Below, in pieces: positions 1-64,000 of a stretch of 64,000 nucleotides of DNA. Numbering within the stretch: the stretch's first letter is position 1; every line of letters begins with the position of its first letter. The notes beneath the pieces are model-generated. The model did no database searches and had not been told where the DNA came from. It saw only the letters and a list, made by a program, of their open reading frames with translations. This stretch comes from Desulfogranum japonicum DSM 18378 (lineage in GTDB: Bacteria > Desulfobacterota > Desulfobulbia > Desulfobulbales > Desulfobulbaceae), in contig NZ_AUCV01000022.1 in assembly GCF_000429945.1 (NCBI RefSeq), positions 1-64,000 of the forward strand, in the 5' to 3' direction. The translations under genes were made by a program, and so were the position numbers.

Positions 1-118
1 AAGCCGCTAAAGCAAGGGCTCGTGGATACAGGACCAAACCAAACCTTATCACTATCGCATACATTATCGGTGGGAAACTTAATTATGGCTTACCCACATG
101 ATGTAGCGAGGAGCCAAC
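1..118 (+). mobile_element. 3' end of an ISL3-type insertion sequence (transposase tail plus probable right end)
   Basis: Reading frame 3 is open from the window edge to a stop at 99-101. It encodes a tail containing AKARARGYRT, NLITIAYIIGG and KLNYGLPT, the style of C-terminus I associate with ISL3-family DDE transposases. Just after the stop, the stretch ending in GCGAGGAGCC at about 108-117 resembles an ISL3 terminal repeat. The rest of the element lies outside the window, so whether it is intact is unknown. The family call is from memory of the C-terminal motif, not from alignment. Confidence 0.55.
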
Positions 119-293
119 TTTTAATTTTCTTCTATATAGGCAGGGGTAGCGTTCTGCATGATGCGATTCTCTGACGAGAAATCAAATACTATTGATGATC
201 CCTGTGCTGCAATGCAGTATGTAGAGATCTGCGACGGGCCGTCTGGGTTAGTGGCCACTTTACCTCGATTCTATCAAGCATCTTGAGTAAATA

Positions 294-875
294 ATGGAAC
301 CAGAACAAAAAAAGATTTGGGATCAAATAATGAACGAATGGGACAGTGATAATATTTCATGTCATCGTCTCTATGCTAAATTATATACAGCAAAATACCC
401 AAATGATGTGTTCGGCTGGATTGCCCTCGCAGATGCGCTATCAAAAATAGCGAAATATGATGAGGCGAGAGATGCGTTAGAGAAAGCCAATTTACTTTCT
501 TCAAAAGATCATCTGCATATTGTTTATCACCAAATTGGACATCTTTATAAAGAGAAAGGTGATCATCCTCTTGCAGAGCGGTGGTATAGAAAAGCCGTGG
601 AAGCTAAAGAAACTACACGCAACTTGATTTTTCTGGGTGCTTGCTTGGCAAAGCAGGGGAAGTTTACAGAAGCAAAGAAGTATCACAGGAAGGCAATAGA
701 AGTTGCGTCTGATATTCCAGAGGAGGCTTATTATAATCTTGGGCTGATTTTTAACGCCGAAGAGAGGTTTGCCGATGCATATAAATGTTTTAACAAAGCA
801 TTGGATCTTGATCCTGAATATACCGTAGCCAAAGATGCAAGGGCAGATGCCCTTAAGGCATTGCAAATCGTGTAG
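294..875 (+). CDS. Tetratricopeptide repeat protein, cytoplasmic
   Basis: The 193-residue product consists almost entirely of TPR-like helical hairpins, roughly at residues 38-71, 75-108, 109-141 and 144-178. The last is the clearest (YYNLGLIFNAEERFADAYKCF). TPRs are protein-protein docking surfaces and there is no enzymatic domain. No signal peptide or membrane segment is present. The ATG at 294 is the first start in frame but has no strong ribosome-binding site. The neighbours are an IS remnant and decayed genes, so context gives no partner. The specific role is unknown. Confidence 0.7.
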   Translation: MEPEQKKIWDQIMNEWDSDNISCHRLYAKLYTAKYPNDVFGWIALADALSKIAKYDEARDALEKANLLSSKDHLHIVYHQIGHLYKEKGDHPLAERWYRKAVEAKETTRNLIFLGACLAKQGKFTEAKKYHRKAIEVASDIPEEAYYNLGLIFNAEERFADAYKCFNKALDLDPEYTVAKDARADALKALQIV

Positions 876-983
876 TCGGTGTACCACTTCTCTCGGTCAT
901 CACGTAATCAGTTTGGAAAATCATGTGGCTAAGAGCAACGGTATTCCGATAGAATATACCTTGCCATTTTAAGGAAATAGCAT

Positions 984-1259
984 TTGAATGATCCAGGCTT
1001 TTATAGAGGTTTAAGCGCTTCACCTGTTAGGGTTGAATCGTTGGGCGAATTTGGTAACTTTTACTACAATTTTTCTCTGGTAATTTTGGCATTGATTTCA
1101 ATATATTGCTTTTTAAATCTTTGGAAAAAGGCGTTTGATGTCAAAACAAAAATTAAATGGTCAATTATCTTGTTAATTCCACTTTTAGGACCTCTGTTTT
1201 ACGGCTATTCAGCATGCGATCCTCCCCCTAAAAAAAGAATATATAGAAAGAAAGGGTAG
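984..1259 (+). CDS. Small two-TM protein resembling a phospholipase D nuclease N-terminal (PLDc_N) domain
   Basis: This 91-residue protein starts at TTG 984, preceded by AAGGA at 971-975. It has two hydrophobic segments, about residues 28-47 and 59-76, and a basic, proline-rich tail. The second segment (KWSIILLIPLLGPLFYGYS) has the IP-LGP-YG pattern seen in the short N-terminal membrane domain of cardiolipin-synthase-type proteins, which also occurs as a stand-alone small protein. No catalytic HKD domain is present. It is probably an inner-membrane protein of unknown role. The family assignment is by motif only. Confidence 0.5.
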   Translation: MNDPGFYRGLSASPVRVESLGEFGNFYYNFSLVILALISIYCFLNLWKKAFDVKTKIKWSIILLIPLLGPLFYGYSACDPPPKKRIYRKKG

Positions 1260-1373
1260 CCCCCTGTGTGAGGGTAGTTGTCACATCCTCGAAAAAGGAT
1301 TCTAATAAAGGGTGTTGGTGATACGACAACTATATTGACACGCGTCGCGTAATAAAAAGGGGAAGATGTCATA

Positions 1374-1669
1374 ATGACTATGACACAGCCAGTTATGAGA
1401 AAAGAGTTACTGACGGCTCTTATTGATCAAAGAAAGCTCGTCGCAAAAATCGAGACCCAAGAAGTCACAATAAACGTGGGAATAGAACCTCCTTTGCATT
1501 TGCACCCCTTCCCGACGGTGGGCGTAGCCACAGAAGGACAAATTGCCTTTGAAATCGAGGGAGAGCGCCCCCTGCACCTTATAAGGTTGGGGACACTCCA
1601 GCTAAATTTGTAATTTTCTATCTACTTGGTGAGAATGAAAAAGAAACGGTTCGGGTACTGGAAAAATAA
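1374..1669 (+). pseudogene. Cupin-domain protein, frameshifted
   Basis: The first frame, from ATG 1374, encodes a cupin-like core with HLHPFPTVGVATEG followed by IAFEIEGE, then ends at 1613 in unrelated sequence. Shifting by one base near 1580 gives the expected continuation KVGDTPAKFVIFYLLGENE and a natural stop at 1667-1669. The intact product would be about 98 residues, a small single-domain cupin. An AAGGGGAAG ribosome-binding site precedes the start. One lost base explains the break. It could be a sequencing error, but the adjacent genes are also degraded. Confidence 0.65.
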
Positions 1670-1767
1670 AGTACACCGAACAAGGCAAAATCGACCGAGG
1701 CAAATAGCCGTACGGCTGATTTGCAAAGTTTTACACATTTTCCCATCGCTATCAAGAGGAGATTTTT

Positions 1768-2128
1768 ATGAAGGTAAACGCGGAGTCAAATCACTTTTAC
1801 CCCACGAAACGCGCGCAGACATCTACTGCTAAAGCACCAATTCCGCATCATTTTCGTCCGCACTAACAGTGGCCACTGACGAAACGGCTTCCGTCAAACA
1901 AGAAGATTTCACAAGCATGACACGCAAGGAAATGTTCGATTGGATGAACGACCAAATCCGAAGCGGGAAAAAGTCTCTTGATGAAAGCTCACCTTTCCTA
2001 GGAATGACTATGCAAACCTCGGTGGCCACCGGTCATCAGGTCGATATGGCTACAGAGACACCACGCGCATCAATTTCGTTGAGAAGGCCCCCAATAAGGC
2101 CGGAAAGTTGGGATCGCTAGCTTTATAG
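1768..2128 (+). pseudogene. Small hypothetical gene broken by two indels
   Basis: ATG 1768 follows an AGAGGAGA site and reads MKVNAESNHFYPTKRAQTS before a stop. Near 1836 a one-base shift moves into a frame that continues SASFSSALTVATDETASV and then a conserved-looking FTSMTRKEMFDWMNDQIRSG. Near 2050 an apparent 2-bp insertion (acagagacacc where acagacacc would keep frame) moves to a third frame reading DTTRINFVEKA, with a stop at 2126-2128. Joined, the three frames give one sensible protein of about 120 residues without a recognised domain. The function is unknown. Confidence 0.6.
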
Positions 2129-2226
2129 CGCTACTGCTCGAAATTGCAGTCACGCGATCTCGCCCAAAAGATAGAAAAATACTGCTCGTGGAGTTATGGC
2201 CAAGTCTGGTGTTTAAGGAATAGCTT

Positions 2227-2574
2227 TCAAATGACAGCCCTGTTGAGTTCGCTTTCTTTTAAAGAGGTGACCGGCTCCCCATCCTTGAACTGGACACCCC
2301 GGATAATTTCGGCAAGCAGCTTGAATCCTCTTAGTTTTCGCCATTTTTTTTCTGCGCTCATCGCCAGTTTATAGACCATGGCCAAGATCGTTCGCTGGGC
2401 AACACAACCTCGTGTAGTATCCGCTCTCAGACGTACAGTAGCAAGGTTCGATTCAATAGGATTGAATGCCCGAATGTATTGCCAATGTTCCGCTGCAAAA
2501 TCATAGAAAGCGAGTAACTGCTCTTTATCTTTCGACACTGACTCCCCCGCTGGGGGAATCAGTGAAATTGCCAA
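2227..2574 (-). pseudogene. C-terminal fragment of an IS256-family (mutator type) transposase
   Basis: The 115-residue minus-strand frame contains LLAFYDFAAEHWQYIRAFNP, IESNLATVRLR, RGCVAQRTILAMVYKLA and KKWRKLRG, which match the C-terminal third of IS256/mutator transposases. The catalytic DDE region expected upstream is missing; similarity stops near 2545, where the sequence becomes unrelated. It is therefore a non-functional relic. It lies between a decayed gene and the chemotaxis receptor and marks a past insertion and deletion. Confidence 0.75.
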
Positions 2575-2615
2575 TCAAGGTCGCTCCTAGCGAAAATCGG
2601 TCGATAGAGCGGATT

Positions 2616-4607
2616 TCATATCTTAAATTTCCCAACCAACTGTTCAAGCTGATTTGCTAACTCAGAAAGGACCTGAGCGCTGGACTGAACCTGGTCAGAG
2701 CTGGAATCGATTTGATTTGACTGTTGACTGATCTCCGCCACGTCACCGTTAATATCCGTTACTCCCAAAGTGGATTGCGCCACGTTTTCGTTAACCTCTG
2801 CAATTCCTTGAGACGCTTGAGCTATATTGTTGGCAATCTCATTTGTTGCTGCAGACTGTTCCTCAACAGCTGTGGCAATGGTATTTATAGCTCCATTAAT
2901 CTCGACAATTACGTCGGAAATTTTAGTAATGTCCTCGATAGATGAGCCAGCGGTCACCTGCATGTCATCGATTTGGTTTTTAATGTCGATGGTTGCTGCA
3001 GCCGTCTGACGTGCCAGCTCCTTAATTTCATTAGCCACCACTGCAAAACCTTTACCAGCTTCACCAGCCCTTGCCGCTTCAATGGTGGCATTAAGCGCCA
3101 ACAGGTTGGTCTGTTCTGATATTTCAGTTATTGTTTCTGTGACCTTGCCAATTTTTTTCGCCGATTCACCGAGATTTGCCATTTTTGCAGAGGTTTCTTG
3201 AGATTGTTTAACCGCGCTGTCGGTAATTATTCGCGCTTTTTCGGCACTTTCTGCGATTTCTTTGACAGTGCTCGTCATTTCTTCGGTAGAAGACGCGATC
3301 ATGTTGACATTGCTTGTAGACTGCTCCATGGCCGCTGATACCGACTGGAAGTTGCTGCTGATTTGTTCCGTTGCTGCGGCGACCGATATTGATTTACCTG
3401 CAGTGTCTTTTGCTGCCGAAGACAATTGCTTAGAGATCGCTGCAAGATCGGATGAAGATGCAGACAACTTATTGACTCCATATATAATTTCCTTGATCAT
3501 CGCCCCTAGCTGGCCAACCATTCCGTTAAGGGATTTTGCCATTAGGCCTATCTCATCCCCTTGTTTGACATAAAGTTTGGAAGTGAAATCGCCTTTGGCC
3601 ATTGTTTCAGCAAAAACTGCTGTTTTACGTACTGGATCCGTGATAACCCGTGTGAGAAAGAATGCAAAAAAGCATCCCAGTATCAGTGCTGCAATGGCAA
3701 TCAGCAGCATCGTACGGATGGCTGTTTGGCTAGATCCCTTAAGAGTTGTTCCCAGCTCCTGTTGATCTTTAATGTAGGAATCAAGCATATCAGCAATGAT
3801 AGTTGCTACCTCGACTCCAACCGGCGATAAATAATCGTCATAGACCTTGGTTCGACCTATTGCTGCTTTGGCCATATTATTAAAATGGCTAATATAATTT
3901 TTTACATCGTCGAGTACTTTCTGTGCCATAACCGATCGCTCGTCATGGGGGGAACTAATTATCAGGTTAAGTAACTCTTGCAGTCTCGAATTTTCAACGA
4001 CGACAGCTTGGGCATCATCTTCAGTGGCGGTGGCTAGAAATTTTTGGGCGTAAAGTCGTGCCAAAAGAATATGCTGGCTAGCTTGATTAGCTTTTACGGC
4101 CGTATCGAAATCCTGATCAGATTTCGCTGAAGACATAATTTGGTTGATGCCTTGCAATATGGCAGGTCCGACACTCCTAAGCTTTTCGTTGATGATGTGA
4201 TCACTCTCTCGAATGTCTATAACCAGCTGCTCAAAAGATTTTTCATAAGACTTGACGTTTTTGTCTATTTTTGCGATTTGTGCTTTCCGTTCAGGTTTAT
4301 TAATAACTTCAACTGCCTTTTCTAAAGATCCTTGCAGCTCAAGCATGTATTGCTTGTACTCCTTGAGATCTTTATCACTATGGGTAATCATGAAATCTTT
4401 AACCTTCATGCGTACCATCAGCATATTCCCTTGAAGAGCTCCTATTATATTCGAGTTATTGGCTCTACGATCGTACTCAGTCATCCCTTTGACTACGTTG
4501 CTCAAGCCGTCCCAAGAAAAATAAGTAACGATCAACAACAAAACCAAAACGAAGCCGAAGCCGCTCCCAATTTTCATGGATAACTTTAAGTTATTCATGC
4601 CTATCAC
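2616..4607 (-). CDS. Methyl-accepting chemotaxis protein
   Basis: This 663-residue transmembrane chemoreceptor signals through CheA/CheW. TM1 is about residues 12-30. A long, helical periplasmic ligand domain follows to about 295, of the helical-bimodular or four-helix type judged by the lack of a PAS/Cache pattern and by its heptads. TM2 is about 297-318, HAMP about 320-372, and the cytoplasmic coiled coil runs to the end. The hairpin tip is canonical, with [19 protein letters not shown] around residue 505. GTG 4607 and ATG 4598 are both possible starts, sharing AAAGGATA upstream. No CheW-binding pentapeptide is seen at the C-terminus. The ligand is unknown. Confidence 0.9.
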
Positions 4608-5442
4608 CTATATCCTTTTGGGCATTAGTAAAATATTCAATAAATTCATACAAATATCTACGAAGTTAAAAAAGTACTCGCAACTTATTCAAATACAAAC
4701 CCACCTCGTTGCAAAGTAATATAAATGACAGGTATTGGCATTCCCTTTCAACTTGTTGGGAATGTTTTTCAATAATTTATGTGTTCTGTCTTGGCCGCTA
4801 AAAAAATGACCCATTTATACCAATATAATTTCTTACTTTGGCCAATGGCTGTTTGGGGATTCTCATCATGTACGGACGGTGGTGTTGAGTCGCTCATACA
4901 ACTCGGCATACGGCCCGAGAGCCAAGGTGATTTAGTTGATCAAAACAGGAACTGAGTTTCGGAAAGTAAAATTCAGTGTTGAGATAACGTCTCATATTTT
5001 TAAAGATTAAGATTGCCATTTGAAACCTCAAGAATTTTGAGGTTCGCTCAAAGTTCAGCTTTCTCCTATATCTCGTCGGCCTGATCGTGCAGGATAGCAA
5101 AATTCTGCTGCCAGTTTTAGGACAGTCTTTTTGCTTCGTTCCAATAACCATTCTTATTGGCGCTTAATCCAAGCCCGGCTCCTTGTTTGCAAGCCGCTAT
5201 AGCTAAACAGTATACTTTTTGCTCTGCAGGCGAGACGTTGAGGCGTTTTGAGGAAACGAATTACCCCCTCAGGAATCTCACTTTCACCTAACGATACTGC
5301 GCATGCGTTTTCACCATAGTACAGGAAGATAACACAGTTTAACAAAAATAATTCCAATTAACCGCACTGAACATCTGTTGGTGCCAGTTAATCAACCATC
5401 AATATCAGCAAAAACGGTCAAGCACGTTTTTTCAGAAAGGAT
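4608..5442. other. Gene-poor stretch upstream of the AraC regulator
   Basis: No convincing gene is seen in 835 bases. Two short minus-strand frames (4894-5151 and 5154-5357) show no family motif and have poor codon pattern. The first part up to about 4720 should hold the promoter of the chemoreceptor. The middle may be decayed mobile DNA, but nothing can be named. Confidence 0.4.
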
Positions 5443-5481
5443 ATGATTGGCGTTATGAAAAATCTGAAAGAGATAACTAAA

Positions 5482-6312
5482 ATGGATTATGCAAAACGAA
5501 TGGACAGAGTGCTGGAACACATTCAAGACCATTTGGACGATGAACTATCGCTGGAAATTCTTGCTGACATTGCCTGTTTTTCGCAGTTTCATTTTCACCG
5601 TATCTTCAGCGGAATGATTGGGGAACCTGTCAAATCCTATATCAGACGATTACGGCTTGAAAGGGCGGCAAAGAAATTAGCACATACCGATGCGCCTGTT
5701 ACCACGATTGCTTTTGAAAGCGGTTTTGAAACACATGAATCTTTCACGCGATCTTTTCGAAAAGCGTTTGGCATTTCCCCTTTGCATTATCGCAAAACAA
5801 ATCAGATTGAAATCCGGAAAAAACGTAGACATTACTGGAAGGAGATTACAATGAAAGCTGAAATCGTTACGCTGGAAGACATGGACGTTATTTTTGTTCG
5901 TCATGTGGGCCCTTACAATATGTGTGGAGCCGCCTGGGAAATACTTTTCCAATGGGCTGGACCAAAAGGCCTATTGCAACCTGGAACCAAAATTATGGGT
6001 CTTAGTTTTGACGACCCTCAGGTAACTCCACCGGAAAAACTCCGCTACGATGCGTGCATCGAAATCAAACGGCAAATTAAAACTGAAAAGCCTGTTGGCC
6101 AAAGACATGTGACTGGCGGAAGATTTGCCAAGACTACGCACATGGGCCCTTATGACTCATTGGCTGAAACCTACGCTCAACTCTGTGGTCAGTGGATTCC
6201 TCAAAACGGTTATGAAATTATTAATAGGGAATGTATCGAGATATATCTGAACAGCCCTGAAAATACGGAACCACAAGAGTTGATAACCGATATTTACATA
6301 CCTGTAAAATAA
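5482..6312 (+). CDS. AraC-family regulator with C-terminal GyrI-like effector domain
   Basis: The product has about 276 residues when started at ATG 5482, which follows AAAGAGATAACTAAA; ATG 5443 or 5455 would add up to 13 residues. The N-terminal 100 residues are a double helix-turn-helix of the AraC/XylS type (LADIACFSQFHFHRIF and the second helix FETHESFTRSFRKAFG). The C-terminal 150 residues form a GyrI-like (SHS2, BmrR-C/Rob-C type) small-molecule pocket beginning MKAEIVTLEDMDVIFVRHVG. The Rob/SoxS-like arrangement implies activation by a bound hydrophobic or cationic ligand, but target genes are not evident here. The 98-residue gene at 6543 is on the same strand. Confidence 0.88.
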   Translation: MDYAKRMDRVLEHIQDHLDDELSLEILADIACFSQFHFHRIFSGMIGEPVKSYIRRLRLERAAKKLAHTDAPVTTIAFESGFETHESFTRSFRKAFGISPLHYRKTNQIEIRKKRRHYWKEITMKAEIVTLEDMDVIFVRHVGPYNMCGAAWEILFQWAGPKGLLQPGTKIMGLSFDDPQVTPPEKLRYDACIEIKRQIKTEKPVGQRHVTGGRFAKTTHMGPYDSLAETYAQLCGQWIPQNGYEIINRECIEIYLNSPENTEPQELITDIYIPVK

Positions 6313-6542
6313 GAGGCTGTCTCCATAAGGTCACATTACGGAAACGCTTGAAGAAGGAAAAAATTTATGGAAGGATGATGTTGGCAGCTTGGACTTGACC
6401 TGACAGATGACGACCAGGACAGCTTTTTGTCAGGCCAAGTCGCAATCATTGCTAAAATATGACGTTTATTTTGAAATGATATGTAATATCAATCACACCG
6501 CCCTAGGACACACAGGGGTGAGAAATATATTTGAGGTCTTGT

Positions 6543-6839
6543 ATGAATTCCTACCATTTTACTCTTGAAGTCGAACCGCAGCGTGAAAATCCTCTGATTG
6601 CCCATGTTTCCAGGGCAGTTGTCCACATATGGGTGTTATCGACTGACATAGATGAGGCAAGAGACAGGGCTCTTCGTTTTCTCCAGACCGAGCAGTGGGA
6701 AGTAATTGAGGAGAAAGATGCTTATCTCGCAACTGCAGAACAAATTGATGCACTCCAAGCCGAAGAATTATCGAATTATCAGGCAGCTCAAGCGGAGGGA
6801 ATCCACGCGGCATTTTACTACTGGCACAGGTCTGAATAG
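6543..6839 (+). CDS. Hypothetical small soluble protein
   Basis: This 98-residue protein starts at ATG 6543, chosen because TTGAGG at 6531-6536 serves as a ribosome-binding site seven bases upstream. It has an N-terminal strand-rich half (YHFTLEVEPQ, AVVHIWVLSTDIDEARDRAL) and a C-terminal helical half rich in Ala, Glu and Gln. No membrane segment, signal peptide or metal motif is visible. The pattern resembles small proteins of unknown function of about 100 residues. I do not recognise the family. It stands alone between the AraC gene and the convergent thioredoxin gene. Confidence 0.6.
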   Translation: MNSYHFTLEVEPQRENPLIAHVSRAVVHIWVLSTDIDEARDRALRFLQTEQWEVIEEKDAYLATAEQIDALQAEELSNYQAAQAEGIHAAFYYWHRSE

Positions 6840-6922
6840 TCAGACTTCGCGTACCACGCATTCATGAAATAAAGAGTGTCATGCTAAATACAGATGCCAA
6901 TGCATTTGGCTTGTTGTTCTTT

Positions 6923-7264
6923 TCACATGCTGGGATGTGACAACAACCGGCGCACTTCTTCGGGAGACACTGGCCGCACCAACCGGTCGATTTCTTTGCC
7001 ATCCCGCAATAAAATCAATGTAGGCCACAGTTTAACGTTGAATGCTCGGCCTAATTTTTTCCCTTTACCGTCATATATTTTGATATGATGTACATCCGGC
7101 CATTCTGCCAGCACTTCCTTGACTGCTGATTGCACAGTCTGACAATGTCCACACCAGGGGGTACCGAATTCCAGAATGGTATCTCCAATCAATTCATATA
7201 CCTGTTCCATCGTCGGGGCATCTTCCACATACTCAGGATTAAAACCTTTTTGGATTATCTTCAT
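6923..7264 (-). CDS. Thioredoxin-family protein
   Basis: A 113-residue thioredoxin fold. The active site is TPWCGHC with Cys38 and Cys41; the GH dipeptide between the cysteines is like PDI/DsbA-type or thiol-modifying thioredoxins rather than the usual CGPC. The cis-Pro region is LWPTLILLRDGKEI. No signal peptide is present, so it acts in the cytoplasm. The ATG at 7264 is preceded by AAAGAG. It is a single gene, convergent with the hypothetical gene ending at 6839. The physiological substrate cannot be read from context. Confidence 0.88.
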   Translation of the reverse strand: MKIIQKGFNPEYVEDAPTMEQVYELIGDTILEFGTPWCGHCQTVQSAVKEVLAEWPDVHHIKIYDGKGKKLGRAFNVKLWPTLILLRDGKEIDRLVRPVSPEEVRRLLSHPSM

Positions 7265-7306
7265 GTCTCTTTATTTCCTCAAATCGAGTGTTTTTAGTAT
7301 TTCAGG

Positions 7307-7523
7307 GTAACTGATAACAGGTACTCCACGAAGTCTCCCGCTGGTTGCTTATCTCTTTGCACGATCGCGGTTTCCCCCATAGATAGCCTAACGGAGTCTC
7401 CGCTTACCTGGAGTCTTCGCTTACCTACGAAAAAAACGCGCTTGTCCAAATCTGAAGCAACTGTGACCAGTTACAACTCAGAACTAATTGAAAAACCAGT
7501 GTTGTTACCCCGTGATCAGTTAC
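7307..7523 (+). repeat. MITE-like interspersed repeat, copy A (full length)
   Basis: A 217-bp non-coding element bounded by 9-bp perfect inverted termini, GTAACTGAT at 7307-7315 and ATCAGTTAC at 7515-7523. Its right part (7441-7523) reappears inverted at 11675-11757 and its left part reappears at 62169-62302. Inside, GAGTCTYCGCTTACCT is present twice in tandem (about 7394-7427). No target-site duplication is visible. The GTAA ends are reminiscent of IS66-type termini, but that is a guess. Confidence 0.65.
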
Positions 7524-7890
7524 TCTCCCTCAGCTCGGGGAGTGATTTTCGTGCCAACTTCTATACTGACGACACTGCCGCAATGACAAGATAACAAAAC
7601 AACCAGACACAATCACTGAAAACTATATGTACATATCTCGACCGTCGTACCACGCAGTAGGATCATTTGTATTTTTTACTCTTTGATATGAAGTTCTATT
7701 TTACACAATTGAAATATACAACGGCACGGATAAAGGTTGCTGCTGCACTCCCACCAAGTGGTATTATATTGAAATTACGAGGTATTATGACACGTATCAA
7801 TAAAATTTATGATTTTAAAAAATTTTACTTCACTTTTTACATGCTATCAGCTATTTGTCCGTTATTCCAAAATATAACAACATGTTAGGC
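7524..7890. other. Intergenic stretch upstream of the molbindin promoter
   Basis: About 370 AT-rich bases between repeat A and the molbindin promoter. A short inverted repeat CTCCC(T)CAGCTCGGGGAG occurs at about 7524-7542. A frame at 7667-7888 has no ribosome-binding site or recognisable product. I see no gene. Confidence 0.4.
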
Positions 7891-7919
7891 TTGACTTTGT
7901 ACCAAACTACACCCATAAT
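7891..7919 (+). promoter_or_regulatory. Sigma70-type promoter of the molbindin gene
   Basis: TTGACT (7891-7896) and CATAAT (7914-7919) are separated by exactly 17 bases, giving an expected transcription start near 7926. The gene starts at 7984, so the leader is about 58 bases and contains the palindrome at 7933-7951. Confidence 0.6.
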
Positions 7920-7932
7920 ACACCTTGTTTAC

Positions 7933-7951
7933 AGAGTAATAACATTACTCT
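7933..7951. promoter_or_regulatory. Operator-like palindrome in the molbindin leader
   Basis: AGAGTAAT-AAC-ATTACTCT is a perfect inverted repeat with 8-bp arms and a 3-bp spacer. It is placed about 7 bases after the predicted transcription start, where a repressor would block initiation or elongation. The size and symmetry suit a dimeric regulator such as a ModE- or MarR-type protein; which one is not determined. Confidence 0.5.
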
Positions 7952-7983
7952 TGTTTATTACTATTTTTTTAAGGATTATTATT

Positions 7984-8190
7984 ATGGCAATCAGTGCGAG
8001 AAACTGCGTAAAAGGGAAAGTAAAAAATATTAAAAAAGGTCAGGTTATGGCAGAAGTAACTGTTGAACTTTCTCCAAACGTTGAAATTGTTTCTGTTGTG
8101 ACAGAAAATTCAATCAATAAACTCGGGATTGAAGTTGGAAAAGATATCAATGTTGTCATCAAAGCAACCAGTGTACTACTAGACGCTTGA
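7984..8190 (+). CDS. mop: Molbindin: single-domain molybdenum-pterin/molybdate-binding protein (Mop)
   Basis: A 68-residue protein consisting of one Mop (TOBE-type OB fold) domain. SARNCVKGKVKNIKKGQVMA and the end VGKDINVVIKATSVLL match the two halves of this domain. Molbindins oligomerise and store molybdate or tungstate in the cytoplasm, supplying molybdoenzymes. ATG 7984 follows AAGGATTATT; an upstream in-frame extension to 7855 has no such site and is hydrophobic noise. It is a single gene with its own promoter, palindrome and terminator. Confidence 0.88.
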   Translation: MAISARNCVKGKVKNIKKGQVMAEVTVELSPNVEIVSVVTENSINKLGIEVGKDINVVIKATSVLLDA

Positions 8191-8201
8191 TAACATCTTA
8201 A

Positions 8202-8243
8202 AAATATGTGAGGGGTGATTCATCAATCTTCCCTCACATATTT
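8202..8243. terminator. Bidirectional intrinsic terminator between molbindin and carbonic anhydrase genes
   Basis: AAATATGTGAGGG (8202-8214) and CCCTCACATATTT (8231-8243) form a perfect 13-bp stem with a 16-base loop. It lies between two convergent genes and has A/T-rich flanks on both sides, so it can end transcription from either direction. Confidence 0.75.
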
Positions 8244-8263
8244 ACAATTTTACTTTATTCTGA

Positions 8264-8860
8264 TTACAAAAATTCCACTTCTCCAGATCTAAGATCATAA
8301 TAGGCAGGCACAATTTTTACAGATCCGTTTTTCACCAACTCTGCTACAATTGGTTCAGACTCGGCAATTTTTACAGAAATCAATCTGGCAAGTTCTTTGG
8401 AGGCATTGTTAACCAGGTCTCCCTCGACCTCCTTTATATTTTTTATAGCAGTTTGGATCGCCGGACCAAGCGTGGCAATGTGGCCTTCAAGGACAGCGCC
8501 ACTGGCAACCGCACTTATAGCCCCACAACTTGCATGCCCCATAACAATGACAACAGGAGTATGCAGGTGCTTAACCGCATACTCTATTGACCCTAGTGAG
8601 TGATCTCCAATTACATTGCCTGCAACCCGTACGACGAAAAGATCACCCAGTCCCTGGTCAAATATATCCACAGGCGGCACACGTGAATCTGCACAGGTAA
8701 GGATAGTTGCGATAGGCTCCTGACCAGCGGTTAGACTCTCTCGACTTTCTTTACAATGGTTTGGGTGCTCAAGCTTTCCAGAAATAAACCGTTTGTTACC
8801 ATCTTTGAGTATCTGTAGAGCCTCTTCAGCAGTGGGACGTTTAGATTGTTTTTGGATCAT
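8264..8860 (-). CDS. Beta-class carbonic anhydrase
   Basis: A 198-residue zinc enzyme interconverting CO2 and bicarbonate in the cytoplasm. The zinc ligands are visible: Cys56 and Asp58 in CADSRVPP, and His109 and Cys112 in MGHASCGAIS. The Asp58-Arg60 dyad of beta-CAs is intact. Length and the N-terminal pattern (EEALQILKDGNKRF) are normal for the bacterial plant-type clade. It lies 91 bases downstream of nhaD on the same strand and is probably co-transcribed. This would tie bicarbonate supply to proton and sodium exchange. Confidence 0.92.
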   Translation of the reverse strand: MIQKQSKRPTAEEALQILKDGNKRFISGKLEHPNHCKESRESLTAGQEPIATILTCADSRVPPVDIFDQGLGDLFVVRVAGNVIGDHSLGSIEYAVKHLHTPVVIVMGHASCGAISAVASGAVLEGHIATLGPAIQTAIKNIKEVEGDLVNNASKELARLISVKIAESEPIVAELVKNGSVKIVPAYYDLRSGEVEFL

Positions 8861-8951
8861 TTGCTTCCTCGATTGGAATATTGATTATAATGAATCTCGC
8901 GCAGAGCTTGATTGTATTGTTTTTCTAACGACCTCAACAATGCCTGCTACG

Positions 8952-10388
8952 CTACATATATTTGCCGTTTATCAAAAAATGAATCCAGATACTCGCGGCA
9001 TAGCCAAGAGCTATGGCAGGAGTCCACTTCAGGTGGCCCAAAAATGTATACGTTCCCCTTGCCTGACCCATCAGGGCTACTCCTGCTGCTGAACCGATTG
9101 AAAGCATGGATCCGCCGACCCCGGCTGTAAGGGTAACAAGCAGCCACTGCCCGTGTGACATCTCAGGCATCATGGTCAATACCGCAAACATTACCGGGAT
9201 ATTATCGACAATGGCAGACAGAATACCCACCAATATGTTAGCCGCACTTGGTCCAAGGTCGAAATACATAAACTTGGAAAGCAGTGTCAAATATCCCATA
9301 AAGCCAAGCCCGCCAACACAGAGAATAATCCCATAAAAAAAGAGCAGTGTATCCCATTCAGCCCGGGCCACCTTACTGAAAATATCAAAAGGCACAATCT
9401 GGCCTATGCGCTCTTCAGCTTTCAACGGATCATAGGTAGCCGGATCGGGCTTATGGGTTTTGTTGAGATAGTAGCCGAATATTTTCAGAAGAGAGAGACC
9501 AGCCATCATGCCTACCATAGGAGGCAGATGCAGGAAGTTATGAAAACTTACCGCAGTCGCGATGGTCCAGAGAAACAGCCCGATAATGATGAATGCGCCT
9601 CGCTTGAGTTTGAGATCCTCACTGGTGGCCTCAGGCTGGAGATTCGGGATAGAGAAATGCATGAGTGCGGCCGGAACAATCCAGGCAACAAGGGATGGAA
9701 TAAACAAGGCCAGAAACTCCTGAAACTGAACGATCCCTTTCTGCCATACCATCAAAGTGGTGATGTCCCCAAACGGGCTGAAAGCTCCACCCGCATTAGC
9801 GGCGACTACGATATTGACACAGGCCAGCAATACAAACTTCTTATCTTCCTTGCCAATGGCCATGACCACCGCACACATCAATAACGCAGTGGTTAAATTA
9901 TCGGCTATTGGGGAGATAAAGAATGCCAGCAAACCCGTAATCCAGAAAAGTTTACGATAGGAAAACCCTGCATTTACCAGCTTGACCCGCAGTACCTCAA
10001 ACACCAGTCTCTCCTCCATGGCATTGATAAAGGTCATGGCAACGAGAAGAAACAGGAACAGCTCCGCATATTCTAGAATATTGTGGCGGATAGCTTCCTC
10101 GGCAACGCCTGTTATGCCACCCATTGCGTAAACCATACCGATCAGCCCCCAGATAATACCTGCTGCCAATAATACAGGTTTGGATTTTCGCATATGGGTT
10201 ACCTCCTCAAGCATAACGAAGGCATAGGCGATAATAAATACGAAAATACCAAGATACCCCACCCAGTGTTTGGTAAGATCAAGTATTTCCGCAGGGCTTC
10301 CAGGTGCAGCTGATGCCAGGCTTGTTGAGACAAACCCCAGTATTACAGTCAAGAGAGAGATCAGCCCGATCATGCTCAGTTTTTGCAT
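8952..10388 (-). CDS. nhaD: Na+/H+ antiporter, NhaD type
   Basis: A 478-residue polytopic inner-membrane antiporter of the NhaD family (ion transporter superfamily) with a cleavable-looking N-terminal hydrophobic segment. Typical stretches are ISPIADNLTTALLMCAV and NIVVAANAGGAFSPFGDIT, each carrying residues expected in the ion path. The ATG at 10388 is chosen because CTGGAG lies 8 bases upstream; an upstream in-frame start at 10415 would sit before that site. nhaR lies divergently across a 335-bp gap and carbonic anhydrase follows. The family exports Na+ or Li+ in exchange for H+ at alkaline pH or high salt, fitting a marine or brackish habitat. Confidence 0.92.
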   Translation of the reverse strand: MQKLSMIGLISLLTVILGFVSTSLASAAPGSPAEILDLTKHWVGYLGIFVFIIAYAFVMLEEVTHMRKSKPVLLAAGIIWGLIGMVYAMGGITGVAEEAIRHNILEYAELFLFLLVAMTFINAMEERLVFEVLRVKLVNAGFSYRKLFWITGLLAFFISPIADNLTTALLMCAVVMAIGKEDKKFVLLACVNIVVAANAGGAFSPFGDITTLMVWQKGIVQFQEFLALFIPSLVAWIVPAALMHFSIPNLQPEATSEDLKLKRGAFIIIGLFLWTIATAVSFHNFLHLPPMVGMMAGLSLLKIFGYYLNKTHKPDPATYDPLKAEERIGQIVPFDIFSKVARAEWDTLLFFYGIILCVGGLGFMGYLTLLSKFMYFDLGPSAANILVGILSAIVDNIPVMFAVLTMMPEMSHGQWLLVTLTAGVGGSMLSIGSAAGVALMGQARGTYTFLGHLKWTPAIALGYAASIWIHFLINGKYM

Positions 10389-10723
10389 TTGTAAACTCCA
10401 GTGTTGTTCCATCACTTATCAAACAGGCAGGTTTCAGGCGTCTTTGTTCCCATGAAACCGTATTGCGAATTCTTACAGCCCGCATTGTTCAGGCAATTGC
10501 GCAGAATCGGCAATCACTTCAGAGATGCTTTTTTAGCTTTCTCCTTAAAAAGCGTAATTTCCTTGCCCTTTATCAGCCCTCTGTTCTATTGTGCTCCGCA
10601 GGCAGAATGCCCTCCAGAATAAGCACTCTTTCTATTCTTCATTACATTAAACTCTAAATATAATTCGGACAAATAGATAAATACGCTGCAACAGTTCTAA
10701 AAATACGAATAATAGAGATCTAT
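10389..10723. promoter_or_regulatory. nhaD-nhaR divergent regulatory region
   Basis: 335 bases between divergently transcribed genes, so it should contain both promoters and the NhaR binding sites. The nhaR side (about 10640-10715) is strongly A/T rich. A small inverted repeat GGTTTCA/TGAAACC occurs at about 10430-10457, inside the nhaD leader. I could not assign promoter boxes with confidence and see no gene. Confidence 0.45.
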
Positions 10724-11623
10724 ATGGAATGGCTCAATTACCATCACCTGTTTTACTTCTGGACAGTTATGCGTGAAGGAAGCATCACTGCAGCCAGTGA
10801 AAAACTATGCCTTGCGCAATCAACAATCAGCGCTCAACTCTCTAAACTGGAAGAAAACCTGGAAGTCAAATTGACACAAAAAGTTGGACGAACCCTGGAA
10901 CCTACTGATGCGGGACAACTTGTTCTGCGATATGCAGATGAAATTTTTTCATTGGGCAGAGAGATGATGGACTCGCTAAAAGGACTTCCAACCACAGGAC
11001 CATGGTCTTTACGGGTCGGAATCGTTGACGTGGTGCCAAAACATGTTGCCCAAAAGCTTTTGGCACCAATAAATACCTTACCGGAAAAGGTCCGGTTGAT
11101 CTGCTATGAAGGAAAAGACGAAAACCTCCTGGCTGAGTTGGCAATGCACAATCTGGATGTGGTGCTGACTGACACCCCCTTACGTTCAGGGTTGAGCGTC
11201 AAGGCCTATAATCACCTCCTGGGAGAATGCGGAGTTTCTTTTTTTGGAACAAAAGATCTGGCAGCGCAGCTTAAAGGGGAATTCCCACATTCTCTCAACA
11301 ATGCTCCAATGCTATTTCCTATGGCGATGAGTACCTTACGTAGAATTCTGGACCAATGGCTAAATAAAATGAGCATCACCCCCCTGATAGTTGGCGAATT
11401 TGTCGACAGTGCTCTCTTGAAAGTCTTTGGCCAGGCTGGTGATGGTATCTTTATAGCTCCGACAGTTATTGAAAGAGAAGTTGTAAACCAGTACCACGTC
11501 CAGGTAATTGGCCGGACACAGGATATGAAAGAAAAATTCTACGCTATTTCAGTTGAACGAATCATCAAACATCCGGCAGTAGCAGCCATTTCTGAAGCGG
11601 CACATCAAAAACTATTTTTTTAA
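10724..11623 (+). CDS. nhaR: LysR-family regulator, NhaR-like
   Basis: A 299-residue LysR-type regulator. The N-terminal winged HTH begins MEWLNYHHLFYFWTVMREGS and continues SEKLCLAQSTISAQLSKLE, a close match in style to NhaR, which activates sodium antiporter genes in response to Na+. A periplasmic-binding-like effector domain spans about 90-295. Divergent placement next to nhaD supports the name. There is no strong ribosome-binding site (AATAGAGATCTAT upstream). It probably senses Na+ directly, as described for NhaR. Confidence 0.87.
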   Translation: MEWLNYHHLFYFWTVMREGSITAASEKLCLAQSTISAQLSKLEENLEVKLTQKVGRTLEPTDAGQLVLRYADEIFSLGREMMDSLKGLPTTGPWSLRVGIVDVVPKHVAQKLLAPINTLPEKVRLICYEGKDENLLAELAMHNLDVVLTDTPLRSGLSVKAYNHLLGECGVSFFGTKDLAAQLKGEFPHSLNNAPMLFPMAMSTLRRILDQWLNKMSITPLIVGEFVDSALLKVFGQAGDGIFIAPTVIEREVVNQYHVQVIGRTQDMKEKFYAISVERIIKHPAVAAISEAAHQKLFF

Positions 11624-11674
11624 TTTCAAAATATAATGATCCAGAATCAGCAGACAGATGTCTTCCCAGTGTAC

Positions 11675-11757
11675 GTAACTGATCACGGGGTCAACAACAC
11701 AGATATTTCAATGAGTTCTGAGTTGCAACTGGTCGCAGGTGCTTCAGATTTGCGCAA
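11675..11757 (-). repeat. MITE-like interspersed repeat, copy B (partial, inverted)
   Basis: The reverse complement of this segment matches the right half of copy A (7441-7523) almost base for base, including GTGATCAGTTAC at the terminus. On the plus strand it begins GTAACTGATCACGGGG. The similarity ends at about 11757, so the other half is missing or replaced by the sequence that carries the hairpin at 11811-11875. Confidence 0.6.
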
Positions 11758-11810
11758 ACTAGGGTCGCGGGAAAGACTACATATCCCAAAATTGCGTAGG
11801 ATATCGGTTT

Positions 11811-11875
11811 GGTAACGTTGTCGCGTCAATGGTTCGATACTGGCCGTATTGAGCCTTTGACACGACGACGTTACC
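11811..11875. repeat. Long imperfect hairpin (30-nt arms)
   Basis: The arms 11811-11840 and 11846-11875 (starting GGTAACGTTGTCGCG and ending GACGACGTTACC) are inverted copies with 25 of 30 positions paired and a 5-base loop, TGGCC. Several mismatches become G-U pairs in RNA, so the paired form looks maintained. It lies downstream of both convergent genes nhaR and the TPR gene, but lacks a T run. Confidence 0.6.
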
Positions 11876-11916
11876 GAGTTGAGAGACAAGTAAGATTGGA
11901 TAATTTATTTTTTCCG
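11876..11916 (-). repeat. 41-bp inverted repeat, left copy
   Basis: The reverse complement starts CGGAAAAAATAAATTATCC and ends TCTCTCAACTC. It matches 13325-13365 at 37 of 41 positions without gaps. It begins a few bases after the stop codon of the TPR gene, while the other copy lies upstream of that gene, in opposite orientation. Confidence 0.65.
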
Positions 11917-11922
11917 TGCCCC

Positions 11923-12990
11923 TTAAATACTGATCATTTGTAGATTTTTTTTCACCTGTGCCATGTGTTCAATGGCTCCTTTGTAATTCTTGTTGAACTT
12001 CAAGGTTTGTTCAAATGCTGCTTTTGCCTTTAGGAGCGAATCCTTATCTTGATTAATCTGGCCCAGTTTTAAATACGCCACACCTAAGCCAAAAAAGGCA
12101 CGTGGGTTTTTACGTATATGCTGAGTAGAACGTTCAAAGTACGGTATAGACTCTTTGTATTTTTGTTGTTCCCAGAGCAGTTGTTCTCCCTTGGCAGAGC
12201 AGGCCTCACCAAGAACCCTATGTCCCAGGATGAAGTTCATCAGATCCAATGCTTTTTTTGCCTGTTGGATTGATTCGTCATAATCTGAGAGTTTATACAG
12301 TAAAAAGCTGGCATAGTTGACTCTGGCCCAGGGATCATCGGGGAACATGTCTACCAACTTCATGTGGATGGCTCGTGTCTGTCGATATTTTTTTTGCTCT
12401 TTATAAATATGGATCAAAAGATAGCACGCATCGTTAAATTCTTTATTGTCCTTATGGGATTCAAGGGCTTGCCTGACGTAGCGTTCAGCTTCATCATATT
12501 TTTTTTCATCCAGAGCTATTTGCCCCCACATAAGAGGTACTTTGGGATTGTCAGGATCTATCTGACTGGCCCTAAAAGCTAAATATCTGGCAGTTTTCAG
12601 GTCTCCAGTCATAATAAACGGAAGACTGCCATAATAGTATGCATCAAAAAAAGATGGATATAGCGTATACGCTTTGAGAAAATACCTTTTAGATTCTTGT
12701 AATGATTCCTTTTTGTAACTTCTAGAGTGCAGGTATCCAGCTTTGTAAGCAAGCCTTGCTTTTCCTACGAGGTAATATTGGCTATCTTTTGTGAAAAAAT
12801 TGATCCTTTTCAGTAAATTTTCTACTTTTTTTAATTCTGGAGTATTTCCATGATAGTTATCCATTATTTTCTGGGCCTGATGATACAATTGTATTTCAAG
12901 ATTTTCTGTTGAGTGTGCATCTACAGAAAGAGATGCTATCCATATCAAGCTGAATATGAATGTGGACAGAACTGAATTCAGGTTTTGCAT
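11923..12990 (-). CDS. Secreted TPR-repeat protein
   Basis: A protein of about 355 residues if started at ATG 12990, giving a clear Sec signal peptide (MQNLNSVLSTFIFSLIWIAS, cleaved near SVDAHS). A start at 13035 would add 15 polar residues before it. The mature part is built of TPR-like units, with clear ones around PNDNPKVPLMWGQIALDEKK-type and PRAFFGLGVAYLKLGQ-type helices, and probably resides in the periplasm as a scaffold. No catalytic domain is present. The gene is flanked by 41-bp inverted repeats and is isolated between nhaR and an unrelated hypothetical, suggesting it may have arrived as a cassette. Confidence 0.75.
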   Translation of the reverse strand: MQNLNSVLSTFIFSLIWIASLSVDAHSTENLEIQLYHQAQKIMDNYHGNTPELKKVENLLKRINFFTKDSQYYLVGKARLAYKAGYLHSRSYKKESLQESKRYFLKAYTLYPSFFDAYYYGSLPFIMTGDLKTARYLAFRASQIDPDNPKVPLMWGQIALDEKKYDEAERYVRQALESHKDNKEFNDACYLLIHIYKEQKKYRQTRAIHMKLVDMFPDDPWARVNYASFLLYKLSDYDESIQQAKKALDLMNFILGHRVLGEACSAKGEQLLWEQQKYKESIPYFERSTQHIRKNPRAFFGLGVAYLKLGQINQDKDSLLKAKAAFEQTLKFNKNYKGAIEHMAQVKKNLQMISI

Positions 12991-13035
12991 AACAACTAAC
13001 CACTTGTTTTGTTTACTCTTTACACAACATGTCAA

Positions 13036-13415
13036 TATTAATTTGATGCATCCCGGTGCGTATCTTTTTATCTTGTTGCGGTCGAGGCTAAATGTACGTA
13101 TTGAAAAAATGCCAACAGTTCATCGGGGTATAAAAAACCTGGCATAACCCGCTAGCTGTAAGCCAACCGCAAGGAAACTCCGCGGGAGTGCGAGTGAACG
13201 CCTACTAAAGACGAACAAAGTTCGTGTTATCAATTTCCTGGATCATCACGCAATACAAAAATCGGCGCCCCCTCAATAACCATTGCGTGGCAACAACATT
13301 TTTTTTAAGGGATTTTAAAGGCCGCGGAAAAAATACATTATCCAATCTTGTTGGTCTCTCAACTCATTCTTCTATACAATTTTTGGATAGGTGTTATTTT
13401 CCCACCCCTAAAGCA
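13036..13415. other. Intergenic stretch with inverted repeats
   Basis: No gene is seen. It contains an 8-bp-arm inverted repeat CACGCAAT/ATTGCGTG (13247-13289) and the right copy of the 41-bp repeat (13325-13365). The first part should carry the promoter of the TPR gene on the minus strand. Confidence 0.4.
13325..13365 (+). repeat. 41-bp inverted repeat, right copy
   Basis: Begins CGGAAAAAATACATTATCC and ends TCTCTCAACTC. It pairs with 11876-11916 in inverted orientation at 37 of 41 positions. The two copies bracket a 1.49-kb unit containing only the secreted TPR gene. Confidence 0.65.
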
Positions 13416-13452
13416 TTGACACCGGTGTCAACTCAACGATAAGAAGATCGTT
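13416..13452 (+). promoter_or_regulatory. Overlapping palindromes and candidate promoter upstream of the 13497 gene
   Basis: TTGACACCGGTGTCAA (13416-13431) is a perfect 16-bp palindrome that includes a consensus -35 box TTGACA; ATAAGA lies 17 bases later as a weak -10. A second inverted repeat, AACGAT-AAGAAG-ATCGTT (13435-13452), overlaps the -10. The arrangement looks like a repressor-controlled promoter. Confidence 0.5.
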
Positions 13453-13496
13453 ACATTGCAGGGCATTTTAAAAAATACGACAAGGAGCTGAGGGTT

Positions 13497-14069
13497 ATGG
13501 TTGAGGAGTACAAGGAGCTTGAACTGGACGACAATTCAAAAGAATTAGTAATAAAATGGCAACGACAGGCTGAAGCCCTCAAAAAGCGGCACCCGGAGTG
13601 GGATGCAGAAAAAATTGAACAAGAGATGAAACAATTCATCATCTCGGATGCAGAAAAAGTGTTTTCCTCAAAGGATGGAAAAGCCTATGTTGAAGAATTG
13701 AAAGCTCTCATCCAAAAAGCCGAAGCTGCCAGAAACCGGGCCATAGAAAGCATTATGATTTACATGGGAAAAACCAGCCCCGATGCAGTTGCTACGGCCT
13801 TATTTGAGCTGAATTGCGGATGCATCAGGGCCTGTGCAGTATCCGACGAAGGTGCTCCCATGGGCGAAATGATCATGGTTTCCGGTAGACAGGTGGAAGA
13901 GGATTACGAATGTAGCATCTGTGAAAATGACGGCGGTACCACGCCTGAGCGATGTATCAACAAGGCAATAGTCTGGCCGGGGGAAGAATCTGAACTCCCC
14001 TCTGAGGAGTTCAGACTTGCCATCGGTAAGAAGGTTTTCGGCGATGAGTATTCTTTAGACGATATATAG
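13497..14069 (+). CDS. Hypothetical cytoplasmic protein with conserved-looking cysteine motifs
   Basis: A 190-residue acidic protein started at ATG 13497 behind AAGGAG. The N-terminal 90 residues are charged and helical, probably coiled coil (KRHPEWDAEKIEQEMKQF). The middle and C-terminal part carries CGCIRAC around residue 110, then CSIC near 140 and a further Cys after TTPER. The spacing of these cysteines suggests metal or iron-sulfur binding. I do not recognise the family. A palindromic promoter region lies upstream and no operon partner is present. The role is unknown. Confidence 0.65.
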   Translation: MVEEYKELELDDNSKELVIKWQRQAEALKKRHPEWDAEKIEQEMKQFIISDAEKVFSSKDGKAYVEELKALIQKAEAARNRAIESIMIYMGKTSPDAVATALFELNCGCIRACAVSDEGAPMGEMIMVSGRQVEEDYECSICENDGGTTPERCINKAIVWPGEESELPSEEFRLAIGKKVFGDEYSLDDI

Positions 14070-14107
14070 TTCTTGTAAACAGATGAAATTTTTGATTTTT
14101 TATTACC

Positions 14108-14149
14108 CCGGGCTGCTAACACCTTTTTCAAGGAGGACGAACAGCCCGG
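14108..14149. terminator. Possible terminator hairpin between convergent genes
   Basis: CCGGGCTG (14108-14115) pairs with CAGCCCGG (14142-14149). The 26-base loop contains a smaller CCTTTTTCAAGG hairpin. It lies between the 13497 gene and cobT, which converge. No T run follows, so this is a weak call. Confidence 0.4.
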
Positions 14150-14243
14150 CATCTCTGGCAGCAAAAAGGACCACAGGGGCTCTATCCCCCATCAATATAT
14201 CAAGAAAAAACAAAATTTTCTGACCCGCAATTCTGTTGAAAAG

Positions 14244-15311
14244 TCATGCAGTTTCCTGTGCGTTGCCGATACCCACCTCTGCAAAGGTCTTAATCTCAGC
14301 AAGAATACGGGTAGATGCGTCAAGGAGATGCATAGCCACGGCAGCGCCGGTTCCTTCACCAAGTCGGAACTGCAGATCCAGCAGCGGTTGCAGGCCAAGA
14401 TGTTTCAACATATAGGCGTGGCCAACCTCAACAGAATTATGGCTAGCAAACAAATACTCCTTTGCTCCAGGAGCCAGGGAACATGCAATCAGGGCTCCTG
14501 CTGTTGAAATCAGCCCATCACAGATAACAGGAACGCCATTCACGGCAGCACCCAGCACCAATCCGGCAAGACCGCCGATCTCAAGGCCACCGACCTTAGC
14601 CAGTACATCCAAAGCATCATTTGCGCCAGGTTTGTGAAGACTCAGTCCCTGTTCAATCACCCTGATCTTATTGGCCAGCATGTTGTCATCAATACCAGTT
14701 CCACGACCGGTCAATTTTTCCACCGCAATCCCAGAAAAGGCAGCAATAACAGCAGTAGAAGGAGTTGTATTACCTATTCCCATGTCCCCCGTACCCAGCA
14801 GGTCCACAGGATGTTCGCTAATAAGCTCCTCAACAATCTCTATGCCTGCCTCCACCGATCGAACCGCCTGCTCCCGGCTCATGGCAGGTTGCAGGGCAAA
14901 ATTTGCTGTGCCTTTGGCAACCTTTTTATGAAAAATGGGAAGGTCTGATTCAAAATCATGGTTTACGCCCAGATCAGCGACCCGCACCTCTGCACCGGCA
15001 TGCTTGCCCAGCACAGAGACAGAGGCTCCTCCATTTACAAAATTATAGACCATCTGCGGAGTCACTTCAGGGGGAAAAAGACTCACCCCTTCTGCAACCA
15101 CACCGTGGTCGCCGGCACAGGTGACAATAACCTTTCTCTTGAGTTGTACGTCCAGAGTGCCTGCGATGGCAGCAAGCCGTGCACTTACAGGCTCCAAGAT
15201 TCCCAAGCATCCCTGGGGTCTGGCCTGGTCTGCAAGCCGTTGTTGGGCCTGATTGCGTATATTCTGATCTGGAACGCGAATAGCCTGTATGGTTTGTTTC
15301 AGTTTATCCAT
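14244..15311 (-). CDS. cobT: Nicotinate-nucleotide-dimethylbenzimidazole phosphoribosyltransferase
   Basis: A 355-residue CobT that transfers phosphoribose from nicotinate mononucleotide to the lower-ligand base, forming the alpha-ribazole phosphate of cobamides. Family landmarks are CAGDHGVVAEGVSLFPPEVT, LGTGDMGIGNTTPSTA and RLGEGTGAAVAM near the C-terminus, where the catalytic Glu of CobT sits. Length is normal. It lies 90 bases downstream of the ThiC paralog on the same strand and so probably falls under the same cobalamin riboswitch. This pairs base synthesis with base activation. Confidence 0.95.
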   Translation of the reverse strand: MDKLKQTIQAIRVPDQNIRNQAQQRLADQARPQGCLGILEPVSARLAAIAGTLDVQLKRKVIVTCAGDHGVVAEGVSLFPPEVTPQMVYNFVNGGASVSVLGKHAGAEVRVADLGVNHDFESDLPIFHKKVAKGTANFALQPAMSREQAVRSVEAGIEIVEELISEHPVDLLGTGDMGIGNTTPSTAVIAAFSGIAVEKLTGRGTGIDDNMLANKIRVIEQGLSLHKPGANDALDVLAKVGGLEIGGLAGLVLGAAVNGVPVICDGLISTAGALIACSLAPGAKEYLFASHNSVEVGHAYMLKHLGLQPLLDLQFRLGEGTGAAVAMHLLDASTRILAEIKTFAEVGIGNAQETA

Positions 15312-15401
15312 TGTATCGTTCTCTTACACTGCTCCTGAACACTCTCTGTTCAGGAGCGATAAGTGGTTAAACATGTATTTTAAAAGTCATGAAAATGCGG
15401 A

Positions 15402-16730
15402 TCAGGCAGCAGATTCGTCAGTGGTCTTCTTATCTCCTGCTATATCGGTCTTAAAAACCTCCATGCCTTTTTTCATGGCACAAAAATCGCCGCACATTGT
15501 ACACGTATCATCGGCTTCCGGAGTTCGTTCTGTTCGAACCTGTGCGGCAATCTCTGGAAACAGCAATACTTTTTCCAAATCCTGCCAGCGCATGTCACGT
15601 CTTGCCATGGCAGCCTGTTTTTCACCTTGTCGACGGTCAGGGTATTTGGCAATATCGCCTACACGAACAGCCAGACGTGTAGCCCGTACCCCTTCACGAA
15701 CATCCTCTTCATTGGGAAGAGCCAGATGTTCCGCAGGGGTAATGTAACAGATCAGGTCAGCGCCGTAACGGGCGGAGTTGGCAGCGCCGATAGCCGCAGC
15801 TATATGATCATACCCCGCCCCGGTGTCCAAAGGTATGGGGCCCAGGACATAGTACGGAGCATTACCGCTCATTCGTTTTTCCAGCATAATATTTCCGGCT
15901 ATCTCATCCAGCGGTACATGCCCCGGCCCTTCCACCATCATCTGGCAGCCCATTTCACGACCTCTTTCTGCCAGTTCACAGTTAATTATCATTTCCGCCA
16001 TTTGGGCCCTGTCATGGCTGTCATGAATAGCTCCGGCTCGAATACCGTTACCCAGAGATAAAATGGCGTCGTATTTTTTCATGAGTGCGCACACTCTCTC
16101 AAACTGTTCATACAGCGGATTTTCCTTGCCGGTGGCGTCCATCCAGGCAACCATAAAGGTTCCACCTTTGGAAGCAAGACCGCCATATCTGAATCCCTGC
16201 CGGCGGAGGCGTTCGATGGTGTACTGATTAATTCCGCAGTGAATGGCCATAAAACTCAAGCCATCTTCCAGTTGCTGCTCAATAAGGTCAAAGAGATATT
16301 CCGGGTCAAGTTTTGTGGGATTATGGTGCCTGCGAGCTGTTTCTTTAAAAGCCTGGTACAATGGCACATTGCCTACAGGTAAAGACGTGTTGGCCAGAAC
16401 TTCCTGACGGATTTTGTCAAGGTTCCCGCCAACAGAGAGTTCCATAAGGGTATCTGCCCCTTCCTGCTCTGCAATTTTTGCCTTTCGCACTTCTGCGGCA
16501 ATATCACAGATATCAGAAGAGGTGCCAATGGATGCGTTGACTTTGGTTCTCAGGCCCGACCCGATGCCAACAATTTTTTGCTGCGGCCGCCTGGGATTAT
16601 TGGCGATAACAATCTCTCCTAGTGCGACCTTGGAACGGATAAACTCAGTTGACAGCCCTTCCTCGCGGGCAACGGATTCCATCTGGGGCGTAATTACGTT
16701 TTCTCTTGCATACTCGAGTTGGGTTTTCAT
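15402..16730 (-). CDS. bzaF: ThiC-family radical SAM enzyme, probably 5-hydroxybenzimidazole synthase
   Basis: A 442-residue member of the ThiC family, much shorter than enterobacterial ThiC (about 630) and like anaerobic ThiC/BzaF proteins. Landmarks are VNASIGTSSDICD, MVEGPGHVPLDEI and a C-terminal cluster motif CTMCGDFC near residue 415, spaced Cx2Cx3C. ThiC makes the thiamin pyrimidine; its paralog BzaF turns the same substrate, aminoimidazole ribotide, into 5-hydroxybenzimidazole, an anaerobic route to the cobamide lower ligand. The leader here is a cobalamin, not TPP, riboswitch and the next gene is cobT, so BzaF is the better call. Sequence alone does not exclude ThiC. Confidence 0.8.
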   Translation of the reverse strand: MKTQLEYARENVITPQMESVAREEGLSTEFIRSKVALGEIVIANNPRRPQQKIVGIGSGLRTKVNASIGTSSDICDIAAEVRKAKIAEQEGADTLMELSVGGNLDKIRQEVLANTSLPVGNVPLYQAFKETARRHHNPTKLDPEYLFDLIEQQLEDGLSFMAIHCGINQYTIERLRRQGFRYGGLASKGGTFMVAWMDATGKENPLYEQFERVCALMKKYDAILSLGNGIRAGAIHDSHDRAQMAEMIINCELAERGREMGCQMMVEGPGHVPLDEIAGNIMLEKRMSGNAPYYVLGPIPLDTGAGYDHIAAAIGAANSARYGADLICYITPAEHLALPNEEDVREGVRATRLAVRVGDIAKYPDRRQGEKQAAMARRDMRWQDLEKVLLFPEIAAQVRTERTPEADDTCTMCGDFCAMKKGMEVFKTDIAGDKKTTDESAA

Positions 16731-16870
16731 TATTCCTCCAACAACCTCCTAGCGTCATTCCAGAAATGGCTATATTCCGTCCACGTTCAAAAACAAACAT
16801 TTCGAACGTCTTCAAGAAGTTATGCCAGCTCTTCAAATACACACTAATATATGGAGTGCCTTAAATGCAA

Positions 16871-16910
16871 AAAGGGTTCTGAAAGGCACACCACCCTTTC
16901 AGAACCCTTT
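16871..16910 (-). terminator. Riboswitch-linked intrinsic terminator upstream of bzaF
   Basis: On the minus strand, AAAGGGTTCTGAAAGG and CCTTTCAGAACCCTTT form a perfect 16-bp stem with an 8-base loop, followed by TTTTTGCATTT. It lies between the riboswitch aptamer and bzaF, where a B12-dependent termination switch is expected. Confidence 0.85.
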
Positions 16911-16934
16911 ACCATCGTGTTCTGTACCAAAACA

Positions 16935-17135
16935 GTTCTATACGTCTTCTGACTTCCGGCTCATCATCAAGTGCGCCTTCCCAATCGCAGCAGTGCTCAT
17001 TCAAAAAGTCACGCATACAGACCAGTGGCTTCCATACGGATGCACTCAACTTGCACAGTTACAGCGGCGGGACCGTCACGGATTTACACCGTGTTCCGTT
17101 TATACAACTGTCTTTATGTTGAACGGGCATTAGTA
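16935..17135 (-). promoter_or_regulatory. Cobalamin riboswitch controlling bzaF-cobT
   Basis: Read on the minus strand, the leader contains the conserved core CGGTGTAAATCCGTGACGG, then CCCGCCGCTGTAAC, and further on GAGCCGGAAGTCAGAAGAC, the B12-box region. Order and spacing match the cobalamin aptamer. The terminator at 16871-16910 follows. High adenosylcobalamin should therefore switch off lower-ligand synthesis and activation. Confidence 0.9.
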
Positions 17136-17376
17136 ACAAATTTGCGCAAGAAAAACAATCCCCCGCAAGAGTGATTTTTCCACTGACTTTATCACGCCAT
17201 ATCAAGCTATTGCCCACTTACATAAAGCTTTCCCAATCACTTTGCACAACAGACTTATCGACAGAAATTGAACTTAAGACATTTCCTTCTTTGGAGATTC
17301 AGTGCTTTTTCTGTATCATTCTGGTACAAACATCATAATATTTTTTGTTCTTATCTCTAGCTGACCCGACTCGATA

Positions 17377-18627
17377 ATGCCTGAAATCCTGATAGTTGAC
17401 AATAGCCGCACCTTCAGTTTACTCGCCTCTCAACGTATGGAGTGCGAACTTGGTCTTCCGGTGCGCACCGTGCATACCTTTGCCAAGGCTAAAGAAATCA
17501 TTGAACGTCCTGACAATAATTTTTTTGTAGCTCTGGTGGGAATGTACCTTGACGATGCGGATGGTGGCGCCATCGTTGACCTGATGCTTGAACAAGGCAT
17601 ACCAACCATTGTCTTTACCGGAACCTACAGGGAAGACATTCGAGAAAAATTTCTCGCAAAAAATGTGGTTGATTATGTTCTCAAAGAGGATTTATACAGC
17701 CTTGACTATATTAGCAAGCTGATTGGCCGCCTGTGGAGAAATCGGGAAACCAAAGTTCTTGTTGTGGATGATTCCTGGACAATCAGGGAACATGTAACAA
17801 AATTATTAAAAGTGCAACTCTTCCAGGTACTGACTGCCACGGATTCCGAAGAGGCTCTGCAACGTCTTGCTATGAATCCTGATATTAAGCTTGTCATTAC
17901 CGACTATGACATGCCAGGGGACGATGGATTTAGGATGGTCAAAAAAATTCGCCGCCGCTATGGCAGGGAGCAACTGGCAATAATCGGCCTTTCGTCCCAC
18001 AATGAAAAAAAACTCTCCGTCAAGTTTATCAAAAACGGTGCAAACGATTTCATCACCAAACCGTTTCTGCCCGAGGAATTCAGTTGCAGAATCGCCCAAA
18101 ACCTTGAAATGCTGGATTTTCTCCAGAAAAACATAGACTCTTCCAATCGCGACTTTCTCACCGGCCTCTATAATCGAAGATTCCTGTTCGATGCCGGGCA
18201 GAAACTCTTTGAAAATTCGAAGAGAAAAAATATTTCCATTGCTGTTGTGCTCATTGATATCGACCACTTTAAAGATGTCAACGACAGCTATGGCCATGAC
18301 ATTGGGGACTGCGTTCTGAAAAAGGTTTCCTCAATCCTTATGAACTGGTTCAGGGGAAGTGATATTATTGCAAGACTCGGAGGCGAGGAATTCTGTATTA
18401 TCACCACCAACATGCACAAGGATTTTTACCTGGGAATCTTTGACCAACTCCGGGAGACCATCAGCAACAGTACCATGTACACCGGTGAACATTCCTTTAA
18501 TATATCGGTAAGTATTGGTGTATGCACAGACCTGAAAAAAAGCCTGGAAGATATGATCCAGGAAGCTGATGCCCTTCTCTATAAGGCAAAAAATGAAGGA
18601 AGAAACAGAGTTATCATTTCATCTTGA
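17377..18627 (+). CDS. Diguanylate cyclase response regulator (REC-REC-GGDEF)
   Basis: A 416-residue cytoplasmic signalling protein. Residues 1-125 are a receiver-like fold in which the phospho-acceptor position reads VALVGMYLD, with Gly in place of Asp, so this copy is probably not phosphorylated. Residues 126-250 are a second receiver with an intact site (ITDYDMPGDDG, Asp176). Residues 255-416 are a GGDEF domain with the active GGEEF signature near residue 334, making c-di-GMP. Phosphorylation by a kinase, perhaps the hybrid kinase at 19634, would control output. Start ATG 17377 has no strong ribosome-binding site. Confidence 0.9.
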   Translation: MPEILIVDNSRTFSLLASQRMECELGLPVRTVHTFAKAKEIIERPDNNFFVALVGMYLDDADGGAIVDLMLEQGIPTIVFTGTYREDIREKFLAKNVVDYVLKEDLYSLDYISKLIGRLWRNRETKVLVVDDSWTIREHVTKLLKVQLFQVLTATDSEEALQRLAMNPDIKLVITDYDMPGDDGFRMVKKIRRRYGREQLAIIGLSSHNEKKLSVKFIKNGANDFITKPFLPEEFSCRIAQNLEMLDFLQKNIDSSNRDFLTGLYNRRFLFDAGQKLFENSKRKNISIAVVLIDIDHFKDVNDSYGHDIGDCVLKKVSSILMNWFRGSDIIARLGGEEFCIITTNMHKDFYLGIFDQLRETISNSTMYTGEHSFNISVSIGVCTDLKKSLEDMIQEADALLYKAKNEGRNRVIISS

Positions 18628-18721
18628 CGATACCACGTATGGACGATGACATCAGCGTCAGCAGATTATAGGAGCACCAGCAGGAGACTGTATAGTGTAC
18701 CTGTGGTCACTTACTCAGCTT

Positions 18722-19597
18722 CTATTGTGTACCGATATACACAGGCCGAAAACTCCCTTCGGCTCGTTGGAGTGCCAAATCCAGCTCTTTGAGCATTCTG
18801 GGTGTATCATGGGGGAGTTGCCCGAAAATATTCACATAATTGGTATAGTGATCACTGGTCAGTTGTGAGGTCACATCCAGGGAGGTCAGAAATTCCCTGG
18901 TTTCCCGCAATACTCCATGGGGTCCCAGCATTTGAAAAACCCCTGCCTCCACGTCCTCAAGCATTGGCGTATGTATTTTTGGCAAAAATGTCCGTAACCG
19001 AATATAGGTAGGATTGATGGCATTCAGGGCGAAGGCCGTTGCCTGTGCATGCTCAAAGCTTCGCTCCACTCCTCCGATTCCCAGGAGCACATACATGCTC
19101 AACTCTATCCCCGCTTCCATAACGTATCTGCCGGCTTCAATCTGCTGCTGACGAGTTGTTCCTTTGCAGACGCGTTGGAGAATAACGTCATCTCCAGACT
19201 CCAACCCGACATGTATGCGTGAAAGTCCGGCCTGGGCAAGTTCCCTGAGTTCCTGTTCACCTTTTTGATGGATATACTGGGAAGAACCATACACTGTAAT
19301 ACGCTGCAGATGGGGAAAAACAGAATGAGCATGCCTACAGATCATACTCAGCTGTTCTGTTTTCATGGCAATGGTATTGCCTGCAGGAAAAAACAACGTG
19401 GTTACCAGCGGACTGCAGGACTCGGAAGCTTGATTAAGATCTGCGATAATATCGGCAACCGGCCTGATTTTAAAAGGCGGACCATTTTTATACACCATGC
19501 AGAACGTACAACGATTGTGAGGGCAACCGACAGTCGCCTGAATAAGCAGTGAATCTGCTTCACTGGGTGGTCTGTAAATGGGGCCTTCATACTGCAC
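18722..19597 (-). CDS. Radical SAM protein of unknown substrate
   Basis: A 291-residue radical SAM enzyme. The iron-sulfur motif is CPHNRCTFC (Cys25, Cys30, Cys33), a Cx4Cx2C spacing seen in one radical SAM subgroup rather than the usual Cx3Cx2C. A SAM-binding barrel follows, with IHVGLESGDDVILQRVCKG and a GIGG loop. There is no additional C-terminal cluster. It lies 36 bases downstream of the hybrid histidine kinase on the same strand, so the two may be co-transcribed. Similar proteins are annotated simply as radical SAM proteins. The substrate is not known. Confidence 0.8.
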   Translation of the reverse strand: MQYEGPIYRPPSEADSLLIQATVGCPHNRCTFCMVYKNGPPFKIRPVADIIADLNQASESCSPLVTTLFFPAGNTIAMKTEQLSMICRHAHSVFPHLQRITVYGSSQYIHQKGEQELRELAQAGLSRIHVGLESGDDVILQRVCKGTTRQQQIEAGRYVMEAGIELSMYVLLGIGGVERSFEHAQATAFALNAINPTYIRLRTFLPKIHTPMLEDVEAGVFQMLGPHGVLRETREFLTSLDVTSQLTSDHYTNYVNIFGQLPHDTPRMLKELDLALQRAEGSFRPVYIGTQ

Positions 19598-19633
19598 GAA
19601 TATTACTCCTCAGGGTATTGGTGACTACATGCT

Positions 19634-21766
19634 TCAGTTGTTACTTGCTAACACCAGTCTGATTTCATTGGCAAGATCAGGCATAGACACAGGTTTAAGC
19701 AAAAAGCTGTCTATCCCCAGTTCATCACGTCTTTCTTTGGATATACTGGTGTGAAGTCCGGTACACATCAAAACAGGCACTTCAGGACGGATGGAACGTA
19801 TTGCTTCAATTAAATTGTCCCCGGAAAGATTGGGCATGGCCTGGTCTGCAATGATAATGTCATATTTATCCGGATCCTCCCGAAAGGCGTCAAGGGCCTC
19901 CATGCTGTCTTTATACGCGCTCACCCGATAGCCAAGCATTTCAAGCTGCCTGACTCGCAAAGTAATGATCTGCGCTTCATCGTCCACCAATAGCACATGT
20001 TCATTTCCACCAAGGATACCGGATGGACTCTTCAGATCAGCATTTTTTTCTTCCGATGTTACAGGAAGATATACTTTAAAAGTACTCCCTTTACCAGGCT
20101 TGCTGTCAACTTCTACAACTCCGCCCAATCGTTGCACCACGCCATGCACCTGGGACAGTCCCAATCCGGTTCCTTTTCCCTGTTCCTTGGTGGTAAAAAA
20201 TGGATCAAATATTTTGCAAATCATCTCCTCAGGAATTCCCATACCGGTATCTGAAACGGTAAGTACCACATACCTCCCCGGTTCCACTCCCACTTCCACC
20301 ATTTCATTTCTCTCCACATCTTTGCGTTCCAGGCCCACAAACATCTGCCCGCCCTGATCCTCCATGGCATGAAAGGCATTTGTACAGAGATTCATTACAA
20401 CCTGATGCACCTCTGTGGGGGATGCGTTGATAAGTCCGCAATCCTTTTCAATCCGACTGGTTATCTCGACCGTGGCAGGGATAGAAGCCCGAAGCAATTT
20501 CAACGCCTCTTTGACAATTATCTCCATCTGAATCGGCCTGGCCTCAACCACATCCTGCCGTGAAAAAGCCAGTATCTGCCGGACTAGATCCCTGGCCCGC
20601 ATGGAAGCGGCATAAATTTCATTGAGGTTTTCCCGCTGTAGACCACTTGGAGGCGAATCATTTAAAAGGAGCTCCGTATACCCGATGATGGGTGTCAGGA
20701 TATTATTGAAATCATGGGCAACCCCACCGGCAAGGGTACCGATGGCTTCCATTTTCTGCGCCTGCTGCAAACGAGCTTCATAGGCAATCTGTTTTTCTTC
20801 CAGCTTTTTTAAAACAGAGATATCTGCCAGGGTTCCAATCATGCGCAGAGGTTTGCCCGCCTGATCTCTCTCCATAATTTTGCCGCGGTCCAGCACCCAC
20901 ATGTACGAACCGTTTTTCCGACGAATACGATATCGTTTGCGAAACGTAGTTCTTTCTCCGCAAACGCAGCGTTCAATGGCTCTCACAACTTCTTCCCTGT
21001 CCTCCGGATGCATACGGGCATAGGCAACATACATGGTGGTCGCAAGCTCCTCATCCTGCCCGTAGCCCAGCATTGTCCTCCAGCGGGGAGAATAATATAC
21101 CGAATCCTGAACAAGGTCCCAGTCCCATACTCCATCACCGGCACCTTCCAGGGCAAAATGCCACCGTTCTTCAGTCTGACGTGACCATTCCAAGGCATCG
21201 GCAAGACCTCGGATAAGGATTCCCAGGGCAATAACAGTGATGGAACTGATAAATACAAAGGTGATGGATGTGGTCACCCACACATCGATGGAGTATTGGA
21301 GACTGAGCCAGGAGGTGGCACCTGAATGAATATGCACACCGCTTATGGTCAGTACTATCAGTTGAGCAACCAGTGCGACCACCCCAGCACGAATACCCAA
21401 GGTTAATGTGGCGATAACCGTGCATGTAAAAAGCCAGAGTCGCCCACTACCGATCGGCCCCAGGGAAAACATCGACAGGGTAGCCAGGCCAAAAAGCCCG
21501 CATATAATGATCCATGCACGAATCTTAAGGGGAACGGAACGGAAGAAAGTTACAAACAGACAGAGCAGGTAGGCAATGATATACCCAAAAAAATTCACCC
21601 AGAATTCATCATGATACGCCCTGATGAGACTCTTTATCAGGGGAATTGAGCCTCCCACACAAATGGCTCCAGAAAGGAAAAGAAAACTCTTTTCCCTCCA
21701 TCTCTGCAGTATCCCGGATTGATCAGAGGAAAATAACTGTTTCAGGTATGTAAATGGTGATGACAT
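19634..21766 (-). CDS. Membrane hybrid sensor histidine kinase with PAS domain
   Basis: A 710-residue protein. The N-terminal 190 residues hold about six membrane helices forming an integral sensor. A PAS domain follows (about 195-320; WHFALEGAGDGVWDWDL, then an RxGxxxW-type PAC end). HisKA has the H-box GGVAHDFNNIL with His351, then an HATPase domain with NLCTNAFHAM and GKGTGLGLSQVHG. A C-terminal receiver has the site IIIADQAMPNLSG, Asp641. It is a complete phosphorelay kinase lacking a separate Hpt. Its ligand is unknown. A response regulator of the GGDEF type lies nearby at 17377. Confidence 0.92.
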   Translation of the reverse strand: MSSPFTYLKQLFSSDQSGILQRWREKSFLFLSGAICVGGSIPLIKSLIRAYHDEFWVNFFGYIIAYLLCLFVTFFRSVPLKIRAWIIICGLFGLATLSMFSLGPIGSGRLWLFTCTVIATLTLGIRAGVVALVAQLIVLTISGVHIHSGATSWLSLQYSIDVWVTTSITFVFISSITVIALGILIRGLADALEWSRQTEERWHFALEGAGDGVWDWDLVQDSVYYSPRWRTMLGYGQDEELATTMYVAYARMHPEDREEVVRAIERCVCGERTTFRKRYRIRRKNGSYMWVLDRGKIMERDQAGKPLRMIGTLADISVLKKLEEKQIAYEARLQQAQKMEAIGTLAGGVAHDFNNILTPIIGYTELLLNDSPPSGLQRENLNEIYAASMRARDLVRQILAFSRQDVVEARPIQMEIIVKEALKLLRASIPATVEITSRIEKDCGLINASPTEVHQVVMNLCTNAFHAMEDQGGQMFVGLERKDVERNEMVEVGVEPGRYVVLTVSDTGMGIPEEMICKIFDPFFTTKEQGKGTGLGLSQVHGVVQRLGGVVEVDSKPGKGSTFKVYLPVTSEEKNADLKSPSGILGGNEHVLLVDDEAQIITLRVRQLEMLGYRVSAYKDSMEALDAFREDPDKYDIIIADQAMPNLSGDNLIEAIRSIRPEVPVLMCTGLHTSISKERRDELGIDSFLLKPVSMPDLANEIRLVLASNN

Positions 21767-22163
21767 TGGAGCCCCTTCTGCCGAGGAATATTTGTGCTCC
21801 CTATTACAGGCCTGTTTTTTGTACGCTTACCAATGAACGATAACCGCTTATCTATATAGAGGTAAGAGTATCTTCAGGCCTTTGCTGAGGAGACTGCACT
21901 GGGGAACAAGAACTCTCCAAAAGTTATTACATAACAACAAGTTGGAAGTCAAGTTGAAGTTGCTTGTTCACAAACCATTATGAATGCATCATATGCATAT
22001 TGTATGAGAAATTTCCCATATGAGAGTTCCAGGTATCAGGGTTCCATAAAAGCCTGAATAAGTAGATGCAGTCCCATATCCACCGGGCATCGCCTCAAAT
22101 GTCTCTCTGTTGAACATTTAGTCACTTTTAGACGAAAAGAAATACAACAAAAATACATTTTTC
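21767..22163. other. Intergenic stretch between the histidine kinase and the cobamide operon
   Basis: About 400 bases with no gene. It must hold the minus-strand promoter of the kinase and the region upstream of the riboswitch promoter. The sequence around 21996-22025 has CATATGCATA and similar A/T palindromes, but nothing can be named. Confidence 0.4.
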
Positions 22164-22192
22164 TTGACTTTTATTGCTTTCACGTTTTAACT
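22164..22192 (+). promoter_or_regulatory. Candidate promoter of the cobamide operon
   Basis: TTGACT (22164-22169) is followed after 17 bases by TTAACT (22187-22192), a weak -10. A start near 22200 would put the transcript just at the 5' edge of the riboswitch aptamer, which begins at about 22202. Confidence 0.45.
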
Positions 22193-22201
22193 GAATGACG
22201 A

Positions 22202-22392
22202 TTCAGGTGTTCACAAGAACACAAGAGGGAACTCCGTGAAAGTCGGAGACGGGCCCGCCGCTGTAACCGGGGACGAACACTGCACCTTGTCACTGATCAG
22301 ATGATCGGGAAGACGCAGTCAGTAGAATGATCCGGAAGTCAGAAGACCTGCCTGAATCCTGAAGCATTACATGCTGCGAGGACAACAGCGCT
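22202..22392 (+). promoter_or_regulatory. Cobalamin riboswitch controlling the corrinoid uptake and remodelling operon
   Basis: The leader starts TTCAGGTG and contains AGAGGGAA, then GGGCCCGCCGCTGTAAC, and the B12-box CCGGAAGTCAGAAGACCTG, closing with CCTGAA at about 22350. The opening and closing strands pair as P1 (TTCAGG/CCTGAA). All conserved blocks of the cobalamin aptamer are in order. A terminator follows at 22424. Cobalamin should repress the downstream genes by premature termination. Confidence 0.95.
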
Positions 22393-22423
22393 TCTCCAAT
22401 ACATCTGCGGATAAAAAAGGGAC

Positions 22424-22464
22424 ATCCCGGATTGAACAGTCAGTTCAATCCGGGATTTTTTTTT
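22424..22464 (+). terminator. Intrinsic terminator forming the expression platform of the riboswitch
   Basis: ATCCCGGATTGAAC and GTTCAATCCGGGAT form a perfect 14-bp stem with loop AGTCA, followed directly by eight Ts. It is 70 bases upstream of the first gene and can only act as a regulated attenuator there. Confidence 0.92.
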
Positions 22465-22532
22465 GGGCAGAAGTAATCGCTCCCAGAGTGCCTCGCATAG
22501 GTTAACAGTTGGCAAAGCCTTGTGAGGTAGTA

Positions 22533-23318
22533 ATGGTACAGCAGTTATCGGTTCTAGGTATACTCCTTGTTTTTCTCTTCACCTCTGCGCCTGTTCATTC
22601 TGCAGAAGTTGATGATCAGGTACAAAAAACAGTGCAGTCTGCGCTCTCTACGCGCAAAAAAAACCAGCAGGAAGAAGAACAATGGCGTCAGGAGCAAGCC
22701 AGGCTCCAGGCTACTTTTGAAACTTTGGAAGCCGAAGTTCAGGAACTGCGCCTGCAACAAAACCAACTCGAGACCTCCATTCAGGATACGCAACAGCGTA
22801 TCGTCGGAAAGACTTCCCAAATTGCTGATATCGATGAGATAACAGCGCAAATCGAGCCCTTTCTGGATGAGCTTTTCATCTCACTGAAAAAAGCCATTGA
22901 TCAGGGGCTGCCATTTCTCCAGGAAGAAAGAGAGCAGCGCCTGTACAGAATAACCTCCCTGGGTTCCGATCCATCGGTGAGTATCAGCGAGCGGTATCGG
23001 AGGCTTGCGGAAGCCCTGCTTGTGGAAGCTGAATACGGCTTCACAACGGAAGTATACCAGCAGAAGATTTTACTCGAGGGAAGTGAAACCCTGGTGGATA
23101 TTTTCCGCCTTGGTCGCCTCAATCTATTCTACCTCACCCTGGATGGAACACAGTGCGGCTCCTTCAATCCTGCTGAAAAACAGTGGCATCCCCTGTCTGT
23201 CACCAATCTGCCGGCCATCCAGTCTGTCATTGCAATGGGTCGCAAACAGCATCCCATTGAGCTGGTAAACCTTCCCATCGGCCAGATACAACCGATGAAT
23301 CAGGAGGTGCAGCAATGA
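22533..23318 (+). CDS. DUF3450 periplasmic protein of a TonB2-type energy system
   Basis: A 261-residue protein with a Sec signal peptide (ending PVHSA) and a long coiled coil (about 30-105), then a globular C-terminal half. Start ATG 22533 is chosen because GTGAGG lies 5 bases upstream; a TTG at 22509 has none. The fold pattern and its place directly before a TtpC-like ExbB match the DUF3450 protein found in Vibrio-type TonB2 clusters. It probably helps couple the proton motor to TonB in the periplasm. It is the first gene after the cobalamin riboswitch and overlaps the next gene by 4 bases. Confidence 0.85.
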   Translation: MVQQLSVLGILLVFLFTSAPVHSAEVDDQVQKTVQSALSTRKKNQQEEEQWRQEQARLQATFETLEAEVQELRLQQNQLETSIQDTQQRIVGKTSQIADIDEITAQIEPFLDELFISLKKAIDQGLPFLQEEREQRLYRITSLGSDPSVSISERYRRLAEALLVEAEYGFTTEVYQQKILLEGSETLVDIFRLGRLNLFYLTLDGTQCGSFNPAEKQWHPLSVTNLPAIQSVIAMGRKQHPIELVNLPIGQIQPMNQEVQQ

Positions 23319-24760
23319 ATCACTTACGCTCATTCTGCACAGTTGCCTGGGCCCTCCTGCTATTATCTTCCCCTTGCTCTTTTGCCCAGGATATGCGTGT
23401 TATTTCCCTTGAAGCAGAACAAGCTCGCAACCTGCTCACTGAAAAAGCCACGCAGGAAAAGGCAGCGGCCGAGCAGGCGGCTGCCCAAAGCCGCAAGCAA
23501 ATTCTTGAAGACAGAGAAACCCTGCAACAGGCCATTACCAAGCTGCAACAGGAAAAACAAACCCGTACGTCCCGTGTGGAGGAACTCACAGCCCAGAGCG
23601 AACAACTTGGCAAACAGGAAGAACAGCTCACAGCAGAACTTGAACAAAAACGGGCAACCGTTGGTGAATTGATTGGCACCATCCGCATGAATGCCAAAGA
23701 TCTGGATTCACTGGCCAGCCAGGATCTAACCAACCGGGCGACCGGTGAAATGACCAGCTTCAGTAATCTGCTTGCCCAGGACGGCCAGCTTCCTTCCATG
23801 GGCCAGATTCGGACCATGATGGATGCGGTGGCCAGCCTTATTGATCATTCCCAGGGAGTGGCCCGAATTCAAGGCAACATAGTTGATCGAACCGGGCACG
23901 CCTTGAGCAGTGAGATACTGCTGATAGGACCATTTACGGCTGCCTATTCCCATCAAGGGGAAACCGGATTTCTCACATACTCTCCCGATGGAGATAACCT
24001 GTATGCCCTGTCCAGGCTGCCTTCTTCAGGAATGCAAAAACAACTCGCCCAGTATATGGAGGGCAAGCGGAGCAGCGTTCCCATTGACATTTCCAGAGGT
24101 AACGCCCTGCGACAGCTCAGTAATCAGTTACAGCTATCAGACCAGATTCAGCGGGGAGGGCCCATTGTCTGGCCCATTGTGGTAATTTTTATTCTGGGGC
24201 TCCTGATAGTACTGGAACGCAGTATACATTTAATCCGAACCAGGGCACGTACATCCAGGATCATTGACCAGATCCAGGTATACTGCAAAAATAACCAGTT
24301 CAGTGAATGCGAGGAGTGGCTCGCAAACCATGCCAGCAAACCCCTGACCAGAATTCTTCTTGCAGGGGTGCGCTCCTTTCAAAAGAGCAGGGAAGACCTG
24401 GAAAATATTCTTCAGGAAGCCATTCTTCGCGAGATCCCTCCCCTGGAACGATTTCTCTCCACCCTGGGCATGCTGGTAGCCATTGCTCCCCTTCTCGGAC
24501 TGTTGGGCACCGTCACAGGTATGATCAATGTATTTCACGTCATCACCCTCCATGGAACAGGTGATCCACGGCTGATGTCCGGTGGTATTTCCGAAGCCCT
24601 GGTAACCACCATGCTCGGCTTGGGAGTTGCCATTCCCCTGATGCTGCTACACAACGTACTCCAGCGGAGGGTTGATGAACGCATCGGCGAAATGGAAGAA
24701 AAGGCCGTTTCACTGGTGAACCTGATCCACTCCAGCAACGGTAAGAGTATGTCTTTATGA
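23315..24760 (+). CDS. TtpC-like ExbB/TolQ family proton-channel protein with periplasmic coiled coil
   Basis: A 481-residue protein. It has a signal peptide (about 1-25), a periplasmic region to about 275 with a strong coiled coil at 30-130, then three membrane helices around 280-303, 378-405 and 428-450. The MotA/TolQ/ExbB signature APLLGLLGTVTGMINVF is present. The long N-terminal extension is the hallmark of TtpC, the extra component essential for the TonB2 system of Vibrio. It starts ATGA-overlapped with the DUF3450 gene behind AGGAGGTG and overlaps exbB by four bases. Its presumed role is to form or gate the motor that energises TonB for the receptors encoded downstream. Confidence 0.88.
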   Translation: MNHLRSFCTVAWALLLLSSPCSFAQDMRVISLEAEQARNLLTEKATQEKAAAEQAAAQSRKQILEDRETLQQAITKLQQEKQTRTSRVEELTAQSEQLGKQEEQLTAELEQKRATVGELIGTIRMNAKDLDSLASQDLTNRATGEMTSFSNLLAQDGQLPSMGQIRTMMDAVASLIDHSQGVARIQGNIVDRTGHALSSEILLIGPFTAAYSHQGETGFLTYSPDGDNLYALSRLPSSGMQKQLAQYMEGKRSSVPIDISRGNALRQLSNQLQLSDQIQRGGPIVWPIVVIFILGLLIVLERSIHLIRTRARTSRIIDQIQVYCKNNQFSECEEWLANHASKPLTRILLAGVRSFQKSREDLENILQEAILREIPPLERFLSTLGMLVAIAPLLGLLGTVTGMINVFHVITLHGTGDPRLMSGGISEALVTTMLGLGVAIPLMLLHNVLQRRVDERIGEMEEKAVSLVNLIHSSNGKSMSL

Positions 24761-25392
24761 CTGGTCAATTATTTCTCCAGTATCATGACAGCCTGAATTT
24801 TTTCCGCACAGGTGGGCCAATCATGGTGCCTCTCATGCTGATCAGTCTGGCCATGTGGGCATTAATTATTGAGCGATTGTTTCATTTTCGTCGTCTTCTC
24901 CAAAATAACCAGCCCATTGATGCCCTCTGGACCGCTGTCTGCTCCAACCGGGGTCAGGCTCCTTCCTTAACAGGCCTCAATGGTCTGCTTCTGGATACCT
25001 TTCTCCGTCGCAGAAGCGGACACCTGCAGCTTGATCACTACATTGTCGACGAAATAGTTCTCTCCCTCAACCGCTCACTCAATAGTTACCTCGCCATTAT
25101 CGGTGTGCTGGCTGCCATCGCCCCGCTTCTAGGTCTGCTGGGCACAGTTACCGGCATGATGAACACCTTTAATGTCATGGCTCTTTTCGGAACCGGTAAT
25201 ATCAAGGGAATGGCCAGCGGCATTTCAGAGGCTCTGATAACTACCCAGACCGGTCTGGTTATCGCCATTCCCGGCTTATATATGAAGTCTTTTCTGGATC
25301 GTCGCGCACATAATGCCAGGCATCAGGTTGCGGCTGCCGGATATTACCTGCGCAATCACCTCAAGGAGTATAAGGAGTACGATCCATGCTGA
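24757..25392 (+). CDS. exbB: ExbB proton-channel protein
   Basis: A 211-residue MotA/TolQ/ExbB protein of normal size, with three membrane helices at about 18-38, 110-135 and 152-178. The signature stretch APLLGLLGTVTGMMNTF is followed by GISEALITTQTGLVIAIP. It is the second ExbB-like protein in the operon, as in TonB2 systems, where TtpC and ExbB are both present. With ExbD it converts proton flow into movement of TonB. It overlaps ttpC and exbD. Confidence 0.93.
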   Translation: MTGQLFLQYHDSLNFFRTGGPIMVPLMLISLAMWALIIERLFHFRRLLQNNQPIDALWTAVCSNRGQAPSLTGLNGLLLDTFLRRRSGHLQLDHYIVDEIVLSLNRSLNSYLAIIGVLAAIAPLLGLLGTVTGMMNTFNVMALFGTGNIKGMASGISEALITTQTGLVIAIPGLYMKSFLDRRAHNARHQVAAAGYYLRNHLKEYKEYDPC

Positions 25393-25805
25393 ATATCAGT
25401 GCCTCTCGCAGATCTAATCGGCAGAAACCGGGGCTGGATATAGCTCCACTCATAGATATGGTCTTTATTCTCCTGATCTTTTTTCTGGTGAACACCAGCT
25501 ATGTCAAAGAAACCGGCATTGAAGTTATTCGTCCGACAGCGGCAACGGCCACTGCTGCAAAAAATACCACCATTCTCCTTGCCATTGACAAACAGAACAA
25601 AGTGTTCATGCAACGCAGGGAAATTGATATTCGTGCTGTTCGAGCCAATGTTGAGCGGGCACTTGCAGAAAACCCTGAAAGCAGCGTGGTTGTGGTAGCG
25701 GATAAAGCCAGTGCCACCGGAACAGCCATCCAGGTCATGGACGGTTGCCGCATGGCTGGCGCGACCAGTGTTTCCCTGGCAGCAAGTCTGAATCAGGACA
25801 AATAA
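25386..25805 (+). CDS. exbD: ExbD biopolymer transport protein
   Basis: A 139-residue ExbD/TolR protein with one membrane helix (about 20-40) and a periplasmic domain. The helix carries the essential aspartate, Asp24, in LDIAPLIDMVFILLIFFLV. The C-terminal half has the VVVVADKAS segment typical of ExbD. It partners the ExbB proteins in the stator. It overlaps exbB by seven bases, and tonB follows after four bases, so the genes are translationally linked. Confidence 0.93.
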   Translation: MLNISASRRSNRQKPGLDIAPLIDMVFILLIFFLVNTSYVKETGIEVIRPTAATATAAKNTTILLAIDKQNKVFMQRREIDIRAVRANVERALAENPESSVVVVADKASATGTAIQVMDGCRMAGATSVSLAASLNQDK

Positions 25806-25809
25806 AACA

Positions 25810-26463
25810 ATGCATTTTCCGCACACACAACTCAACTGGCCACTGGCACTGGCTGGTACTCTCTGCTGCAATATGTTCATCTTCCTGCTATTGCCCCTGC
25901 TCATCAGCAAGAAGCCGCCTGAACTCATTGCCACAGACATGATTGAGCAGGTGCAACTGATTCGCCTGCAAAAGGAAACACCTCCCAAACCTCCTGAAGA
26001 ACACAAACAACCAAAACCCTTAGAAAAAGAGAAGCCAAAACCCAGCCAGCAGAAAATATTCAAGGAAAAATTGCAGCTGGCTCTTGATCTCAACCCGCGA
26101 CTTCCCAAAGGCCCAACCACCCTGGAATTGCCTCCCCCTGACCTGAACCTGCAGGGCGTTAGCGGTGATGCCATATTTGAGGTGGGTGATCTGGATGCAC
26201 CTTTGACAACAGTTGCCAGAATACCTCCCCTCTACCCGCTGAAGGCCCGGCGGCGAGGTATTGAAGGCTGGGTCAAGGTGCGTCTGCTGGTAAATGAACA
26301 GGGCGATGTAAGCGGCGTGACCATTCTCGAAGCCCAACCAGACGGTATTTTTGAAAAAAGTGTCCGCAACTGTGTCGTCAGCTGGCGCTTTCAGCCCGGT
26401 ACTGTTGATGGTGTACCTGTCAAAGCACAGGTGGAAACCGTTATTCATTTCACATTGGAGTAA
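25810..26463 (+). CDS. tonB: TonB energy transducer
   Basis: A 217-residue TonB with an N-terminal membrane anchor (about 10-32), a Pro/Lys/Glu-rich periplasm-spanning linker (about 50-100) and a C-terminal TonB domain (about 130-217). The domain has PPLYPLKARRRGIEGWVKV, then NCVVSWRFQPGTVDG and the end VETVIHFTLE. Its length and short linker match TonB2-type proteins rather than E. coli TonB. It should touch the TonB boxes of the two receptors in this operon and drive corrinoid import. Confidence 0.93.
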   Translation: MHFPHTQLNWPLALAGTLCCNMFIFLLLPLLISKKPPELIATDMIEQVQLIRLQKETPPKPPEEHKQPKPLEKEKPKPSQQKIFKEKLQLALDLNPRLPKGPTTLELPPPDLNLQGVSGDAIFEVGDLDAPLTTVARIPPLYPLKARRRGIEGWVKVRLLVNEQGDVSGVTILEAQPDGIFEKSVRNCVVSWRFQPGTVDGVPVKAQVETVIHFTLE

Positions 26464-26467
26464 GGCT

Positions 26468-27790
26468 ATGCTGTCTACAATGAGAAACATCTGCTCTACT
26501 CTTCTCCTGGTTCTGCTGGTAACAACCTTTGCCAATGCCGCCTCGGGGAAGCAACAATCCCTTCCTCCCAGGGCGCAGATCCTGCTCAGCAAAATATCTC
26601 CCCTGCTGCAGAAACAGCAATACGCCCGGGCTGCTGCACTCATTGTTGAGCGGCAAAGTTCCTGTCCTCTTGCCCAGGCAACCCGGGGAAAGGGATATCA
26701 CCATGCAGAAGTCTACTTTGCCCTGGGAAATTGTTATTTGTTGAATACGCAATATCAGCTTGCAGAAAGAGCCTACAGAGAGGCTGTCACAACAGATCCT
26801 GAGCATACCCATGCCTGGCTTAACCTGGCAAAAACCTATTATGAGCTTGAGCAATACCTGGCTGCAGCAGACTGTTTCAGTCACGGTTATGCAAGTGAGG
26901 AAAGCAAGAATCCCGAGGTGTTATATTATGCGGCCGCATCACTGCTCATGGCTGAAAAACCTGGCAAAGCAGTGCAAGTATTTGAAAAATTGTTTGCCAC
27001 CCATGCTGATGCCATCCGTGATCCCTGGCGAGAAAATTACGTGCATGCGTTGCTGGCTATCAATAAAAATAGAAAAGCCCTTCCCCAGATTCGCCTGCTC
27101 ACCGAACATTACACAGGTGAAAAACAGATAAAATGGCAGGAAATCCTGCTCCATCAGTACCTGCAACTGGAGATGATCAAAGAGGCACACTCCTATGCCC
27201 ATTTTCTCACCGAGTCTGCCCCACAGGTTGAAAAATGGTGGAAAACCCTGGCCCACATTCAACTCAACATGGACCGGGGCATGAACGCTTTGGCCTCACT
27301 GGTTATTTACAGCTACCTGACAGAACCCGATTATAAGGAATCCAAGCTTATAGCAGACCTCTGCATGCAGGAGGGCATCCCGATCAAGGCAGAACCGCTG
27401 TACCGCCGGTGGCTGGAACAGAAAAACGACGCCAAATTACTGCACAGGCTGGTCATGGCTCAATACCAGCTGGGTAAAATCGAAGAGGCTCTCAAAACCC
27501 TGGGCAGTTACCAGAGCCTGGTAACCACGGAAGGCCTCCTTATGCTTAAAGGAGAACTCCATTACAGACTCGACCAGTTCCACGAGGCTGAAACAGCCTT
27601 CAAACAGGCGGCACTTACCCATGAATCCAGGGAAGGACAGGCTTGGCTCATGGCCGGATACGCTGCCATGCAAAAAAGGCAGTTGAGCGACAGTAGAAAT
27701 GCCTTTACCAAAGCTGCCACCTTTCCTTCACAAAAAAAGGCAGCTCTGGTTGCCCTCAATCATCTTAATAACAACCAGGTACCAAACTGA
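26468..27790 (+). CDS. Periplasmic TPR protein of the TonB2-type system
   Basis: A 440-residue protein started at ATG 26468, just after the tonB stop and a TAAGG site. The signal peptide is about 1-26 (LLVLLVTTFANA). The rest is a chain of TPR units (QYQLAERAYREAVTTDPEHTHA and FHEAETAFKQAALTHESREG are clear ones). Vibrio TonB2 clusters end with a TPR protein in the same position, so this completes a six-gene module. It is presumably a periplasmic scaffold for the motor or receptor. Its stop shares a base with the start of the next gene. Confidence 0.85.
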   Translation: MLSTMRNICSTLLLVLLVTTFANAASGKQQSLPPRAQILLSKISPLLQKQQYARAAALIVERQSSCPLAQATRGKGYHHAEVYFALGNCYLLNTQYQLAERAYREAVTTDPEHTHAWLNLAKTYYELEQYLAAADCFSHGYASEESKNPEVLYYAAASLLMAEKPGKAVQVFEKLFATHADAIRDPWRENYVHALLAINKNRKALPQIRLLTEHYTGEKQIKWQEILLHQYLQLEMIKEAHSYAHFLTESAPQVEKWWKTLAHIQLNMDRGMNALASLVIYSYLTEPDYKESKLIADLCMQEGIPIKAEPLYRRWLEQKNDAKLLHRLVMAQYQLGKIEEALKTLGSYQSLVTTEGLLMLKGELHYRLDQFHEAETAFKQAALTHESREGQAWLMAGYAAMQKRQLSDSRNAFTKAATFPSQKKAALVALNHLNNNQVPN

Positions 27791-28551
27791 TGTCTGCCCA
27801 TTTCAGCCTGCAATGCATCACCATGCTCTATTTTCTCGGTTTCTGCGTGTCCTTTGTGACAAAAAGAAAACCTCTCCTGTTCTGGTTTGTGGTGCCGGCC
27901 CTGCTTGTTCATGTATATCTGATATATCTGCGCTACCTTGCTGCATGGCCTTTACTCCCCATGTACATGAGCAGTCTTGCTGTGCCCATGGTTTTAGGCA
28001 TATTCTGGATGTTTCCGCAAACGTCCAGCGTTCCTTTTAAGCAGCAGATTCTTTTTCAGCGACTGCTGCTGCTGTTCTGCCTGCTCTGGTCAGGCCTGAG
28101 CCTCTGTTTTCCCAAGGATTTTTACCTGCCCTTTCTTCAGTCAAACACCTGGCTTGCCCATATTTTCCTGCTCACCGGTATCATTGGCAAAGCATGCCTG
28201 CTCTGCTGTGCAGCCTGGGGCATCATCAGCCTTACATGCAACACCCAGGATGAAAAACGAATCTGTATGACCCAATCCTTTAACTGGTCAATCTGGGGAT
28301 TTGTCTTTTGGACCCTCTCCATGTTCAGCGGTGAGGTCTGGTCGTACCTTGGCTGGGGAACTCCAGTGGTCTGGGAGGATGCAGTACTCACAACTACCAT
28401 GGCGGCATGGTTTTATTACGGCTGCTATCTTCACCTTCACCTGACCCGTTCATGGAAAATCGGATACCGTGCCTGTTTTGCTTCTTTTGGCCTGGTCATT
28501 CTTCTCTTTGCGACCCTGCCTGATCTGGGGCCTCTCCGTTCACCTTTCTGA
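27790..28551 (+). CDS. CcsA/CcmC-like membrane protein (divergent haem-handling family)
   Basis: A 253-residue protein of about eight membrane helices. The segment SYLGWGTPVVWEDAVLTTTM followed by AWFYYGCYLHLHL resembles the tryptophan-rich WWD-type segment and helix of CcsA/ResC/CcmC proteins, which move haem for cytochrome c assembly. The motif is altered (WGTPVVWED). Candidate axial histidines lie in LVHVYLIY, TWLAHIFLL and CYLHLHL. It is followed by a ResB-like gene, reproducing the usual ResB-ResC partnership. No cytochrome c gene is near; all neighbours concern TonB and corrinoids. It may handle haem or another tetrapyrrole. The exact role is unknown. Confidence 0.68.
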   Translation: MSAHFSLQCITMLYFLGFCVSFVTKRKPLLFWFVVPALLVHVYLIYLRYLAAWPLLPMYMSSLAVPMVLGIFWMFPQTSSVPFKQQILFQRLLLLFCLLWSGLSLCFPKDFYLPFLQSNTWLAHIFLLTGIIGKACLLCCAAWGIISLTCNTQDEKRICMTQSFNWSIWGFVFWTLSMFSGEVWSYLGWGTPVVWEDAVLTTTMAAWFYYGCYLHLHLTRSWKIGYRACFASFGLVILLFATLPDLGPLRSPF

Positions 28552-28563
28552 CCCGGATTTTCC

Positions 28564-29424
28564 ATGACTACAGCAACCAACACAACCACACTTGAAAACG
28601 CAGTGAAAAGTTCCCCTTCAACACTGTCAACGCTCTGGAAAATGGCAGGATCCATCAACCTGTCCATCATCCTTCTTCTGTTGCTCACCCTGGATTCCCT
28701 GGTCGGCTATTTCTGCCTGGATCGTAACCCGTCCCTGTTCAGGCCCATGGGTGACATGGGCCTGATGACCTGGATCGACACCTATGGCCGTCACAATCTC
28801 GCGGTTACCGGTTGGTTTTTTGTCCTGCTGGCTCTCCTTTTTGTCCTCTGCTGCAACACCTTTGTCTGCACCACTGACCGGACTCTGCGAATTCTCCGCA
28901 ACCGTAAACAACATAGTACTGCCAGACTCCTTTTCCGCCTGGCGCCACATTGCATGCACTATGCTCTGCTGTTGATCCTCACAGGTTATCTGTGCAGCTA
29001 TCTGTTCAGCATCGTCATCCCCACCCAGACTCTTGTGATCGGCTCTGAATATATACTTCCCAACCAGGCAGGAACCATACGGTTCATCTCCTTTGACCCG
29101 GTAACGTATAACGGCGAACGGCTCTACTGGCTTGATGGCAACGTGTTGTCCCCCAAAGCCACACTGCGGCTCTCCACTCCCCATACAGAGCAGGAAGCTG
29201 TCATTGGTTTCAATCGTCCCGCCCGTTTTAATGGGTACAGTCTGCACCTGAAAAATTTCGAACCCAAAACCCAGGGCAAAATGCATCGTAAAACCAGAAT
29301 TGATCTCCATGTGCGCAAAGATCCCGGGGTCATGCTCTATCTTGCAGGTCTCATTCTGTTTTCCTTTGGCATGGTCCTTTATGGATGTGAATGGATTTTC
29401 TTTAGAGAGGTTAGCAAAAAATGA
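28564..29424 (+). CDS. ResB-like membrane protein
   Basis: A 286-residue protein with four membrane helices (about 31-50, 80-101, 127-148 and 255-277) and a periplasmic domain between helices 3 and 4. The order, the motif NLSIILLLLLTLDSLVGYF at helix 1 and the final RKDPGVMLYLAGLILFSFG match the ResB/Ccs1 family that partners CcsA in system II cytochrome c maturation. It is shorter than typical ResB (over 400 residues) and lies next to the CcsA-like gene. Its place in a B12-regulated operon is unusual; delivery or reduction of a tetrapyrrole is conceivable. Its stop overlaps the lipoprotein start. Confidence 0.68.
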   Translation: MTTATNTTTLENAVKSSPSTLSTLWKMAGSINLSIILLLLLTLDSLVGYFCLDRNPSLFRPMGDMGLMTWIDTYGRHNLAVTGWFFVLLALLFVLCCNTFVCTTDRTLRILRNRKQHSTARLLFRLAPHCMHYALLLILTGYLCSYLFSIVIPTQTLVIGSEYILPNQAGTIRFISFDPVTYNGERLYWLDGNVLSPKATLRLSTPHTEQEAVIGFNRPARFNGYSLHLKNFEPKTQGKMHRKTRIDLHVRKDPGVMLYLAGLILFSFGMVLYGCEWIFFREVSKK

Positions 29425-30590
29425 TTGCCCAGTTGAGAGTTATAATTCAACGCCTGGGGGCCTTACTGGTGATATTGCTCGTTATCGCCGGCTGTAAAGG
29501 TGAAACTGACAAACAGGCAGTTGTTGAAAAGGATCCCTCCCAGCCTGCATTTCTGCAGATCGGGAGTTTTTCAGTTCAGCATGTTTCACCATCCCGTACT
29601 CATGTCCGCGACGGTGCAGGCCGTACCCTGGTGCTCATCGAACGCGGCACCGAACCGCCAAAGAATGTTCCAGCCACCCAGATTATCCGGGTTCCTGTAC
29701 AGAGTGTGGCAGCTTACGGCTATTTCGAGGTCTGTGTTCTCAGAGCACTTGGTGTTTTGGAAAACACCCTGGTAGGTGTAACAACACCTGCAAACCGTTG
29801 GTTTATCCCTGAAATTAAGCAAGGAATGAAAAACGGTAAAATTGCTTTTCTGGGTGACTCCAGCAAGATCGATTTTGAACGGCTGGAACACCAGCATCCG
29901 GAACTGGTCCTTACCTGGGATCCTGCCATCATCCCAATGCTTGACCAGCTGGGTATCCCTTGTGTGGTGACCACCACTCCAGAGGCCATGTGCCTTAACG
30001 CCCGTATGCGTTTTGTACAGTTCCTTGCTCCATTTTTTCATAAAGAACAGGAAGCAGACGCTTTTTTTGCACGCATCAGATCTGCCCTGGATGATATCCG
30101 CGCCCGTACCGTCACCTCCACCAGTAAACCCAAGGTGATGTGGGGAGATGTATATGAAAAAAGGGTACTGGTGGAACCAGGCAATGCATGGGTAGGCGAA
30201 CTGGTAGGTCTTGCACAGAGCGATTATCAATTCGATGACATTTTTGGAACATCCTGCATTGAAATCACCCTGGAACGCTTTCTCTATTCCGGCAAAGATG
30301 CGGATATTCTGTTCACTTACCGCACCATTGACTCCGGTGCAACCTCCAAGGAAGCCCTGGCGAGGATGAATCCATTAATCAAGGACATAGCCCCCCTGCA
30401 TACTGGCCGGGTCTACTCTCCCAAACCCCATTATGTCCAGTCGGGTGATCGTCTGGATGAAATCCTCACCGAAATCGCGGCCATCCTGCATCCTGATGTT
30501 TATCCGGATTTTCCCCTGCAGTTTTTTAACGAATTACCAGATACAGATCCTGTCCTAGCGCAAAAGGAGAACAAAGATGACGACAAGTGA
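29421..30590 (+). CDS. btuF: Cobamide/iron-complex ABC transporter substrate-binding lipoprotein (BtuF-like)
   Basis: A 389-residue class III periplasmic binding protein. The lipobox is VIAGC (Cys25), so it is anchored to a membrane facing the periplasm. The fold is the two-lobe, helix-linked type; LEHQHPELVLTWDPAIIPM is the usual BtuF/FepB segment. It is longer than E. coli BtuF. Permease and ATPase genes follow directly, overlapping by 14 and 4 bases. With CbiZ and a cobalamin riboswitch in the operon, a corrinoid ligand is likely, but a sideophore-type ligand is not excluded by sequence. Confidence 0.82.
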   Translation: MIAQLRVIIQRLGALLVILLVIAGCKGETDKQAVVEKDPSQPAFLQIGSFSVQHVSPSRTHVRDGAGRTLVLIERGTEPPKNVPATQIIRVPVQSVAAYGYFEVCVLRALGVLENTLVGVTTPANRWFIPEIKQGMKNGKIAFLGDSSKIDFERLEHQHPELVLTWDPAIIPMLDQLGIPCVVTTTPEAMCLNARMRFVQFLAPFFHKEQEADAFFARIRSALDDIRARTVTSTSKPKVMWGDVYEKRVLVEPGNAWVGELVGLAQSDYQFDDIFGTSCIEITLERFLYSGKDADILFTYRTIDSGATSKEALARMNPLIKDIAPLHTGRVYSPKPHYVQSGDRLDEILTEIAAILHPDVYPDFPLQFFNELPDTDPVLAQKENKDDDK

Positions 30591-31629
30591 GCAGACCCTG
30601 AGCATTGCCCGGGGCTTTCCTGCCATGCGCAGACAGAGCACGGTTTTTTTGTTGCTGGTCATGACGACACTGGCCATGATGGTGCTCAATATCGGTATTG
30701 GTTCCATTGAGTACACGCCACAGCAGATCTGGCAGGTTCTGTTTGACCAGACAAACGACAAAATAGCCCATAACATAATCTGGAATATCCGGCTGCCACG
30801 GGCCGTAGCTGCGATCTTTGGCGGAGCCTACCTGGCTGCGGCCGGACTGCTGCTGCAGATCTTTTTTCGCAACCCCATTGTCGGGCCTTATATTCTGGGT
30901 ATTTCCTCCGGCGCGACCCTGATGGTCTCTTTTGTCATGCTCACCAGCGTAACAGTGGGCATTACCGTGTTTCAGCCTTTTATGAATACCCTCGCCGCTT
31001 TCATCGGAGCCTACACGGTGATGATGATAGTGCTTGCCATAGCCTCAAAAATCAGAGGTATCATTACCCTGCTCATTGTTGGTCTGATGATGGGGTATCT
31101 CTGTGGTGCGGTAACCGCCATCCTCACAGCCCTGGCAGAGAAAGAAAAAATTAAAGGATTCGTTCTCTGGCAGCTTGGCAGCTTTTCCGGCTTTAAGTGG
31201 GATGAAATCGGTCTCCTCTTGTTTCTTGGCGGAGCTGTACTGATTCTGCTCTTTTTTCAATCAAAACCCCTGAACGCATTCCTTCTGGGAGAAGAGTACG
31301 CTGCCTCCATGGGGGTCAACATCAAACGTTTCCGTATGCTCATTCTGCTCTGCGCCTGTCTGCTTGCCGGTATGGTTACCTCAATGGCAGGCCCGGTTGC
31401 CTTCATTGGCATGGCTGTTCCCCACATGGCACGGCTCAGCTTTGCCACCTCTGATAACCGTATCCTGATTCCCGGTGCCTGTCTCATGGGAGCCTGTGTT
31501 TCCAGCCTGTGTGACCTGCTCGCCCGCACGATCCTGGCTCCGGTGGAATTACCCCTGTCAGCTATCACTGCTTTTTTCGGAGCTCCCATTGTTATTGGCC
31601 TGCTCCTCAAACGGAGGGTTAAACTATGA
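30577..31629 (+). CDS. btuC: FecCD/BtuC-type ABC transporter permease
   Basis: A 350-residue permease with about ten membrane helices. Family marks are PRAVAAIFGGAYLAAAGLLLQ, NPIVGPYILGISSGA and the C-terminal GPVAFIGMAVPHMARL. These fit the BtuC/FecCD family that forms a homodimeric channel for vitamin B12 or ferric complexes. A short hydrophilic start precedes the first helix. It overlaps the binding-protein gene and the ATPase gene, so the three are translated together. Confidence 0.9.
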   Translation: MTTSEQTLSIARGFPAMRRQSTVFLLLVMTTLAMMVLNIGIGSIEYTPQQIWQVLFDQTNDKIAHNIIWNIRLPRAVAAIFGGAYLAAAGLLLQIFFRNPIVGPYILGISSGATLMVSFVMLTSVTVGITVFQPFMNTLAAFIGAYTVMMIVLAIASKIRGIITLLIVGLMMGYLCGAVTAILTALAEKEKIKGFVLWQLGSFSGFKWDEIGLLLFLGGAVLILLFFQSKPLNAFLLGEEYAASMGVNIKRFRMLILLCACLLAGMVTSMAGPVAFIGMAVPHMARLSFATSDNRILIPGACLMGACVSSLCDLLARTILAPVELPLSAITAFFGAPIVIGLLLKRRVKL

Positions 31630-32894
31630 GCAAATCCAATTCTGATCCTGTTCTTGCCTGCAATGGTCTCACCGTGGGGTACAGCAACACCCCTATACTC
31701 AGGGATATCCACTGCACTTTTGAGCAAGGCCAGTTTATAAGCCTGCTCGGCCCCAATGGAGCCGGCAAAACAACTCTGCTCCGTACCTTATCCAGACACC
31801 TGCCCCCTCTTTCTGGTTCCGTTGCAGTCATGGGCAGGGAACTGCAAGCCATGCCTGCTCTGGATCTGGCCCGAATCATGGCCGTGGTACTGACAAACAA
31901 GATCAGCCCTCCCCTGTTTTCTGTCTATGAATTTGTTGCCCTGGGACGATATCCACACACCAATTATCTGGGCACGCTGAATTTCCATGATAAAGAAAGT
32001 ATTCTTCAATCTCTTCAGGCAGTCCATGCGGCAAACCTGGCATCACGCCCCTTTTCCGACCTCAGTGACGGTGAACGCCAGAAAGTACTGGTTGCCAGGG
32101 CTCTTGCGCAAGAACCAAAGCTGCTGCTCCTTGATGAACCTACCATTCACCTGGACCTCAAACACCGTGTTGAGGTGATGTCCATTCTCAGAGACCTGTG
32201 CCGGACCAAAGGTATTACGGTAATCGCCTCTCTCCATGACGTGGACGTGGCAGCCAAAGTGTCCGACCAGGTAGCCCTGATCAAAGATAGTTCTGTGCAA
32301 CATTATGGTGCTCCAGAAGAGGTGCTCACCCAGCAGGCAGTTACCACCCTCTATGATTTTGACAAGGCAGAGTTCAACAGTCGTCTTGGAGGTATTGAGC
32401 TGCGAAGCGACGGCAACAGTGGCAAAGCCTTTGTCCTGGCCGGCATGGCCAGCGGCTCCCATGTATATAGAATGCTGGCAAAAAAAGGATTTTCTTTTGC
32501 CACAGGCGTACTCCACACCAATGATCTGGATTTTTTTGTGGCCGACTCTTTGGGGGGAACCTGTATCACGGTTCCTGCCATGGAAACTATCAATGGAACA
32601 GCCACAGCCAAAGCCCATGAACAATTGGCCCAGTGTGACGTGGTCATTGATTGTGGTTTTGCCCTGGGGAATCATAACATGGCCAATGGTGAACTGCTGC
32701 AAACAGCACTGGAAATGGGCAAACCATTGTTCAGCCTGAGAACACCGGATGCAGGTAAAAAACTCAATACGCAAAATGGTAATTACATCCAACTCAAAAA
32801 TGTTGCTGAACTTATAACAACCCTGGACAACTATCTGCCAGGTAAACAACACGGGCTGAAAACAGCCGGACCAGCTCACATGAAGGAGGTATGA
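31626..32894 (+). CDS. btuD: BtuD/FecE-type ABC transporter ATPase with an extra C-terminal domain
   Basis: A 422-residue protein. Residues 1-255 form the ATPase: Walker A GPNGAGKT (42-49), signature LSDGE near 146 and Walker B LLLLDEP near 165. The family normally ends near 260. Here about 165 further residues form a second domain beginning FVLAGMASGSHVYRMLAKKG and containing FVADSLGGTCITVPAME and CDVVIDCGFALG. These alternate strands and helices like a Rossmann-type fold. The function of the extension is unknown; a regulatory or ligand-handling role is possible. It overlaps cobN by four bases. Confidence 0.88.
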   Translation: MSKSNSDPVLACNGLTVGYSNTPILRDIHCTFEQGQFISLLGPNGAGKTTLLRTLSRHLPPLSGSVAVMGRELQAMPALDLARIMAVVLTNKISPPLFSVYEFVALGRYPHTNYLGTLNFHDKESILQSLQAVHAANLASRPFSDLSDGERQKVLVARALAQEPKLLLLDEPTIHLDLKHRVEVMSILRDLCRTKGITVIASLHDVDVAAKVSDQVALIKDSSVQHYGAPEEVLTQQAVTTLYDFDKAEFNSRLGGIELRSDGNSGKAFVLAGMASGSHVYRMLAKKGFSFATGVLHTNDLDFFVADSLGGTCITVPAMETINGTATAKAHEQLAQCDVVIDCGFALGNHNMANGELLQTALEMGKPLFSLRTPDAGKKLNTQNGNYIQLKNVAELITTLDNYLPGKQHGLKTAGPAHMKEV

Positions 32895-35800
32895 TGCAAC
32901 CTTTCAGCTTGTGTTACTACTCAGCCACAGCCATTGAGATTCCTTCTTTAAGTGAAGGCGTCAGCCTGTTTCAGAAATATGGCGGAACTGTCAAGGTTAC
33001 CGCACGCACCCAGGTACAGTTATTTGATAAGGCCAGGCAGAAGGCCTTCATTAAAGATGCTCTGAAAAACGATGTACTGATTATTTCCCTGCATGGTGGT
33101 AAGGCATCGTTTCCAGCCTTTGAATTGCTGGCTGAACAACTGGAGTTGCTCCAGCCAGAGCAGCGCCCCCTTATTCACATTCAGCCAACCAGCGGTGATG
33201 AAGATTCCATTGAAGCAGCCAGGGAATTCTGTCAGGATTTTGGAACCCCTGATTGGGACCTGGTAAAGCAATACATCAGCGCCGGTGGTCATATCAACTT
33301 TCATCAACTGCTGGTGCGTCTCCATAATCGTCTTTTTGCAACGGATTTGCATTGTGAACCACCGACGCCTCTTCCAGATGACGGTATCTATCATCCTGAT
33401 TACGCAGGCATTCCAAGACTGGAACGTTACCTGAGTGAAAAAATTGACACTGATAAAATAACCGTGGGGCTGTGGTTTTACCAAACCTATTGGGTGAATA
33501 ACAATCTCGCGTTTATCGATGCCATTATCCGGGAAATAGAAGCTGCCGGTGCCAATGTTATTCCGGTTTTTCATCATCGCTACAAGGATGCGGAACGTCA
33601 GAACAACGGGGCGGATTATGTTGTTCAACATTACTTCATGGATGGAGACAAGCCGCGCATCCAGGCACTCATAAATCCCCAGATGTTTTCCCTGACCCTG
33701 GTTGCCAAGGAATACCAGAATCTCCTCAGTCAACTCGGTGTCCCCTTCATTCAGGCAATGACCTGCTCTGCCCCCTACCAGCAATGGAACGAAAGTATTC
33801 AGGGGCTTCCCACCATGGATGTTTCTTATTCCGCTGCCCAGCCTGAGTTTGACGGCGCCCTGATCACCGTCCCCGTTGCTACAAGGGAACAGGAAACCGT
33901 GGATCCCGTCACAGGGGCGCTGATGGCCAAATATCATCCCATCCCTGAGCGGGTGGGCAAGATGGTTCGTCTTACTCTTAACTGGGGTCGTCTAAGCCGT
34001 ATTCCCAACAGCGAACGCCGGGTAGCCATTATCTTCCACCACTATCCCCCGCGCAACGACCGCATTGGCTGTGCTGCAGGCCTGGACAGTTTTGCCTCGG
34101 TTTCCCTGCTCATGGACAGAATGCGGGCAGCCGGTTACCAGTTGGAACACACCTATCCAGATCACAACGAGCTCTCCCATGCCCTGCTGGAAAAAATGAC
34201 CTGCGATCAACGCTGGCTTACTCCAGACCAGATGGCGGCACGTGCTGAAGCCGATGCTGGCAGGGAAGAATATACCAGGTGGCATGCAGAACTCCCCCAG
34301 GCCATTCAGGAAAAAATGCGAAATGACTGGGGTACTGTGCCAGGAGATCTTTTTGTCCATGATGACAAGATGCATTTTGCAGGTCTGCGTAACGGCAACA
34401 TCTTTCTTACCATCCAGCCACCGCGTGGCTATCTGGAACAGATAGATGCCATTTATCATGACATGTACCTTTCCCCGCCACACCACTACCTGGCCCAGTA
34501 CAGATGGATACGTGATATCTTTAAGGCCCATGTGGTCATGCATGTGGGTAAACATGGTTCTCTGGAATGGTTACCTGGCAAGGCCCTGGGGTTATCAGAT
34601 CACTGTTACCCAGATCTGGCAATTATGGAACTGCCCAATGTATATCCCTATATCATCAACGATCCCGGTGAGGGAACCCAGGCCAAAAGGCGCTCCTACT
34701 GCTGTATCATCGACCACCTGACCCCGGCTTTTACCAATGCAGATCTGTACGATGACCTGGCAAAAGTGCAGGAACTGGTCCTCCAGTACCAGATGGCAGT
34801 CAGTGAAGATCCGGGCAAAGTACCTGTTCTACAGCCCATGATCTGGGAAGCTGTTGCTGCAGCAGACCTGGATAAAGACCTGGAAATCAGCGAACAGGAA
34901 GCCATGGATAATTTTGACAGGTTTCTTGAAACACTCCATGCCTATGTGGAGGAGCTGGGCGATACCATGATCAACGATGGCCTGCACACCTTCGGCCAGC
35001 CCCCTGAGGGAAAAAGACTGACAGAATTTCTGGTTCAGCTGACCCGCCTGCCAAATGGCTCTGTTCCATCCCTTCGCGAATCTCTGGTTTCAGCAATGGG
35101 ATGTGACTACGACGATGTTCTGGAACATCGTGGTGTACGACAGCCTCACTTTGGAAACAGAACAGGTGGTGAGGTGCTGCGCAATGCACATAACCAGGCA
35201 CTTGAACTGGTTGATGTACTGGAGCAGAACAACTTTTCTCCTGAGAGCGTTCCGCCGTTGCTGGAAAATATTCCCAAAATCAGTCGCAGCAGTGTTGAAG
35301 CAACCCTCAAATACATCACCGATTCACTGGTACCCAACATCATAGCAAGCCGTGAAGAAATAAACGCGGCCATGGATGCTTTTGCCGGCAGCTTTGTACC
35401 ACCAGGCCCTTCAGGATCGCCTACCAGAGGGCAGGCCGACATTTTACCCACAGGCCGTAATTTCTACTCTGTTGATCCCAATAAAATTCCAACTCCTGCA
35501 GCATGGGAAGTTGGAGTTCGGTTGGGAGATGCGCTCATTGAACGCTACCTCAAGGAAACAGGACGCTACCCGGATACCATCGGCATCCTGGTGTATGGAA
35601 CAGTCACCATGCGAACCAGAGGCGATGATATTGCTGAAATTTATTACCTGATGGGCTTGAAGCCTGTCTGGCAGAAAGGCAGCGGCAATGTCTGCGGCCT
35701 GGAGGTGATTCCCCTTGAAGAACTTGGCCGCCCCCGACTGGATGTTTCTCCCAGGGTATCGGGATTCTTTCGCGATTCCTTCCCCAACCTCATGGAACGT

Positions 35801-36661
35801 ATCGACGAGGCAGTACGCATTGTCAGTGCCTTGAAAGAAGCTCCTGAATCCAACTTTGTCCGCCGCAACGTCTACAAGGACGTGGCTGAGTATAAAAAAC
35901 AGGGGATGAGTGAAGAGGAAGCCCTGCGGGAAGCCACCTTTCGGGTATTCGGCTGTCCTCCGGGAACCTATGGAGCCGGAGTTTCAGAACTCATTGAATC
36001 CAAAAACTGGAAAACCCAGGAAGATCTGGGCAACAACTATATCCGTTATTCCTCACATGCCTATGGCCAGGGCAGTTATGGCACCCAGAAACCGGAAAAT
36101 TTCAAACGTGTCCTCTCCCGTATGGATGTCACTGTTAAAAACGAGGATTCCCGCGAATATGACATGATGTCATGTACTGATTACTACAACTACTACGGCG
36201 GACTCATCGTAGCAGCCAAAACAGTTCGCGGCAGCCTCCCCTTTGCAGTTATGGGCGACAGCTCAGACCCCAAAAGGGTCAAGGTACGCACAACTTTTGA
36301 AGAAGCCAAGCACGTCCTGCGCTCCCGGCTGGTGAATCCCAAGTGGCTGGAAGGCATGAAACGTCACGGCTACAAAGGTGCTGGCGATATCTCCCACATG
36401 ATGGATGTGGTCCTAGGCTGGGATGCCACGGGTGAGGTGATCGAAGACTGGATGTACGCCAAAATTGCCCAGGCCTATGCCCTTGACCCGGAAATGCAGC
36501 AGTGGATGAAAGAGGTCAATCCTTACGCCTTGCAGAACATTCTGGACAAGTTACTGGAAGCTATCAGCCGCGGCATGTGGAACGCTGACGAATCAATGGA
36601 ACAGGATCTGCGTGATGCCTACCTGGAAATGGAGGGAGAGATAGAGGAGTGGACCGAATGA
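32891..36661 (+). CDS. cobN: CobN/BchH-family metal chelatase large subunit
   Basis: A 1256-residue cytoplasmic protein of normal CobN length. Family landmarks are HVGKHGSLEWLPGKALGLS, then NVYPYIINDPGEGTQAKRR with DHLTPAF, and further on MRTRGDDIAEIYYLMGLKP. CobN with ATPase partners inserts Co2+ into hydrogenobyrinic acid diamide; close relatives insert Mg2+ into protoporphyrin, and HmuS-type relatives are tied to haem use. Two partner ATPases follow downstream. It starts behind AAGGAGGT and overlaps the ABC ATPase. A cobalt-related role fits the riboswitch, though direction and substrate cannot be read from sequence. Confidence 0.9.
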   Translation: MMQPFSLCYYSATAIEIPSLSEGVSLFQKYGGTVKVTARTQVQLFDKARQKAFIKDALKNDVLIISLHGGKASFPAFELLAEQLELLQPEQRPLIHIQPTSGDEDSIEAAREFCQDFGTPDWDLVKQYISAGGHINFHQLLVRLHNRLFATDLHCEPPTPLPDDGIYHPDYAGIPRLERYLSEKIDTDKITVGLWFYQTYWVNNNLAFIDAIIREIEAAGANVIPVFHHRYKDAERQNNGADYVVQHYFMDGDKPRIQALINPQMFSLTLVAKEYQNLLSQLGVPFIQAMTCSAPYQQWNESIQGLPTMDVSYSAAQPEFDGALITVPVATREQETVDPVTGALMAKYHPIPERVGKMVRLTLNWGRLSRIPNSERRVAIIFHHYPPRNDRIGCAAGLDSFASVSLLMDRMRAAGYQLEHTYPDHNELSHALLEKMTCDQRWLTPDQMAARAEADAGREEYTRWHAELPQAIQEKMRNDWGTVPGDLFVHDDKMHFAGLRNGNIFLTIQPPRGYLEQIDAIYHDMYLSPPHHYLAQYRWIRDIFKAHVVMHVGKHGSLEWLPGKALGLSDHCYPDLAIMELPNVYPYIINDPGEGTQAKRRSYCCIIDHLTPAFTNADLYDDLAKVQELVLQYQMAVSEDPGKVPVLQPMIWEAVAAADLDKDLEISEQEAMDNFDRFLETLHAYVEELGDTMINDGLHTFGQPPEGKRLTEFLVQLTRLPNGSVPSLRESLVSAMGCDYDDVLEHRGVRQPHFGNRTGGEVLRNAHNQALELVDVLEQNNFSPESVPPLLENIPKISRSSVEATLKYITDSLVPNIIASREEINAAMDAFAGSFVPPGPSGSPTRGQADILPTGRNFYSVDPNKIPTPAAWEVGVRLGDALIERYLKETGRYPDTIGILVYGTVTMRTRGDDIAEIYYLMGLKPVWQKGSGNVCGLEVIPLEELGRPRLDVSPRVSGFFRDSFPNLMERIDEAVRIVSALKEAPESNFVRRNVYKDVAEYKKQGMSEEEALREATFRVFGCPPGTYGAGVSELIESKNWKTQEDLGNNYIRYSSHAYGQGSYGTQKPENFKRVLSRMDVTVKNEDSREYDMMSCTDYYNYYGGLIVAAKTVRGSLPFAVMGDSSDPKRVKVRTTFEEAKHVLRSRLVNPKWLEGMKRHGYKGAGDISHMMDVVLGWDATGEVIEDWMYAKIAQAYALDPEMQQWMKEVNPYALQNILDKLLEAISRGMWNADESMEQDLRDAYLEMEGEIEEWTE

Positions 36662-36744
36662 CCTCAACTTTCCACGATTTTTTGAAAAGTGTTGTCTGCC
36701 CTGATTATTCAGCGAAAGCTCCAGAGAGCAAATAGGCTGGCCGC

Positions 36745-38496
36745 ATGCACAACATCAACAAAAAACTTAATATATCAAGCAGATGCGCCAAGAGCAGCTG
36801 CGCTCTTTCTGCGCTGCTGCTGGTATTACTGTTTGGCCCTCAGGTATATGCACAGACCAACGGTGATGTGGTCATTATTACAGGTGAAGACATCAGCCGT
36901 ATGCAGGCCAATACCATGGCTGATGTGCTTAATCACGTGGCAGGAATCACAGCAGGGGAATCGTCTGTTGGTATTCACGGCTCCTACAAAGTCAAAGTGT
37001 TTTTGGATGGCCGCCCCATCAATGATCCCACATCAAGCCATGGAGGCATCAACTGGAACCTGGTCAACCTTGAGCAGGTAGAGGAAATCCAGATTCTGCG
37101 CGGCAAGGGCAGTGTACGCTACGGCCAGGATGCCAGCGGCGGTGTCATCCTGATAACCACACGGCAGGTGTCCAGTCTTTCCGGCCATATCAAAACCTAT
37201 GGCGGCAACCTGGACACGGGATATGGCAGCGCCCAGGTCCAGGCCAAGAAAGGTGCCTACAGTGCGGCGTTTTCCGGTGAAACTGAATTTACTCAAGGAT
37301 ATCGTGAAAACAATGATAAGCATCGTTACAAGGCAGGCATAAAAACCACCTATACCCATGACCAGGATCGATACATCAGCCTCGGGGCCGATTACCTCTA
37401 TGATACCAGAGGGTTGGCAGGTTTTCTCGACCATCCTACCCCCTATTCCCGTAAAAAGACCAAGACGACTGCCCTGACAGCACAGGCCCAGTACCTGCAG
37501 ACCACCAGCACAACCTTTTACAACGACGGTTACCGTCATAACAGTGATGTGAGCAGAGATTTCAGCCAGACCCTGCGTGTGTACGAGCTTGGTGAGGATC
37601 TTTCCACATCCAGCAAAACCGGTGAAATTGGAGAACTCTCCTATGGTGCCGGTTACCGGCGCAACTGGGCTACCGGCTCCAACCTCGACGCTCAGTCTGA
37701 AGAAACCTTTTCCCTATATGGCAGCCAGCGGTTTGAAAAGGATGAGTTTCCTCTGTTCTTTACCCTCGGTCTGCGAGCCAATGCCAACACCGACTTTGAT
37801 GATACCCTCAGCCCGGAAGCCAAGCTGGGCTATCACAAGGAAACATGGTCCCTGACACTGGCCTACAGTGCCTCTGCAAATATTCCTTCTCTGTACCAGC
37901 GATACAATCAGAGCAGTTCCACCATGCCCAATCCGGACCTGGATATTGAGACATCTGATAACTACAGCCTTTCCTGGCACCGGGATTTTAATAAACAGAT
38001 CAGCCTCATGGGCACCTTTTTTTATAATCAGCTGACAGACCGTATCACCTACGTGACCGGCGACGACGGCATTGGCCAGTATGAAAACTTTGGAGAGGTT
38101 ACCTATCGTGGAGGCGATCTGGCCCTCAGCTGGCAGGCCACGGAGAAACTCTCCCTCAAGGCCAGCTACACCTACCTGAAAGCCCGTGATGAGGAGACGG
38201 ATCTGACCATTCCTGCAAAATCAGAACACAAAGCCACAGCAGACCTGTATTACAAGGCTAGCGACCGCTTAATGACAGTGCTTTCCTCAAAATACGTCTC
38301 TGAAGCCTATCGGGATCGCAGCAATACCATTGTGATTCCAGATTATTTTTTGATGGATGCCAGGGCAGAATATGACCTGGGTAAGATAGCCCTGTTTACG
38401 GAAATAAAAAACCTGTTGAACTGCAGTTACTCCTATGCAGACGGCCTGCCCGCACCACCAAGAACGTGGATACTAGGCATGACCTGGGACATATGA
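36745..38496 (+). CDS. TonB-dependent outer-membrane receptor (BtuB-like, compact)
   Basis: A 583-residue receptor with a signal peptide (about 1-36, ending QVYA). It has a plug domain (about 40-150; GEDISRMQANTMADVLNHVA, then GKGSVRYGQDASGGVILITT) and a 22-strand-type barrel ending WILGMTWDI, with the terminal aromatic-rich strand. Its length is close to E. coli BtuB (about 594 mature). DVVIIT at the mature N-terminus may be the TonB box. An 83-base gap with no strong ribosome-binding site precedes it. The substrate is probably a corrinoid, given the operon. Confidence 0.88.
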   Translation: MHNINKKLNISSRCAKSSCALSALLLVLLFGPQVYAQTNGDVVIITGEDISRMQANTMADVLNHVAGITAGESSVGIHGSYKVKVFLDGRPINDPTSSHGGINWNLVNLEQVEEIQILRGKGSVRYGQDASGGVILITTRQVSSLSGHIKTYGGNLDTGYGSAQVQAKKGAYSAAFSGETEFTQGYRENNDKHRYKAGIKTTYTHDQDRYISLGADYLYDTRGLAGFLDHPTPYSRKKTKTTALTAQAQYLQTTSTTFYNDGYRHNSDVSRDFSQTLRVYELGEDLSTSSKTGEIGELSYGAGYRRNWATGSNLDAQSEETFSLYGSQRFEKDEFPLFFTLGLRANANTDFDDTLSPEAKLGYHKETWSLTLAYSASANIPSLYQRYNQSSSTMPNPDLDIETSDNYSLSWHRDFNKQISLMGTFFYNQLTDRITYVTGDDGIGQYENFGEVTYRGGDLALSWQATEKLSLKASYTYLKARDEETDLTIPAKSEHKATADLYYKASDRLMTVLSSKYVSEAYRDRSNTIVIPDYFLMDARAEYDLGKIALFTEIKNLLNCSYSYADGLPAPPRTWILGMTWDI

Positions 38497-38551
38497 AAAC
38501 TCGTGAACATTCAACACTCTATTCATATGATGGAATTTTGAGGCACAACTG

Positions 38552-40573
38552 ATGTTTACCAATCTCTATCCTCTGGCAGCCATTGTTGGCCAGGATCAAC
38601 TGAAACAGGCGCTACTCCTTGCTGCCGTAAATCCACTGCTCAGTGGTGTGCTGATCCGTGGAGAAAAGGGGACAGCCAAGTCCACCATGGTTCGGGGGCT
38701 GAGTCAATTACTGCCCGAACTGGATGTGGTACAAAACTGCCCCTTCGGCTGTAGCCCCCGTAACGGTGATGTTCGCTGCACCAGCTGCAGCCAGGAAAAT
38801 GCTGTTCATATCACGGTAAAAAAACAGGTTCCCCTGGTCACCCTGCCGCTCAATGGTACAGAGGACAGGGTCGCAGGTGGAATTGATTTTCCCAAATCCC
38901 TCCAACAGGGAAAGGTGGTCTGTGCACCGGGTTTACTGGCACAGGCAAACCGGGGAATTCTGTATGTGGATGAAGTCAACCTGCTTGATGATCACCTGGT
39001 GGACCTGATTCTCGATGCATCGGCCTCTGGTATTAATCGGGTGGAACGGGAAGGACTCTCATTTACCCATCCTGCAAGTTTCCTTCTGGTCGGAACCATG
39101 AATCCCGAGGAGGGCGAGTTGCGCCCACAACTCCTGGACCGTTTCGGGCTCTGCGTAGACCTGAAAGGAGAGGAGGATCCAGAAAAACGCGTGGAGCTGA
39201 TGCTCCGCCGGGAATCCTTTGATGCTGATCCCACCGTGTTTATCCACCAGTATGAACGACAGACAGACATGCTGCGTCAACAGATAGTCCAGGCCAGACA
39301 GGCACTGGACCTGGTGCAGGTTTCCAAATACATGCGGGGTTTTATCAGCGAGCTCTGTGTGGAAAACAATGTGGCCGGACATCGCGCTGACCTTGTCCTG
39401 GAACAGGCAAGTCGGGCCATAGCTGCGCTGGAAGGCGCCCATGAGGTAACCTTTGATCATATTCAGCAGATAGCGCCCCTGGTCCTGCTCCATCGTCGCA
39501 GGGAAGCAGAACCTCCACCGCCTCCTCCCCCACCCGAACAGGACAATCAGGAACAGGAGCAACAAGAAGAATCTCCCCAGGAAGAGAACCAGGAGCAACA
39601 ACAGAACGAACAGGAATCCGGTGAACAAGATCAAGGACAGCAACCTCCCCAGGCTGAGGAGTCTCCTGATGAGCAATCGGAACAGGGCGAGGAAGAGCAA
39701 CCGGTTCCCATGCCCCAGGTTGAAAAAGAAGATCAGGTTTTTGCCATTGGCTCCACCTTTCGGGTGAAAGCCATTGTCTCCGCCAAAGACCGTGTTTTCC
39801 GCAGGGGATCCGGGCGCAGGTCCCGCACAAGGGTCGCCCAGAAAAATGGGCGTTATATCAAAAGCACCATGCACCAGAACGGTGACCTGGCCCTGGATGC
39901 CACCCTGCGGGCTGCCGCACCGTACCAGAAACAGCGCGGCTCACAAGACGGCATGGCTGTACACATTCACAGCCAGGACATTCGCGGAAAAATCAGAGAA
40001 AAACGAATAGGCAACTTCCTGCTGTTTGTGGTTGACGCCAGTGGTTCCATGGGAGCACGAGGACGTATGGCAGCTTCCAAAGGTGCCATCATGTCCCTGC
40101 TGCTTGATGCCTACCAGAAAAGGGATCAGGTCTCCATGATTACCTTCCGGCGTAAGGAAGCCATGGTCAATCTCCCCCCAACCACCTCCGTGGACCTGGC
40201 CGGCAAACTGCTTGCCGAAATGCCTGTGGGCGGCAGAACGCCTTTGTCTGCCGGGCTTGCCAAAAGTCATGAACAGGTACGCAACTACCTGGTGAAAAAC
40301 CCCACTGGCCGCCCCATTGTGGTTTTTCTTACAGATGGCAAATGCAACGTCTCCCTGGGACAGGACAAACCTGTACCTGAGTCCATGCTGCTTGCATCGG
40401 CACTGGCAAGGGATGAGCGCTGTCGCTACATCGTCGTAGATACTGAAGATCAGGGGGTGGTCACCTTTGGTCTGGCCCAGCAACTCGCCGGAGCCATGCA
40501 GGCTCAATATTTTAAGATAGATGACCTCAAAGCAGAATCTCTGGTGAACATCGTCAAAGGACAAAGTGTATGA
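38552..40573 (+). CDS. ChlI-ChlD fusion: AAA+ ATPase plus VWA subunit of a metal chelatase
   Basis: A 673-residue fusion. Residues 1-320 are a ChlI/BchI-type AAA+ ATPase (Walker [10 protein letters not shown] at 37-45; [18 protein letters not shown] for Walker B). Residues 325-400 are a Pro, Glu and Gln-rich linker. Residues 485-673 are a von Willebrand A domain with a MIDAS site, [11 protein letters not shown] (Asp495). An insert with four cysteines (63, 67, 76, 79) follows Walker A, suggesting a zinc or iron-sulfur site. It should work with CobN as the chelatase motor, replacing CobS/CobT. It follows the receptor gene and overlaps the next ATPase. Confidence 0.9.
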
Positions 40574-41604
40574 AAAAAGCACCCATTTATCCATTTCCAG
40601 CCATTGTGGGTCAGGAAAAAATGAAACTGGCCCTTATCCTCAATATCATCAATCCCGGACTTTCCGGTGTTCTCATTCGCGGAGAAAAAGGAACCGCCAA
40701 ATCCACTGCGGTCAGGGCGCTTGCCGACATCCTGCCTGAGATACAAGTTTTTGATAACGATCCTTTCCAACTGGATCCAGAAAAGGAAAAAGAGGAATTC
40801 CATAGCATTCAGGCTGCATTGGGCATCCAGGAAAAGCCAACCTTGCCTGTTGTTACGCAGAAAAAGGTTCAGGTCGTAGAGCTACCTGTGGGTGCAACCG
40901 AAGACCGTGTGGTTGGTACTCTGGATCTGGAGTATGCGCTTAAAAAAGGAGAAAAGCGGGTCGAACCCGGAATCCTTGCCAAAGCGCACAGAAACATCCT
41001 TTACGTGGATGAAGTCAACCTCCTGGACGACCATGTGGTTGATGTTTTGCTTGATTCTGCAGCCATGGGGGTCAACACCATAGAACGTGAAGGGGTCTCC
41101 TTTTCACACCCAGCCCGCTTTACCCTGGTAGGCACCATGAATCCGGAAGAGGGAGAGCTGCGTCCCCAGTTGCTGGACCGTTTTGGTCTCTGCGTCAATA
41201 TTGAAGGTATTCAGACAGCTGATGATCGTGTTGCCATCATGGAGCGCCGGGCAGCTTTTGACCAGGATGCAGAAACCTTTTCAAAGCAATGGCTGGAACA
41301 ATCCCGCCAGCTTGCTGATCAGATTCTCTCTGCAAGAAAACTCTACCCCGAGGTAACCGTTGAAAAGGAACTGCTCTTTGAAATAGCCAACACCTGCCTG
41401 GAAGTTGGAGTGGACGGACACCGGGGCGACATCATCATGCTTAAAACTTCCAAAACCATGGCGGCCTTTGATGGACGAAATGCAGTCACCTCTGCCGATG
41501 TTCGAAATGCCGCAGACCTTGTGCTGCCACACAGGGTAAGACGACAGCCGCTGATGGATATTGCAGAAAATGTACAGTCTCTGCGTAAACGGGCAACAGC
41601 GTAA
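40570..41604 (+). CDS. ChlI/BchI-type AAA+ ATPase, chelatase subunit
   Basis: A 344-residue AAA+ protein of the magnesium-chelatase I subunit type. Walker A is GEKGTAKST near residue 36; Walker B and the chelatase motif read [20 protein letters not shown]. The [21 protein letters not shown] segment is typical. It resembles the first half of the preceding fusion, but without the cysteine insert, pointing to an ancient duplication. ChlI- and ChlD-like subunits form a double ring that powers metal insertion by CobN. Start overlaps the preceding stop in ATGA. Confidence 0.92.
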
Positions 41605-41623
41605 TCTTCACCCGGAGAAGGCC

Positions 41624-41883
41624 ATGAAGAAAGATGCTCAGGAACAATACTGGTTCCCCGCCAAACGGTATGGATGGGGGGGGGATTGCCAAATACCTGG
41701 CAGGGCTGGCTGGTATTTCTCGGCTACCTGGCTGCCGTGCTGGTCAGTTGTCTGTACCTGGAACAGGCAAAAATGCCTTCCTGGTTCATTCCGTTACACA
41801 TCTTCCTCCTTGCGCTTTTTATTTTCACTGTCTGGAAAAAAGGTGAACCACCGAAGTGGCGCTGGGGCAAGGAACAACCATGA
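41624..41883 (+). pseudogene. Small two-TM membrane protein with a one-base frameshift in a G run
   Basis: ATG 41624, behind GGAGAAGG, reads MKKDAQEQYWFPAKRYGWGG and then leaves frame at a run of nine Gs (41676-41684). From there the other frame continues as GLPNTWQGWLVFLGYLAAVL and a second hydrophobic segment, ending GEPPKWRWGKEQP at 41883. A lost T between five and four Gs would restore a GWGWGLP motif. The joined product would be about 86 residues with two membrane helices. It may be a true lesion, phase variation or a sequencing error. The function is unknown. Confidence 0.65.
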
Positions 41884-41968
41884 CGTAACCGGCTACAAAT
41901 ACGCGAGACTTTTAAACTTATAGGCCTCCTCTGTGAGGGAGTATACCATAACACAAATACAAACAATC

Positions 41969-42805
41969 ATGATCTCCATAGAAGACCTGCATAAATCATA
42001 CGGTAAGACGCAAGCCCTTAATGGTATCCATCTACAGGTGGAACCGGGCGAGCTGTTTGCCTTTCTGGGCCCTAACGGCGCAGGAAAAACCACCACCATC
42101 CGCATCCTGACCGGATTGACCAGACTGACCGGAGGCAAGGTAAACATAGGGGGATCAGACATCACCACTGATCCCATAGCGGTCAAGCGGTTGTGCGGTA
42201 TTGTTCCGCAGCATATCAACCTGGACAGCGAATTGTCAGTCTATGAGAACCTGGACATCCATGGTCGTCTTTTTGCTCTTTCCAGCGATGTCAGAAAACA
42301 AAAAATCCGGGAACTGCTGGAGTACATTGAGCTTGCCGACCGGGAAAAGGACCTGGTGAAAAAACTCTCCGGCGGTCTCAAGCGCAGGGTCATGATCGCC
42401 CGAGCCCTGCTCCATGAACCCAAGGTTCTCTTTCTCGATGAACCCACTGTTGGCCTGGATGCTGCTATCCGTCGTCGTATCTGGGCCTTAATTAAACGGG
42501 TACAGCGAGACGGAACCACGGTCTTTCTTACCACCCATTACATCGAAGAAGCCGAATTCCTGGCTGACAGGGTAGCCTTCATTGACCTGGGGGCCATCAA
42601 GGCCATTGATACTCCTGGAAAGCTCATGGAACAACTCGGCGTCTGGGCCCTTGACCAGATCAACGGCGACGACATGGAGACCAGGTATTTTACTACCCGC
42701 AAGGAGGCAGCTGCATATTCAGCATCCAAAGACACAGGCTTCACCTTGCGGCGAGTAAACCTGGAAGATGTATTTCTCTCAATTACCGGTAAAAAGGTGC
42801 TCTGA
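41969..42805 (+). CDS. ABC transporter ATPase of the DrrA/NodI (ABC-2 export) type
   Basis: A 278-residue ATPase started at ATG 41969 (MISIEDLHKSYGKTQ); a GTG at 41933 would add twelve residues without a family match. Walker A is GPNGAGKTT (34-42), signature LSGGLKRR near 134, Walker B VLFLDEPT. The C-terminal part matches DrrA-type exporters. It overlaps the ABC-2 permease by one base. It differs from the BtuD-like importer ATPase in the same operon, so this cluster holds both an importer and an exporter-type transporter. The substrate is unknown. Confidence 0.88.
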   Translation: MISIEDLHKSYGKTQALNGIHLQVEPGELFAFLGPNGAGKTTTIRILTGLTRLTGGKVNIGGSDITTDPIAVKRLCGIVPQHINLDSELSVYENLDIHGRLFALSSDVRKQKIRELLEYIELADREKDLVKKLSGGLKRRVMIARALLHEPKVLFLDEPTVGLDAAIRRRIWALIKRVQRDGTTVFLTTHYIEEAEFLADRVAFIDLGAIKAIDTPGKLMEQLGVWALDQINGDDMETRYFTTRKEAAAYSASKDTGFTLRRVNLEDVFLSITGKKVL

Positions 42806-43539
42806 TGCATGGTTTTATAGCTGTTTATCTTCGCGAACTCCTTATTCTCAAATATCGTCTCAAACGCCAGCTGGCGGGAATGGCGGTCTCACCGCTTTTG
42901 TATCTGGTAACCTTTGGCTATGCCATGGGAGATGTCATCCAGATTGGGGAGCAGAGTTACCTCCACTTCCTGATCCCCGGTCTGGTTGCCATGAGCAGCA
43001 TGACCCAGGCGTTTTCCATTGCAACGGACATTAATGTTGCCAGGTTTTACTGGAATATTTTTGAGGAATTTCAGGCAGCACCCATCACCAACCTGTCCTA
43101 TGTAGCTGGCGAAGTGCTGGCAGGCATGACCAGGGCACTGATGGCCATCGTGGTTATACTCCTGCTCAGCCTTCCCTTTGGGGTGGTGCTGCACTACGGT
43201 CCCTGGTTCTGGCTGGGTATTGTCTGCAACAGTTTTGTTTTCTCCTCTCTGGCTGTTGCCCTTGCCATGCTGGTCAAATCCCATGCAGACCAGAGTCTGT
43301 TAACCAACTTTATCATCACCCCCATGGCCTTTCTCGGCGGTACCTTTTTCCCAGTGGAAAAATTACCTGTCTGGGCGCAGATGCTCCTCTCTCTCCTTCC
43401 CCTGACACATGCCTCCAGGGCCATACGGGCAAGTGCCCTGGGAGAGTCTGTTTTGTGGTGGGATTATGTACTGCTTTTGAGCATTGGAGCCCTGTGTTTC
43501 TGGTTTGCCCTGAGCTCAGTTAACAAGGCAAGAGATTAG
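42805..43539 (+). CDS. ABC-2 type transporter permease
   Basis: A 244-residue permease with six membrane helices of the ABC-2/DrrB/NodJ type. Marks include YLHFLIPGLVAMSSMTQAF and the typical helix 5-6 region FLGGTFFPVEKLPVWAQ followed by LPLTHASRAIRA. Together with the ATPase it forms a two-gene exporter. Such pairs export lipids, polysaccharides or drugs, and why one should be B12-regulated is not known. A small frameshifted membrane protein lies just upstream. Confidence 0.88.
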   Translation: MHGFIAVYLRELLILKYRLKRQLAGMAVSPLLYLVTFGYAMGDVIQIGEQSYLHFLIPGLVAMSSMTQAFSIATDINVARFYWNIFEEFQAAPITNLSYVAGEVLAGMTRALMAIVVILLLSLPFGVVLHYGPWFWLGIVCNSFVFSSLAVALAMLVKSHADQSLLTNFIITPMAFLGGTFFPVEKLPVWAQMLLSLLPLTHASRAIRASALGESVLWWDYVLLLSIGALCFWFALSSVNKARD

Positions 43540-43576
43540 GAATAGAAAACAACAGCACCTGTTTAAGGAGGAAACT

Positions 43577-44791
43577 ATGCTGCTACAGACCCTATACGAC
43601 AAGGTGGAAATTCACCGTCAGAAAAAGATCATTTATGCAAAATTTCTCCAGCCTCACACAGTGCTCTCCACCTGCCGTGCAGCAGGAGGATTCCGCTCAG
43701 ACCTCGATTACATCTACAACCATCAAAGCTGTGAGCCCTGCGCCCACAGCCAGCGCATGTCACCGGCAGCGTATCGTAATCCGCAGACGTATCGCAAAAA
43801 CATTTGTCAGGAGTATGAATTGCCGGACCAACGCTGCGCTACCCTTGGCACTGCAGCCAATATGAACAATGCCTGCATAGCTTCCCGTACCTTTAGAGAC
43901 CTTACCGTATCAGCTGTGTGTACCGGTGGAGTGGAGGGTAATGCCGGGCGTGCAGGAGATCCTGCCTCTGTGGTTGAAGTGGAAGACGGCTTTGAACGGC
44001 TGGATCCGGCTAATGCCATGCCCGGGCCAGGTACCATCAATACCATGCTCTTTATTTCAACACCTTTAACCGAAGGAGCCATGGTACGCACCATTATGAC
44101 CGCCACGGAAGCCAAGACAGCGGCTCTACAGGAATTAGCCGTCAATTCGCGCTATTCCGACAGCCTGGCAACCGGGACAGGGACAGACCAGATCGCAGTG
44201 GCAGCCTGCTCCGGTTCAGGTGCCAGATTGACCAGCGCAGGCAAGCATAGCAAGTTGGGGGAACTCATTGGCCAAGTGGTTTCCGAAGCCATCAAGCAGA
44301 CACTGGCCAGACAGAACAACATGACTCCGTCGGGACAGTGTTCTGCAAAAATTCATCTGGAGCGCTTTGGCATAAATCGAAAATCCATGCAGGAAACCAT
44401 CTGCTGGTATCTGGAAACCGATCAGGCTGAACTTCTCTGCAATAATTTTCCAGCCATTGAAAGGGACCCTGTCACCGTGGCAGCTGTGGCAGCCATGGTG
44501 CATCTGAAAGATAAGATTACCTGGGGTATTCTGCCTGCCACCTGCTGGACCGAGGTGATGGGCTCATTTGCTGCCCAGGTCGCCTGTGCAGTCAGCGGTT
44601 CCTACGAAAAGCTGGGGGAATATCGGAATTTCCTTGCCCCCCCGAGCTCAAACACAGGCAACAGGGATTTCCTGGAATTGGTCTGTAAAGCCATTGCCAT
44701 AGGATTTGAAGATAAATGGAGAAATCTGGATGCGCTACAGGAAGAGACGTGCGCAGACAGTAAAGAGCATATGGCGGTTGCTCAGGATTAA
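43577..44791 (+). CDS. cbiZ: Adenosylcobinamide amidohydrolase (CbiZ family)
   Basis: A 404-residue protein. Its central and C-terminal part belongs to the CbiZ family: INTMLFISTPLTEGAMVRTI followed by MTATEAKTAALQEL and GTGTDQIAVAACSGS. CbiZ hydrolyses the amide that carries the aminopropanol arm of cobinamide or pseudocobalamin, giving adenosylcobyric acid so that the nucleotide loop can be rebuilt. It starts behind AAGGAGG. CbiZ in an uptake operon is the signature of corrinoid remodelling and identifies the transported substrate. The N-terminal 60 residues are extra and cysteine-rich (CEPCAHS), of unknown role. Confidence 0.88.
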   Translation: MLLQTLYDKVEIHRQKKIIYAKFLQPHTVLSTCRAAGGFRSDLDYIYNHQSCEPCAHSQRMSPAAYRNPQTYRKNICQEYELPDQRCATLGTAANMNNACIASRTFRDLTVSAVCTGGVEGNAGRAGDPASVVEVEDGFERLDPANAMPGPGTINTMLFISTPLTEGAMVRTIMTATEAKTAALQELAVNSRYSDSLATGTGTDQIAVAACSGSGARLTSAGKHSKLGELIGQVVSEAIKQTLARQNNMTPSGQCSAKIHLERFGINRKSMQETICWYLETDQAELLCNNFPAIERDPVTVAAVAAMVHLKDKITWGILPATCWTEVMGSFAAQVACAVSGSYEKLGEYRNFLAPPSSNTGNRDFLELVCKAIAIGFEDKWRNLDALQEETCADSKEHMAVAQD

Positions 44792-44879
44792 CAGGCTGCC
44801 CCTGCCAGTAATGTACAACGGTGAGTGGAGATGTACTCCCTGGGCCGTATGTTTAAAAAAAAAGAAGTGGAGGACAAAG

Positions 44880-46919
44880 ATGAAGAATAAAAGGCGAATG
44901 CGTTGTGAGCATTTTCTGTTCGCCCTGACCCTGTTGCCCCTGACTCAGGTGCCAGCCCTGGCTCAGGATCAGGCAGACACCGAAGCCGTTGAAGACATGG
45001 TGGTTACAGCCAGCCGGACCGAAGAACGCGCCATAGATGTACCAATCACCACTGAAGTCATCACCCGTGACCAGATCGAGATGTCCGGGGTCAATGATAT
45101 TGGCGACCTGATCGGCAAATATGTAACCGGTCATTATCACAAATATAGTGGTATCCTCAGCCCGGTAGGGCTGCGTGGTTTTAAAACAGATTCCCATGGG
45201 TCAGACCTGAACGGTTACGTGCTGCTGCTCATTGACGGACACAGAGTCGGTACCGGAAATGCAGCTAAGCTGAACCTGGATCGCATTGAAAAAGTTGAGG
45301 TTATTAAAGGCCCCTCTTCTGCGCTCTATGGTTCCGCAGCCATGGGCGGTGTTATCAACCTGATCACCAAGAAGGGAGATGGTGAATTGGGAGGCTCCAT
45401 TGGTGGCGAGATCGGTAGCTTTGATTATTATCGCGGTCAGGCATCCATGGGTGGGGAAGTTAATGACAAGATCCGCTTTTTTGCTAGCGTAAGCGGAGAG
45501 ACCATGGATGACTATGACACCGTGGATTATGGTACAGCCTACAATACAGGTGTGGATAAAATCAATGTTGGCGGTAATGTTGTCTATACCTTAAACGATG
45601 CACATGCATTTCGCCTGGGTGGTAACTATTCGGATCTGACCTCTGAGTCACCTGACTGGGCAGGAGATACCTATTCCTACTACGACTCCACCACAGAACA
45701 GGACAACGATAAAAGTACCGGCTATACAGACCTGGAATACAACGGCGATTATCTGAATGGAGTCTTACACTGGAAAGCGGTCTTCTATTACCTGTGGGAT
45801 AAAAACCAGTGGAATACCGGTACAATTGATCCTGAATCCAACCAGACCAAATACATTGACCAGACCCTTGGTACGGATCACCAATTCACATGGAAAATAA
45901 ACGACTGGAACACCCTGCTTGCCGGCTTTACCTTGGACAGCCTGGAAAAAGAATCCTCTTCTGTTGTGAATTATCAGCCTTCCATGCCCTACACCCCAGG
46001 ATTGGATTACGATAACCAGGCGGTTTTTCTCCAGGATTCCCTGGATCTGCTGGACAACCGTCTCAACATCCTGGCTGCTGTCCGCTACGACCGTTTTGAC
46101 GTAACTACCAAGGAAGCTGAAACCGGCACCTATGAAAACTTCAATGAGAGAAGCGAAGACTATTCCCATGTTTCCCCAAAAATAGGGGTCGGCATGAAAT
46201 TTCTGGATGAAATGCTTCGCGTACGAGCCAACATGGGTGAAGGCTTCAAATCTCCCACAGCCTCGCAGCTTTCCGCAGATTATTATCATAGCTCCACAGG
46301 AATGCATTACCTGGGTAACCCTGACCTGGATCCGGAAACATCCATGACCTATGATGTGGGCTTTGATGTCTACCTGGAGGGCCTGACCTTCAAGGCAGAT
46401 TACTTTACCACTGATTATGAGGATAAAATCGTTGATGAAACCTATGATGATAATGGGGTTTCCACAACCACCTATGTCAATCACGGTGATGCCACCATTT
46501 CAGGATTTGAATTTTCCCTGGAATGGGCGTTCAGTGAAACCTTTAACCTCCCCTTTGCAGGTTCTTTCTGGTCCAATATGAGTTTTAATACGGAAAAAGA
46601 AGACGAACTCACAGGCGAAGATATACTGAACGTCTCCGATTATGAGATCAAATCCGGGCTCACCATGGGCTATGCCGGTTTCCAGGGGCAATTGAGTCAT
46701 TCCCTGGTTGGGCCTCAAATGATTAAAAACTGGGACACTTATCTGACAGAAGAAAAGGACAGCTTTGACTACTGGGATCTGACCCTGCGCTACCGGTTTA
46801 TGGAAGTCTGGGAGGTGAAAGCCAGCATATTGAACATTTTTGATCAGGATTACGAATGGGTCATGGGCTATCCCATGGCTGAACGGAATTATCGTATTGG
46901 TTTGACCTACAACTTTTAA
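44880..46919 (+). CDS. TonB-dependent outer-membrane receptor (BtuB/CirA-like)
   Basis: A 679-residue receptor started at ATG 44880 behind GGAGG. It has a signal peptide ending PALAQ, then EAVEDMVVTASRTEERA with a TonB box. The plug domain follows, including LLIDGHRVGTGNAAKLNLD and EVIKGPSSALYGSAAMGGVINLITKKG. The barrel ends YRIGLTYNF. A start at 44706 would overlap cbiZ and lacks a signal sequence. It is a second, distinct receptor in the operon, larger than the one at 36745 (583 residues). Different receptors may capture different corrinoids. Confidence 0.9.
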   Translation: MKNKRRMRCEHFLFALTLLPLTQVPALAQDQADTEAVEDMVVTASRTEERAIDVPITTEVITRDQIEMSGVNDIGDLIGKYVTGHYHKYSGILSPVGLRGFKTDSHGSDLNGYVLLLIDGHRVGTGNAAKLNLDRIEKVEVIKGPSSALYGSAAMGGVINLITKKGDGELGGSIGGEIGSFDYYRGQASMGGEVNDKIRFFASVSGETMDDYDTVDYGTAYNTGVDKINVGGNVVYTLNDAHAFRLGGNYSDLTSESPDWAGDTYSYYDSTTEQDNDKSTGYTDLEYNGDYLNGVLHWKAVFYYLWDKNQWNTGTIDPESNQTKYIDQTLGTDHQFTWKINDWNTLLAGFTLDSLEKESSSVVNYQPSMPYTPGLDYDNQAVFLQDSLDLLDNRLNILAAVRYDRFDVTTKEAETGTYENFNERSEDYSHVSPKIGVGMKFLDEMLRVRANMGEGFKSPTASQLSADYYHSSTGMHYLGNPDLDPETSMTYDVGFDVYLEGLTFKADYFTTDYEDKIVDETYDDNGVSTTTYVNHGDATISGFEFSLEWAFSETFNLPFAGSFWSNMSFNTEKEDELTGEDILNVSDYEIKSGLTMGYAGFQGQLSHSLVGPQMIKNWDTYLTEEKDSFDYWDLTLRYRFMEVWEVKASILNIFDQDYEWVMGYPMAERNYRIGLTYNF

Positions 46920-46928
46920 CCCGCAGTT

Positions 46929-46962
46929 GTTGAGCAATATGCGCATCTTCATATTGCTCAAC
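46929..46962 (+). terminator. Hairpin between the receptor and adenosyltransferase genes
   Basis: GTTGAGCAATATG (46929-46941) and CATATTGCTCAAC (46950-46962) form a perfect 13-bp stem with an 8-base loop. The downstream sequence has few consecutive Ts, so it may attenuate transcription or stabilise the 3' end rather than end transcription fully. Confidence 0.6.
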
Positions 46963-47109
46963 AGTATTGTATTCCCTTGTAAAAATTCGTATAACTCGGT
47001 TTGCTCATATATAGATCAGACTCATCGCGGAAAGATCTATTGCACGGTGAGTAGTTAGAAAAGGAACATAATACAAAAAAATTACTACCAGATGTCAGGG
47101 GAAATACCA

Positions 47110-47631
47110 ATGCGCAAAGGCTTACTCATGGTTTTTACCGGCAACGGGAAGGGCAAAACAACCGCTGCTCTGGGAATGGCCATACGTGCTGCCGGACATG
47201 GCCTCAAAGTGTGCTTTATTCAATTTATTAAAGGCAGTTGGCACTACGGTGAACTGGATGCCAAGGAACGATTCAGCGACCTGATAGAATGGCATGTGAT
47301 GGGAAAAGGATTCACCTGGAAATCTGAAAACCTGGAAGATGACGCCAAGCTGGCAAGGGATGCCTGGAAAATGGCATGTGAGGCCATGAATTCAGGAAAA
47401 TATCATACGGTCGTACTGGATGAATTCACCTATCTGCTGCATTATAATATGCTGGAACTGGAACCTTGCCTTGAGATCCTGCAGAAACGCGATCCCAATC
47501 AGCATGTGGTGATAACAGGTCGCTACGCACCAAAAGAGCTGATCGAAGCAGCAGACCTGGTGACAGAAATGCAGCCAATAAAACACCCGCTCAAAAAAGG
47601 GGTGAAGGCGCAGAAGGGAATTGAATTCTAA
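47110..47631 (+). CDS. cobO: Cob(I)alamin adenosyltransferase, CobO/BtuR type
   Basis: A 173-residue enzyme that transfers adenosyl from ATP to reduced cobalt of corrinoids. The P-loop is FTGNGKGKTTAALGMAIRA, near residues 9-27, and the family segment VLDEFTYLLHYNML is present. ATG 47110 is chosen because AGGGGAA lies about seven bases upstream. It follows the second receptor across the 46929 hairpin. In this operon it would adenosylate imported or cobinamide-level corrinoids, required before CbiZ acts. Confidence 0.93.
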   Translation: MRKGLLMVFTGNGKGKTTAALGMAIRAAGHGLKVCFIQFIKGSWHYGELDAKERFSDLIEWHVMGKGFTWKSENLEDDAKLARDAWKMACEAMNSGKYHTVVLDEFTYLLHYNMLELEPCLEILQKRDPNQHVVITGRYAPKELIEAADLVTEMQPIKHPLKKGVKAQKGIEF

Positions 47632-47680
47632 GCCTGACTACTCATCACTTGCACAAAAAACATGACGCATCCACACGGCC

Positions 47681-48721
47681 ATGCCACCTCTTCGCTCTCT
47701 GACCCTGATGCTCACCAACCGCTGCAACCTGTCCTGCGCCTATTGCTACCATGGCGAACAGGACACGCCAACGGACATGTCTCTGGACACACTTGACAAA
47801 GCACTTGATTTGGCAACAAAATCAGGCAATAAAGGGTTTCACGTGCAACTCACCGGTGGTGAAGCTACCCTTGTTCCTCATCTCATTGCCCAGGCGTCAG
47901 AAAAAGTTCGCGGTCTGGACCATAGCTGTACCATCTCTCTGCAGACTAACGCCACCCGACTCAACCCTGAACTGGTCGAGCTGATAAAAAAGTACTCCAT
48001 TGATATCGGTGTCAGCCTAGACGGCCCCCCACAGATTCAAGAACAACTCCGCGGTAAGGCTGGAGCATTGCTTCAGGGGCTGAACATACTGGAAGCTGCC
48101 TGCATTCCGTTCCGGGTGACCACCGTGGTCAGCCAGGCCAATGTGCAATTCCTCCCGCAGGTCGCAATCCTGCTCAGCAGATACCAACAGGCCCAGGGAA
48201 TGGGTCTGGACCTGCTGGTCCGAAAAGGCCGGGCCGTTGACCGACAACGTTTACCGGCAGATCCGAGGAGTTTGCGGCAGAATATAAACGAACTGATCCA
48301 GACCCTTGTACGGGTAAACAAAAAACGGTCAACACCCCTGCATCTACGGGAACAGGATCTGGTGTATCACCGAATGACCGCCGCAGACCAGACTCCCCTG
48401 CGGGCCTTTTGTCACGCACAACAGGGCACGTCTCTGGCAGTAAGCGTTGCTGGGGCTCTTTATCCATGCAGTCAGACCTTTGGTGACCCGAATTTCACTG
48501 CCGGCACAGTGGATGATCCTCTTCCAGTACCAGGCTTTCCAGCCACTGCCCTCTCAACGGATAACCCACTCTGCGGTACCTGTCCTTTAGAGCAATGCTG
48601 CCCCGGAGACTGTCCCAGCAGAATATGGTATAACAGACAAGACAGGGACAGACTGTCCTGTCATGTCTACCAAGCCATCGCCAGCACCTTTCCCTATTCC
48701 CAACCTCTTAACAACCAATGA
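47681..48721 (+). CDS. Radical SAM protein with C-terminal SPASM-like cysteine region
   Basis: A 346-residue radical SAM enzyme. The cluster motif is TNRCNLSCAYCYHG (Cys15, Cys19, Cys22). The barrel follows with HVQLTGGEATLVP and SLDGPPQIQEQLRG. The C-terminal region from about 245 has extra cysteines, ending LCGTCPLEQCCPGDCPSR and LSCHVYQ, a SPASM/Twitch-like auxiliary cluster domain. Such proteins modify peptides or proteins (for example anaerobic sulfatase maturation), but the substrate here is unknown. It overlaps the nitrilase gene by four bases. No precursor peptide gene is seen. Confidence 0.8.
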   Translation: MPPLRSLTLMLTNRCNLSCAYCYHGEQDTPTDMSLDTLDKALDLATKSGNKGFHVQLTGGEATLVPHLIAQASEKVRGLDHSCTISLQTNATRLNPELVELIKKYSIDIGVSLDGPPQIQEQLRGKAGALLQGLNILEAACIPFRVTTVVSQANVQFLPQVAILLSRYQQAQGMGLDLLVRKGRAVDRQRLPADPRSLRQNINELIQTLVRVNKKRSTPLHLREQDLVYHRMTAADQTPLRAFCHAQQGTSLAVSVAGALYPCSQTFGDPNFTAGTVDDPLPVPGFPATALSTDNPLCGTCPLEQCCPGDCPSRIWYNRQDRDRLSCHVYQAIASTFPYSQPLNNQ

Positions 48722-50253
48722 AAACACTAGCCATTGCCCTACTCCATTGTGCACCACAGCATAAACAACACGCACATAACCTTGAAATGGTTATGGACCT
48801 CTGCAATCAGGCTGGTAAGGAGGGTGCACAACTGGTTATTGCTCCTGAGCTTTGTCTCTCCGGATATTCGTTTAACAACCGAGAAGACATCCGTCCATAC
48901 ACAGATACCATTGACGGGGAAACGGTACAGACGCTCAGCAAACTGGCTGTCCGTCATGGATTCTATCTCTGTACAGGCATTGCAGAACGGGAACAAGAGA
49001 CCGATCTCTTCTACAATACGGCCCTGACCATTAATCCTCAGGGCAATCTCGTTGGCCGCTACCGTAAGATCAATGCGGAAATGCGGTGGGCGTGCCCGGG
49101 TAATCCTTACGAAGACAATACCTTTGCCACACCATGGGGACGATTTGGTGTGCTCATTTGTTCGGATTCCTATCACAGCCTCATGCCCCGTATCACAGCC
49201 CTTCGTGGTGCAGACCTTCTCATCATCCCGGCAAACTGGCCACCCATGGGGCTGCAGCCAGAGGAAATATGGAGTGCACGGGCCAGAGAAAATGGCATCC
49301 ATGTGGCAGCCTGCAATCGGACAGGTCAGGACCTGACCATGGACTGTTCCCAATCTTCGTCTGCCTTATTTCACCCGGATGGCAGTCCTCTGCTTTGTTG
49401 CACCAGTCAGGAATCAGAAATATTTCTACTGGATATTCCACTGAATGCCGATGACCTGCTGGAAAACGATCACCGGCAAGCCATGGAGAAACACCGCAGA
49501 CAGCTGGCAGGTATCCATGACTGCAGCCTTAACCTTTCGGCCATCCAGGATCTGACCTCTTTCCTTGGATTACCCGCCTCTGGTAACATCACGATAACAC
49601 TTCATGTTCCTGCAAACAACCTTCCTTCAGGTCAATGGACACAGCATTTTTTATCTGAGCCCTGGAACACAAACGGGTTACATGTCCTTCCTTGCTCGTC
49701 TTACTCATCTGCAGACATTGAGCAGTTTGCGCGACATGCTGCTTCCCAGCAAGTTCATATTGTGCTCCGCAGCACTGAACCAGAGGATACATATTTCCTC
49801 ATTCAGCCCAGTGAAACAACTCCGGTTATGCGTTTTCAAATGGAAACGGGAAAGAGCAAGATGTGGTTTCACGACCTGAACCAGGCACGGATAGCCATCG
49901 CTGCTCCCGATATCCTGCAACATCCGGAACCAGTCCTGGCTACGGCAAAAAATGGTTGTGACCTTATCATCTGCTGTGAAGGTAATATCAGTGAAGCCCA
50001 TATACGAACTGGGGGTGTGCGCACCATAGAGCAGACGGCTATCGCGGTCTGCTCTCAAAACCTGGCCGGTTTCTGGATGCCACCCCAGGGTCATGCCCGC
50101 TGGCAGGAAACCATCTGCCCCTCCGGTTCCTCAACCACGGTGGCCTTTGATACAAAGCTGACCCGCTGCAAACGATTCCAGGACAGGGTTGATTTCCCCA
50201 CCTTGCTCCGAGGGATACCCACTTTGTGCCAGACGCGTCAGGATTTGCTATAA
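48718..50253 (+). CDS. Two-domain carbon-nitrogen hydrolase (nitrilase superfamily)
   Basis: A 511-residue protein. The first domain (about 1-265) is a complete nitrilase-type hydrolase with the triad Glu44 (IAPELCLSGY), Lys117 (YRKINAE) and Cys148 (VLICSDSYH). The second (about 275-511) repeats the fold in degraded form: NGCDLIICCEGNISEAHIRT has the right context, but no matching triad. It is the last gene of the B12-controlled run and overlaps the radical SAM gene. It may hydrolyse an amide of the corrinoid or of its lower arm. The substrate is not known. Confidence 0.82.
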   Translation: MKTLAIALLHCAPQHKQHAHNLEMVMDLCNQAGKEGAQLVIAPELCLSGYSFNNREDIRPYTDTIDGETVQTLSKLAVRHGFYLCTGIAEREQETDLFYNTALTINPQGNLVGRYRKINAEMRWACPGNPYEDNTFATPWGRFGVLICSDSYHSLMPRITALRGADLLIIPANWPPMGLQPEEIWSARARENGIHVAACNRTGQDLTMDCSQSSSALFHPDGSPLLCCTSQESEIFLLDIPLNADDLLENDHRQAMEKHRRQLAGIHDCSLNLSAIQDLTSFLGLPASGNITITLHVPANNLPSGQWTQHFLSEPWNTNGLHVLPCSSYSSADIEQFARHAASQQVHIVLRSTEPEDTYFLIQPSETTPVMRFQMETGKSKMWFHDLNQARIAIAAPDILQHPEPVLATAKNGCDLIICCEGNISEAHIRTGGVRTIEQTAIAVCSQNLAGFWMPPQGHARWQETICPSGSSTTVAFDTKLTRCKRFQDRVDFPTLLRGIPTLCQTRQDLL

Positions 50254-50467
50254 AGAATCCGATTACTATCGGCTTTGCTTGCGAACACTCGAGTAGACCG
50301 GCTTCTCTCACTCATAAAAAACGATGAATGCTCAAGCATATTACTGCTAGCCCCAATCTGTTCTCGTGTCTTTCGGGATTTGCTTAAAAGTCGATCTGAT
50401 TTCTCTTCCGACTGATTACTGTAAAGCAGTGTCGTTATATGTATCTTCTCAGCATTCTTTCATCATC

Positions 50468-51007
50468 CTAACATTTTCGCATACGTATCAGCGTTGCAGG
50501 TACACCACCTACAACCGAATACGGTTCGACATTTCGAGTAACTACCGCACCGGCAGCAACAATTGCCCCGCATCCGATTTTCACACCTGGCAATATAGTA
50601 GCACCAGCACAAATCCATACATCGTTTTCAATAATAATGGGGGCAGATTCCGGCCCGGAAAACCGCATCTGTTCGCCAGGGTCGTTAGGCATGCGGTGAC
50701 CGCTGCTCACAACTTTTGCTCCGTGTCCAATCATCACGCAACTACCAATTTTGATTTCACCACCACAAATGAACATTACTGATTTTCCTATCGTAATATC
50801 ATCTCCCAAAGTCAGGTTGCGGAAGTCATCGACCCAAACATCTCTCCATATTTTTGTCCTTTTCCCGACAATCGCACCACGCCAACGCATCAGCGCGGAT
50901 TTGACCTTTGAGGACAAGGAATCATGTGGTGCAACCACCATATATAACTCTACAAAATAATCAAGAATTGCTCTATTCAAAGGAACTTTTGCATGCTGCA
51001 TCGTCAA
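50468..51007 (-). CDS. Left-handed beta-helix acetyltransferase (maltose/galactoside O-acetyltransferase type)
   Basis: A 179-residue hexapeptide-repeat acetyltransferase using acetyl-CoA. Repeats run from about residue 50, and the typical C-terminal coil reads ENDVWICAGATILPGVKIGCG followed by AAGAVVTRNVEPYSVVGGVPA. The N-terminal part VELYMVVAPHDSL is unusual. It is the last gene of the minus-strand glycan cluster and overlaps the membrane protein stop at 50973. It probably O-acetylates a sugar of the surface polysaccharide. Confidence 0.87.
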   Translation of the reverse strand: MTMQHAKVPLNRAILDYFVELYMVVAPHDSLSSKVKSALMRWRGAIVGKRTKIWRDVWVDDFRNLTLGDDITIGKSVMFICGGEIKIGSCVMIGHGAKVVSSGHRMPNDPGEQMRFSGPESAPIIIENDVWICAGATILPGVKIGCGAIVAAGAVVTRNVEPYSVVGGVPATLIRMRKC

Positions 51008-51971
51008 CCCGTGATTCTTTCAATAATAGAACGCTATACGCTGCCCAGAAGAGATCCTCGACGACAATCAACAATCGGGAAAGCATTGCAATCACCATGC
51101 TAACGCCAATTGGGATTCCCAATAAACCAAAAGCCAGCCCCATGAAGCCCTCACGCACTCCAAGGCCTCCTGGTGCAAATGGCGTGAAAAAACCAAGCAG
51201 CCATGATATTGCAAAAACTGAACTAAATGCAGGTAAATCCTGCCAAGAAAGCGTAGGAACAAATACAAGAGCCAAAAGCAATAAAGCTATACTCCCCAGT
51301 AGCCAGATCAAAACTGACCATAAAAGATGCAGAAGCGTTGTGGTGTAGCTGAAATGGTAGGACCCAAGGGGTTCTCGCAATATTTTTGCCATTGTATTCA
51401 TCAGGAAACGAATGACAGCCGGATGGATCGAAATCAAACCAAAAATAATTGCGGCAAACATCCACCTAAAAGATGCTAGAGGTAAATGCAGAGCACTGAC
51501 CAGTATATCCATGCCCAGTATACCTAACAATGCCCCTGAAAGGACAAGCATTAAATGCTCAAAGACAGTACAAATACCGGTTTGAATATTTGATAGCCCG
51601 TATTTACTGTTCATCATCATTCGTGCAGGTATGAACCAATACGTCCCAGGAAGATAGGTCCCGAGATTGGTGATGAAATATACCCGCAAATTATCACGTA
51701 ACGAAATTGGCAATCCGTCTGTTTTGAAAAGTTGAATAATCCAAGCCCAACGCATCCCCCCTGCCAGACGTCGTAGAAATGAGCTAAGCAGAGCAGCACA
51801 AATCAACCCAACGGAACTCAGTGACCATTCAACATCACTTATTGCCTTCCAATTTTTTCCAATGGCAAAAGATATGCACAGAAAGACTACTGTAACCCAT
51901 AAAATTTGAAACGCGCGACGAAAATTCTTCTTTCGCCACAGAAGGCTTACGCCATTGAGTTTTAATTTCAT
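50973..51971 (-). CDS. Lysylphosphatidylglycerol-synthase-type integral membrane protein (UPF0104)
   Basis: A 332-residue polytopic membrane protein with about eight helices. The pattern YFITNLGTYLPGTYWFIPAR and, near the end, WLLGFFTPFAPGGLGVREGF belong to the LPG_synthase_TM (UPF0104) family, also found in glycosylation loci. In such loci these proteins are thought to handle lipid-linked sugars or transport across the inner membrane. It overlaps the TylF-like gene by four bases and the acetyltransferase by 35 bases, both tightly linked. The exact role is not known. Confidence 0.82.
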   Translation of the reverse strand: MKLKLNGVSLLWRKKNFRRAFQILWVTVVFLCISFAIGKNWKAISDVEWSLSSVGLICAALLSSFLRRLAGGMRWAWIIQLFKTDGLPISLRDNLRVYFITNLGTYLPGTYWFIPARMMMNSKYGLSNIQTGICTVFEHLMLVLSGALLGILGMDILVSALHLPLASFRWMFAAIIFGLISIHPAVIRFLMNTMAKILREPLGSYHFSYTTTLLHLLWSVLIWLLGSIALLLLALVFVPTLSWQDLPAFSSVFAISWLLGFFTPFAPGGLGVREGFMGLAFGLLGIPIGVSMVIAMLSRLLIVVEDLFWAAYSVLLLKESRVDDAACKSSFE

Positions 51972-52759
51972 GGTTTGAAGATCAACCCTTGACCAGTAGG
52001 AAGAACCAACACTGATGTACCTCGTTCTTTTGCAAAATCATCAAACGCTTTTTTTTGCTCAATGTGTTTTCGCCATCCGTAATCATCAAGTACGATTACA
52101 GCACCACTCACCAACCGATGCCAAAAGTATTTTGCTGCAGCGATCTCTGGATCACGAGTATTCATATCAATAGAAAGAAATGCTATTTTTTCCGCATCTA
52201 CCTGCTGAAGTGTATCTGGTACTATACCTTTTATGATTTTTACCTGTTCGCCATACGAACTGAAAGTTCGAGTAACTGCTTCGTAGCAATCCTCATATTC
52301 TCCCGCTCTTACCCCCGCCGCCTTTTCTTCTGGAGTGATCTGTTGTTCAACCACCCCTTTATACGTATCAAGTAGGTAAAATTTCTTTTTAAGCATTTCA
52401 AAATTGATATACTTTATGACTGCTAACGCATATCCGCCGCGATTAACACCACATTCGACAAAATCACCCTCAAGCTTTGCTCCTCGTTCTGCAGCCCAAC
52501 AGACTATATACGCTCGCCACCGCAAATCACCAAACGTCCATGATCCAGTTGCCTTTCCGGCAGCATACGCAGCGGAAAACTGTGCATCATTTTTGAAGTC
52601 GGAATTATGCGTTGTGGCAAATCCATCTTCGTTATAGGTGACTTTGCCATATATCGGACGATTGATATAGTTTCCACTATGAGTATTGATACAATGGATA
52701 ATCTGTTTTCTTACAGATGTTGGCACAATATCTCGAAGTATCTTACGAATTGCATGCAT
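51968..52759 (-). CDS. TylF/MycF-type O-methyltransferase (macrocin family)
   Basis: A 263-residue SAM-dependent methyltransferase. The SAM-binding loop is FVECGVNRGGYALAVIKY, and YLLDTYKGVVEQQ with AFLSIDMN and VIVLDDYGW fits the TylF/NovP/macrocin O-methyltransferase family, which methylates sugar hydroxyls in a metal-dependent way. In bacteria outside antibiotic producers these enzymes methylate surface polysaccharides. It lies in the glycan cluster downstream of the oxidoreductase. Confidence 0.87.
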   Translation of the reverse strand: MHAIRKILRDIVPTSVRKQIIHCINTHSGNYINRPIYGKVTYNEDGFATTHNSDFKNDAQFSAAYAAGKATGSWTFGDLRWRAYIVCWAAERGAKLEGDFVECGVNRGGYALAVIKYINFEMLKKKFYLLDTYKGVVEQQITPEEKAAGVRAGEYEDCYEAVTRTFSSYGEQVKIIKGIVPDTLQQVDAEKIAFLSIDMNTRDPEIAAAKYFWHRLVSGAVIVLDDYGWRKHIEQKKAFDDFAKERGTSVLVLPTGQGLIFKP

Positions 52760-52771
52760 TATTCCACTTTC

Positions 52772-54952
52772 CTATTGGAGTTCTGTCGTTTCGGCCAAAT
52801 CCACAACACATCCTCTACGTAACGAGGTCAACGCTGCAAAGGCCACACGCATCCCAGCCACCACCTCGGAAAAATCGGTATCTCTTCGTTCCTCTGACGA
52901 AATCGCCTTAACAAATGCAGCTACTTCAGGGACAAATCCTTTGTCCTGTATAATATTGTGTTTGGTTTTTTCCTTTTTGCCATCTTTTGAAAACACCAAA
53001 TATCGCCAATCTTCCGACACAGCAATAGTATTATCGCAAAAAACTTCTATGCGCTCACGCCCGAAAGACGCATCACCGTTTGACAAATAACTCAGCACAC
53101 CTGTGGACCCGTCAGCATACTGCACATTAATTATGACGTTGTCAGCATCAATAATATCACGCGTTGAACTGTGGAGTGACTGCGCGAATACCTTAACAGG
53201 CGGAGCGCCTACTAGATACTGCATGAAATCGATAAAGTGTATTGCTTCACCCAGGATCAATCCGCCACCAACTTCCAGGTCATGCAGCCAATGTTTTGCA
53301 GGACGAAAACCAGCATTCATGCGATAGAGTATACTCATTGGCTGAGCACGTTTGGAAAATCGCTCTTTCAACTTAACTCCCAACGGTGCAAAACGGCGAT
53401 TATATCCCACCATAATTCGACCGCCATACTCATTTTTAGCCGCAACGATGGCGTCCAGCTCGTCTTCAGTCAAACAGATTGGTTTTTCCACAAACACATC
53501 TTTCCCATGTTCCAATGCACGAATCGTCAGATCAGCATGACTGTCATGCCGTGATAGAACAAAAACCGCGTTAATCGTTTCATCCTCAAATACATGTAGC
53601 GGATCATCGGTGGCGTAAGAATATCCGTGCTTTTCACCATACCACTTGCTCTTGAACCCTCCTGCTGAAATGATCCCCCGCTTTGAAACATCCTGTTCGT
53701 CAATTGCCTTAAGCAAAAATGAAACTGCGTGGCTTCCTGCTCCAATCACTCCAATACCGGGCTTAGCGTTGGTTGCAAATTGTGTGTGTTGCTTCAATTC
53801 ATAGCGTGACTTGCCCCATGGCTTCCGCACATCGTATTGTAGCAATACTGCAACGCTTGCTTCACTGTTCTCTCCTGTCATCAATGCAAAGGCATTATCA
53901 ACCTGATCAAGTGAAAACTCATGTGTGATCAGTGGCTCAAGATTGATCTGTCCACCATTAATCAGATTTAGCGTCGCCTGAATGTTTCGATTCCCGCTCC
54001 AACGAACAAATGCTGCAGGATAGTCAACACCCTTGGTTTCATAGTCCGGGTCATTCACACCAGGACCAAAGGCCAATGTCGTCACAAAGTCGATTTCTTT
54101 AAAGAGGTATTCATCACGCGGCAGCTCATATGGGACCCTTCCCAGTGCCACCACACGCCCACGTTGACGAGTTACGCGTCCTGCAAGTGCAATAGGGTCA
54201 GCTGTGGAAACAGCAGCGGTAATAATAGTCGCATCAACCCCAAGCCCATCACTAAACGCCATGACAGCCTCTTCTATATTAGCTTCCCCTCGCAGCATCG
54301 CAACGTCGACACCTGACTTCCGGGCAAGCTCCAGCTTATCAATATCAATATCAATCCCAAATACTTGACACCCAGAGGCTTTCAGTAGCTGAGCAGTGAT
54401 CTGTCCAATCAAACCGAGCCCAACCACGAGGACGTTACAGCCAATCTCTACTTCTGCCCGCCGAACACCGTTTAGTGCAATAGCAGCAATCATACAAAAA
54501 GCAGCATGACGCAAATCCACACCATGCGGTACACGCACACATAAATTGCGTGGAATGAAATTTATCTCTGCATGATTGGCAACCATACTGCCAAAGCACG
54601 CGACGCGATCCCCAATCTTTAGATCAGAAATTTTCGAACCAACCGCAACCACTTCACCGGCAAGGCTATAACCAAGCGGCACAGGTGAATCCAGGTTGTT
54701 AGCCACTGCTTGATAAGCAGTGGCTAAACCATCGTTGCGAGCAACGTTTAATACTTTTTTGACCAAGTCCGGACGTGTACGGGCTTTCTCCAAAAGATTC
54801 TTTTTTGCCAACCGTACGGTGCCACCTTCAGTACCAGCACTGATTACAGAGTAGTGAGTTCGAACCAATACCCCATGCGGTTGAAGTATAGGCGCAGGAA
54901 CTTCATGTACTTTCAATTCACCCGATTTAAAATTCTGCAATATCTGCTTCAT
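52772..54952 (-). CDS. Fused zinc-type alcohol dehydrogenase and Gfo/Idh/MocA oxidoreductase
   Basis: A 726-residue bi-domain enzyme. Residues 1-370 are a medium-chain dehydrogenase (GroES-like fold, then VLVVGLGLIGQITAQLLKAS). Residues 390-726 are a Gfo/Idh/MocA sugar oxidoreductase with GVIGAGSHAVSFLLKA and the catalytic EKPI context, DVFVEKPICLT. This fusion occurs in surface-glycan loci, where it probably oxidises or epimerises a nucleotide sugar; the donor is not known. It lies between methyltransferases, 12 bases upstream of each neighbour. Confidence 0.88.
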   Translation of the reverse strand: MKQILQNFKSGELKVHEVPAPILQPHGVLVRTHYSVISAGTEGGTVRLAKKNLLEKARTRPDLVKKVLNVARNDGLATAYQAVANNLDSPVPLGYSLAGEVVAVGSKISDLKIGDRVACFGSMVANHAEINFIPRNLCVRVPHGVDLRHAAFCMIAAIALNGVRRAEVEIGCNVLVVGLGLIGQITAQLLKASGCQVFGIDIDIDKLELARKSGVDVAMLRGEANIEEAVMAFSDGLGVDATIITAAVSTADPIALAGRVTRQRGRVVALGRVPYELPRDEYLFKEIDFVTTLAFGPGVNDPDYETKGVDYPAAFVRWSGNRNIQATLNLINGGQINLEPLITHEFSLDQVDNAFALMTGENSEASVAVLLQYDVRKPWGKSRYELKQHTQFATNAKPGIGVIGAGSHAVSFLLKAIDEQDVSKRGIISAGGFKSKWYGEKHGYSYATDDPLHVFEDETINAVFVLSRHDSHADLTIRALEHGKDVFVEKPICLTEDELDAIVAAKNEYGGRIMVGYNRRFAPLGVKLKERFSKRAQPMSILYRMNAGFRPAKHWLHDLEVGGGLILGEAIHFIDFMQYLVGAPPVKVFAQSLHSSTRDIIDADNVIINVQYADGSTGVLSYLSNGDASFGRERIEVFCDNTIAVSEDWRYLVFSKDGKKEKTKHNIIQDKGFVPEVAAFVKAISSEERRDTDFSEVVAGMRVAFAALTSLRRGCVVDLAETTELQ

Positions 54953-54963
54953 TTATGATTCCG

Positions 54964-55842
54964 TTAAAAACATTGTTGTGCAGCTTTACGTGCAACCAAG
55001 ATTACACCCTTTTTGAGCAATTCATCCTCGCTATAATCTGTCAACTCAGCACGAATTTCCTTCGTCAAAAGATGGACGCCTTCATAAACTGAGGGTTCCC
55101 AGCACAAGAGTTCGAACATACCCTCGAAAATTGGTTTATAATCTCTCTCACGCAATTCATTGATCCATGACGGATGATCCGGAAATTTTTTCCCTCTCAA
55201 ATGGTCCCAGGGCGGTACATGTTGCGATGGTGTTTCGTCTGGATATTTCCATTCAACGTGATGTCCTCCAGAGATACTAGGGAACAGATGTACATTGGCG
55301 TACAAAAGCCCACCTGGCTTTAATACTCTTTTCACCTCTCGTGCAGCCGCCCAAACATCAGGAATGTGCTCAAAAACCTCATGTGAAACAACAAGATCAA
55401 AAGTGTCATTCTCAAAAGGCAAAGCTTGAGAGGTTAGCTGCCGAAAATCGAGATTATCCATCTTGAGTGTAAATGGTGAACAATCTTCCAGCGCTTCCAA
55501 ATAGCGGCGACGGTACATATAATCCCAGAATGCCGTTTTAATGGCTCTTTCAGGTGTGTTTGTCTTCCAGATTTGAAGGTATTTATCCAAGCGGCGATCC
55601 GTACGAATATATTCCATATCTACGCCTGTCACCTTTGCACCAAGACTATTCAACATAATCGTTTGCCATTGAAGCAATCCACACCCAAAATCTAAGCAAC
55701 GCACCCCTTCAAAATCAATGACATAAGGCTTTAATGTTTCACGCATTCGCTGAAACCACATACAGTGGTCCCTTGCGAATCGTCTGGAGTATCTCCGTGC
55801 CAGCATTATTTGGCTAGCATACAATTTTATTCTGTTGATCAA
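54964..55842 (-). CDS. Class I SAM-dependent methyltransferase
   Basis: A 292-residue protein. The SAM-binding core is VRCLDFGCGLLQWQTIMLNS, followed by DLVVSHEVFEHIPDVWAAAR and KRVLKPGGLLYANVHLF, as in methyltransferase types 11/25. The N-terminal helix (residues 1-45) is additional. It lies between the oxidoreductase and a second methyltransferase on the same strand, with 11- and 1-base gaps. The substrate is probably a polysaccharide or lipid-linked sugar, by context only. Confidence 0.83.
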   Translation of the reverse strand: MINRIKLYASQIMLARRYSRRFARDHCMWFQRMRETLKPYVIDFEGVRCLDFGCGLLQWQTIMLNSLGAKVTGVDMEYIRTDRRLDKYLQIWKTNTPERAIKTAFWDYMYRRRYLEALEDCSPFTLKMDNLDFRQLTSQALPFENDTFDLVVSHEVFEHIPDVWAAAREVKRVLKPGGLLYANVHLFPSISGGHHVEWKYPDETPSQHVPPWDHLRGKKFPDHPSWINELRERDYKPIFEGMFELLCWEPSVYEGVHLLTKEIRAELTDYSEDELLKKGVILVARKAAQQCF

Positions 55843-55843
55843 T

Positions 55844-56602
55844 TCACTTCACCGCTTCTATCATCAAATGCCAGCCAATTACTCTGCCTAACAAGCGATG
55901 CAGCGCTATTGGCATGAACCGATTGCCCTGCCCCCAACCAGTACCAAAAAGATAATCTACACTGAGGTGTGTACTCGTGTAATTTTTGAATAACTTCTTT
56001 GCAGAAAAAGGCATATACGATTTTTCCACAGGACATGGCTCAGCTCTCGACCCGTCAAACGGAATTCCAGTCAACCGATGAGCCAACCAATTCAACGAAC
56101 AGGTATTATACAGCATGACGAAAGCTTTACCATTGGGCCTCAATACTCGCCGCGCTTCCTCAATGGCACCAACAGTATCTGGAGTGTGGTGCAGAACGCC
56201 AAAGCTGTAGACTACATCAAACGTGTTATCTTCAAACGGCAAATTCTCAGCGTCCGCCACTTGGAAATCTCCAGACATTTCAAACAACAAAAATCGTTCA
56301 GTTATCAAATCAATTGCAGTTTGAGTAATATCAATCCCCGTCACCTTCATCCCTCGACGGGCAAGTTGCATTGTGTCGTTTCCCATACTGCATCCAATTT
56401 CTAAAAGTTTGCCATGAGGAAATTCAGATGCAATTTTATCAAACAGAGGTGGCAAATGATAATGGTATTGATAACGCAATGCTTCTGCAGCATCGTAAAA
56501 CTCTCTGGTCCCAACATCATCTCTAAGTAATTGATTAAACTGATTGACGTTCCGATTCCAAAAATCTCGAACTTTATCTTTTTTACTTTCTTTGCTGGTC
56601 AT
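55844..56602 (-). CDS. Class I SAM-dependent methyltransferase (type 11)
   Basis: A 252-residue protein started at ATG 56602 behind AGGGGGAGC. The SAM loop is KLLEIGCSMGNDTMQLARRG, and VVYSFGVLHHTPDTVGAIEE is the typical second motif. The C-terminal part (CSLNWLAHRLTGIPFDG) is frequent in methyltransferases found in O-antigen loci. It is the first gene of the minus-strand cluster, so its upstream region should hold the promoter, which I cannot name. Confidence 0.83.
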   Translation of the reverse strand: MTSKESKKDKVRDFWNRNVNQFNQLLRDDVGTREFYDAAEALRYQYHYHLPPLFDKIASEFPHGKLLEIGCSMGNDTMQLARRGMKVTGIDITQTAIDLITERFLLFEMSGDFQVADAENLPFEDNTFDVVYSFGVLHHTPDTVGAIEEARRVLRPNGKAFVMLYNTCSLNWLAHRLTGIPFDGSRAEPCPVEKSYMPFSAKKLFKNYTSTHLSVDYLFGTGWGQGNRFMPIALHRLLGRVIGWHLMIEAVK

Positions 56603-56629
56603 GCTCCCCCTACATATATTCTTCCACAT

Positions 56630-57395
56630 GAATTCTGGAAAACATCAACATTTCCATCAACATTCTCCACGTAATTGACGCGTTAACTCTTTTGAGAGAA
56701 ACTCTCCTTTTCATGATTTTCTTTCCACTGCCTGCCGGATTTAAGTGAGAGTTTTTTTGAGAATAAAATTTGAAAGCCTAGAAGGCTGTCGGTGTCAAAG
56801 ATCCTATAAGCATAGAATAACCGCCCTGAGGATCAAAATCTTTTTTTTCAACGAGCGTCAATAGTGGGTGCTATTTCCTTCCTATCATTGGGTGCCTGTG
56901 TCATGTGAGAAGAAACGACGCACATGGAATCGAGATCTACAGCGGCCTGGGCATTGTAAGCCTGGAGTTATCTTTCCACTGCCCGCTTTTCGTTTTTTTC
57001 TTTGCTTCGGCTATGACATTCAGGCGATCTTCCGGTAACCAACCTGCATAGAAGGAAGCAGAAGATATGGGGCGTCTCTATCTGCTGGCATAAAATCTGT
57101 GCCCAGGTTCAAGGCAGTGTCAAATATTTATGATTACCTACAATATGCCATGGGTTTCCATGCAATAGCAAGGGAAAACAACTGATTGCGATGCAATAAC
57201 AGACAGTTATAGCAAACCCTCTGGTATCAAGCTATGTGCTGGGCAAAAAAAACTCCGACAGACTCCTAGAGCCGGACAACGTTACCCATTAATAATTACT
57301 GCCAGCACCTCTCGCTCGGCGTGAAATTTGCATATATTCTATAGTGGATTATCAATATTACCTTATAATAAATATTTGCTAACTAAACATATCTC
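56630..57395. other. Intergenic region between the glycan cluster and the fimbria-like locus
   Basis: 766 bases between divergent genes. No frame shows a recognisable product. The right end (57300-57395) is A/T rich, with CTTATAATAAATAT at about 57362-57375, a possible -10 region for the large usher-like gene. No signal peptide coding sequence is seen in any frame near the start of that gene. Confidence 0.4.
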
Positions 57396-60300
57396 TTGAC
57401 TGGGTCAATTAACCGCATAGCAAATGCGAGGTCTCAACCAGAGGCAGTCGCTGATTCGTCTCATTCTCAATCAGTTGAATCATTTGAGAATAGATTGATG
57501 CTTGAAAAGGCTGATGCATTGATGCGTCAATCTGACCAATACAGTCAATGGCAAAAAATAAGTCAAAAGTCTGACTCCGAAGTTCGTCGCGTTGCCCAGC
57601 TATTGCTGCAACGACAAGAAATGGTACAGAAATTTACTCGTAAGGAGAATGTCAATCACCAACTATTTGATAGCCTCACCACCAAACTCGCACAAGCAGG
57701 TCTCTCCCTCCCATCTTCTGAATATTTCACCAATCCACGCCCTTCATCACCACTGCCTTCAGCGCAAACGCCTGCTGTTGTTAACAATTCCAACTCACTG
57801 ATCCAGGAAGAAAATTTATTAATTCTAGATATTATTTCTCCGGCTCTTAGGATAAACGAAACCCTTTTTAGCTATGGAGACGGCCAGACTAACCAATTGC
57901 CGTTGCAGTCAATTTCTGATCTTTTTGATTTCAGCATTCAGGTCGACCCTGAGAATGGCAAGGCTACAGGTTGGTTTGTCAACGAAAACAGAACATTACG
58001 TATTGACGCAACCAGTCAGACCATTGAAGCAGACGGTACTGTGTTCCCCTGGAATGCTAAGCTTATTTCAGTGGGTGAGGATGATATTTATATCGACTCG
58101 TCGCTGATGAGTAAAATTTTTCCCATCGATTTTGAAGTGTCAACTAATGAAATGACAATTCAGATAGAGCCAAGGGAAAAGTTACCCATTGAATTGCTTC
58201 TTGAAAGAGAAGAAAGGCGATTAAAGCTGCTAAACAAGACCGATAATTCACTTAAATACGAAGCACAAGACATTCCCTATACAGCCTACTCATTCCCTGT
58301 GCTTGATGTTTCTCTTGGCAGTAAGATCGGAAATCCAGCAGGTGAAACAGATCTTCTCGGGAATTATTCCATACTGGCGGAAGGTGACCTTGCATACATG
58401 GGCGCAGAGTTGTTCCTTTCAGGCTCAGATAATGATCCATTAAATACTGCCCGATTTGCCCTGAATCGAAAAGATCTGGATAAAGAACTGCTAGGACCAA
58501 TGAAAGCAAGTGAAATATACATTGGTGATATTTCACCTGTAAATTTTTCTGTTCTAGACCGCCCAGCCAATGAAAGGGGCGTGGCAATATCCAACTCAGA
58601 TCTTCTGCACAGTTATGATTTCGACACAACCCATTTTCAGGGGAATGTTCAGCCTGGGTGGGACGTTGAGCTTCATAGAAACGGCAGATTGATCAACTCA
58701 ATGCGGATATTGGCTGACGGAGAATACCGGTTTGAAAATGTGGATGTTTTCTTTGGCAAAAATGATTTTAAAATAATTGCCTTTGGCCCGCAGGGGCAGG
58801 AAAAAATTGTTGACCAAGAAGTAATTACAGTCGGCGGAGGGATGCAGTCACAAGGAGAATTAAACTATAAACTGTCAACAACCCAGAGAAAAAAAACCTT
58901 AACAGGAATAAATGAAAAAAGTCGTGAAGATACAAGCGATGGCACAGGCCGTTTTAATACAAATATAACCTATGGCCTGACCGACTCGATTTCCCTTGCC
59001 GGCGGAGTCTCCAGTGTAGAGTTTGATAGCACCCGCCACAACTACCTGATGACCGGGCTACGAGGTTCTTTTTCCGGATTTTACGGTGAGGCTGATTATA
59101 TCTTTGATACCGAAAGTGGCAGCGGGCTTGCCCTGCAGGGGCAGACGGGTCTGGGTCCGCTTAATATCAAAGCCAAGTACGAAAAATATGATAACTTTAT
59201 AGAAGAAAAAACACCCGACAGGGCCTTGGAATCGAAGGCATACCTGGGCATAAACGGCAGCACCCCTGCATTTAAATATTTCCCCTCATTTTCCTATCTC
59301 CTGTCCACGGAAAACACTTTTTATAATAAGTATGACACAGGCCTGGCTAAATGGAATTTGTCTACAAACATTAATCGACTCAACCTGGCCAATGACCTGA
59401 CATGGAGCTATCTAGAATCTTCCGGAGATTCTGCAAAGAATATTATTGGTAATTTCAGGGCATCAGGTCCCATTGGCGGCACCAGGTTAATGGGTGAGTT
59501 GAATTATTCGGCAGGTGATGAAAATTCTGTAAACAGGTACATCCTTTCCGCAAGCAGAAACTTAGGAGATAAATTATTCGGCAGCACAGCCTTAACTTAC
59601 ATACCGGGCGACAATGAACAGTTTTCTGCAAATGTCGGTTTAAGCTGGGATGCAGGTAACTTTTACCTTTCTCCCACTGCATCGATTGACAGTGATGGCA
59701 CGTATAGTGCGTTTCTGCGATTGAGCTTTTCATTGGGCCAGGATCCTGTCACAAAGGATATCAAGATGGAATCCAAGCCAAGGTCAAACAGTGGATCAGT
59801 CACAGCTTTCGTTTACCATGATGCCAACAATAATCAGGTTTTTGATGAAGATGATACACCTCTACCGGATGTCATGGTAAAGGCGCATCAGGTTACGGTA
59901 TCGGGTGATACTAATGAAAAAGGAGTTGCAGGCCTCAACCGCATGCAGGCTTTTAAATCAACAGATGTGGAGATAGATGTTGACACCCTGGAAGATCCCT
60001 TCTGGCAACCTTCCACACCTGGTACGGCAGTAACACCTCGGTCTGGTGTTGTCGGCAGGCTGAATTTTCCAGTTGTTACCACCGGTGAGATTGATGGCAC
60101 CATTTACGCTTTGAAGCCTGACGGCAGTCAGGAGGGTCTTCAGGGTGTAACCATAGAAATGATAAATGAAGACGAAGAGGTTGTTCAATCTGTTACCTCT
60201 GAATATGATGGCTTCTACCTGTTTGAAAAGGTCTTCCCCGGAACCTATACGTTGAGATTGAAACCTGTCGACGATTTTAATACTGAAAATCCGGCAGGTC

Positions 60301-62045
60301 TGTTACAGAAAATTGTCATTGGCAATGACGGTACCGTTGACAGCGGTAATGATGTTATTTTAAAAATGGATGCGCCACCGCAGCAAAGAAGTATGCAGCA
60401 ACCCGCTCCCACACTTTTGAAAGAGGATACTGAAGTAGTCAGGCAGGTTGGAGAAGCAGAAGAAAAGGTGCAGGCTACTGCCATAGAATCCGTTACAGAC
60501 TCGGAACAAAATGAGAGTACACATCGTATGATGGTGAACGGTGACAACACAACATTTGTTGCGGACTCTGAAGAATTCCATTCATCCATTCGTATTGCGC
60601 CTCTGAATATTCAACCAGGTATACAGCAAGTTTCTCAACCATCTGTACCTGTATCTCCCAAGGCTCAGCAGATTGTAACCGCAGTCAAAGACCCGGCAGC
60701 ACCAGTGGCAAGCTCCTCGCCTGCACAGAAAAATGTGCCTGAAACAATAATAACAACCCAACCAATGAGGCTTGCCGACCAATCATTCAGCAGCTTTACA
60801 GGAAAGCATGCGCCTGTTGTCAGTAATCCAATCGAACGTTCAGAACCGAAAACGATAGATAGCCAGCAGACCAACAGTCCTGTACATGGTGGACACTGGG
60901 TTTTTGAGCCAATTGGCCGAATCATTCACTCAAGCCCACAACAGGCCGTTGCTTCAAACCAGACAAGGCTCCGCCCAACCGCACAACAGCCTGCCGTTGA
61001 AACCGCTCCTGTTGTACTTGAAAGACATAATGGTGTAGACTCAATATCTCCAGCGGGTAATACAGGCAATAATTTATCGCAAAACCAGGACAATGTTGAA
61101 CAGGTCTATGGCGTACATCTTGCTTCATACAAATCAGTTAAAGATGCCCAGCGTGGCATACAGGTTTTGAAAAAGCAGTTGAATGGAGCAGCAGAAGAAG
61201 GGAATTTACGCATTGTTGAAGTGGATCTCGGGCCTGAAAAAGGAATATGGTTCCGGGTTGTGTACGGGGAATTTGCAGATCAGCATGATACTGACCGCAT
61301 TGCTGAGAGTTTTCTGGAAAAAATTGAGTATGCCAAAAGCATAGCTGTTAACAGGGAACCGGCCAGGGAAAACAGCAGAGAAGTGGTAAAACCGAAAACG
61401 GAAAATAGCTTACAGACCAGCAATCCTGTAAATGATGGACACTGGTTATTCGATCCAATTGGCCGAATCATTCACTCTAGCCCACAGGCGGTTGCTTCAA
61501 ACCAGGCAAGGCTCCGTCAAGCCACACAGCAGCCTGCTGTTGAAACTTCTCCTGTTGCACACAGAACGAATAGTGGCATAGACTCAATATCTTCAGCGAG
61601 TAACACAAGCGACAATTCATTGCAAAACCAGGACAGTGTTGAGCAGGCCTATGGCGTACATCTTGCTTCATACAAATCAGTTGAAGATGCCCAGCGCGGG
61701 ATACAGGTTCTAAAAAAACAGTTGAATGGAGCAGCTGCAGAAGGGATTTTACGTATTGTTGAAGTGGATCTCGGGCCTGAAAAAGGAATATGGTTTCGGG
61801 TTGTGTATGGGGAATTTGCAGATAAGCATGATACTGACCGCATTGCTGAAAGTTTTCTGAAAAAAACTAAATTTGCCAAAAGCGTAACTGTTAACAGAGA
61901 ACAGATCAGAGGGCAGAGCAGAGAACCTGTGGAGCAGATTGCCGACAACTTGAACATACAGAAACGGTCAATCCCCCAGCAGCAATATCATTTTATAGCT
62001 GCCACATATGCCGCCATACAACAAATGGACAACCGCAAGAGGTAG
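57396..62045 (+). CDS. Large usher-like outer-membrane protein with SdrD-like and two SPOR domains
   Basis: A 1549-residue protein. Residues 140-280 begin with ILDIISPALRINETLFSYG, as in usher-type proteins of unusual fimbriae (not classical FimD). From 400 to 790 is a beta-strand-rich region with GWDVELHRNGRLINSM, then probable barrel strands. Residues 799-990 hold two SdrD/CNA-B-like folds (FVYHDANNNQVFDEDDTPLP). After a disordered linker, two SPOR domains (about 1238-1320 and 1419-1500) share ASYKSV, DAQRGIQVLKKQLNGA and VDLGPEKGIWFRVVYGEF. SPOR binds denuded peptidoglycan. A TTG start at 57396 follows a stop; no signal peptide is present. Confidence 0.75.
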   Translation: MTGSINRIANARSQPEAVADSSHSQSVESFENRLMLEKADALMRQSDQYSQWQKISQKSDSEVRRVAQLLLQRQEMVQKFTRKENVNHQLFDSLTTKLAQAGLSLPSSEYFTNPRPSSPLPSAQTPAVVNNSNSLIQEENLLILDIISPALRINETLFSYGDGQTNQLPLQSISDLFDFSIQVDPENGKATGWFVNENRTLRIDATSQTIEADGTVFPWNAKLISVGEDDIYIDSSLMSKIFPIDFEVSTNEMTIQIEPREKLPIELLLEREERRLKLLNKTDNSLKYEAQDIPYTAYSFPVLDVSLGSKIGNPAGETDLLGNYSILAEGDLAYMGAELFLSGSDNDPLNTARFALNRKDLDKELLGPMKASEIYIGDISPVNFSVLDRPANERGVAISNSDLLHSYDFDTTHFQGNVQPGWDVELHRNGRLINSMRILADGEYRFENVDVFFGKNDFKIIAFGPQGQEKIVDQEVITVGGGMQSQGELNYKLSTTQRKKTLTGINEKSREDTSDGTGRFNTNITYGLTDSISLAGGVSSVEFDSTRHNYLMTGLRGSFSGFYGEADYIFDTESGSGLALQGQTGLGPLNIKAKYEKYDNFIEEKTPDRALESKAYLGINGSTPAFKYFPSFSYLLSTENTFYNKYDTGLAKWNLSTNINRLNLANDLTWSYLESSGDSAKNIIGNFRASGPIGGTRLMGELNYSAGDENSVNRYILSASRNLGDKLFGSTALTYIPGDNEQFSANVGLSWDAGNFYLSPTASIDSDGTYSAFLRLSFSLGQDPVTKDIKMESKPRSNSGSVTAFVYHDANNNQVFDEDDTPLPDVMVKAHQVTVSGDTNEKGVAGLNRMQAFKSTDVEIDVDTLEDPFWQPSTPGTAVTPRSGVVGRLNFPVVTTGEIDGTIYALKPDGSQEGLQGVTIEMINEDEEVVQSVTSEYDGFYLFEKVFPGTYTLRLKPVDDFNTENPAGLLQKIVIGNDGTVDSGNDVILKMDAPPQQRSMQQPAPTLLKEDTEVVRQVGEAEEKVQATAIESVTDSEQNESTHRMMVNGDNTTFVADSEEFHSSIRIAPLNIQPGIQQVSQPSVPVSPKAQQIVTAVKDPAAPVASSSPAQKNVPETIITTQPMRLADQSFSSFTGKHAPVVSNPIERSEPKTIDSQQTNSPVHGGHWVFEPIGRIIHSSPQQAVASNQTRLRPTAQQPAVETAPVVLERHNGVDSISPAGNTGNNLSQNQDNVEQVYGVHLASYKSVKDAQRGIQVLKKQLNGAAEEGNLRIVEVDLGPEKGIWFRVVYGEFADQHDTDRIAESFLEKIEYAKSIAVNREPARENSREVVKPKTENSLQTSNPVNDGHWLFDPIGRIIHSSPQAVASNQARLRQATQQPAVETSPVAHRTNSGIDSISSASNTSDNSLQNQDSVEQAYGVHLASYKSVEDAQRGIQVLKKQLNGAAAEGILRIVEVDLGPEKGIWFRVVYGEFADKHDTDRIAESFLKKTKFAKSVTVNREQIRGQSREPVEQIADNLNIQKRSIPQQQYHFIAATYAAIQQMDNRKR
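60841..61925 (+). repeat. Tandem duplication of about 540 bp within the usher-like gene
   Basis: Copy 1 (about 60841-61387) and copy 2 (about 61388-61925) each encode a spacer and one SPOR domain. Long DNA blocks are nearly identical, for example around GGCCGAATCATTCACTC and GTGGATCTCGGGCCTGAAA. The difference in length is a few codons, and the reading frame is kept. It is a recent internal duplication. Confidence 0.8.
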
Positions 62046-62168
62046 TCTCATTCCATTTTACGAATCATTTAGCGGTCTCCAGTAGCCCGTCTCTAGCTTT
62101 ATCCCATGCAACGTCTATTGAAGGCCGTCCTCTTCGATACCTTTATCTCAACTGTTGGAAGACTTCAG

Positions 62169-62318
62169 GTAACTGATCATAGATACTCCATCTATGCACA
62201 ACCTCGCTTTCTCGTATAGATAGCCTACCGAAGTCTTCGCTTACCTGCGAAAAACCGTGCTTACACAAATCTGAAGCACCTGCGACCATTTACGCACCAA
62301 CTCTTTTCGAGAAGTTAC
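62169..62318 (+). repeat. MITE-like interspersed repeat, copy C
   Basis: Begins GTAACTGATC, like the other copies, and follows copy A closely to about 62302 (GATAGCCTACCGAAGTCTTC, CAAATCTGAAGCACC). After that it has lost the middle-right part of copy A, but ends in AAGTTAC, near the ATCAGTTAC terminus. It lies 124 bases downstream of the usher-like gene. Confidence 0.6.
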
Positions 62319-63180
62319 AAAAAAGAGCTAACCCTTTTACTTTATATAATATTTTCTTCAACCTTTAAAAGGTGCCTTATCGGATGATTAAAATTTACAT
62401 GAATGAATGGAAACACATATATCCATATTTATAAAAAAATGAGGAATCTGGTAAATCTCCGTGTTACAAGTGAAATATAGTTTCCCCCTGATTACAAAAG
62501 CGTTCTGACACGGATTATAATTCGAGTTAACCGAATTTGAGTCTAGATGTTTACCATATATTTACCTGCACTTTTTTATTTCTTTGCTTAAGATACTACA
62601 TGACGAAATGATGTTAAGCTAATCGCTACATCTGTCTATTTTTGTATTTTGGTCTTTGTCATAGTTGCGGAACGGTGCGTCTTCCCTAGCCCTAGTGAAA
62701 GACTGATTTCATTTCGCCCATTGGAAAGAATACAAAAACGATATTTGGTCATTCATTTGCCAAAATATTTTGAAAATTTGTATTTCCCCTCCATAATGAT
62801 ACTAGCCGTTCTATCAACGAATCTGTGTTCGGCATGTGGCTGTCCACCCAGTCAGCACATAGAATCGGTATGAATAAAATGTTTTTTCTGCCGTAATTAT
62901 CAAAGGACGGTCATACGATGGGAGGATAAATTATAGCTCGGTTGCAAGCAAGAGCATCAGAAAAATGCAGGAACTGAAAAATAAAGCAATTGATGGCTTT
63001 TCCCTGGAGAAAATCCGAAAAGATCATATAACTATTTGGAGTGATAGCAAAAAAAACAAAAATTATGACAATTTAACTTTTCTCTTAATTTTTTTTTCCA
63101 ATCAACCGAATAATACCATAAGGAAAAAATTCCTTGTTAATTTTCAGGCTCTTCAAGGAAGAAGAGCAAACAACTAGTTT
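62319..63180. other. A/T-rich intergenic region upstream of the DUF4402 genes
   Basis: About 860 bases. Two frames (62649-62873 and 62965-63177) show no family motif and no good ribosome-binding site, so I do not call them. The region probably contains the promoter of the pilin-like genes; the T-rich stretch around 63080-63130 and strong A/T content fit, but I cannot define boxes. Confidence 0.4.
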
Positions 63181-63192
63181 ATGGAGGTCAAG

Positions 63193-63771
63193 ATGACAAT
63201 GAAAGGTATGAAGAAGAAGATTGTTGCCGGAGCAGCGTTCCTTGGAGTGTTATCCTTGTCAGGTGCAACAGTTTATGCTGTTGATGTTTCAATGGACGCA
63301 AGCGTTACTCTCCAGTCCGCAGGAGATGCAGTGAAAACGAATGACGTGGAATTCGGCACAGTTACCCTTGATCCGACGGCCGCCACGTTGGAGATTGATG
63401 CCTCTGCGCAGGATACTTTTTCATCAGTCCGAGCAACTCCTACAGATACTGCAGGATCCTCGACTTTTTCAGGAACAGCCGGGAGTGGATTAATCACTAT
63501 CACTTCTCCAATCGAGGTTCTGGTAACTGTTGATGCTGATGACACTGCAACTTTAGGGGGTGCTTCGGGAGCAACTCTAACCTTGAGTGGTATAAAAGCT
63601 AACTCTACCACTACATATACCCACCCAGCAGGAGGATTTGCCAATACCCCCTCCTATGTTCATATAGGTGGAGTAATTACTATTGCCGACTCTACTGCAA
63701 TACCGATGGAAGCGTACAGCACCAGTACTGGAACTGGCGCACCTTTTAATGTCACCATTGATTTTCAATAA
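63193..63771 (+). CDS. DUF4402-type fimbrial/surface subunit, secreted
   Basis: A 192-residue protein started at ATG 63193, with GGAGG five bases upstream. It has a Sec signal peptide (about 1-24, ending ATVYA) and a beta-rich mature part: VTLQSAGDAVKTNDVEFGTV, then Gly/Thr/Ser-rich strands, ending APFNVTIDFQ. The pattern matches DUF4402, a pilin-like, immunoglobulin-fold subunit found with chaperone-usher-like loci. Only one or no cysteines are visible. With the usher-like protein upstream it suggests a fimbrial or surface fibre. A second subunit follows at once. Confidence 0.75.
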   Translation: MTMKGMKKKIVAGAAFLGVLSLSGATVYAVDVSMDASVTLQSAGDAVKTNDVEFGTVTLDPTAATLEIDASAQDTFSSVRATPTDTAGSSTFSGTAGSGLITITSPIEVLVTVDADDTATLGGASGATLTLSGIKANSTTTYTHPAGGFANTPSYVHIGGVITIADSTAIPMEAYSTSTGTGAPFNVTIDFQ

Positions 63772-64000
63772 TTTGACTTCCAATAATTTACAACACATTT
63801 TATTTGCACTTTTCTGTTGCATCATCAGCCTTATTTCTTCTTCAGCATATGCTGTAGAAGAGATAAGGCTGAACAGGTCAATAGAGTTTGGTGACATCAT
63901 CTTCCAGCCGGGCGGTGACACAGTTACCATTGATGCCAGCGACGGAGGAACAGTCAGCCCTCACGTTGAAAAAGGGCTGCTCCGTTCAGGGGGGCACAGT
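63749..64000 (+). CDS. Second DUF4402-like secreted subunit, cut by the window end
   Basis: This frame is open to the last base. From ATG 63749 (overlapping the previous stop) or TTG 63773 it reads a signal peptide, LFALFCCIISLISSSAYA, then VEEIRLNRSIEFGDIIFQPG, which resembles the start of a DUF4402 domain. The last visible residues are GLLRSGGHS. No ribosome-binding site is obvious. Translational coupling to the preceding gene is likely. Confidence 0.65.
   Translation, partial: MSPLIFNNLTSNNLQHILFALFCCIISLISSSAYAVEEIRLNRSIEFGDIIFQPGGDTVTIDASDGGTVSPHVEKGLLRSGGHS

Follow-up and report, generated by a model that had tools for sequence, protein, structure and literature searches.

A cobalamin riboswitch-led gene run of Desulfogranum japonicum with a CcsA/ResB-like pair beside a candidate corrinoid importer

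In the usual description, vitamin B12 crosses the inner membrane through the work of BtuF and BtuCD alone. Other described systems offer further points of comparison. Chelatase genes lie beside B12 transport genes in green sulfur bacteria, where the cobN-bchI-bchD clusters of Chlorobium and Chlorobaculum combine a class I chelatase with B12 uptake genes, with cobalamin riboswitches on the btu genes (PMC8620254). The HmuYRSTUV system, induced by iron limitation, brings a CobN homologue, a TonB receptor and an ExbB-type protein together in one uptake operon (PMC12583661, PMC10434189); HmuS, the CobN homologue, de-chelates heme (PMC12583661). A CobN-like ‘BtuS’ family, predicted to be exported and membrane-anchored, was proposed in 2003 (cited via PMC6460266). 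The Vibrio TonB2 system comprises six gene types; its operon starts with TtpB2, a DUF3450 protein, ends with a TPR protein and carries a predicted Fur site, and its first, second and last positions are given in PMC6957404. CcsBA matures cytochrome c only if its WWD motif and its four histidines are all present, and the CcsBA heme has a potential of -115 mV (PMC6299221).

Here we analysed a window of 64,000 nucleotides (contig NZ_AUCV01000022.1, positions 1 to 64,000) from Desulfogranum japonicum DSM 18378. Like the green sulfur bacterial clusters, the locus combines chelatase and uptake genes, so that its CobN-type chelatase beside B12 uptake is a variant of something known; unlike them, it also holds a TonB2 motor, an ABC-2 exporter, a SPASM protein and a nitrilase in one order, together with a CcsA/ResB pair, which the accessible part of PMC8620254 does not mention. 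This pair is the least expected part of the operon. We consider it fairly likely (probability about 0.6) that the run is a riboswitch-controlled, B12-repressed operon through which foreign corrinoids are captured, imported and remodelled, with CcsA/ResB as a b-heme partner of the importer.

Layout of the gene run

A cobalamin riboswitch aptamer (RF00174, 22188-22369, + strand) was complete, with model positions 1-189 covered at 118.8 bits (cmscan; E 3.4e-29, gathering threshold 31.5). The intrinsic terminator behind it (22424-22456, + strand; -24.2 kcal/mol, z -5.75), a 14-pair hairpin followed by a T run, is likely to act as the expression platform through which the riboswitch turns transcription off. 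Further 3', 22 protein genes follow on the + strand, the last ending at 50253. Both the complete riboswitch with terminator and the one-stranded run of about 22 genes had been described in a first-pass annotation of the sequence. Its junctions, said mostly to overlap by 1-14 bases or to leave gaps under 90 bases, were found as such in 19 of 21 cases after correction of starts; the two others span 364 bases (41605-41968) and 172 bases (46920-47091).

The first six genes form a whole TonB2 (TtpC-type) set (22509-27790): a TtpB2-type DUF3450 protein (22509-23318; PF11932, 231 bits), a TtpC-type ExbB fusion (23315-24760; PF01618, 116.6 bits; its N part also matches DUF3450 weakly), ExbB (24757-25392; PF01618, 87 bits), ExbD (25386-25805; PF02472, 93.8 bits), TonB (25810-26463; PF03544, 66.2 bits) and a TtpD2-type TPR protein (26468-27790; TPR families; ATG start, ORF open from TTG 26351). 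The six gene types and the first and last positions agree with Vibrio, the middle gene order of the Vibrio operon being general background; here the set lies behind a cobalamin riboswitch.

The CcsA/ResB pair is followed by a BtuF-like binding lipoprotein (29421-30590; PF01497, 60.9 bits; lipobox-like IAGC), a BtuC-like permease (30577-31629; PF01032, 274.7 bits) and a BtuD-like ATPase with a C-terminal extension (31626-32894; PF00005). Domain families and riboswitch are those of BtuFCD-type corrinoid importers with CbiZ salvage, whereas the curated equivalog scores were not reached, either by the permease (best NCBIfam model BtuC, 209.6, cut-off 334) or by the ATPase (PRK09536 corrinoid ATPase, 233.4 bits, cut-off 537; BtuD equivalog PRK03695, 111.9 against 281), and CcsA/ResB is an extra partner. 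Beyond CobN come TonB-dependent receptor 1 (TBDR1, 36745-38496; PF00593, PF07715), two further chelatase genes, a DrrA-type ABC ATPase (41969-42805; TIGR01188, 274.5 bits, below cut-off; ORF open from GTG 41933) and an ABC-2 type permease (42805-43539; PF01061, 93.4 bits). A CbiZ amidohydrolase with a C-terminal extension (43577-44791; PF01955, 214.7 bits) precedes receptor 2 (TBDR2, 44880-46919; PF00593, 161.4 bits; ATG start, ORF open from TTG 44706). The tail consists of the corrinoid adenosyltransferase CobO/BtuR (47092-47631; PF02572, 235.5 bits; TIGR00708 over cut-off), a radical SAM protein with SPASM-family matches (47681-48721; PF04055; PapB-type model, 119 bits, below cut-off) and a nitrilase-family amidase (48718-50253; PF00795, 132.8 bits). 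Pfam and NCBIfam matches thus bear out the identities given earlier (TonB2 parts, two receptors, BtuFCD-like import, CobN with two ATPases, CbiZ, CobO), a list from which the CcsA-like and ResB-like genes, the ABC-2 exporter, the SPASM protein and the nitrilase were missing.

Gene order, whose absence from relatives had been named as a refutation, was kept. In one other genome, contig JAHDSC010000085.1 carries the riboswitch followed by the genes from DUF3450 to TBDR2, the first 19 of the run, in the same order. On a contig assumed to be D. elongatus the order is CcsA-ResB-BtuFCD-CobN-TBDR1-ChlID-ChlI-ABC-ABC2-CbiZ-TBDR2-CobO-SPASM-nitrilase, apart from an additional receptor-like match that lies between ChlI and ABC.

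We infer that the 22 genes are co-transcribed. The 28 kb may instead form several transcription units, the riboswitch governing the first part and CobO-SPASM-nitrilase having their own promoter after the hairpin at 46926; this is a possibility to be taken seriously, though we rate it clearly below even odds. The 172-base gap holds that stable 16-pair hairpin with a weak T-tract (46926-46965, + strand; -21.9, z -5.79), a possible attenuator 5' of CobO, and the 364-base gap at 41605 points the same way. Terminator-like sites between 41000 and 51500 on both strands were in excess (21 versus 10.4 in shuffles), which counts against a single unit. On JAHDSC010000085.1 the remaining 6 kb 3' of TBDR2 contain neither CobO nor SPASM nor nitrilase, and the best nitrilase match of that genome lies on another contig. 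On the D. elongatus contig, however, the TBDR2 match ends only about 66 bases before the CobO match, the T-tract at 46926 is poor, and a scan for sigma-70 types listed no promoter-like site in the 172-base gap. Promoter-like sites as a whole showed no excess over chance (16 versus 15.8; 4 versus 11.4).

The 364-base gap contains a small, apparently frameshifted ORF. ORF 41561-41923 was rejected as a gene; another frame there encodes a short hydrophobic peptide that is interrupted at a run of nine G. A search of 12 loci gave one weak match to it in the equivalent place (L141, E 2.9e-5).

The CcsA/ResB-like pair

The pair consists of an uptake-type CcsA-like membrane protein (27790-28551, + strand; PF01578, 57.9 bits) and a short ResB(CcsB)-like membrane protein of 286 aa (28564-29424, + strand; PF05140, 40.6 bits). 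When predicted structures were used as query, a second look with VIA-align matched the former to the CcsA half of CcsBA (Z 19.2 over 239 residues) and the latter to the CcsB half (Z 12.3 over 219 residues). For the CcsA-like model, Foldseek alone gave a single match below 0.001, to CcmF, and profiles of both proteins found nothing at E 1 among solved-structure sequences.

Both ligands of the transmembrane heme, TM-His1 and TM-His2, were present in 23 of 23 uptake-type rows and in the ordinary rows (5/5 and 11/11, respectively). The middle WWD tryptophan occurred in none of the 23 uptake-type rows, P-His2 in two (lost from 21) and P-His1 in 17 (lost from six), versus 11/11 for each in the ordinary rows (L020-L030; L031, L136 and L137 lie outside the alignment). 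The WWD motif and both periplasmic histidines of CcsBA were not found together in the pair. In the tree, ordinary CcsA separated at 100/100 support; the BtuF-linked rows were not monophyletic, L072, L073 and L107 grouping with other uptake-type pairs (89/64). Two ordinary Cytochrom_C_asm paralogues are encoded elsewhere in the genome. Judged from alignments and structural models, the pair appears to be a CcsBA-type complex with a retained bis-histidine transmembrane site, predicted to bind heme, and a lost cytochrome c ligation site. It shares both halves, the fold and the transmembrane histidine pair with System II CcsBA of Helicobacter hepaticus (7s9y), but differs in the short ResB-like half, in the lost middle tryptophan and P-His2, and in its gene order and riboswitch, which tie it to a corrinoid importer.

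That tie was counted over 22 named loci only, since loci with G handles overlap them (e.g. G053 and D. elongatus). A ResB-like protein and BtuF neighboured the CcsA-like protein in all 22, with BtuF always 3' of the pair, and BtuC and BtuD in 21. Twenty loci have a cobalamin riboswitch upstream in the same orientation, the contigs of the remaining two beginning nearby; in 12 of these 20, no match to a window protein intervened between riboswitch and CcsA. ResB and BtuF form a single open frame with a hydrophobic linker in two loci (L068, L073). If the usual ResB topology applies here, the C-terminus lies inside and a BtuF fusion would need an extra membrane segment.

Among 29 control loci of CcsA type (L019-L031, L090-L103, L136, L137), a mixed set in which L019 and L091-L095 also have a ResB-like match and are not all ordinary CcsA, flanks of about 1.5 kb gave one BtuF match (L090, the G270 locus, also L118). 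One locus with a CcsA-like match (L111, G278) had no BtuF nearby and was scored as a miss. No upstream riboswitch on the same strand was found in the phylum-level BtuF-linked loci L104, L106, L107, L108, L109, L112 and L118, some of whose stretches end near or inside the operon. The pair is patchy: with a threshold of 60 bits it was found in 7 of 95 relatives, the CcsA-like protein was found in none of six same-genus genomes (completeness 68-100%), and CobN blocks without the pair exist (L129, L130). The loci with no riboswitch, this patchy spread, the loss of P-His1 from six rows, the lack of a single BtuF-linked clade and the topology of the fusion weigh against the main reading. In the eight genomes behind nine named loci (L057 left out), CbiZ occurred genome-wide in 8/8 and nitrilase in 6/8. 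A literature search on CcsA/ResB with B12 or riboswitches, reaching mainly outside subscription journals, gave no ‘cobalamin riboswitch’ among the matches listed. Other CcsA/ResB pairs adjoin TonB receptors, and two (L117, L120) stand beside tetrapyrrole-methylase-domain proteins.

Rather than acting as a reductase, the pair might translocate a heme, porphyrin or corrin ring across the inner membrane, by analogy with outward heme movement by CcsBA. It might in this way load a partner in the periplasm, for instance, or rid the cell of an unwanted ring, perhaps together with the ABC-2 exporter. The kept transmembrane heme site with its altered outer ligation site, the neighbours of the other pairs and the place of the ABC-2 exporter in the conserved block are all consistent with this role, but ring movement is only putative and the TM-His pair also fits a fixed heme; we regard translocation as unlikely.

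Chelatase genes and other cobalamin loci

The product of cobN (32891-36661, + strand; PF02514, 1325 bits) scored 964.2 against TIGR02257, over its cut-off of 822.05 for cobaltochelatase CobN, and its AAA+ partners are encoded alongside: a ChlID-type AAA+/VWA subunit (38552-40573, + strand; TIGR02442, 817 bits, cut-off 779) and a ChlI-type AAA+ subunit (40570-41604, + strand; TIGR02442 477 and TIGR02030 430 bits, both below cut-off). Hydropathy revealed no hydrophobic segment, so this CobN is probably cytoplasmic; it lacks the exported, membrane-anchored character expected of a HmuS/BtuS-type de-chelatase, as predicted for BtuS. As the earlier annotation had it, chelatase genes lie among the uptake genes; chelatase genes beside B12 transport genes had already been published (PMC8620254).

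The genome contains 13 cobalamin riboswitches over the cut-off, with separate ones 5' of the de novo cbi cluster, of an exported-CobN set and of a third CobN. One riboswitch does precede the tight run, but the proposal of one regulator for the whole path was overstated. The exported-CobN set (L043) encodes, behind its B12 riboswitch, a CobN with hydrophobic segments at both ends (3-21 and 1270-1288), a BtuF-CbiZ fusion, DUF2162, an ExbB-like protein and a nitrilase. It is closer to HmuYRSTUV than the operon under study is. The latter differs from hmu in a CobN that has no export signals and is accompanied by AAA+ subunits, and in being preceded by a B12 riboswitch.

By analogy with HmuS, the chelatase could run in reverse and strip cobalt from imported corrinoids, a direction we rank below insertion and hold to be distinctly improbable. 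De-chelation of heme by a CobN homologue (PMC12583661) and the hmu-like layout of L043 in the same genome argue for it; the operon CobN, however, has no hydrophobic segment and is closer to biosynthetic CobN than to HmuS (801 bits against solved CobN, 349 against HmuS), and it has two AAA+ partners, of which there are none in the hmu operon composition, as given in the accessible part of the sources, nor among the L043 proteins tested.

Proposed pathway and its meaning

Under low cobalamin, the riboswitch would let transcription pass the terminator at 22424, and the TonB2-type motor would power both outer-membrane receptors. BtuF would hand the corrinoid to BtuCD, after which CbiZ may remove the lower-ligand loop in the cytoplasm, CobN-ChlID-ChlI may adjust the metal, most likely by placing cobalt in rings that lack a metal or carry the wrong one, and CobO would adenosylate the product. 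CcsA/ResB would most likely serve BtuF as a b-heme partner on the outer side of the inner membrane, in a redox reaction or in hand-over, and might for instance reduce Co(III) corrinoids ahead of import; this redox step, taken by itself, is a tentative assignment to which we give somewhat less than an even chance. That the pair instead acts as the synthase of one dedicated c-type cytochrome is very improbable and was rejected as its role, despite PF01578 and PF05140 membership and the CcsBA fold, because the middle WWD tryptophan is absent from 23/23 rows and P-His2 from 21/23 while CcsBA requires the WWD and four histidines (PMC6299221), no CXXCH occurs in the 27 window proteins scanned, operon included, and two ordinary paralogues exist elsewhere.

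The conserved, riboswitch-linked CcsA/ResB beside BtuF suggests that a redox or hand-over step at the membrane has been overlooked in corrinoid import, and that the CcsBA scaffold has a second use beyond cytochrome c. More speculatively, and in our view doubtful rather than probable, a CcsBA branch may have turned into a riboswitch-switched, heme-based tetrapyrrole-uptake machine, which takes the BtuF-bound corrinoid and, on the outer side of the inner membrane, either reduces it or hands it on, with related pairs by TonB receptors or tetrapyrrole-methylase-domain proteins doing likewise for other tetrapyrroles. To annotate such genes as ‘cytochrome c biogenesis’ is probably a mistake. Should the pair prove to bind heme and to reduce corrinoids, the handling of Co(III) corrinoids and other tetrapyrroles by anaerobes at the inner membrane would become testable.

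The riboswitch-headed gene run and its order in relatives

The predicted operon (22188-50253, + strand) begins with a complete cobalamin riboswitch (22188-22369, + strand, 118.8 bits) and, 3' of it, a strong intrinsic terminator (22424-22456), both as read in the first-pass annotation. The about 22 genes that it had placed on one strand were counted as 22, all on the + strand and ending at 50253, and Pfam and NCBIfam assignments concurred with its gene identities. The tight junctions it had described, overlaps of 1-14 bases or gaps below 90 bases, were found at 19 of 21 junctions when lengths were computed after correction of start codons; the other two are gaps of 364 and 172 bases. Missing from its gene list were a CcsA-like gene (27790-28551; PF01578, 57.9 bits), a ResB-like gene (28564-29424; PF05140, 40.6 bits), a radical SAM protein (SPASM), a nitrilase, and a DrrA-type ATPase (ABC) paired with an ABC-2 permease.

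The same gene order was sought in relatives. On contig JAHDSC010000085.1 a riboswitch is followed by 19 genes arranged as in the window, the first being DUF3450 and the last the second TonB-dependent receptor (TBDR2). Past TBDR2 the order was not retained on this contig, the remaining 6 kb of which lacked CobO, SPASM and nitrilase (the top nitrilase match of that genome sits on a different contig). A contig taken as Desulfobulbus elongatus (G053:C7, taken to be NZ_JHZB01000007.1) keeps the gene order of the window from CobN through CobO and SPASM to the nitrilase, and an additional receptor-like match lies between ChlI and ABC. Locus L141 extends from the first receptor, TBDR1, to the nitrilase, with a second receptor match ahead of CobO. 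At L034+L035 and L037+L038 a receptor is followed by SPASM and nitrilase, and a CobO match is absent.

Promoter-like sites showed no excess above chance expectation. Terminator-like sites were in excess in the right third (41000-51500; 21 versus 10.4 in shuffles, both strands), and the hairpin at 46926 is stable with a weak T-tract. The JAHDSC010000085.1 contig, where the last three genes do not follow TBDR2, makes a division into several transcription units instead of one slightly likelier; we hold it possible, at clearly less than even odds.

The SPASM protein and the nitrilase (together 47681-50253) recur with CbiZ and CobN sets at L033, L035, L038 and L141. A small hydrophobic ORF (41605-41968) is apparently frameshifted at a 9-G run; one relative (L141) shows a weak match to it, again placed between ChlI and ABC.

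Fold, residues and possible role of the CcsA/ResB pair

AlphaFold2 models of the CcsA-like and ResB-like proteins had mean pLDDT values of 90.1 and 90.7. The former matched residues 626-903 of CcsBA 7s9y (Z 19.2, 3.4 Å, 239 aligned), with CcmF 6zmq as an equal match (Z 19.1), and the latter residues 1-340 of CcsBA 7s9y (Z 12.3, 3.5 Å, 219 aligned; Foldseek E 2.2e-6). As the two models match both halves of CcsBA, the pair is predicted to reconstitute jointly the architecture of the System II heme exporter/synthetase.

TM-His, P-His and WWD positions, terms used in excerpts of PMC6299221, were assigned to the window proteins by alignment. In the 23 uptake-type rows, TM-His2 (CcsA-like H215) and TM-His1 (ResB H132) were present throughout (23/23 each) and P-His1 in 17, the middle tryptophan of WWD was V or I in all 23, and P-His2 was missing in 21. 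The 11 ordinary CcsA rows aligned carry all the residues compared, including the WWD middle tryptophan and P-His2. In the tree, ordinary CcsA split from the uptake types with support 100/100; L072, L073 and L107 clustered with non-BtuF uptake types (89/64), S_L123, entered as a sister row, was placed among ordinary CcsA, and S_L118 had a very long branch. At L068 and L073, ResB-like and BtuF form a single open frame with a hydrophobic linker (675 and 667 codons), in metagenome assemblies that may contain an error here.

The analysis shows sequence, gene order, regulatory element, fold and residues; we infer that the pair would bind a single b-type heme within the membrane and would act for BtuF. 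Aquo-Co(III) corrinoids have a potential of about +200 mV. A heme at -115 mV, the value given for CcsBA in an excerpt of PMC6299221, would therefore be low enough for their reduction. The main alternative is that the pair would translocate a ring. A cytochrome c synthase is much less likely: the CXXCH motif was found in 0 of 27 window proteins scanned, and the genome has two ordinary family members, which score 176 and 158 bits where the window protein scores 60.

Excerpts of earlier work already describe CobN-type genes within uptake loci (PMC8620254, PMC6460266, PMC12583661), the six-gene TonB2 set (PMC6957404) and CcsBA (PMC6299221). In the literature searched, as represented by such excerpts, no joining of CcsA/ResB with B12 uptake was found, and 'cobalamin riboswitch' was absent among the matches listed; on this ground the CcsA/ResB partner is taken as the new element in a system whose general kind is known.

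Association of the pair with BtuF

A scan of named genomes with the CcsA-like alignment gave 22 loci, including D. elongatus, D. alkaliphilus, D. rhabdoformis, Desulforhopalus vacuolatus and Desulfatibacillum alkenivorans. ResB-like and BtuF followed the CcsA-like gene in all 22, BtuC and BtuD in 21, the exception (L064) being at a contig end. Of the 22 loci, 20 have a cobalamin riboswitch on the same strand ahead of the CcsA-like gene; at the other two (L053, L062) the contig starts just upstream. Between riboswitch and CcsA, 12 of the 20 loci had no match to a window protein, two had a TonB-receptor match and six had matches to the TonB module (the six genes from DUF3450 to the TPR protein). 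Eight genomes that carry named loci all have CbiZ, and six of them have the nitrilase.

The spread is patchy: the CcsA-like query reached at least 60 bits in 7 of 95 relatives and, at 60 bits, in 0 of 6 genomes of the same genus. Across the phylum, alignment matches at E 1e-15, ordinary CcsA included, occurred in 49 of 395 genomes, and 14 of 395, own genome counted, matched at 2.4e-50 or better, with BtuF adjoining in 13 of these 14. Among the nine weaker loci taken (L115-L123), several near contig ends, BtuF was present in one (L118).

Chelatases, further B12 sets and related pairs

The window CobN scored higher against solved CobN (801 bits) than against ChlH (476) or HmuS (349), has no hydrophobic segments and has two AAA+ neighbours; its CobN-ChlID-ChlI-ABC block recurs beside other importers (L129, L130). 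The genome encodes three CobN proteins, and the own-genome stretches tested contain two CbiK-family proteins. A riboswitch-preceded cluster comprises CbiC, CbiD, CbiG, a CobB/CbiA-type protein and four tetrapyrrole methylases, which we take as marks of the anaerobic corrin pathway. If the cell's own corrin receives cobalt early, a late CobN step would fit the salvage of rings that carry no metal or the wrong one. An excerpt of PMC8620254 puts forward, as speculation, cobalt insertion into acquired cobalamin in Chlorobaculum tepidum. The SPASM protein and the nitrilase-family amidase may, as a guess, work on corrinoid side chains.

Relatives have further CobN paralogues near the corrinoid operon (L032+L033, L037+L038, L131, L141), which are roughly 30-52% identical to that of the window. 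The 5.8 Mb own genome has 13 cobalamin riboswitches over cut-off and one below. One precedes a set with export-type parts (L043 4356-15635, contig C50): a BtuF-CbiZ fusion, CobN (1295 aa, hydrophobic ends), DUF2162, an ExbB-like protein, a TonB-receptor plug protein and a nitrilase with a signal-like N-terminus, which alone of the SPASM/nitrilase couple stands beside this CbiZ/CobN set. Its layout is Hmu-like, but it lies behind a B12 riboswitch. The third CobN (1292 aa) has a separate cobalamin riboswitch ahead of it and a CbiK-family protein after it (L045 1060-6164, C14), and another riboswitch heads one run of a FecCD/ABC/binding-protein importer and cbi de novo genes (L047 3374-14294, C56). 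The window's second cobalamin riboswitch (73.7 bits) precedes a ThiC-family protein and CobT (14244-17134, - strand). The former scored 559.9 bits with the ThiC model (over cut-off) and 492 with BzaB (below cut-off); next to the uptake operon, the two genes possibly make and activate a lower ligand.

Weaker CcsA/ResB pairs lie near TonB-receptor matches (L115, L117, L120, L121), and Oxidored_molyb-domain proteins near such pairs (L117, L119, L120, L121); those of L117 and L120 also contain a fused tetrapyrrole-methylase domain. The N-termini of these neighbour proteins resemble signal peptides, judged by eye, and no cobalamin riboswitch was found in these weaker-pair loci. The data point to a wider group of CcsA/ResB pairs that would be dedicated to tetrapyrrole or metallophore uptake.
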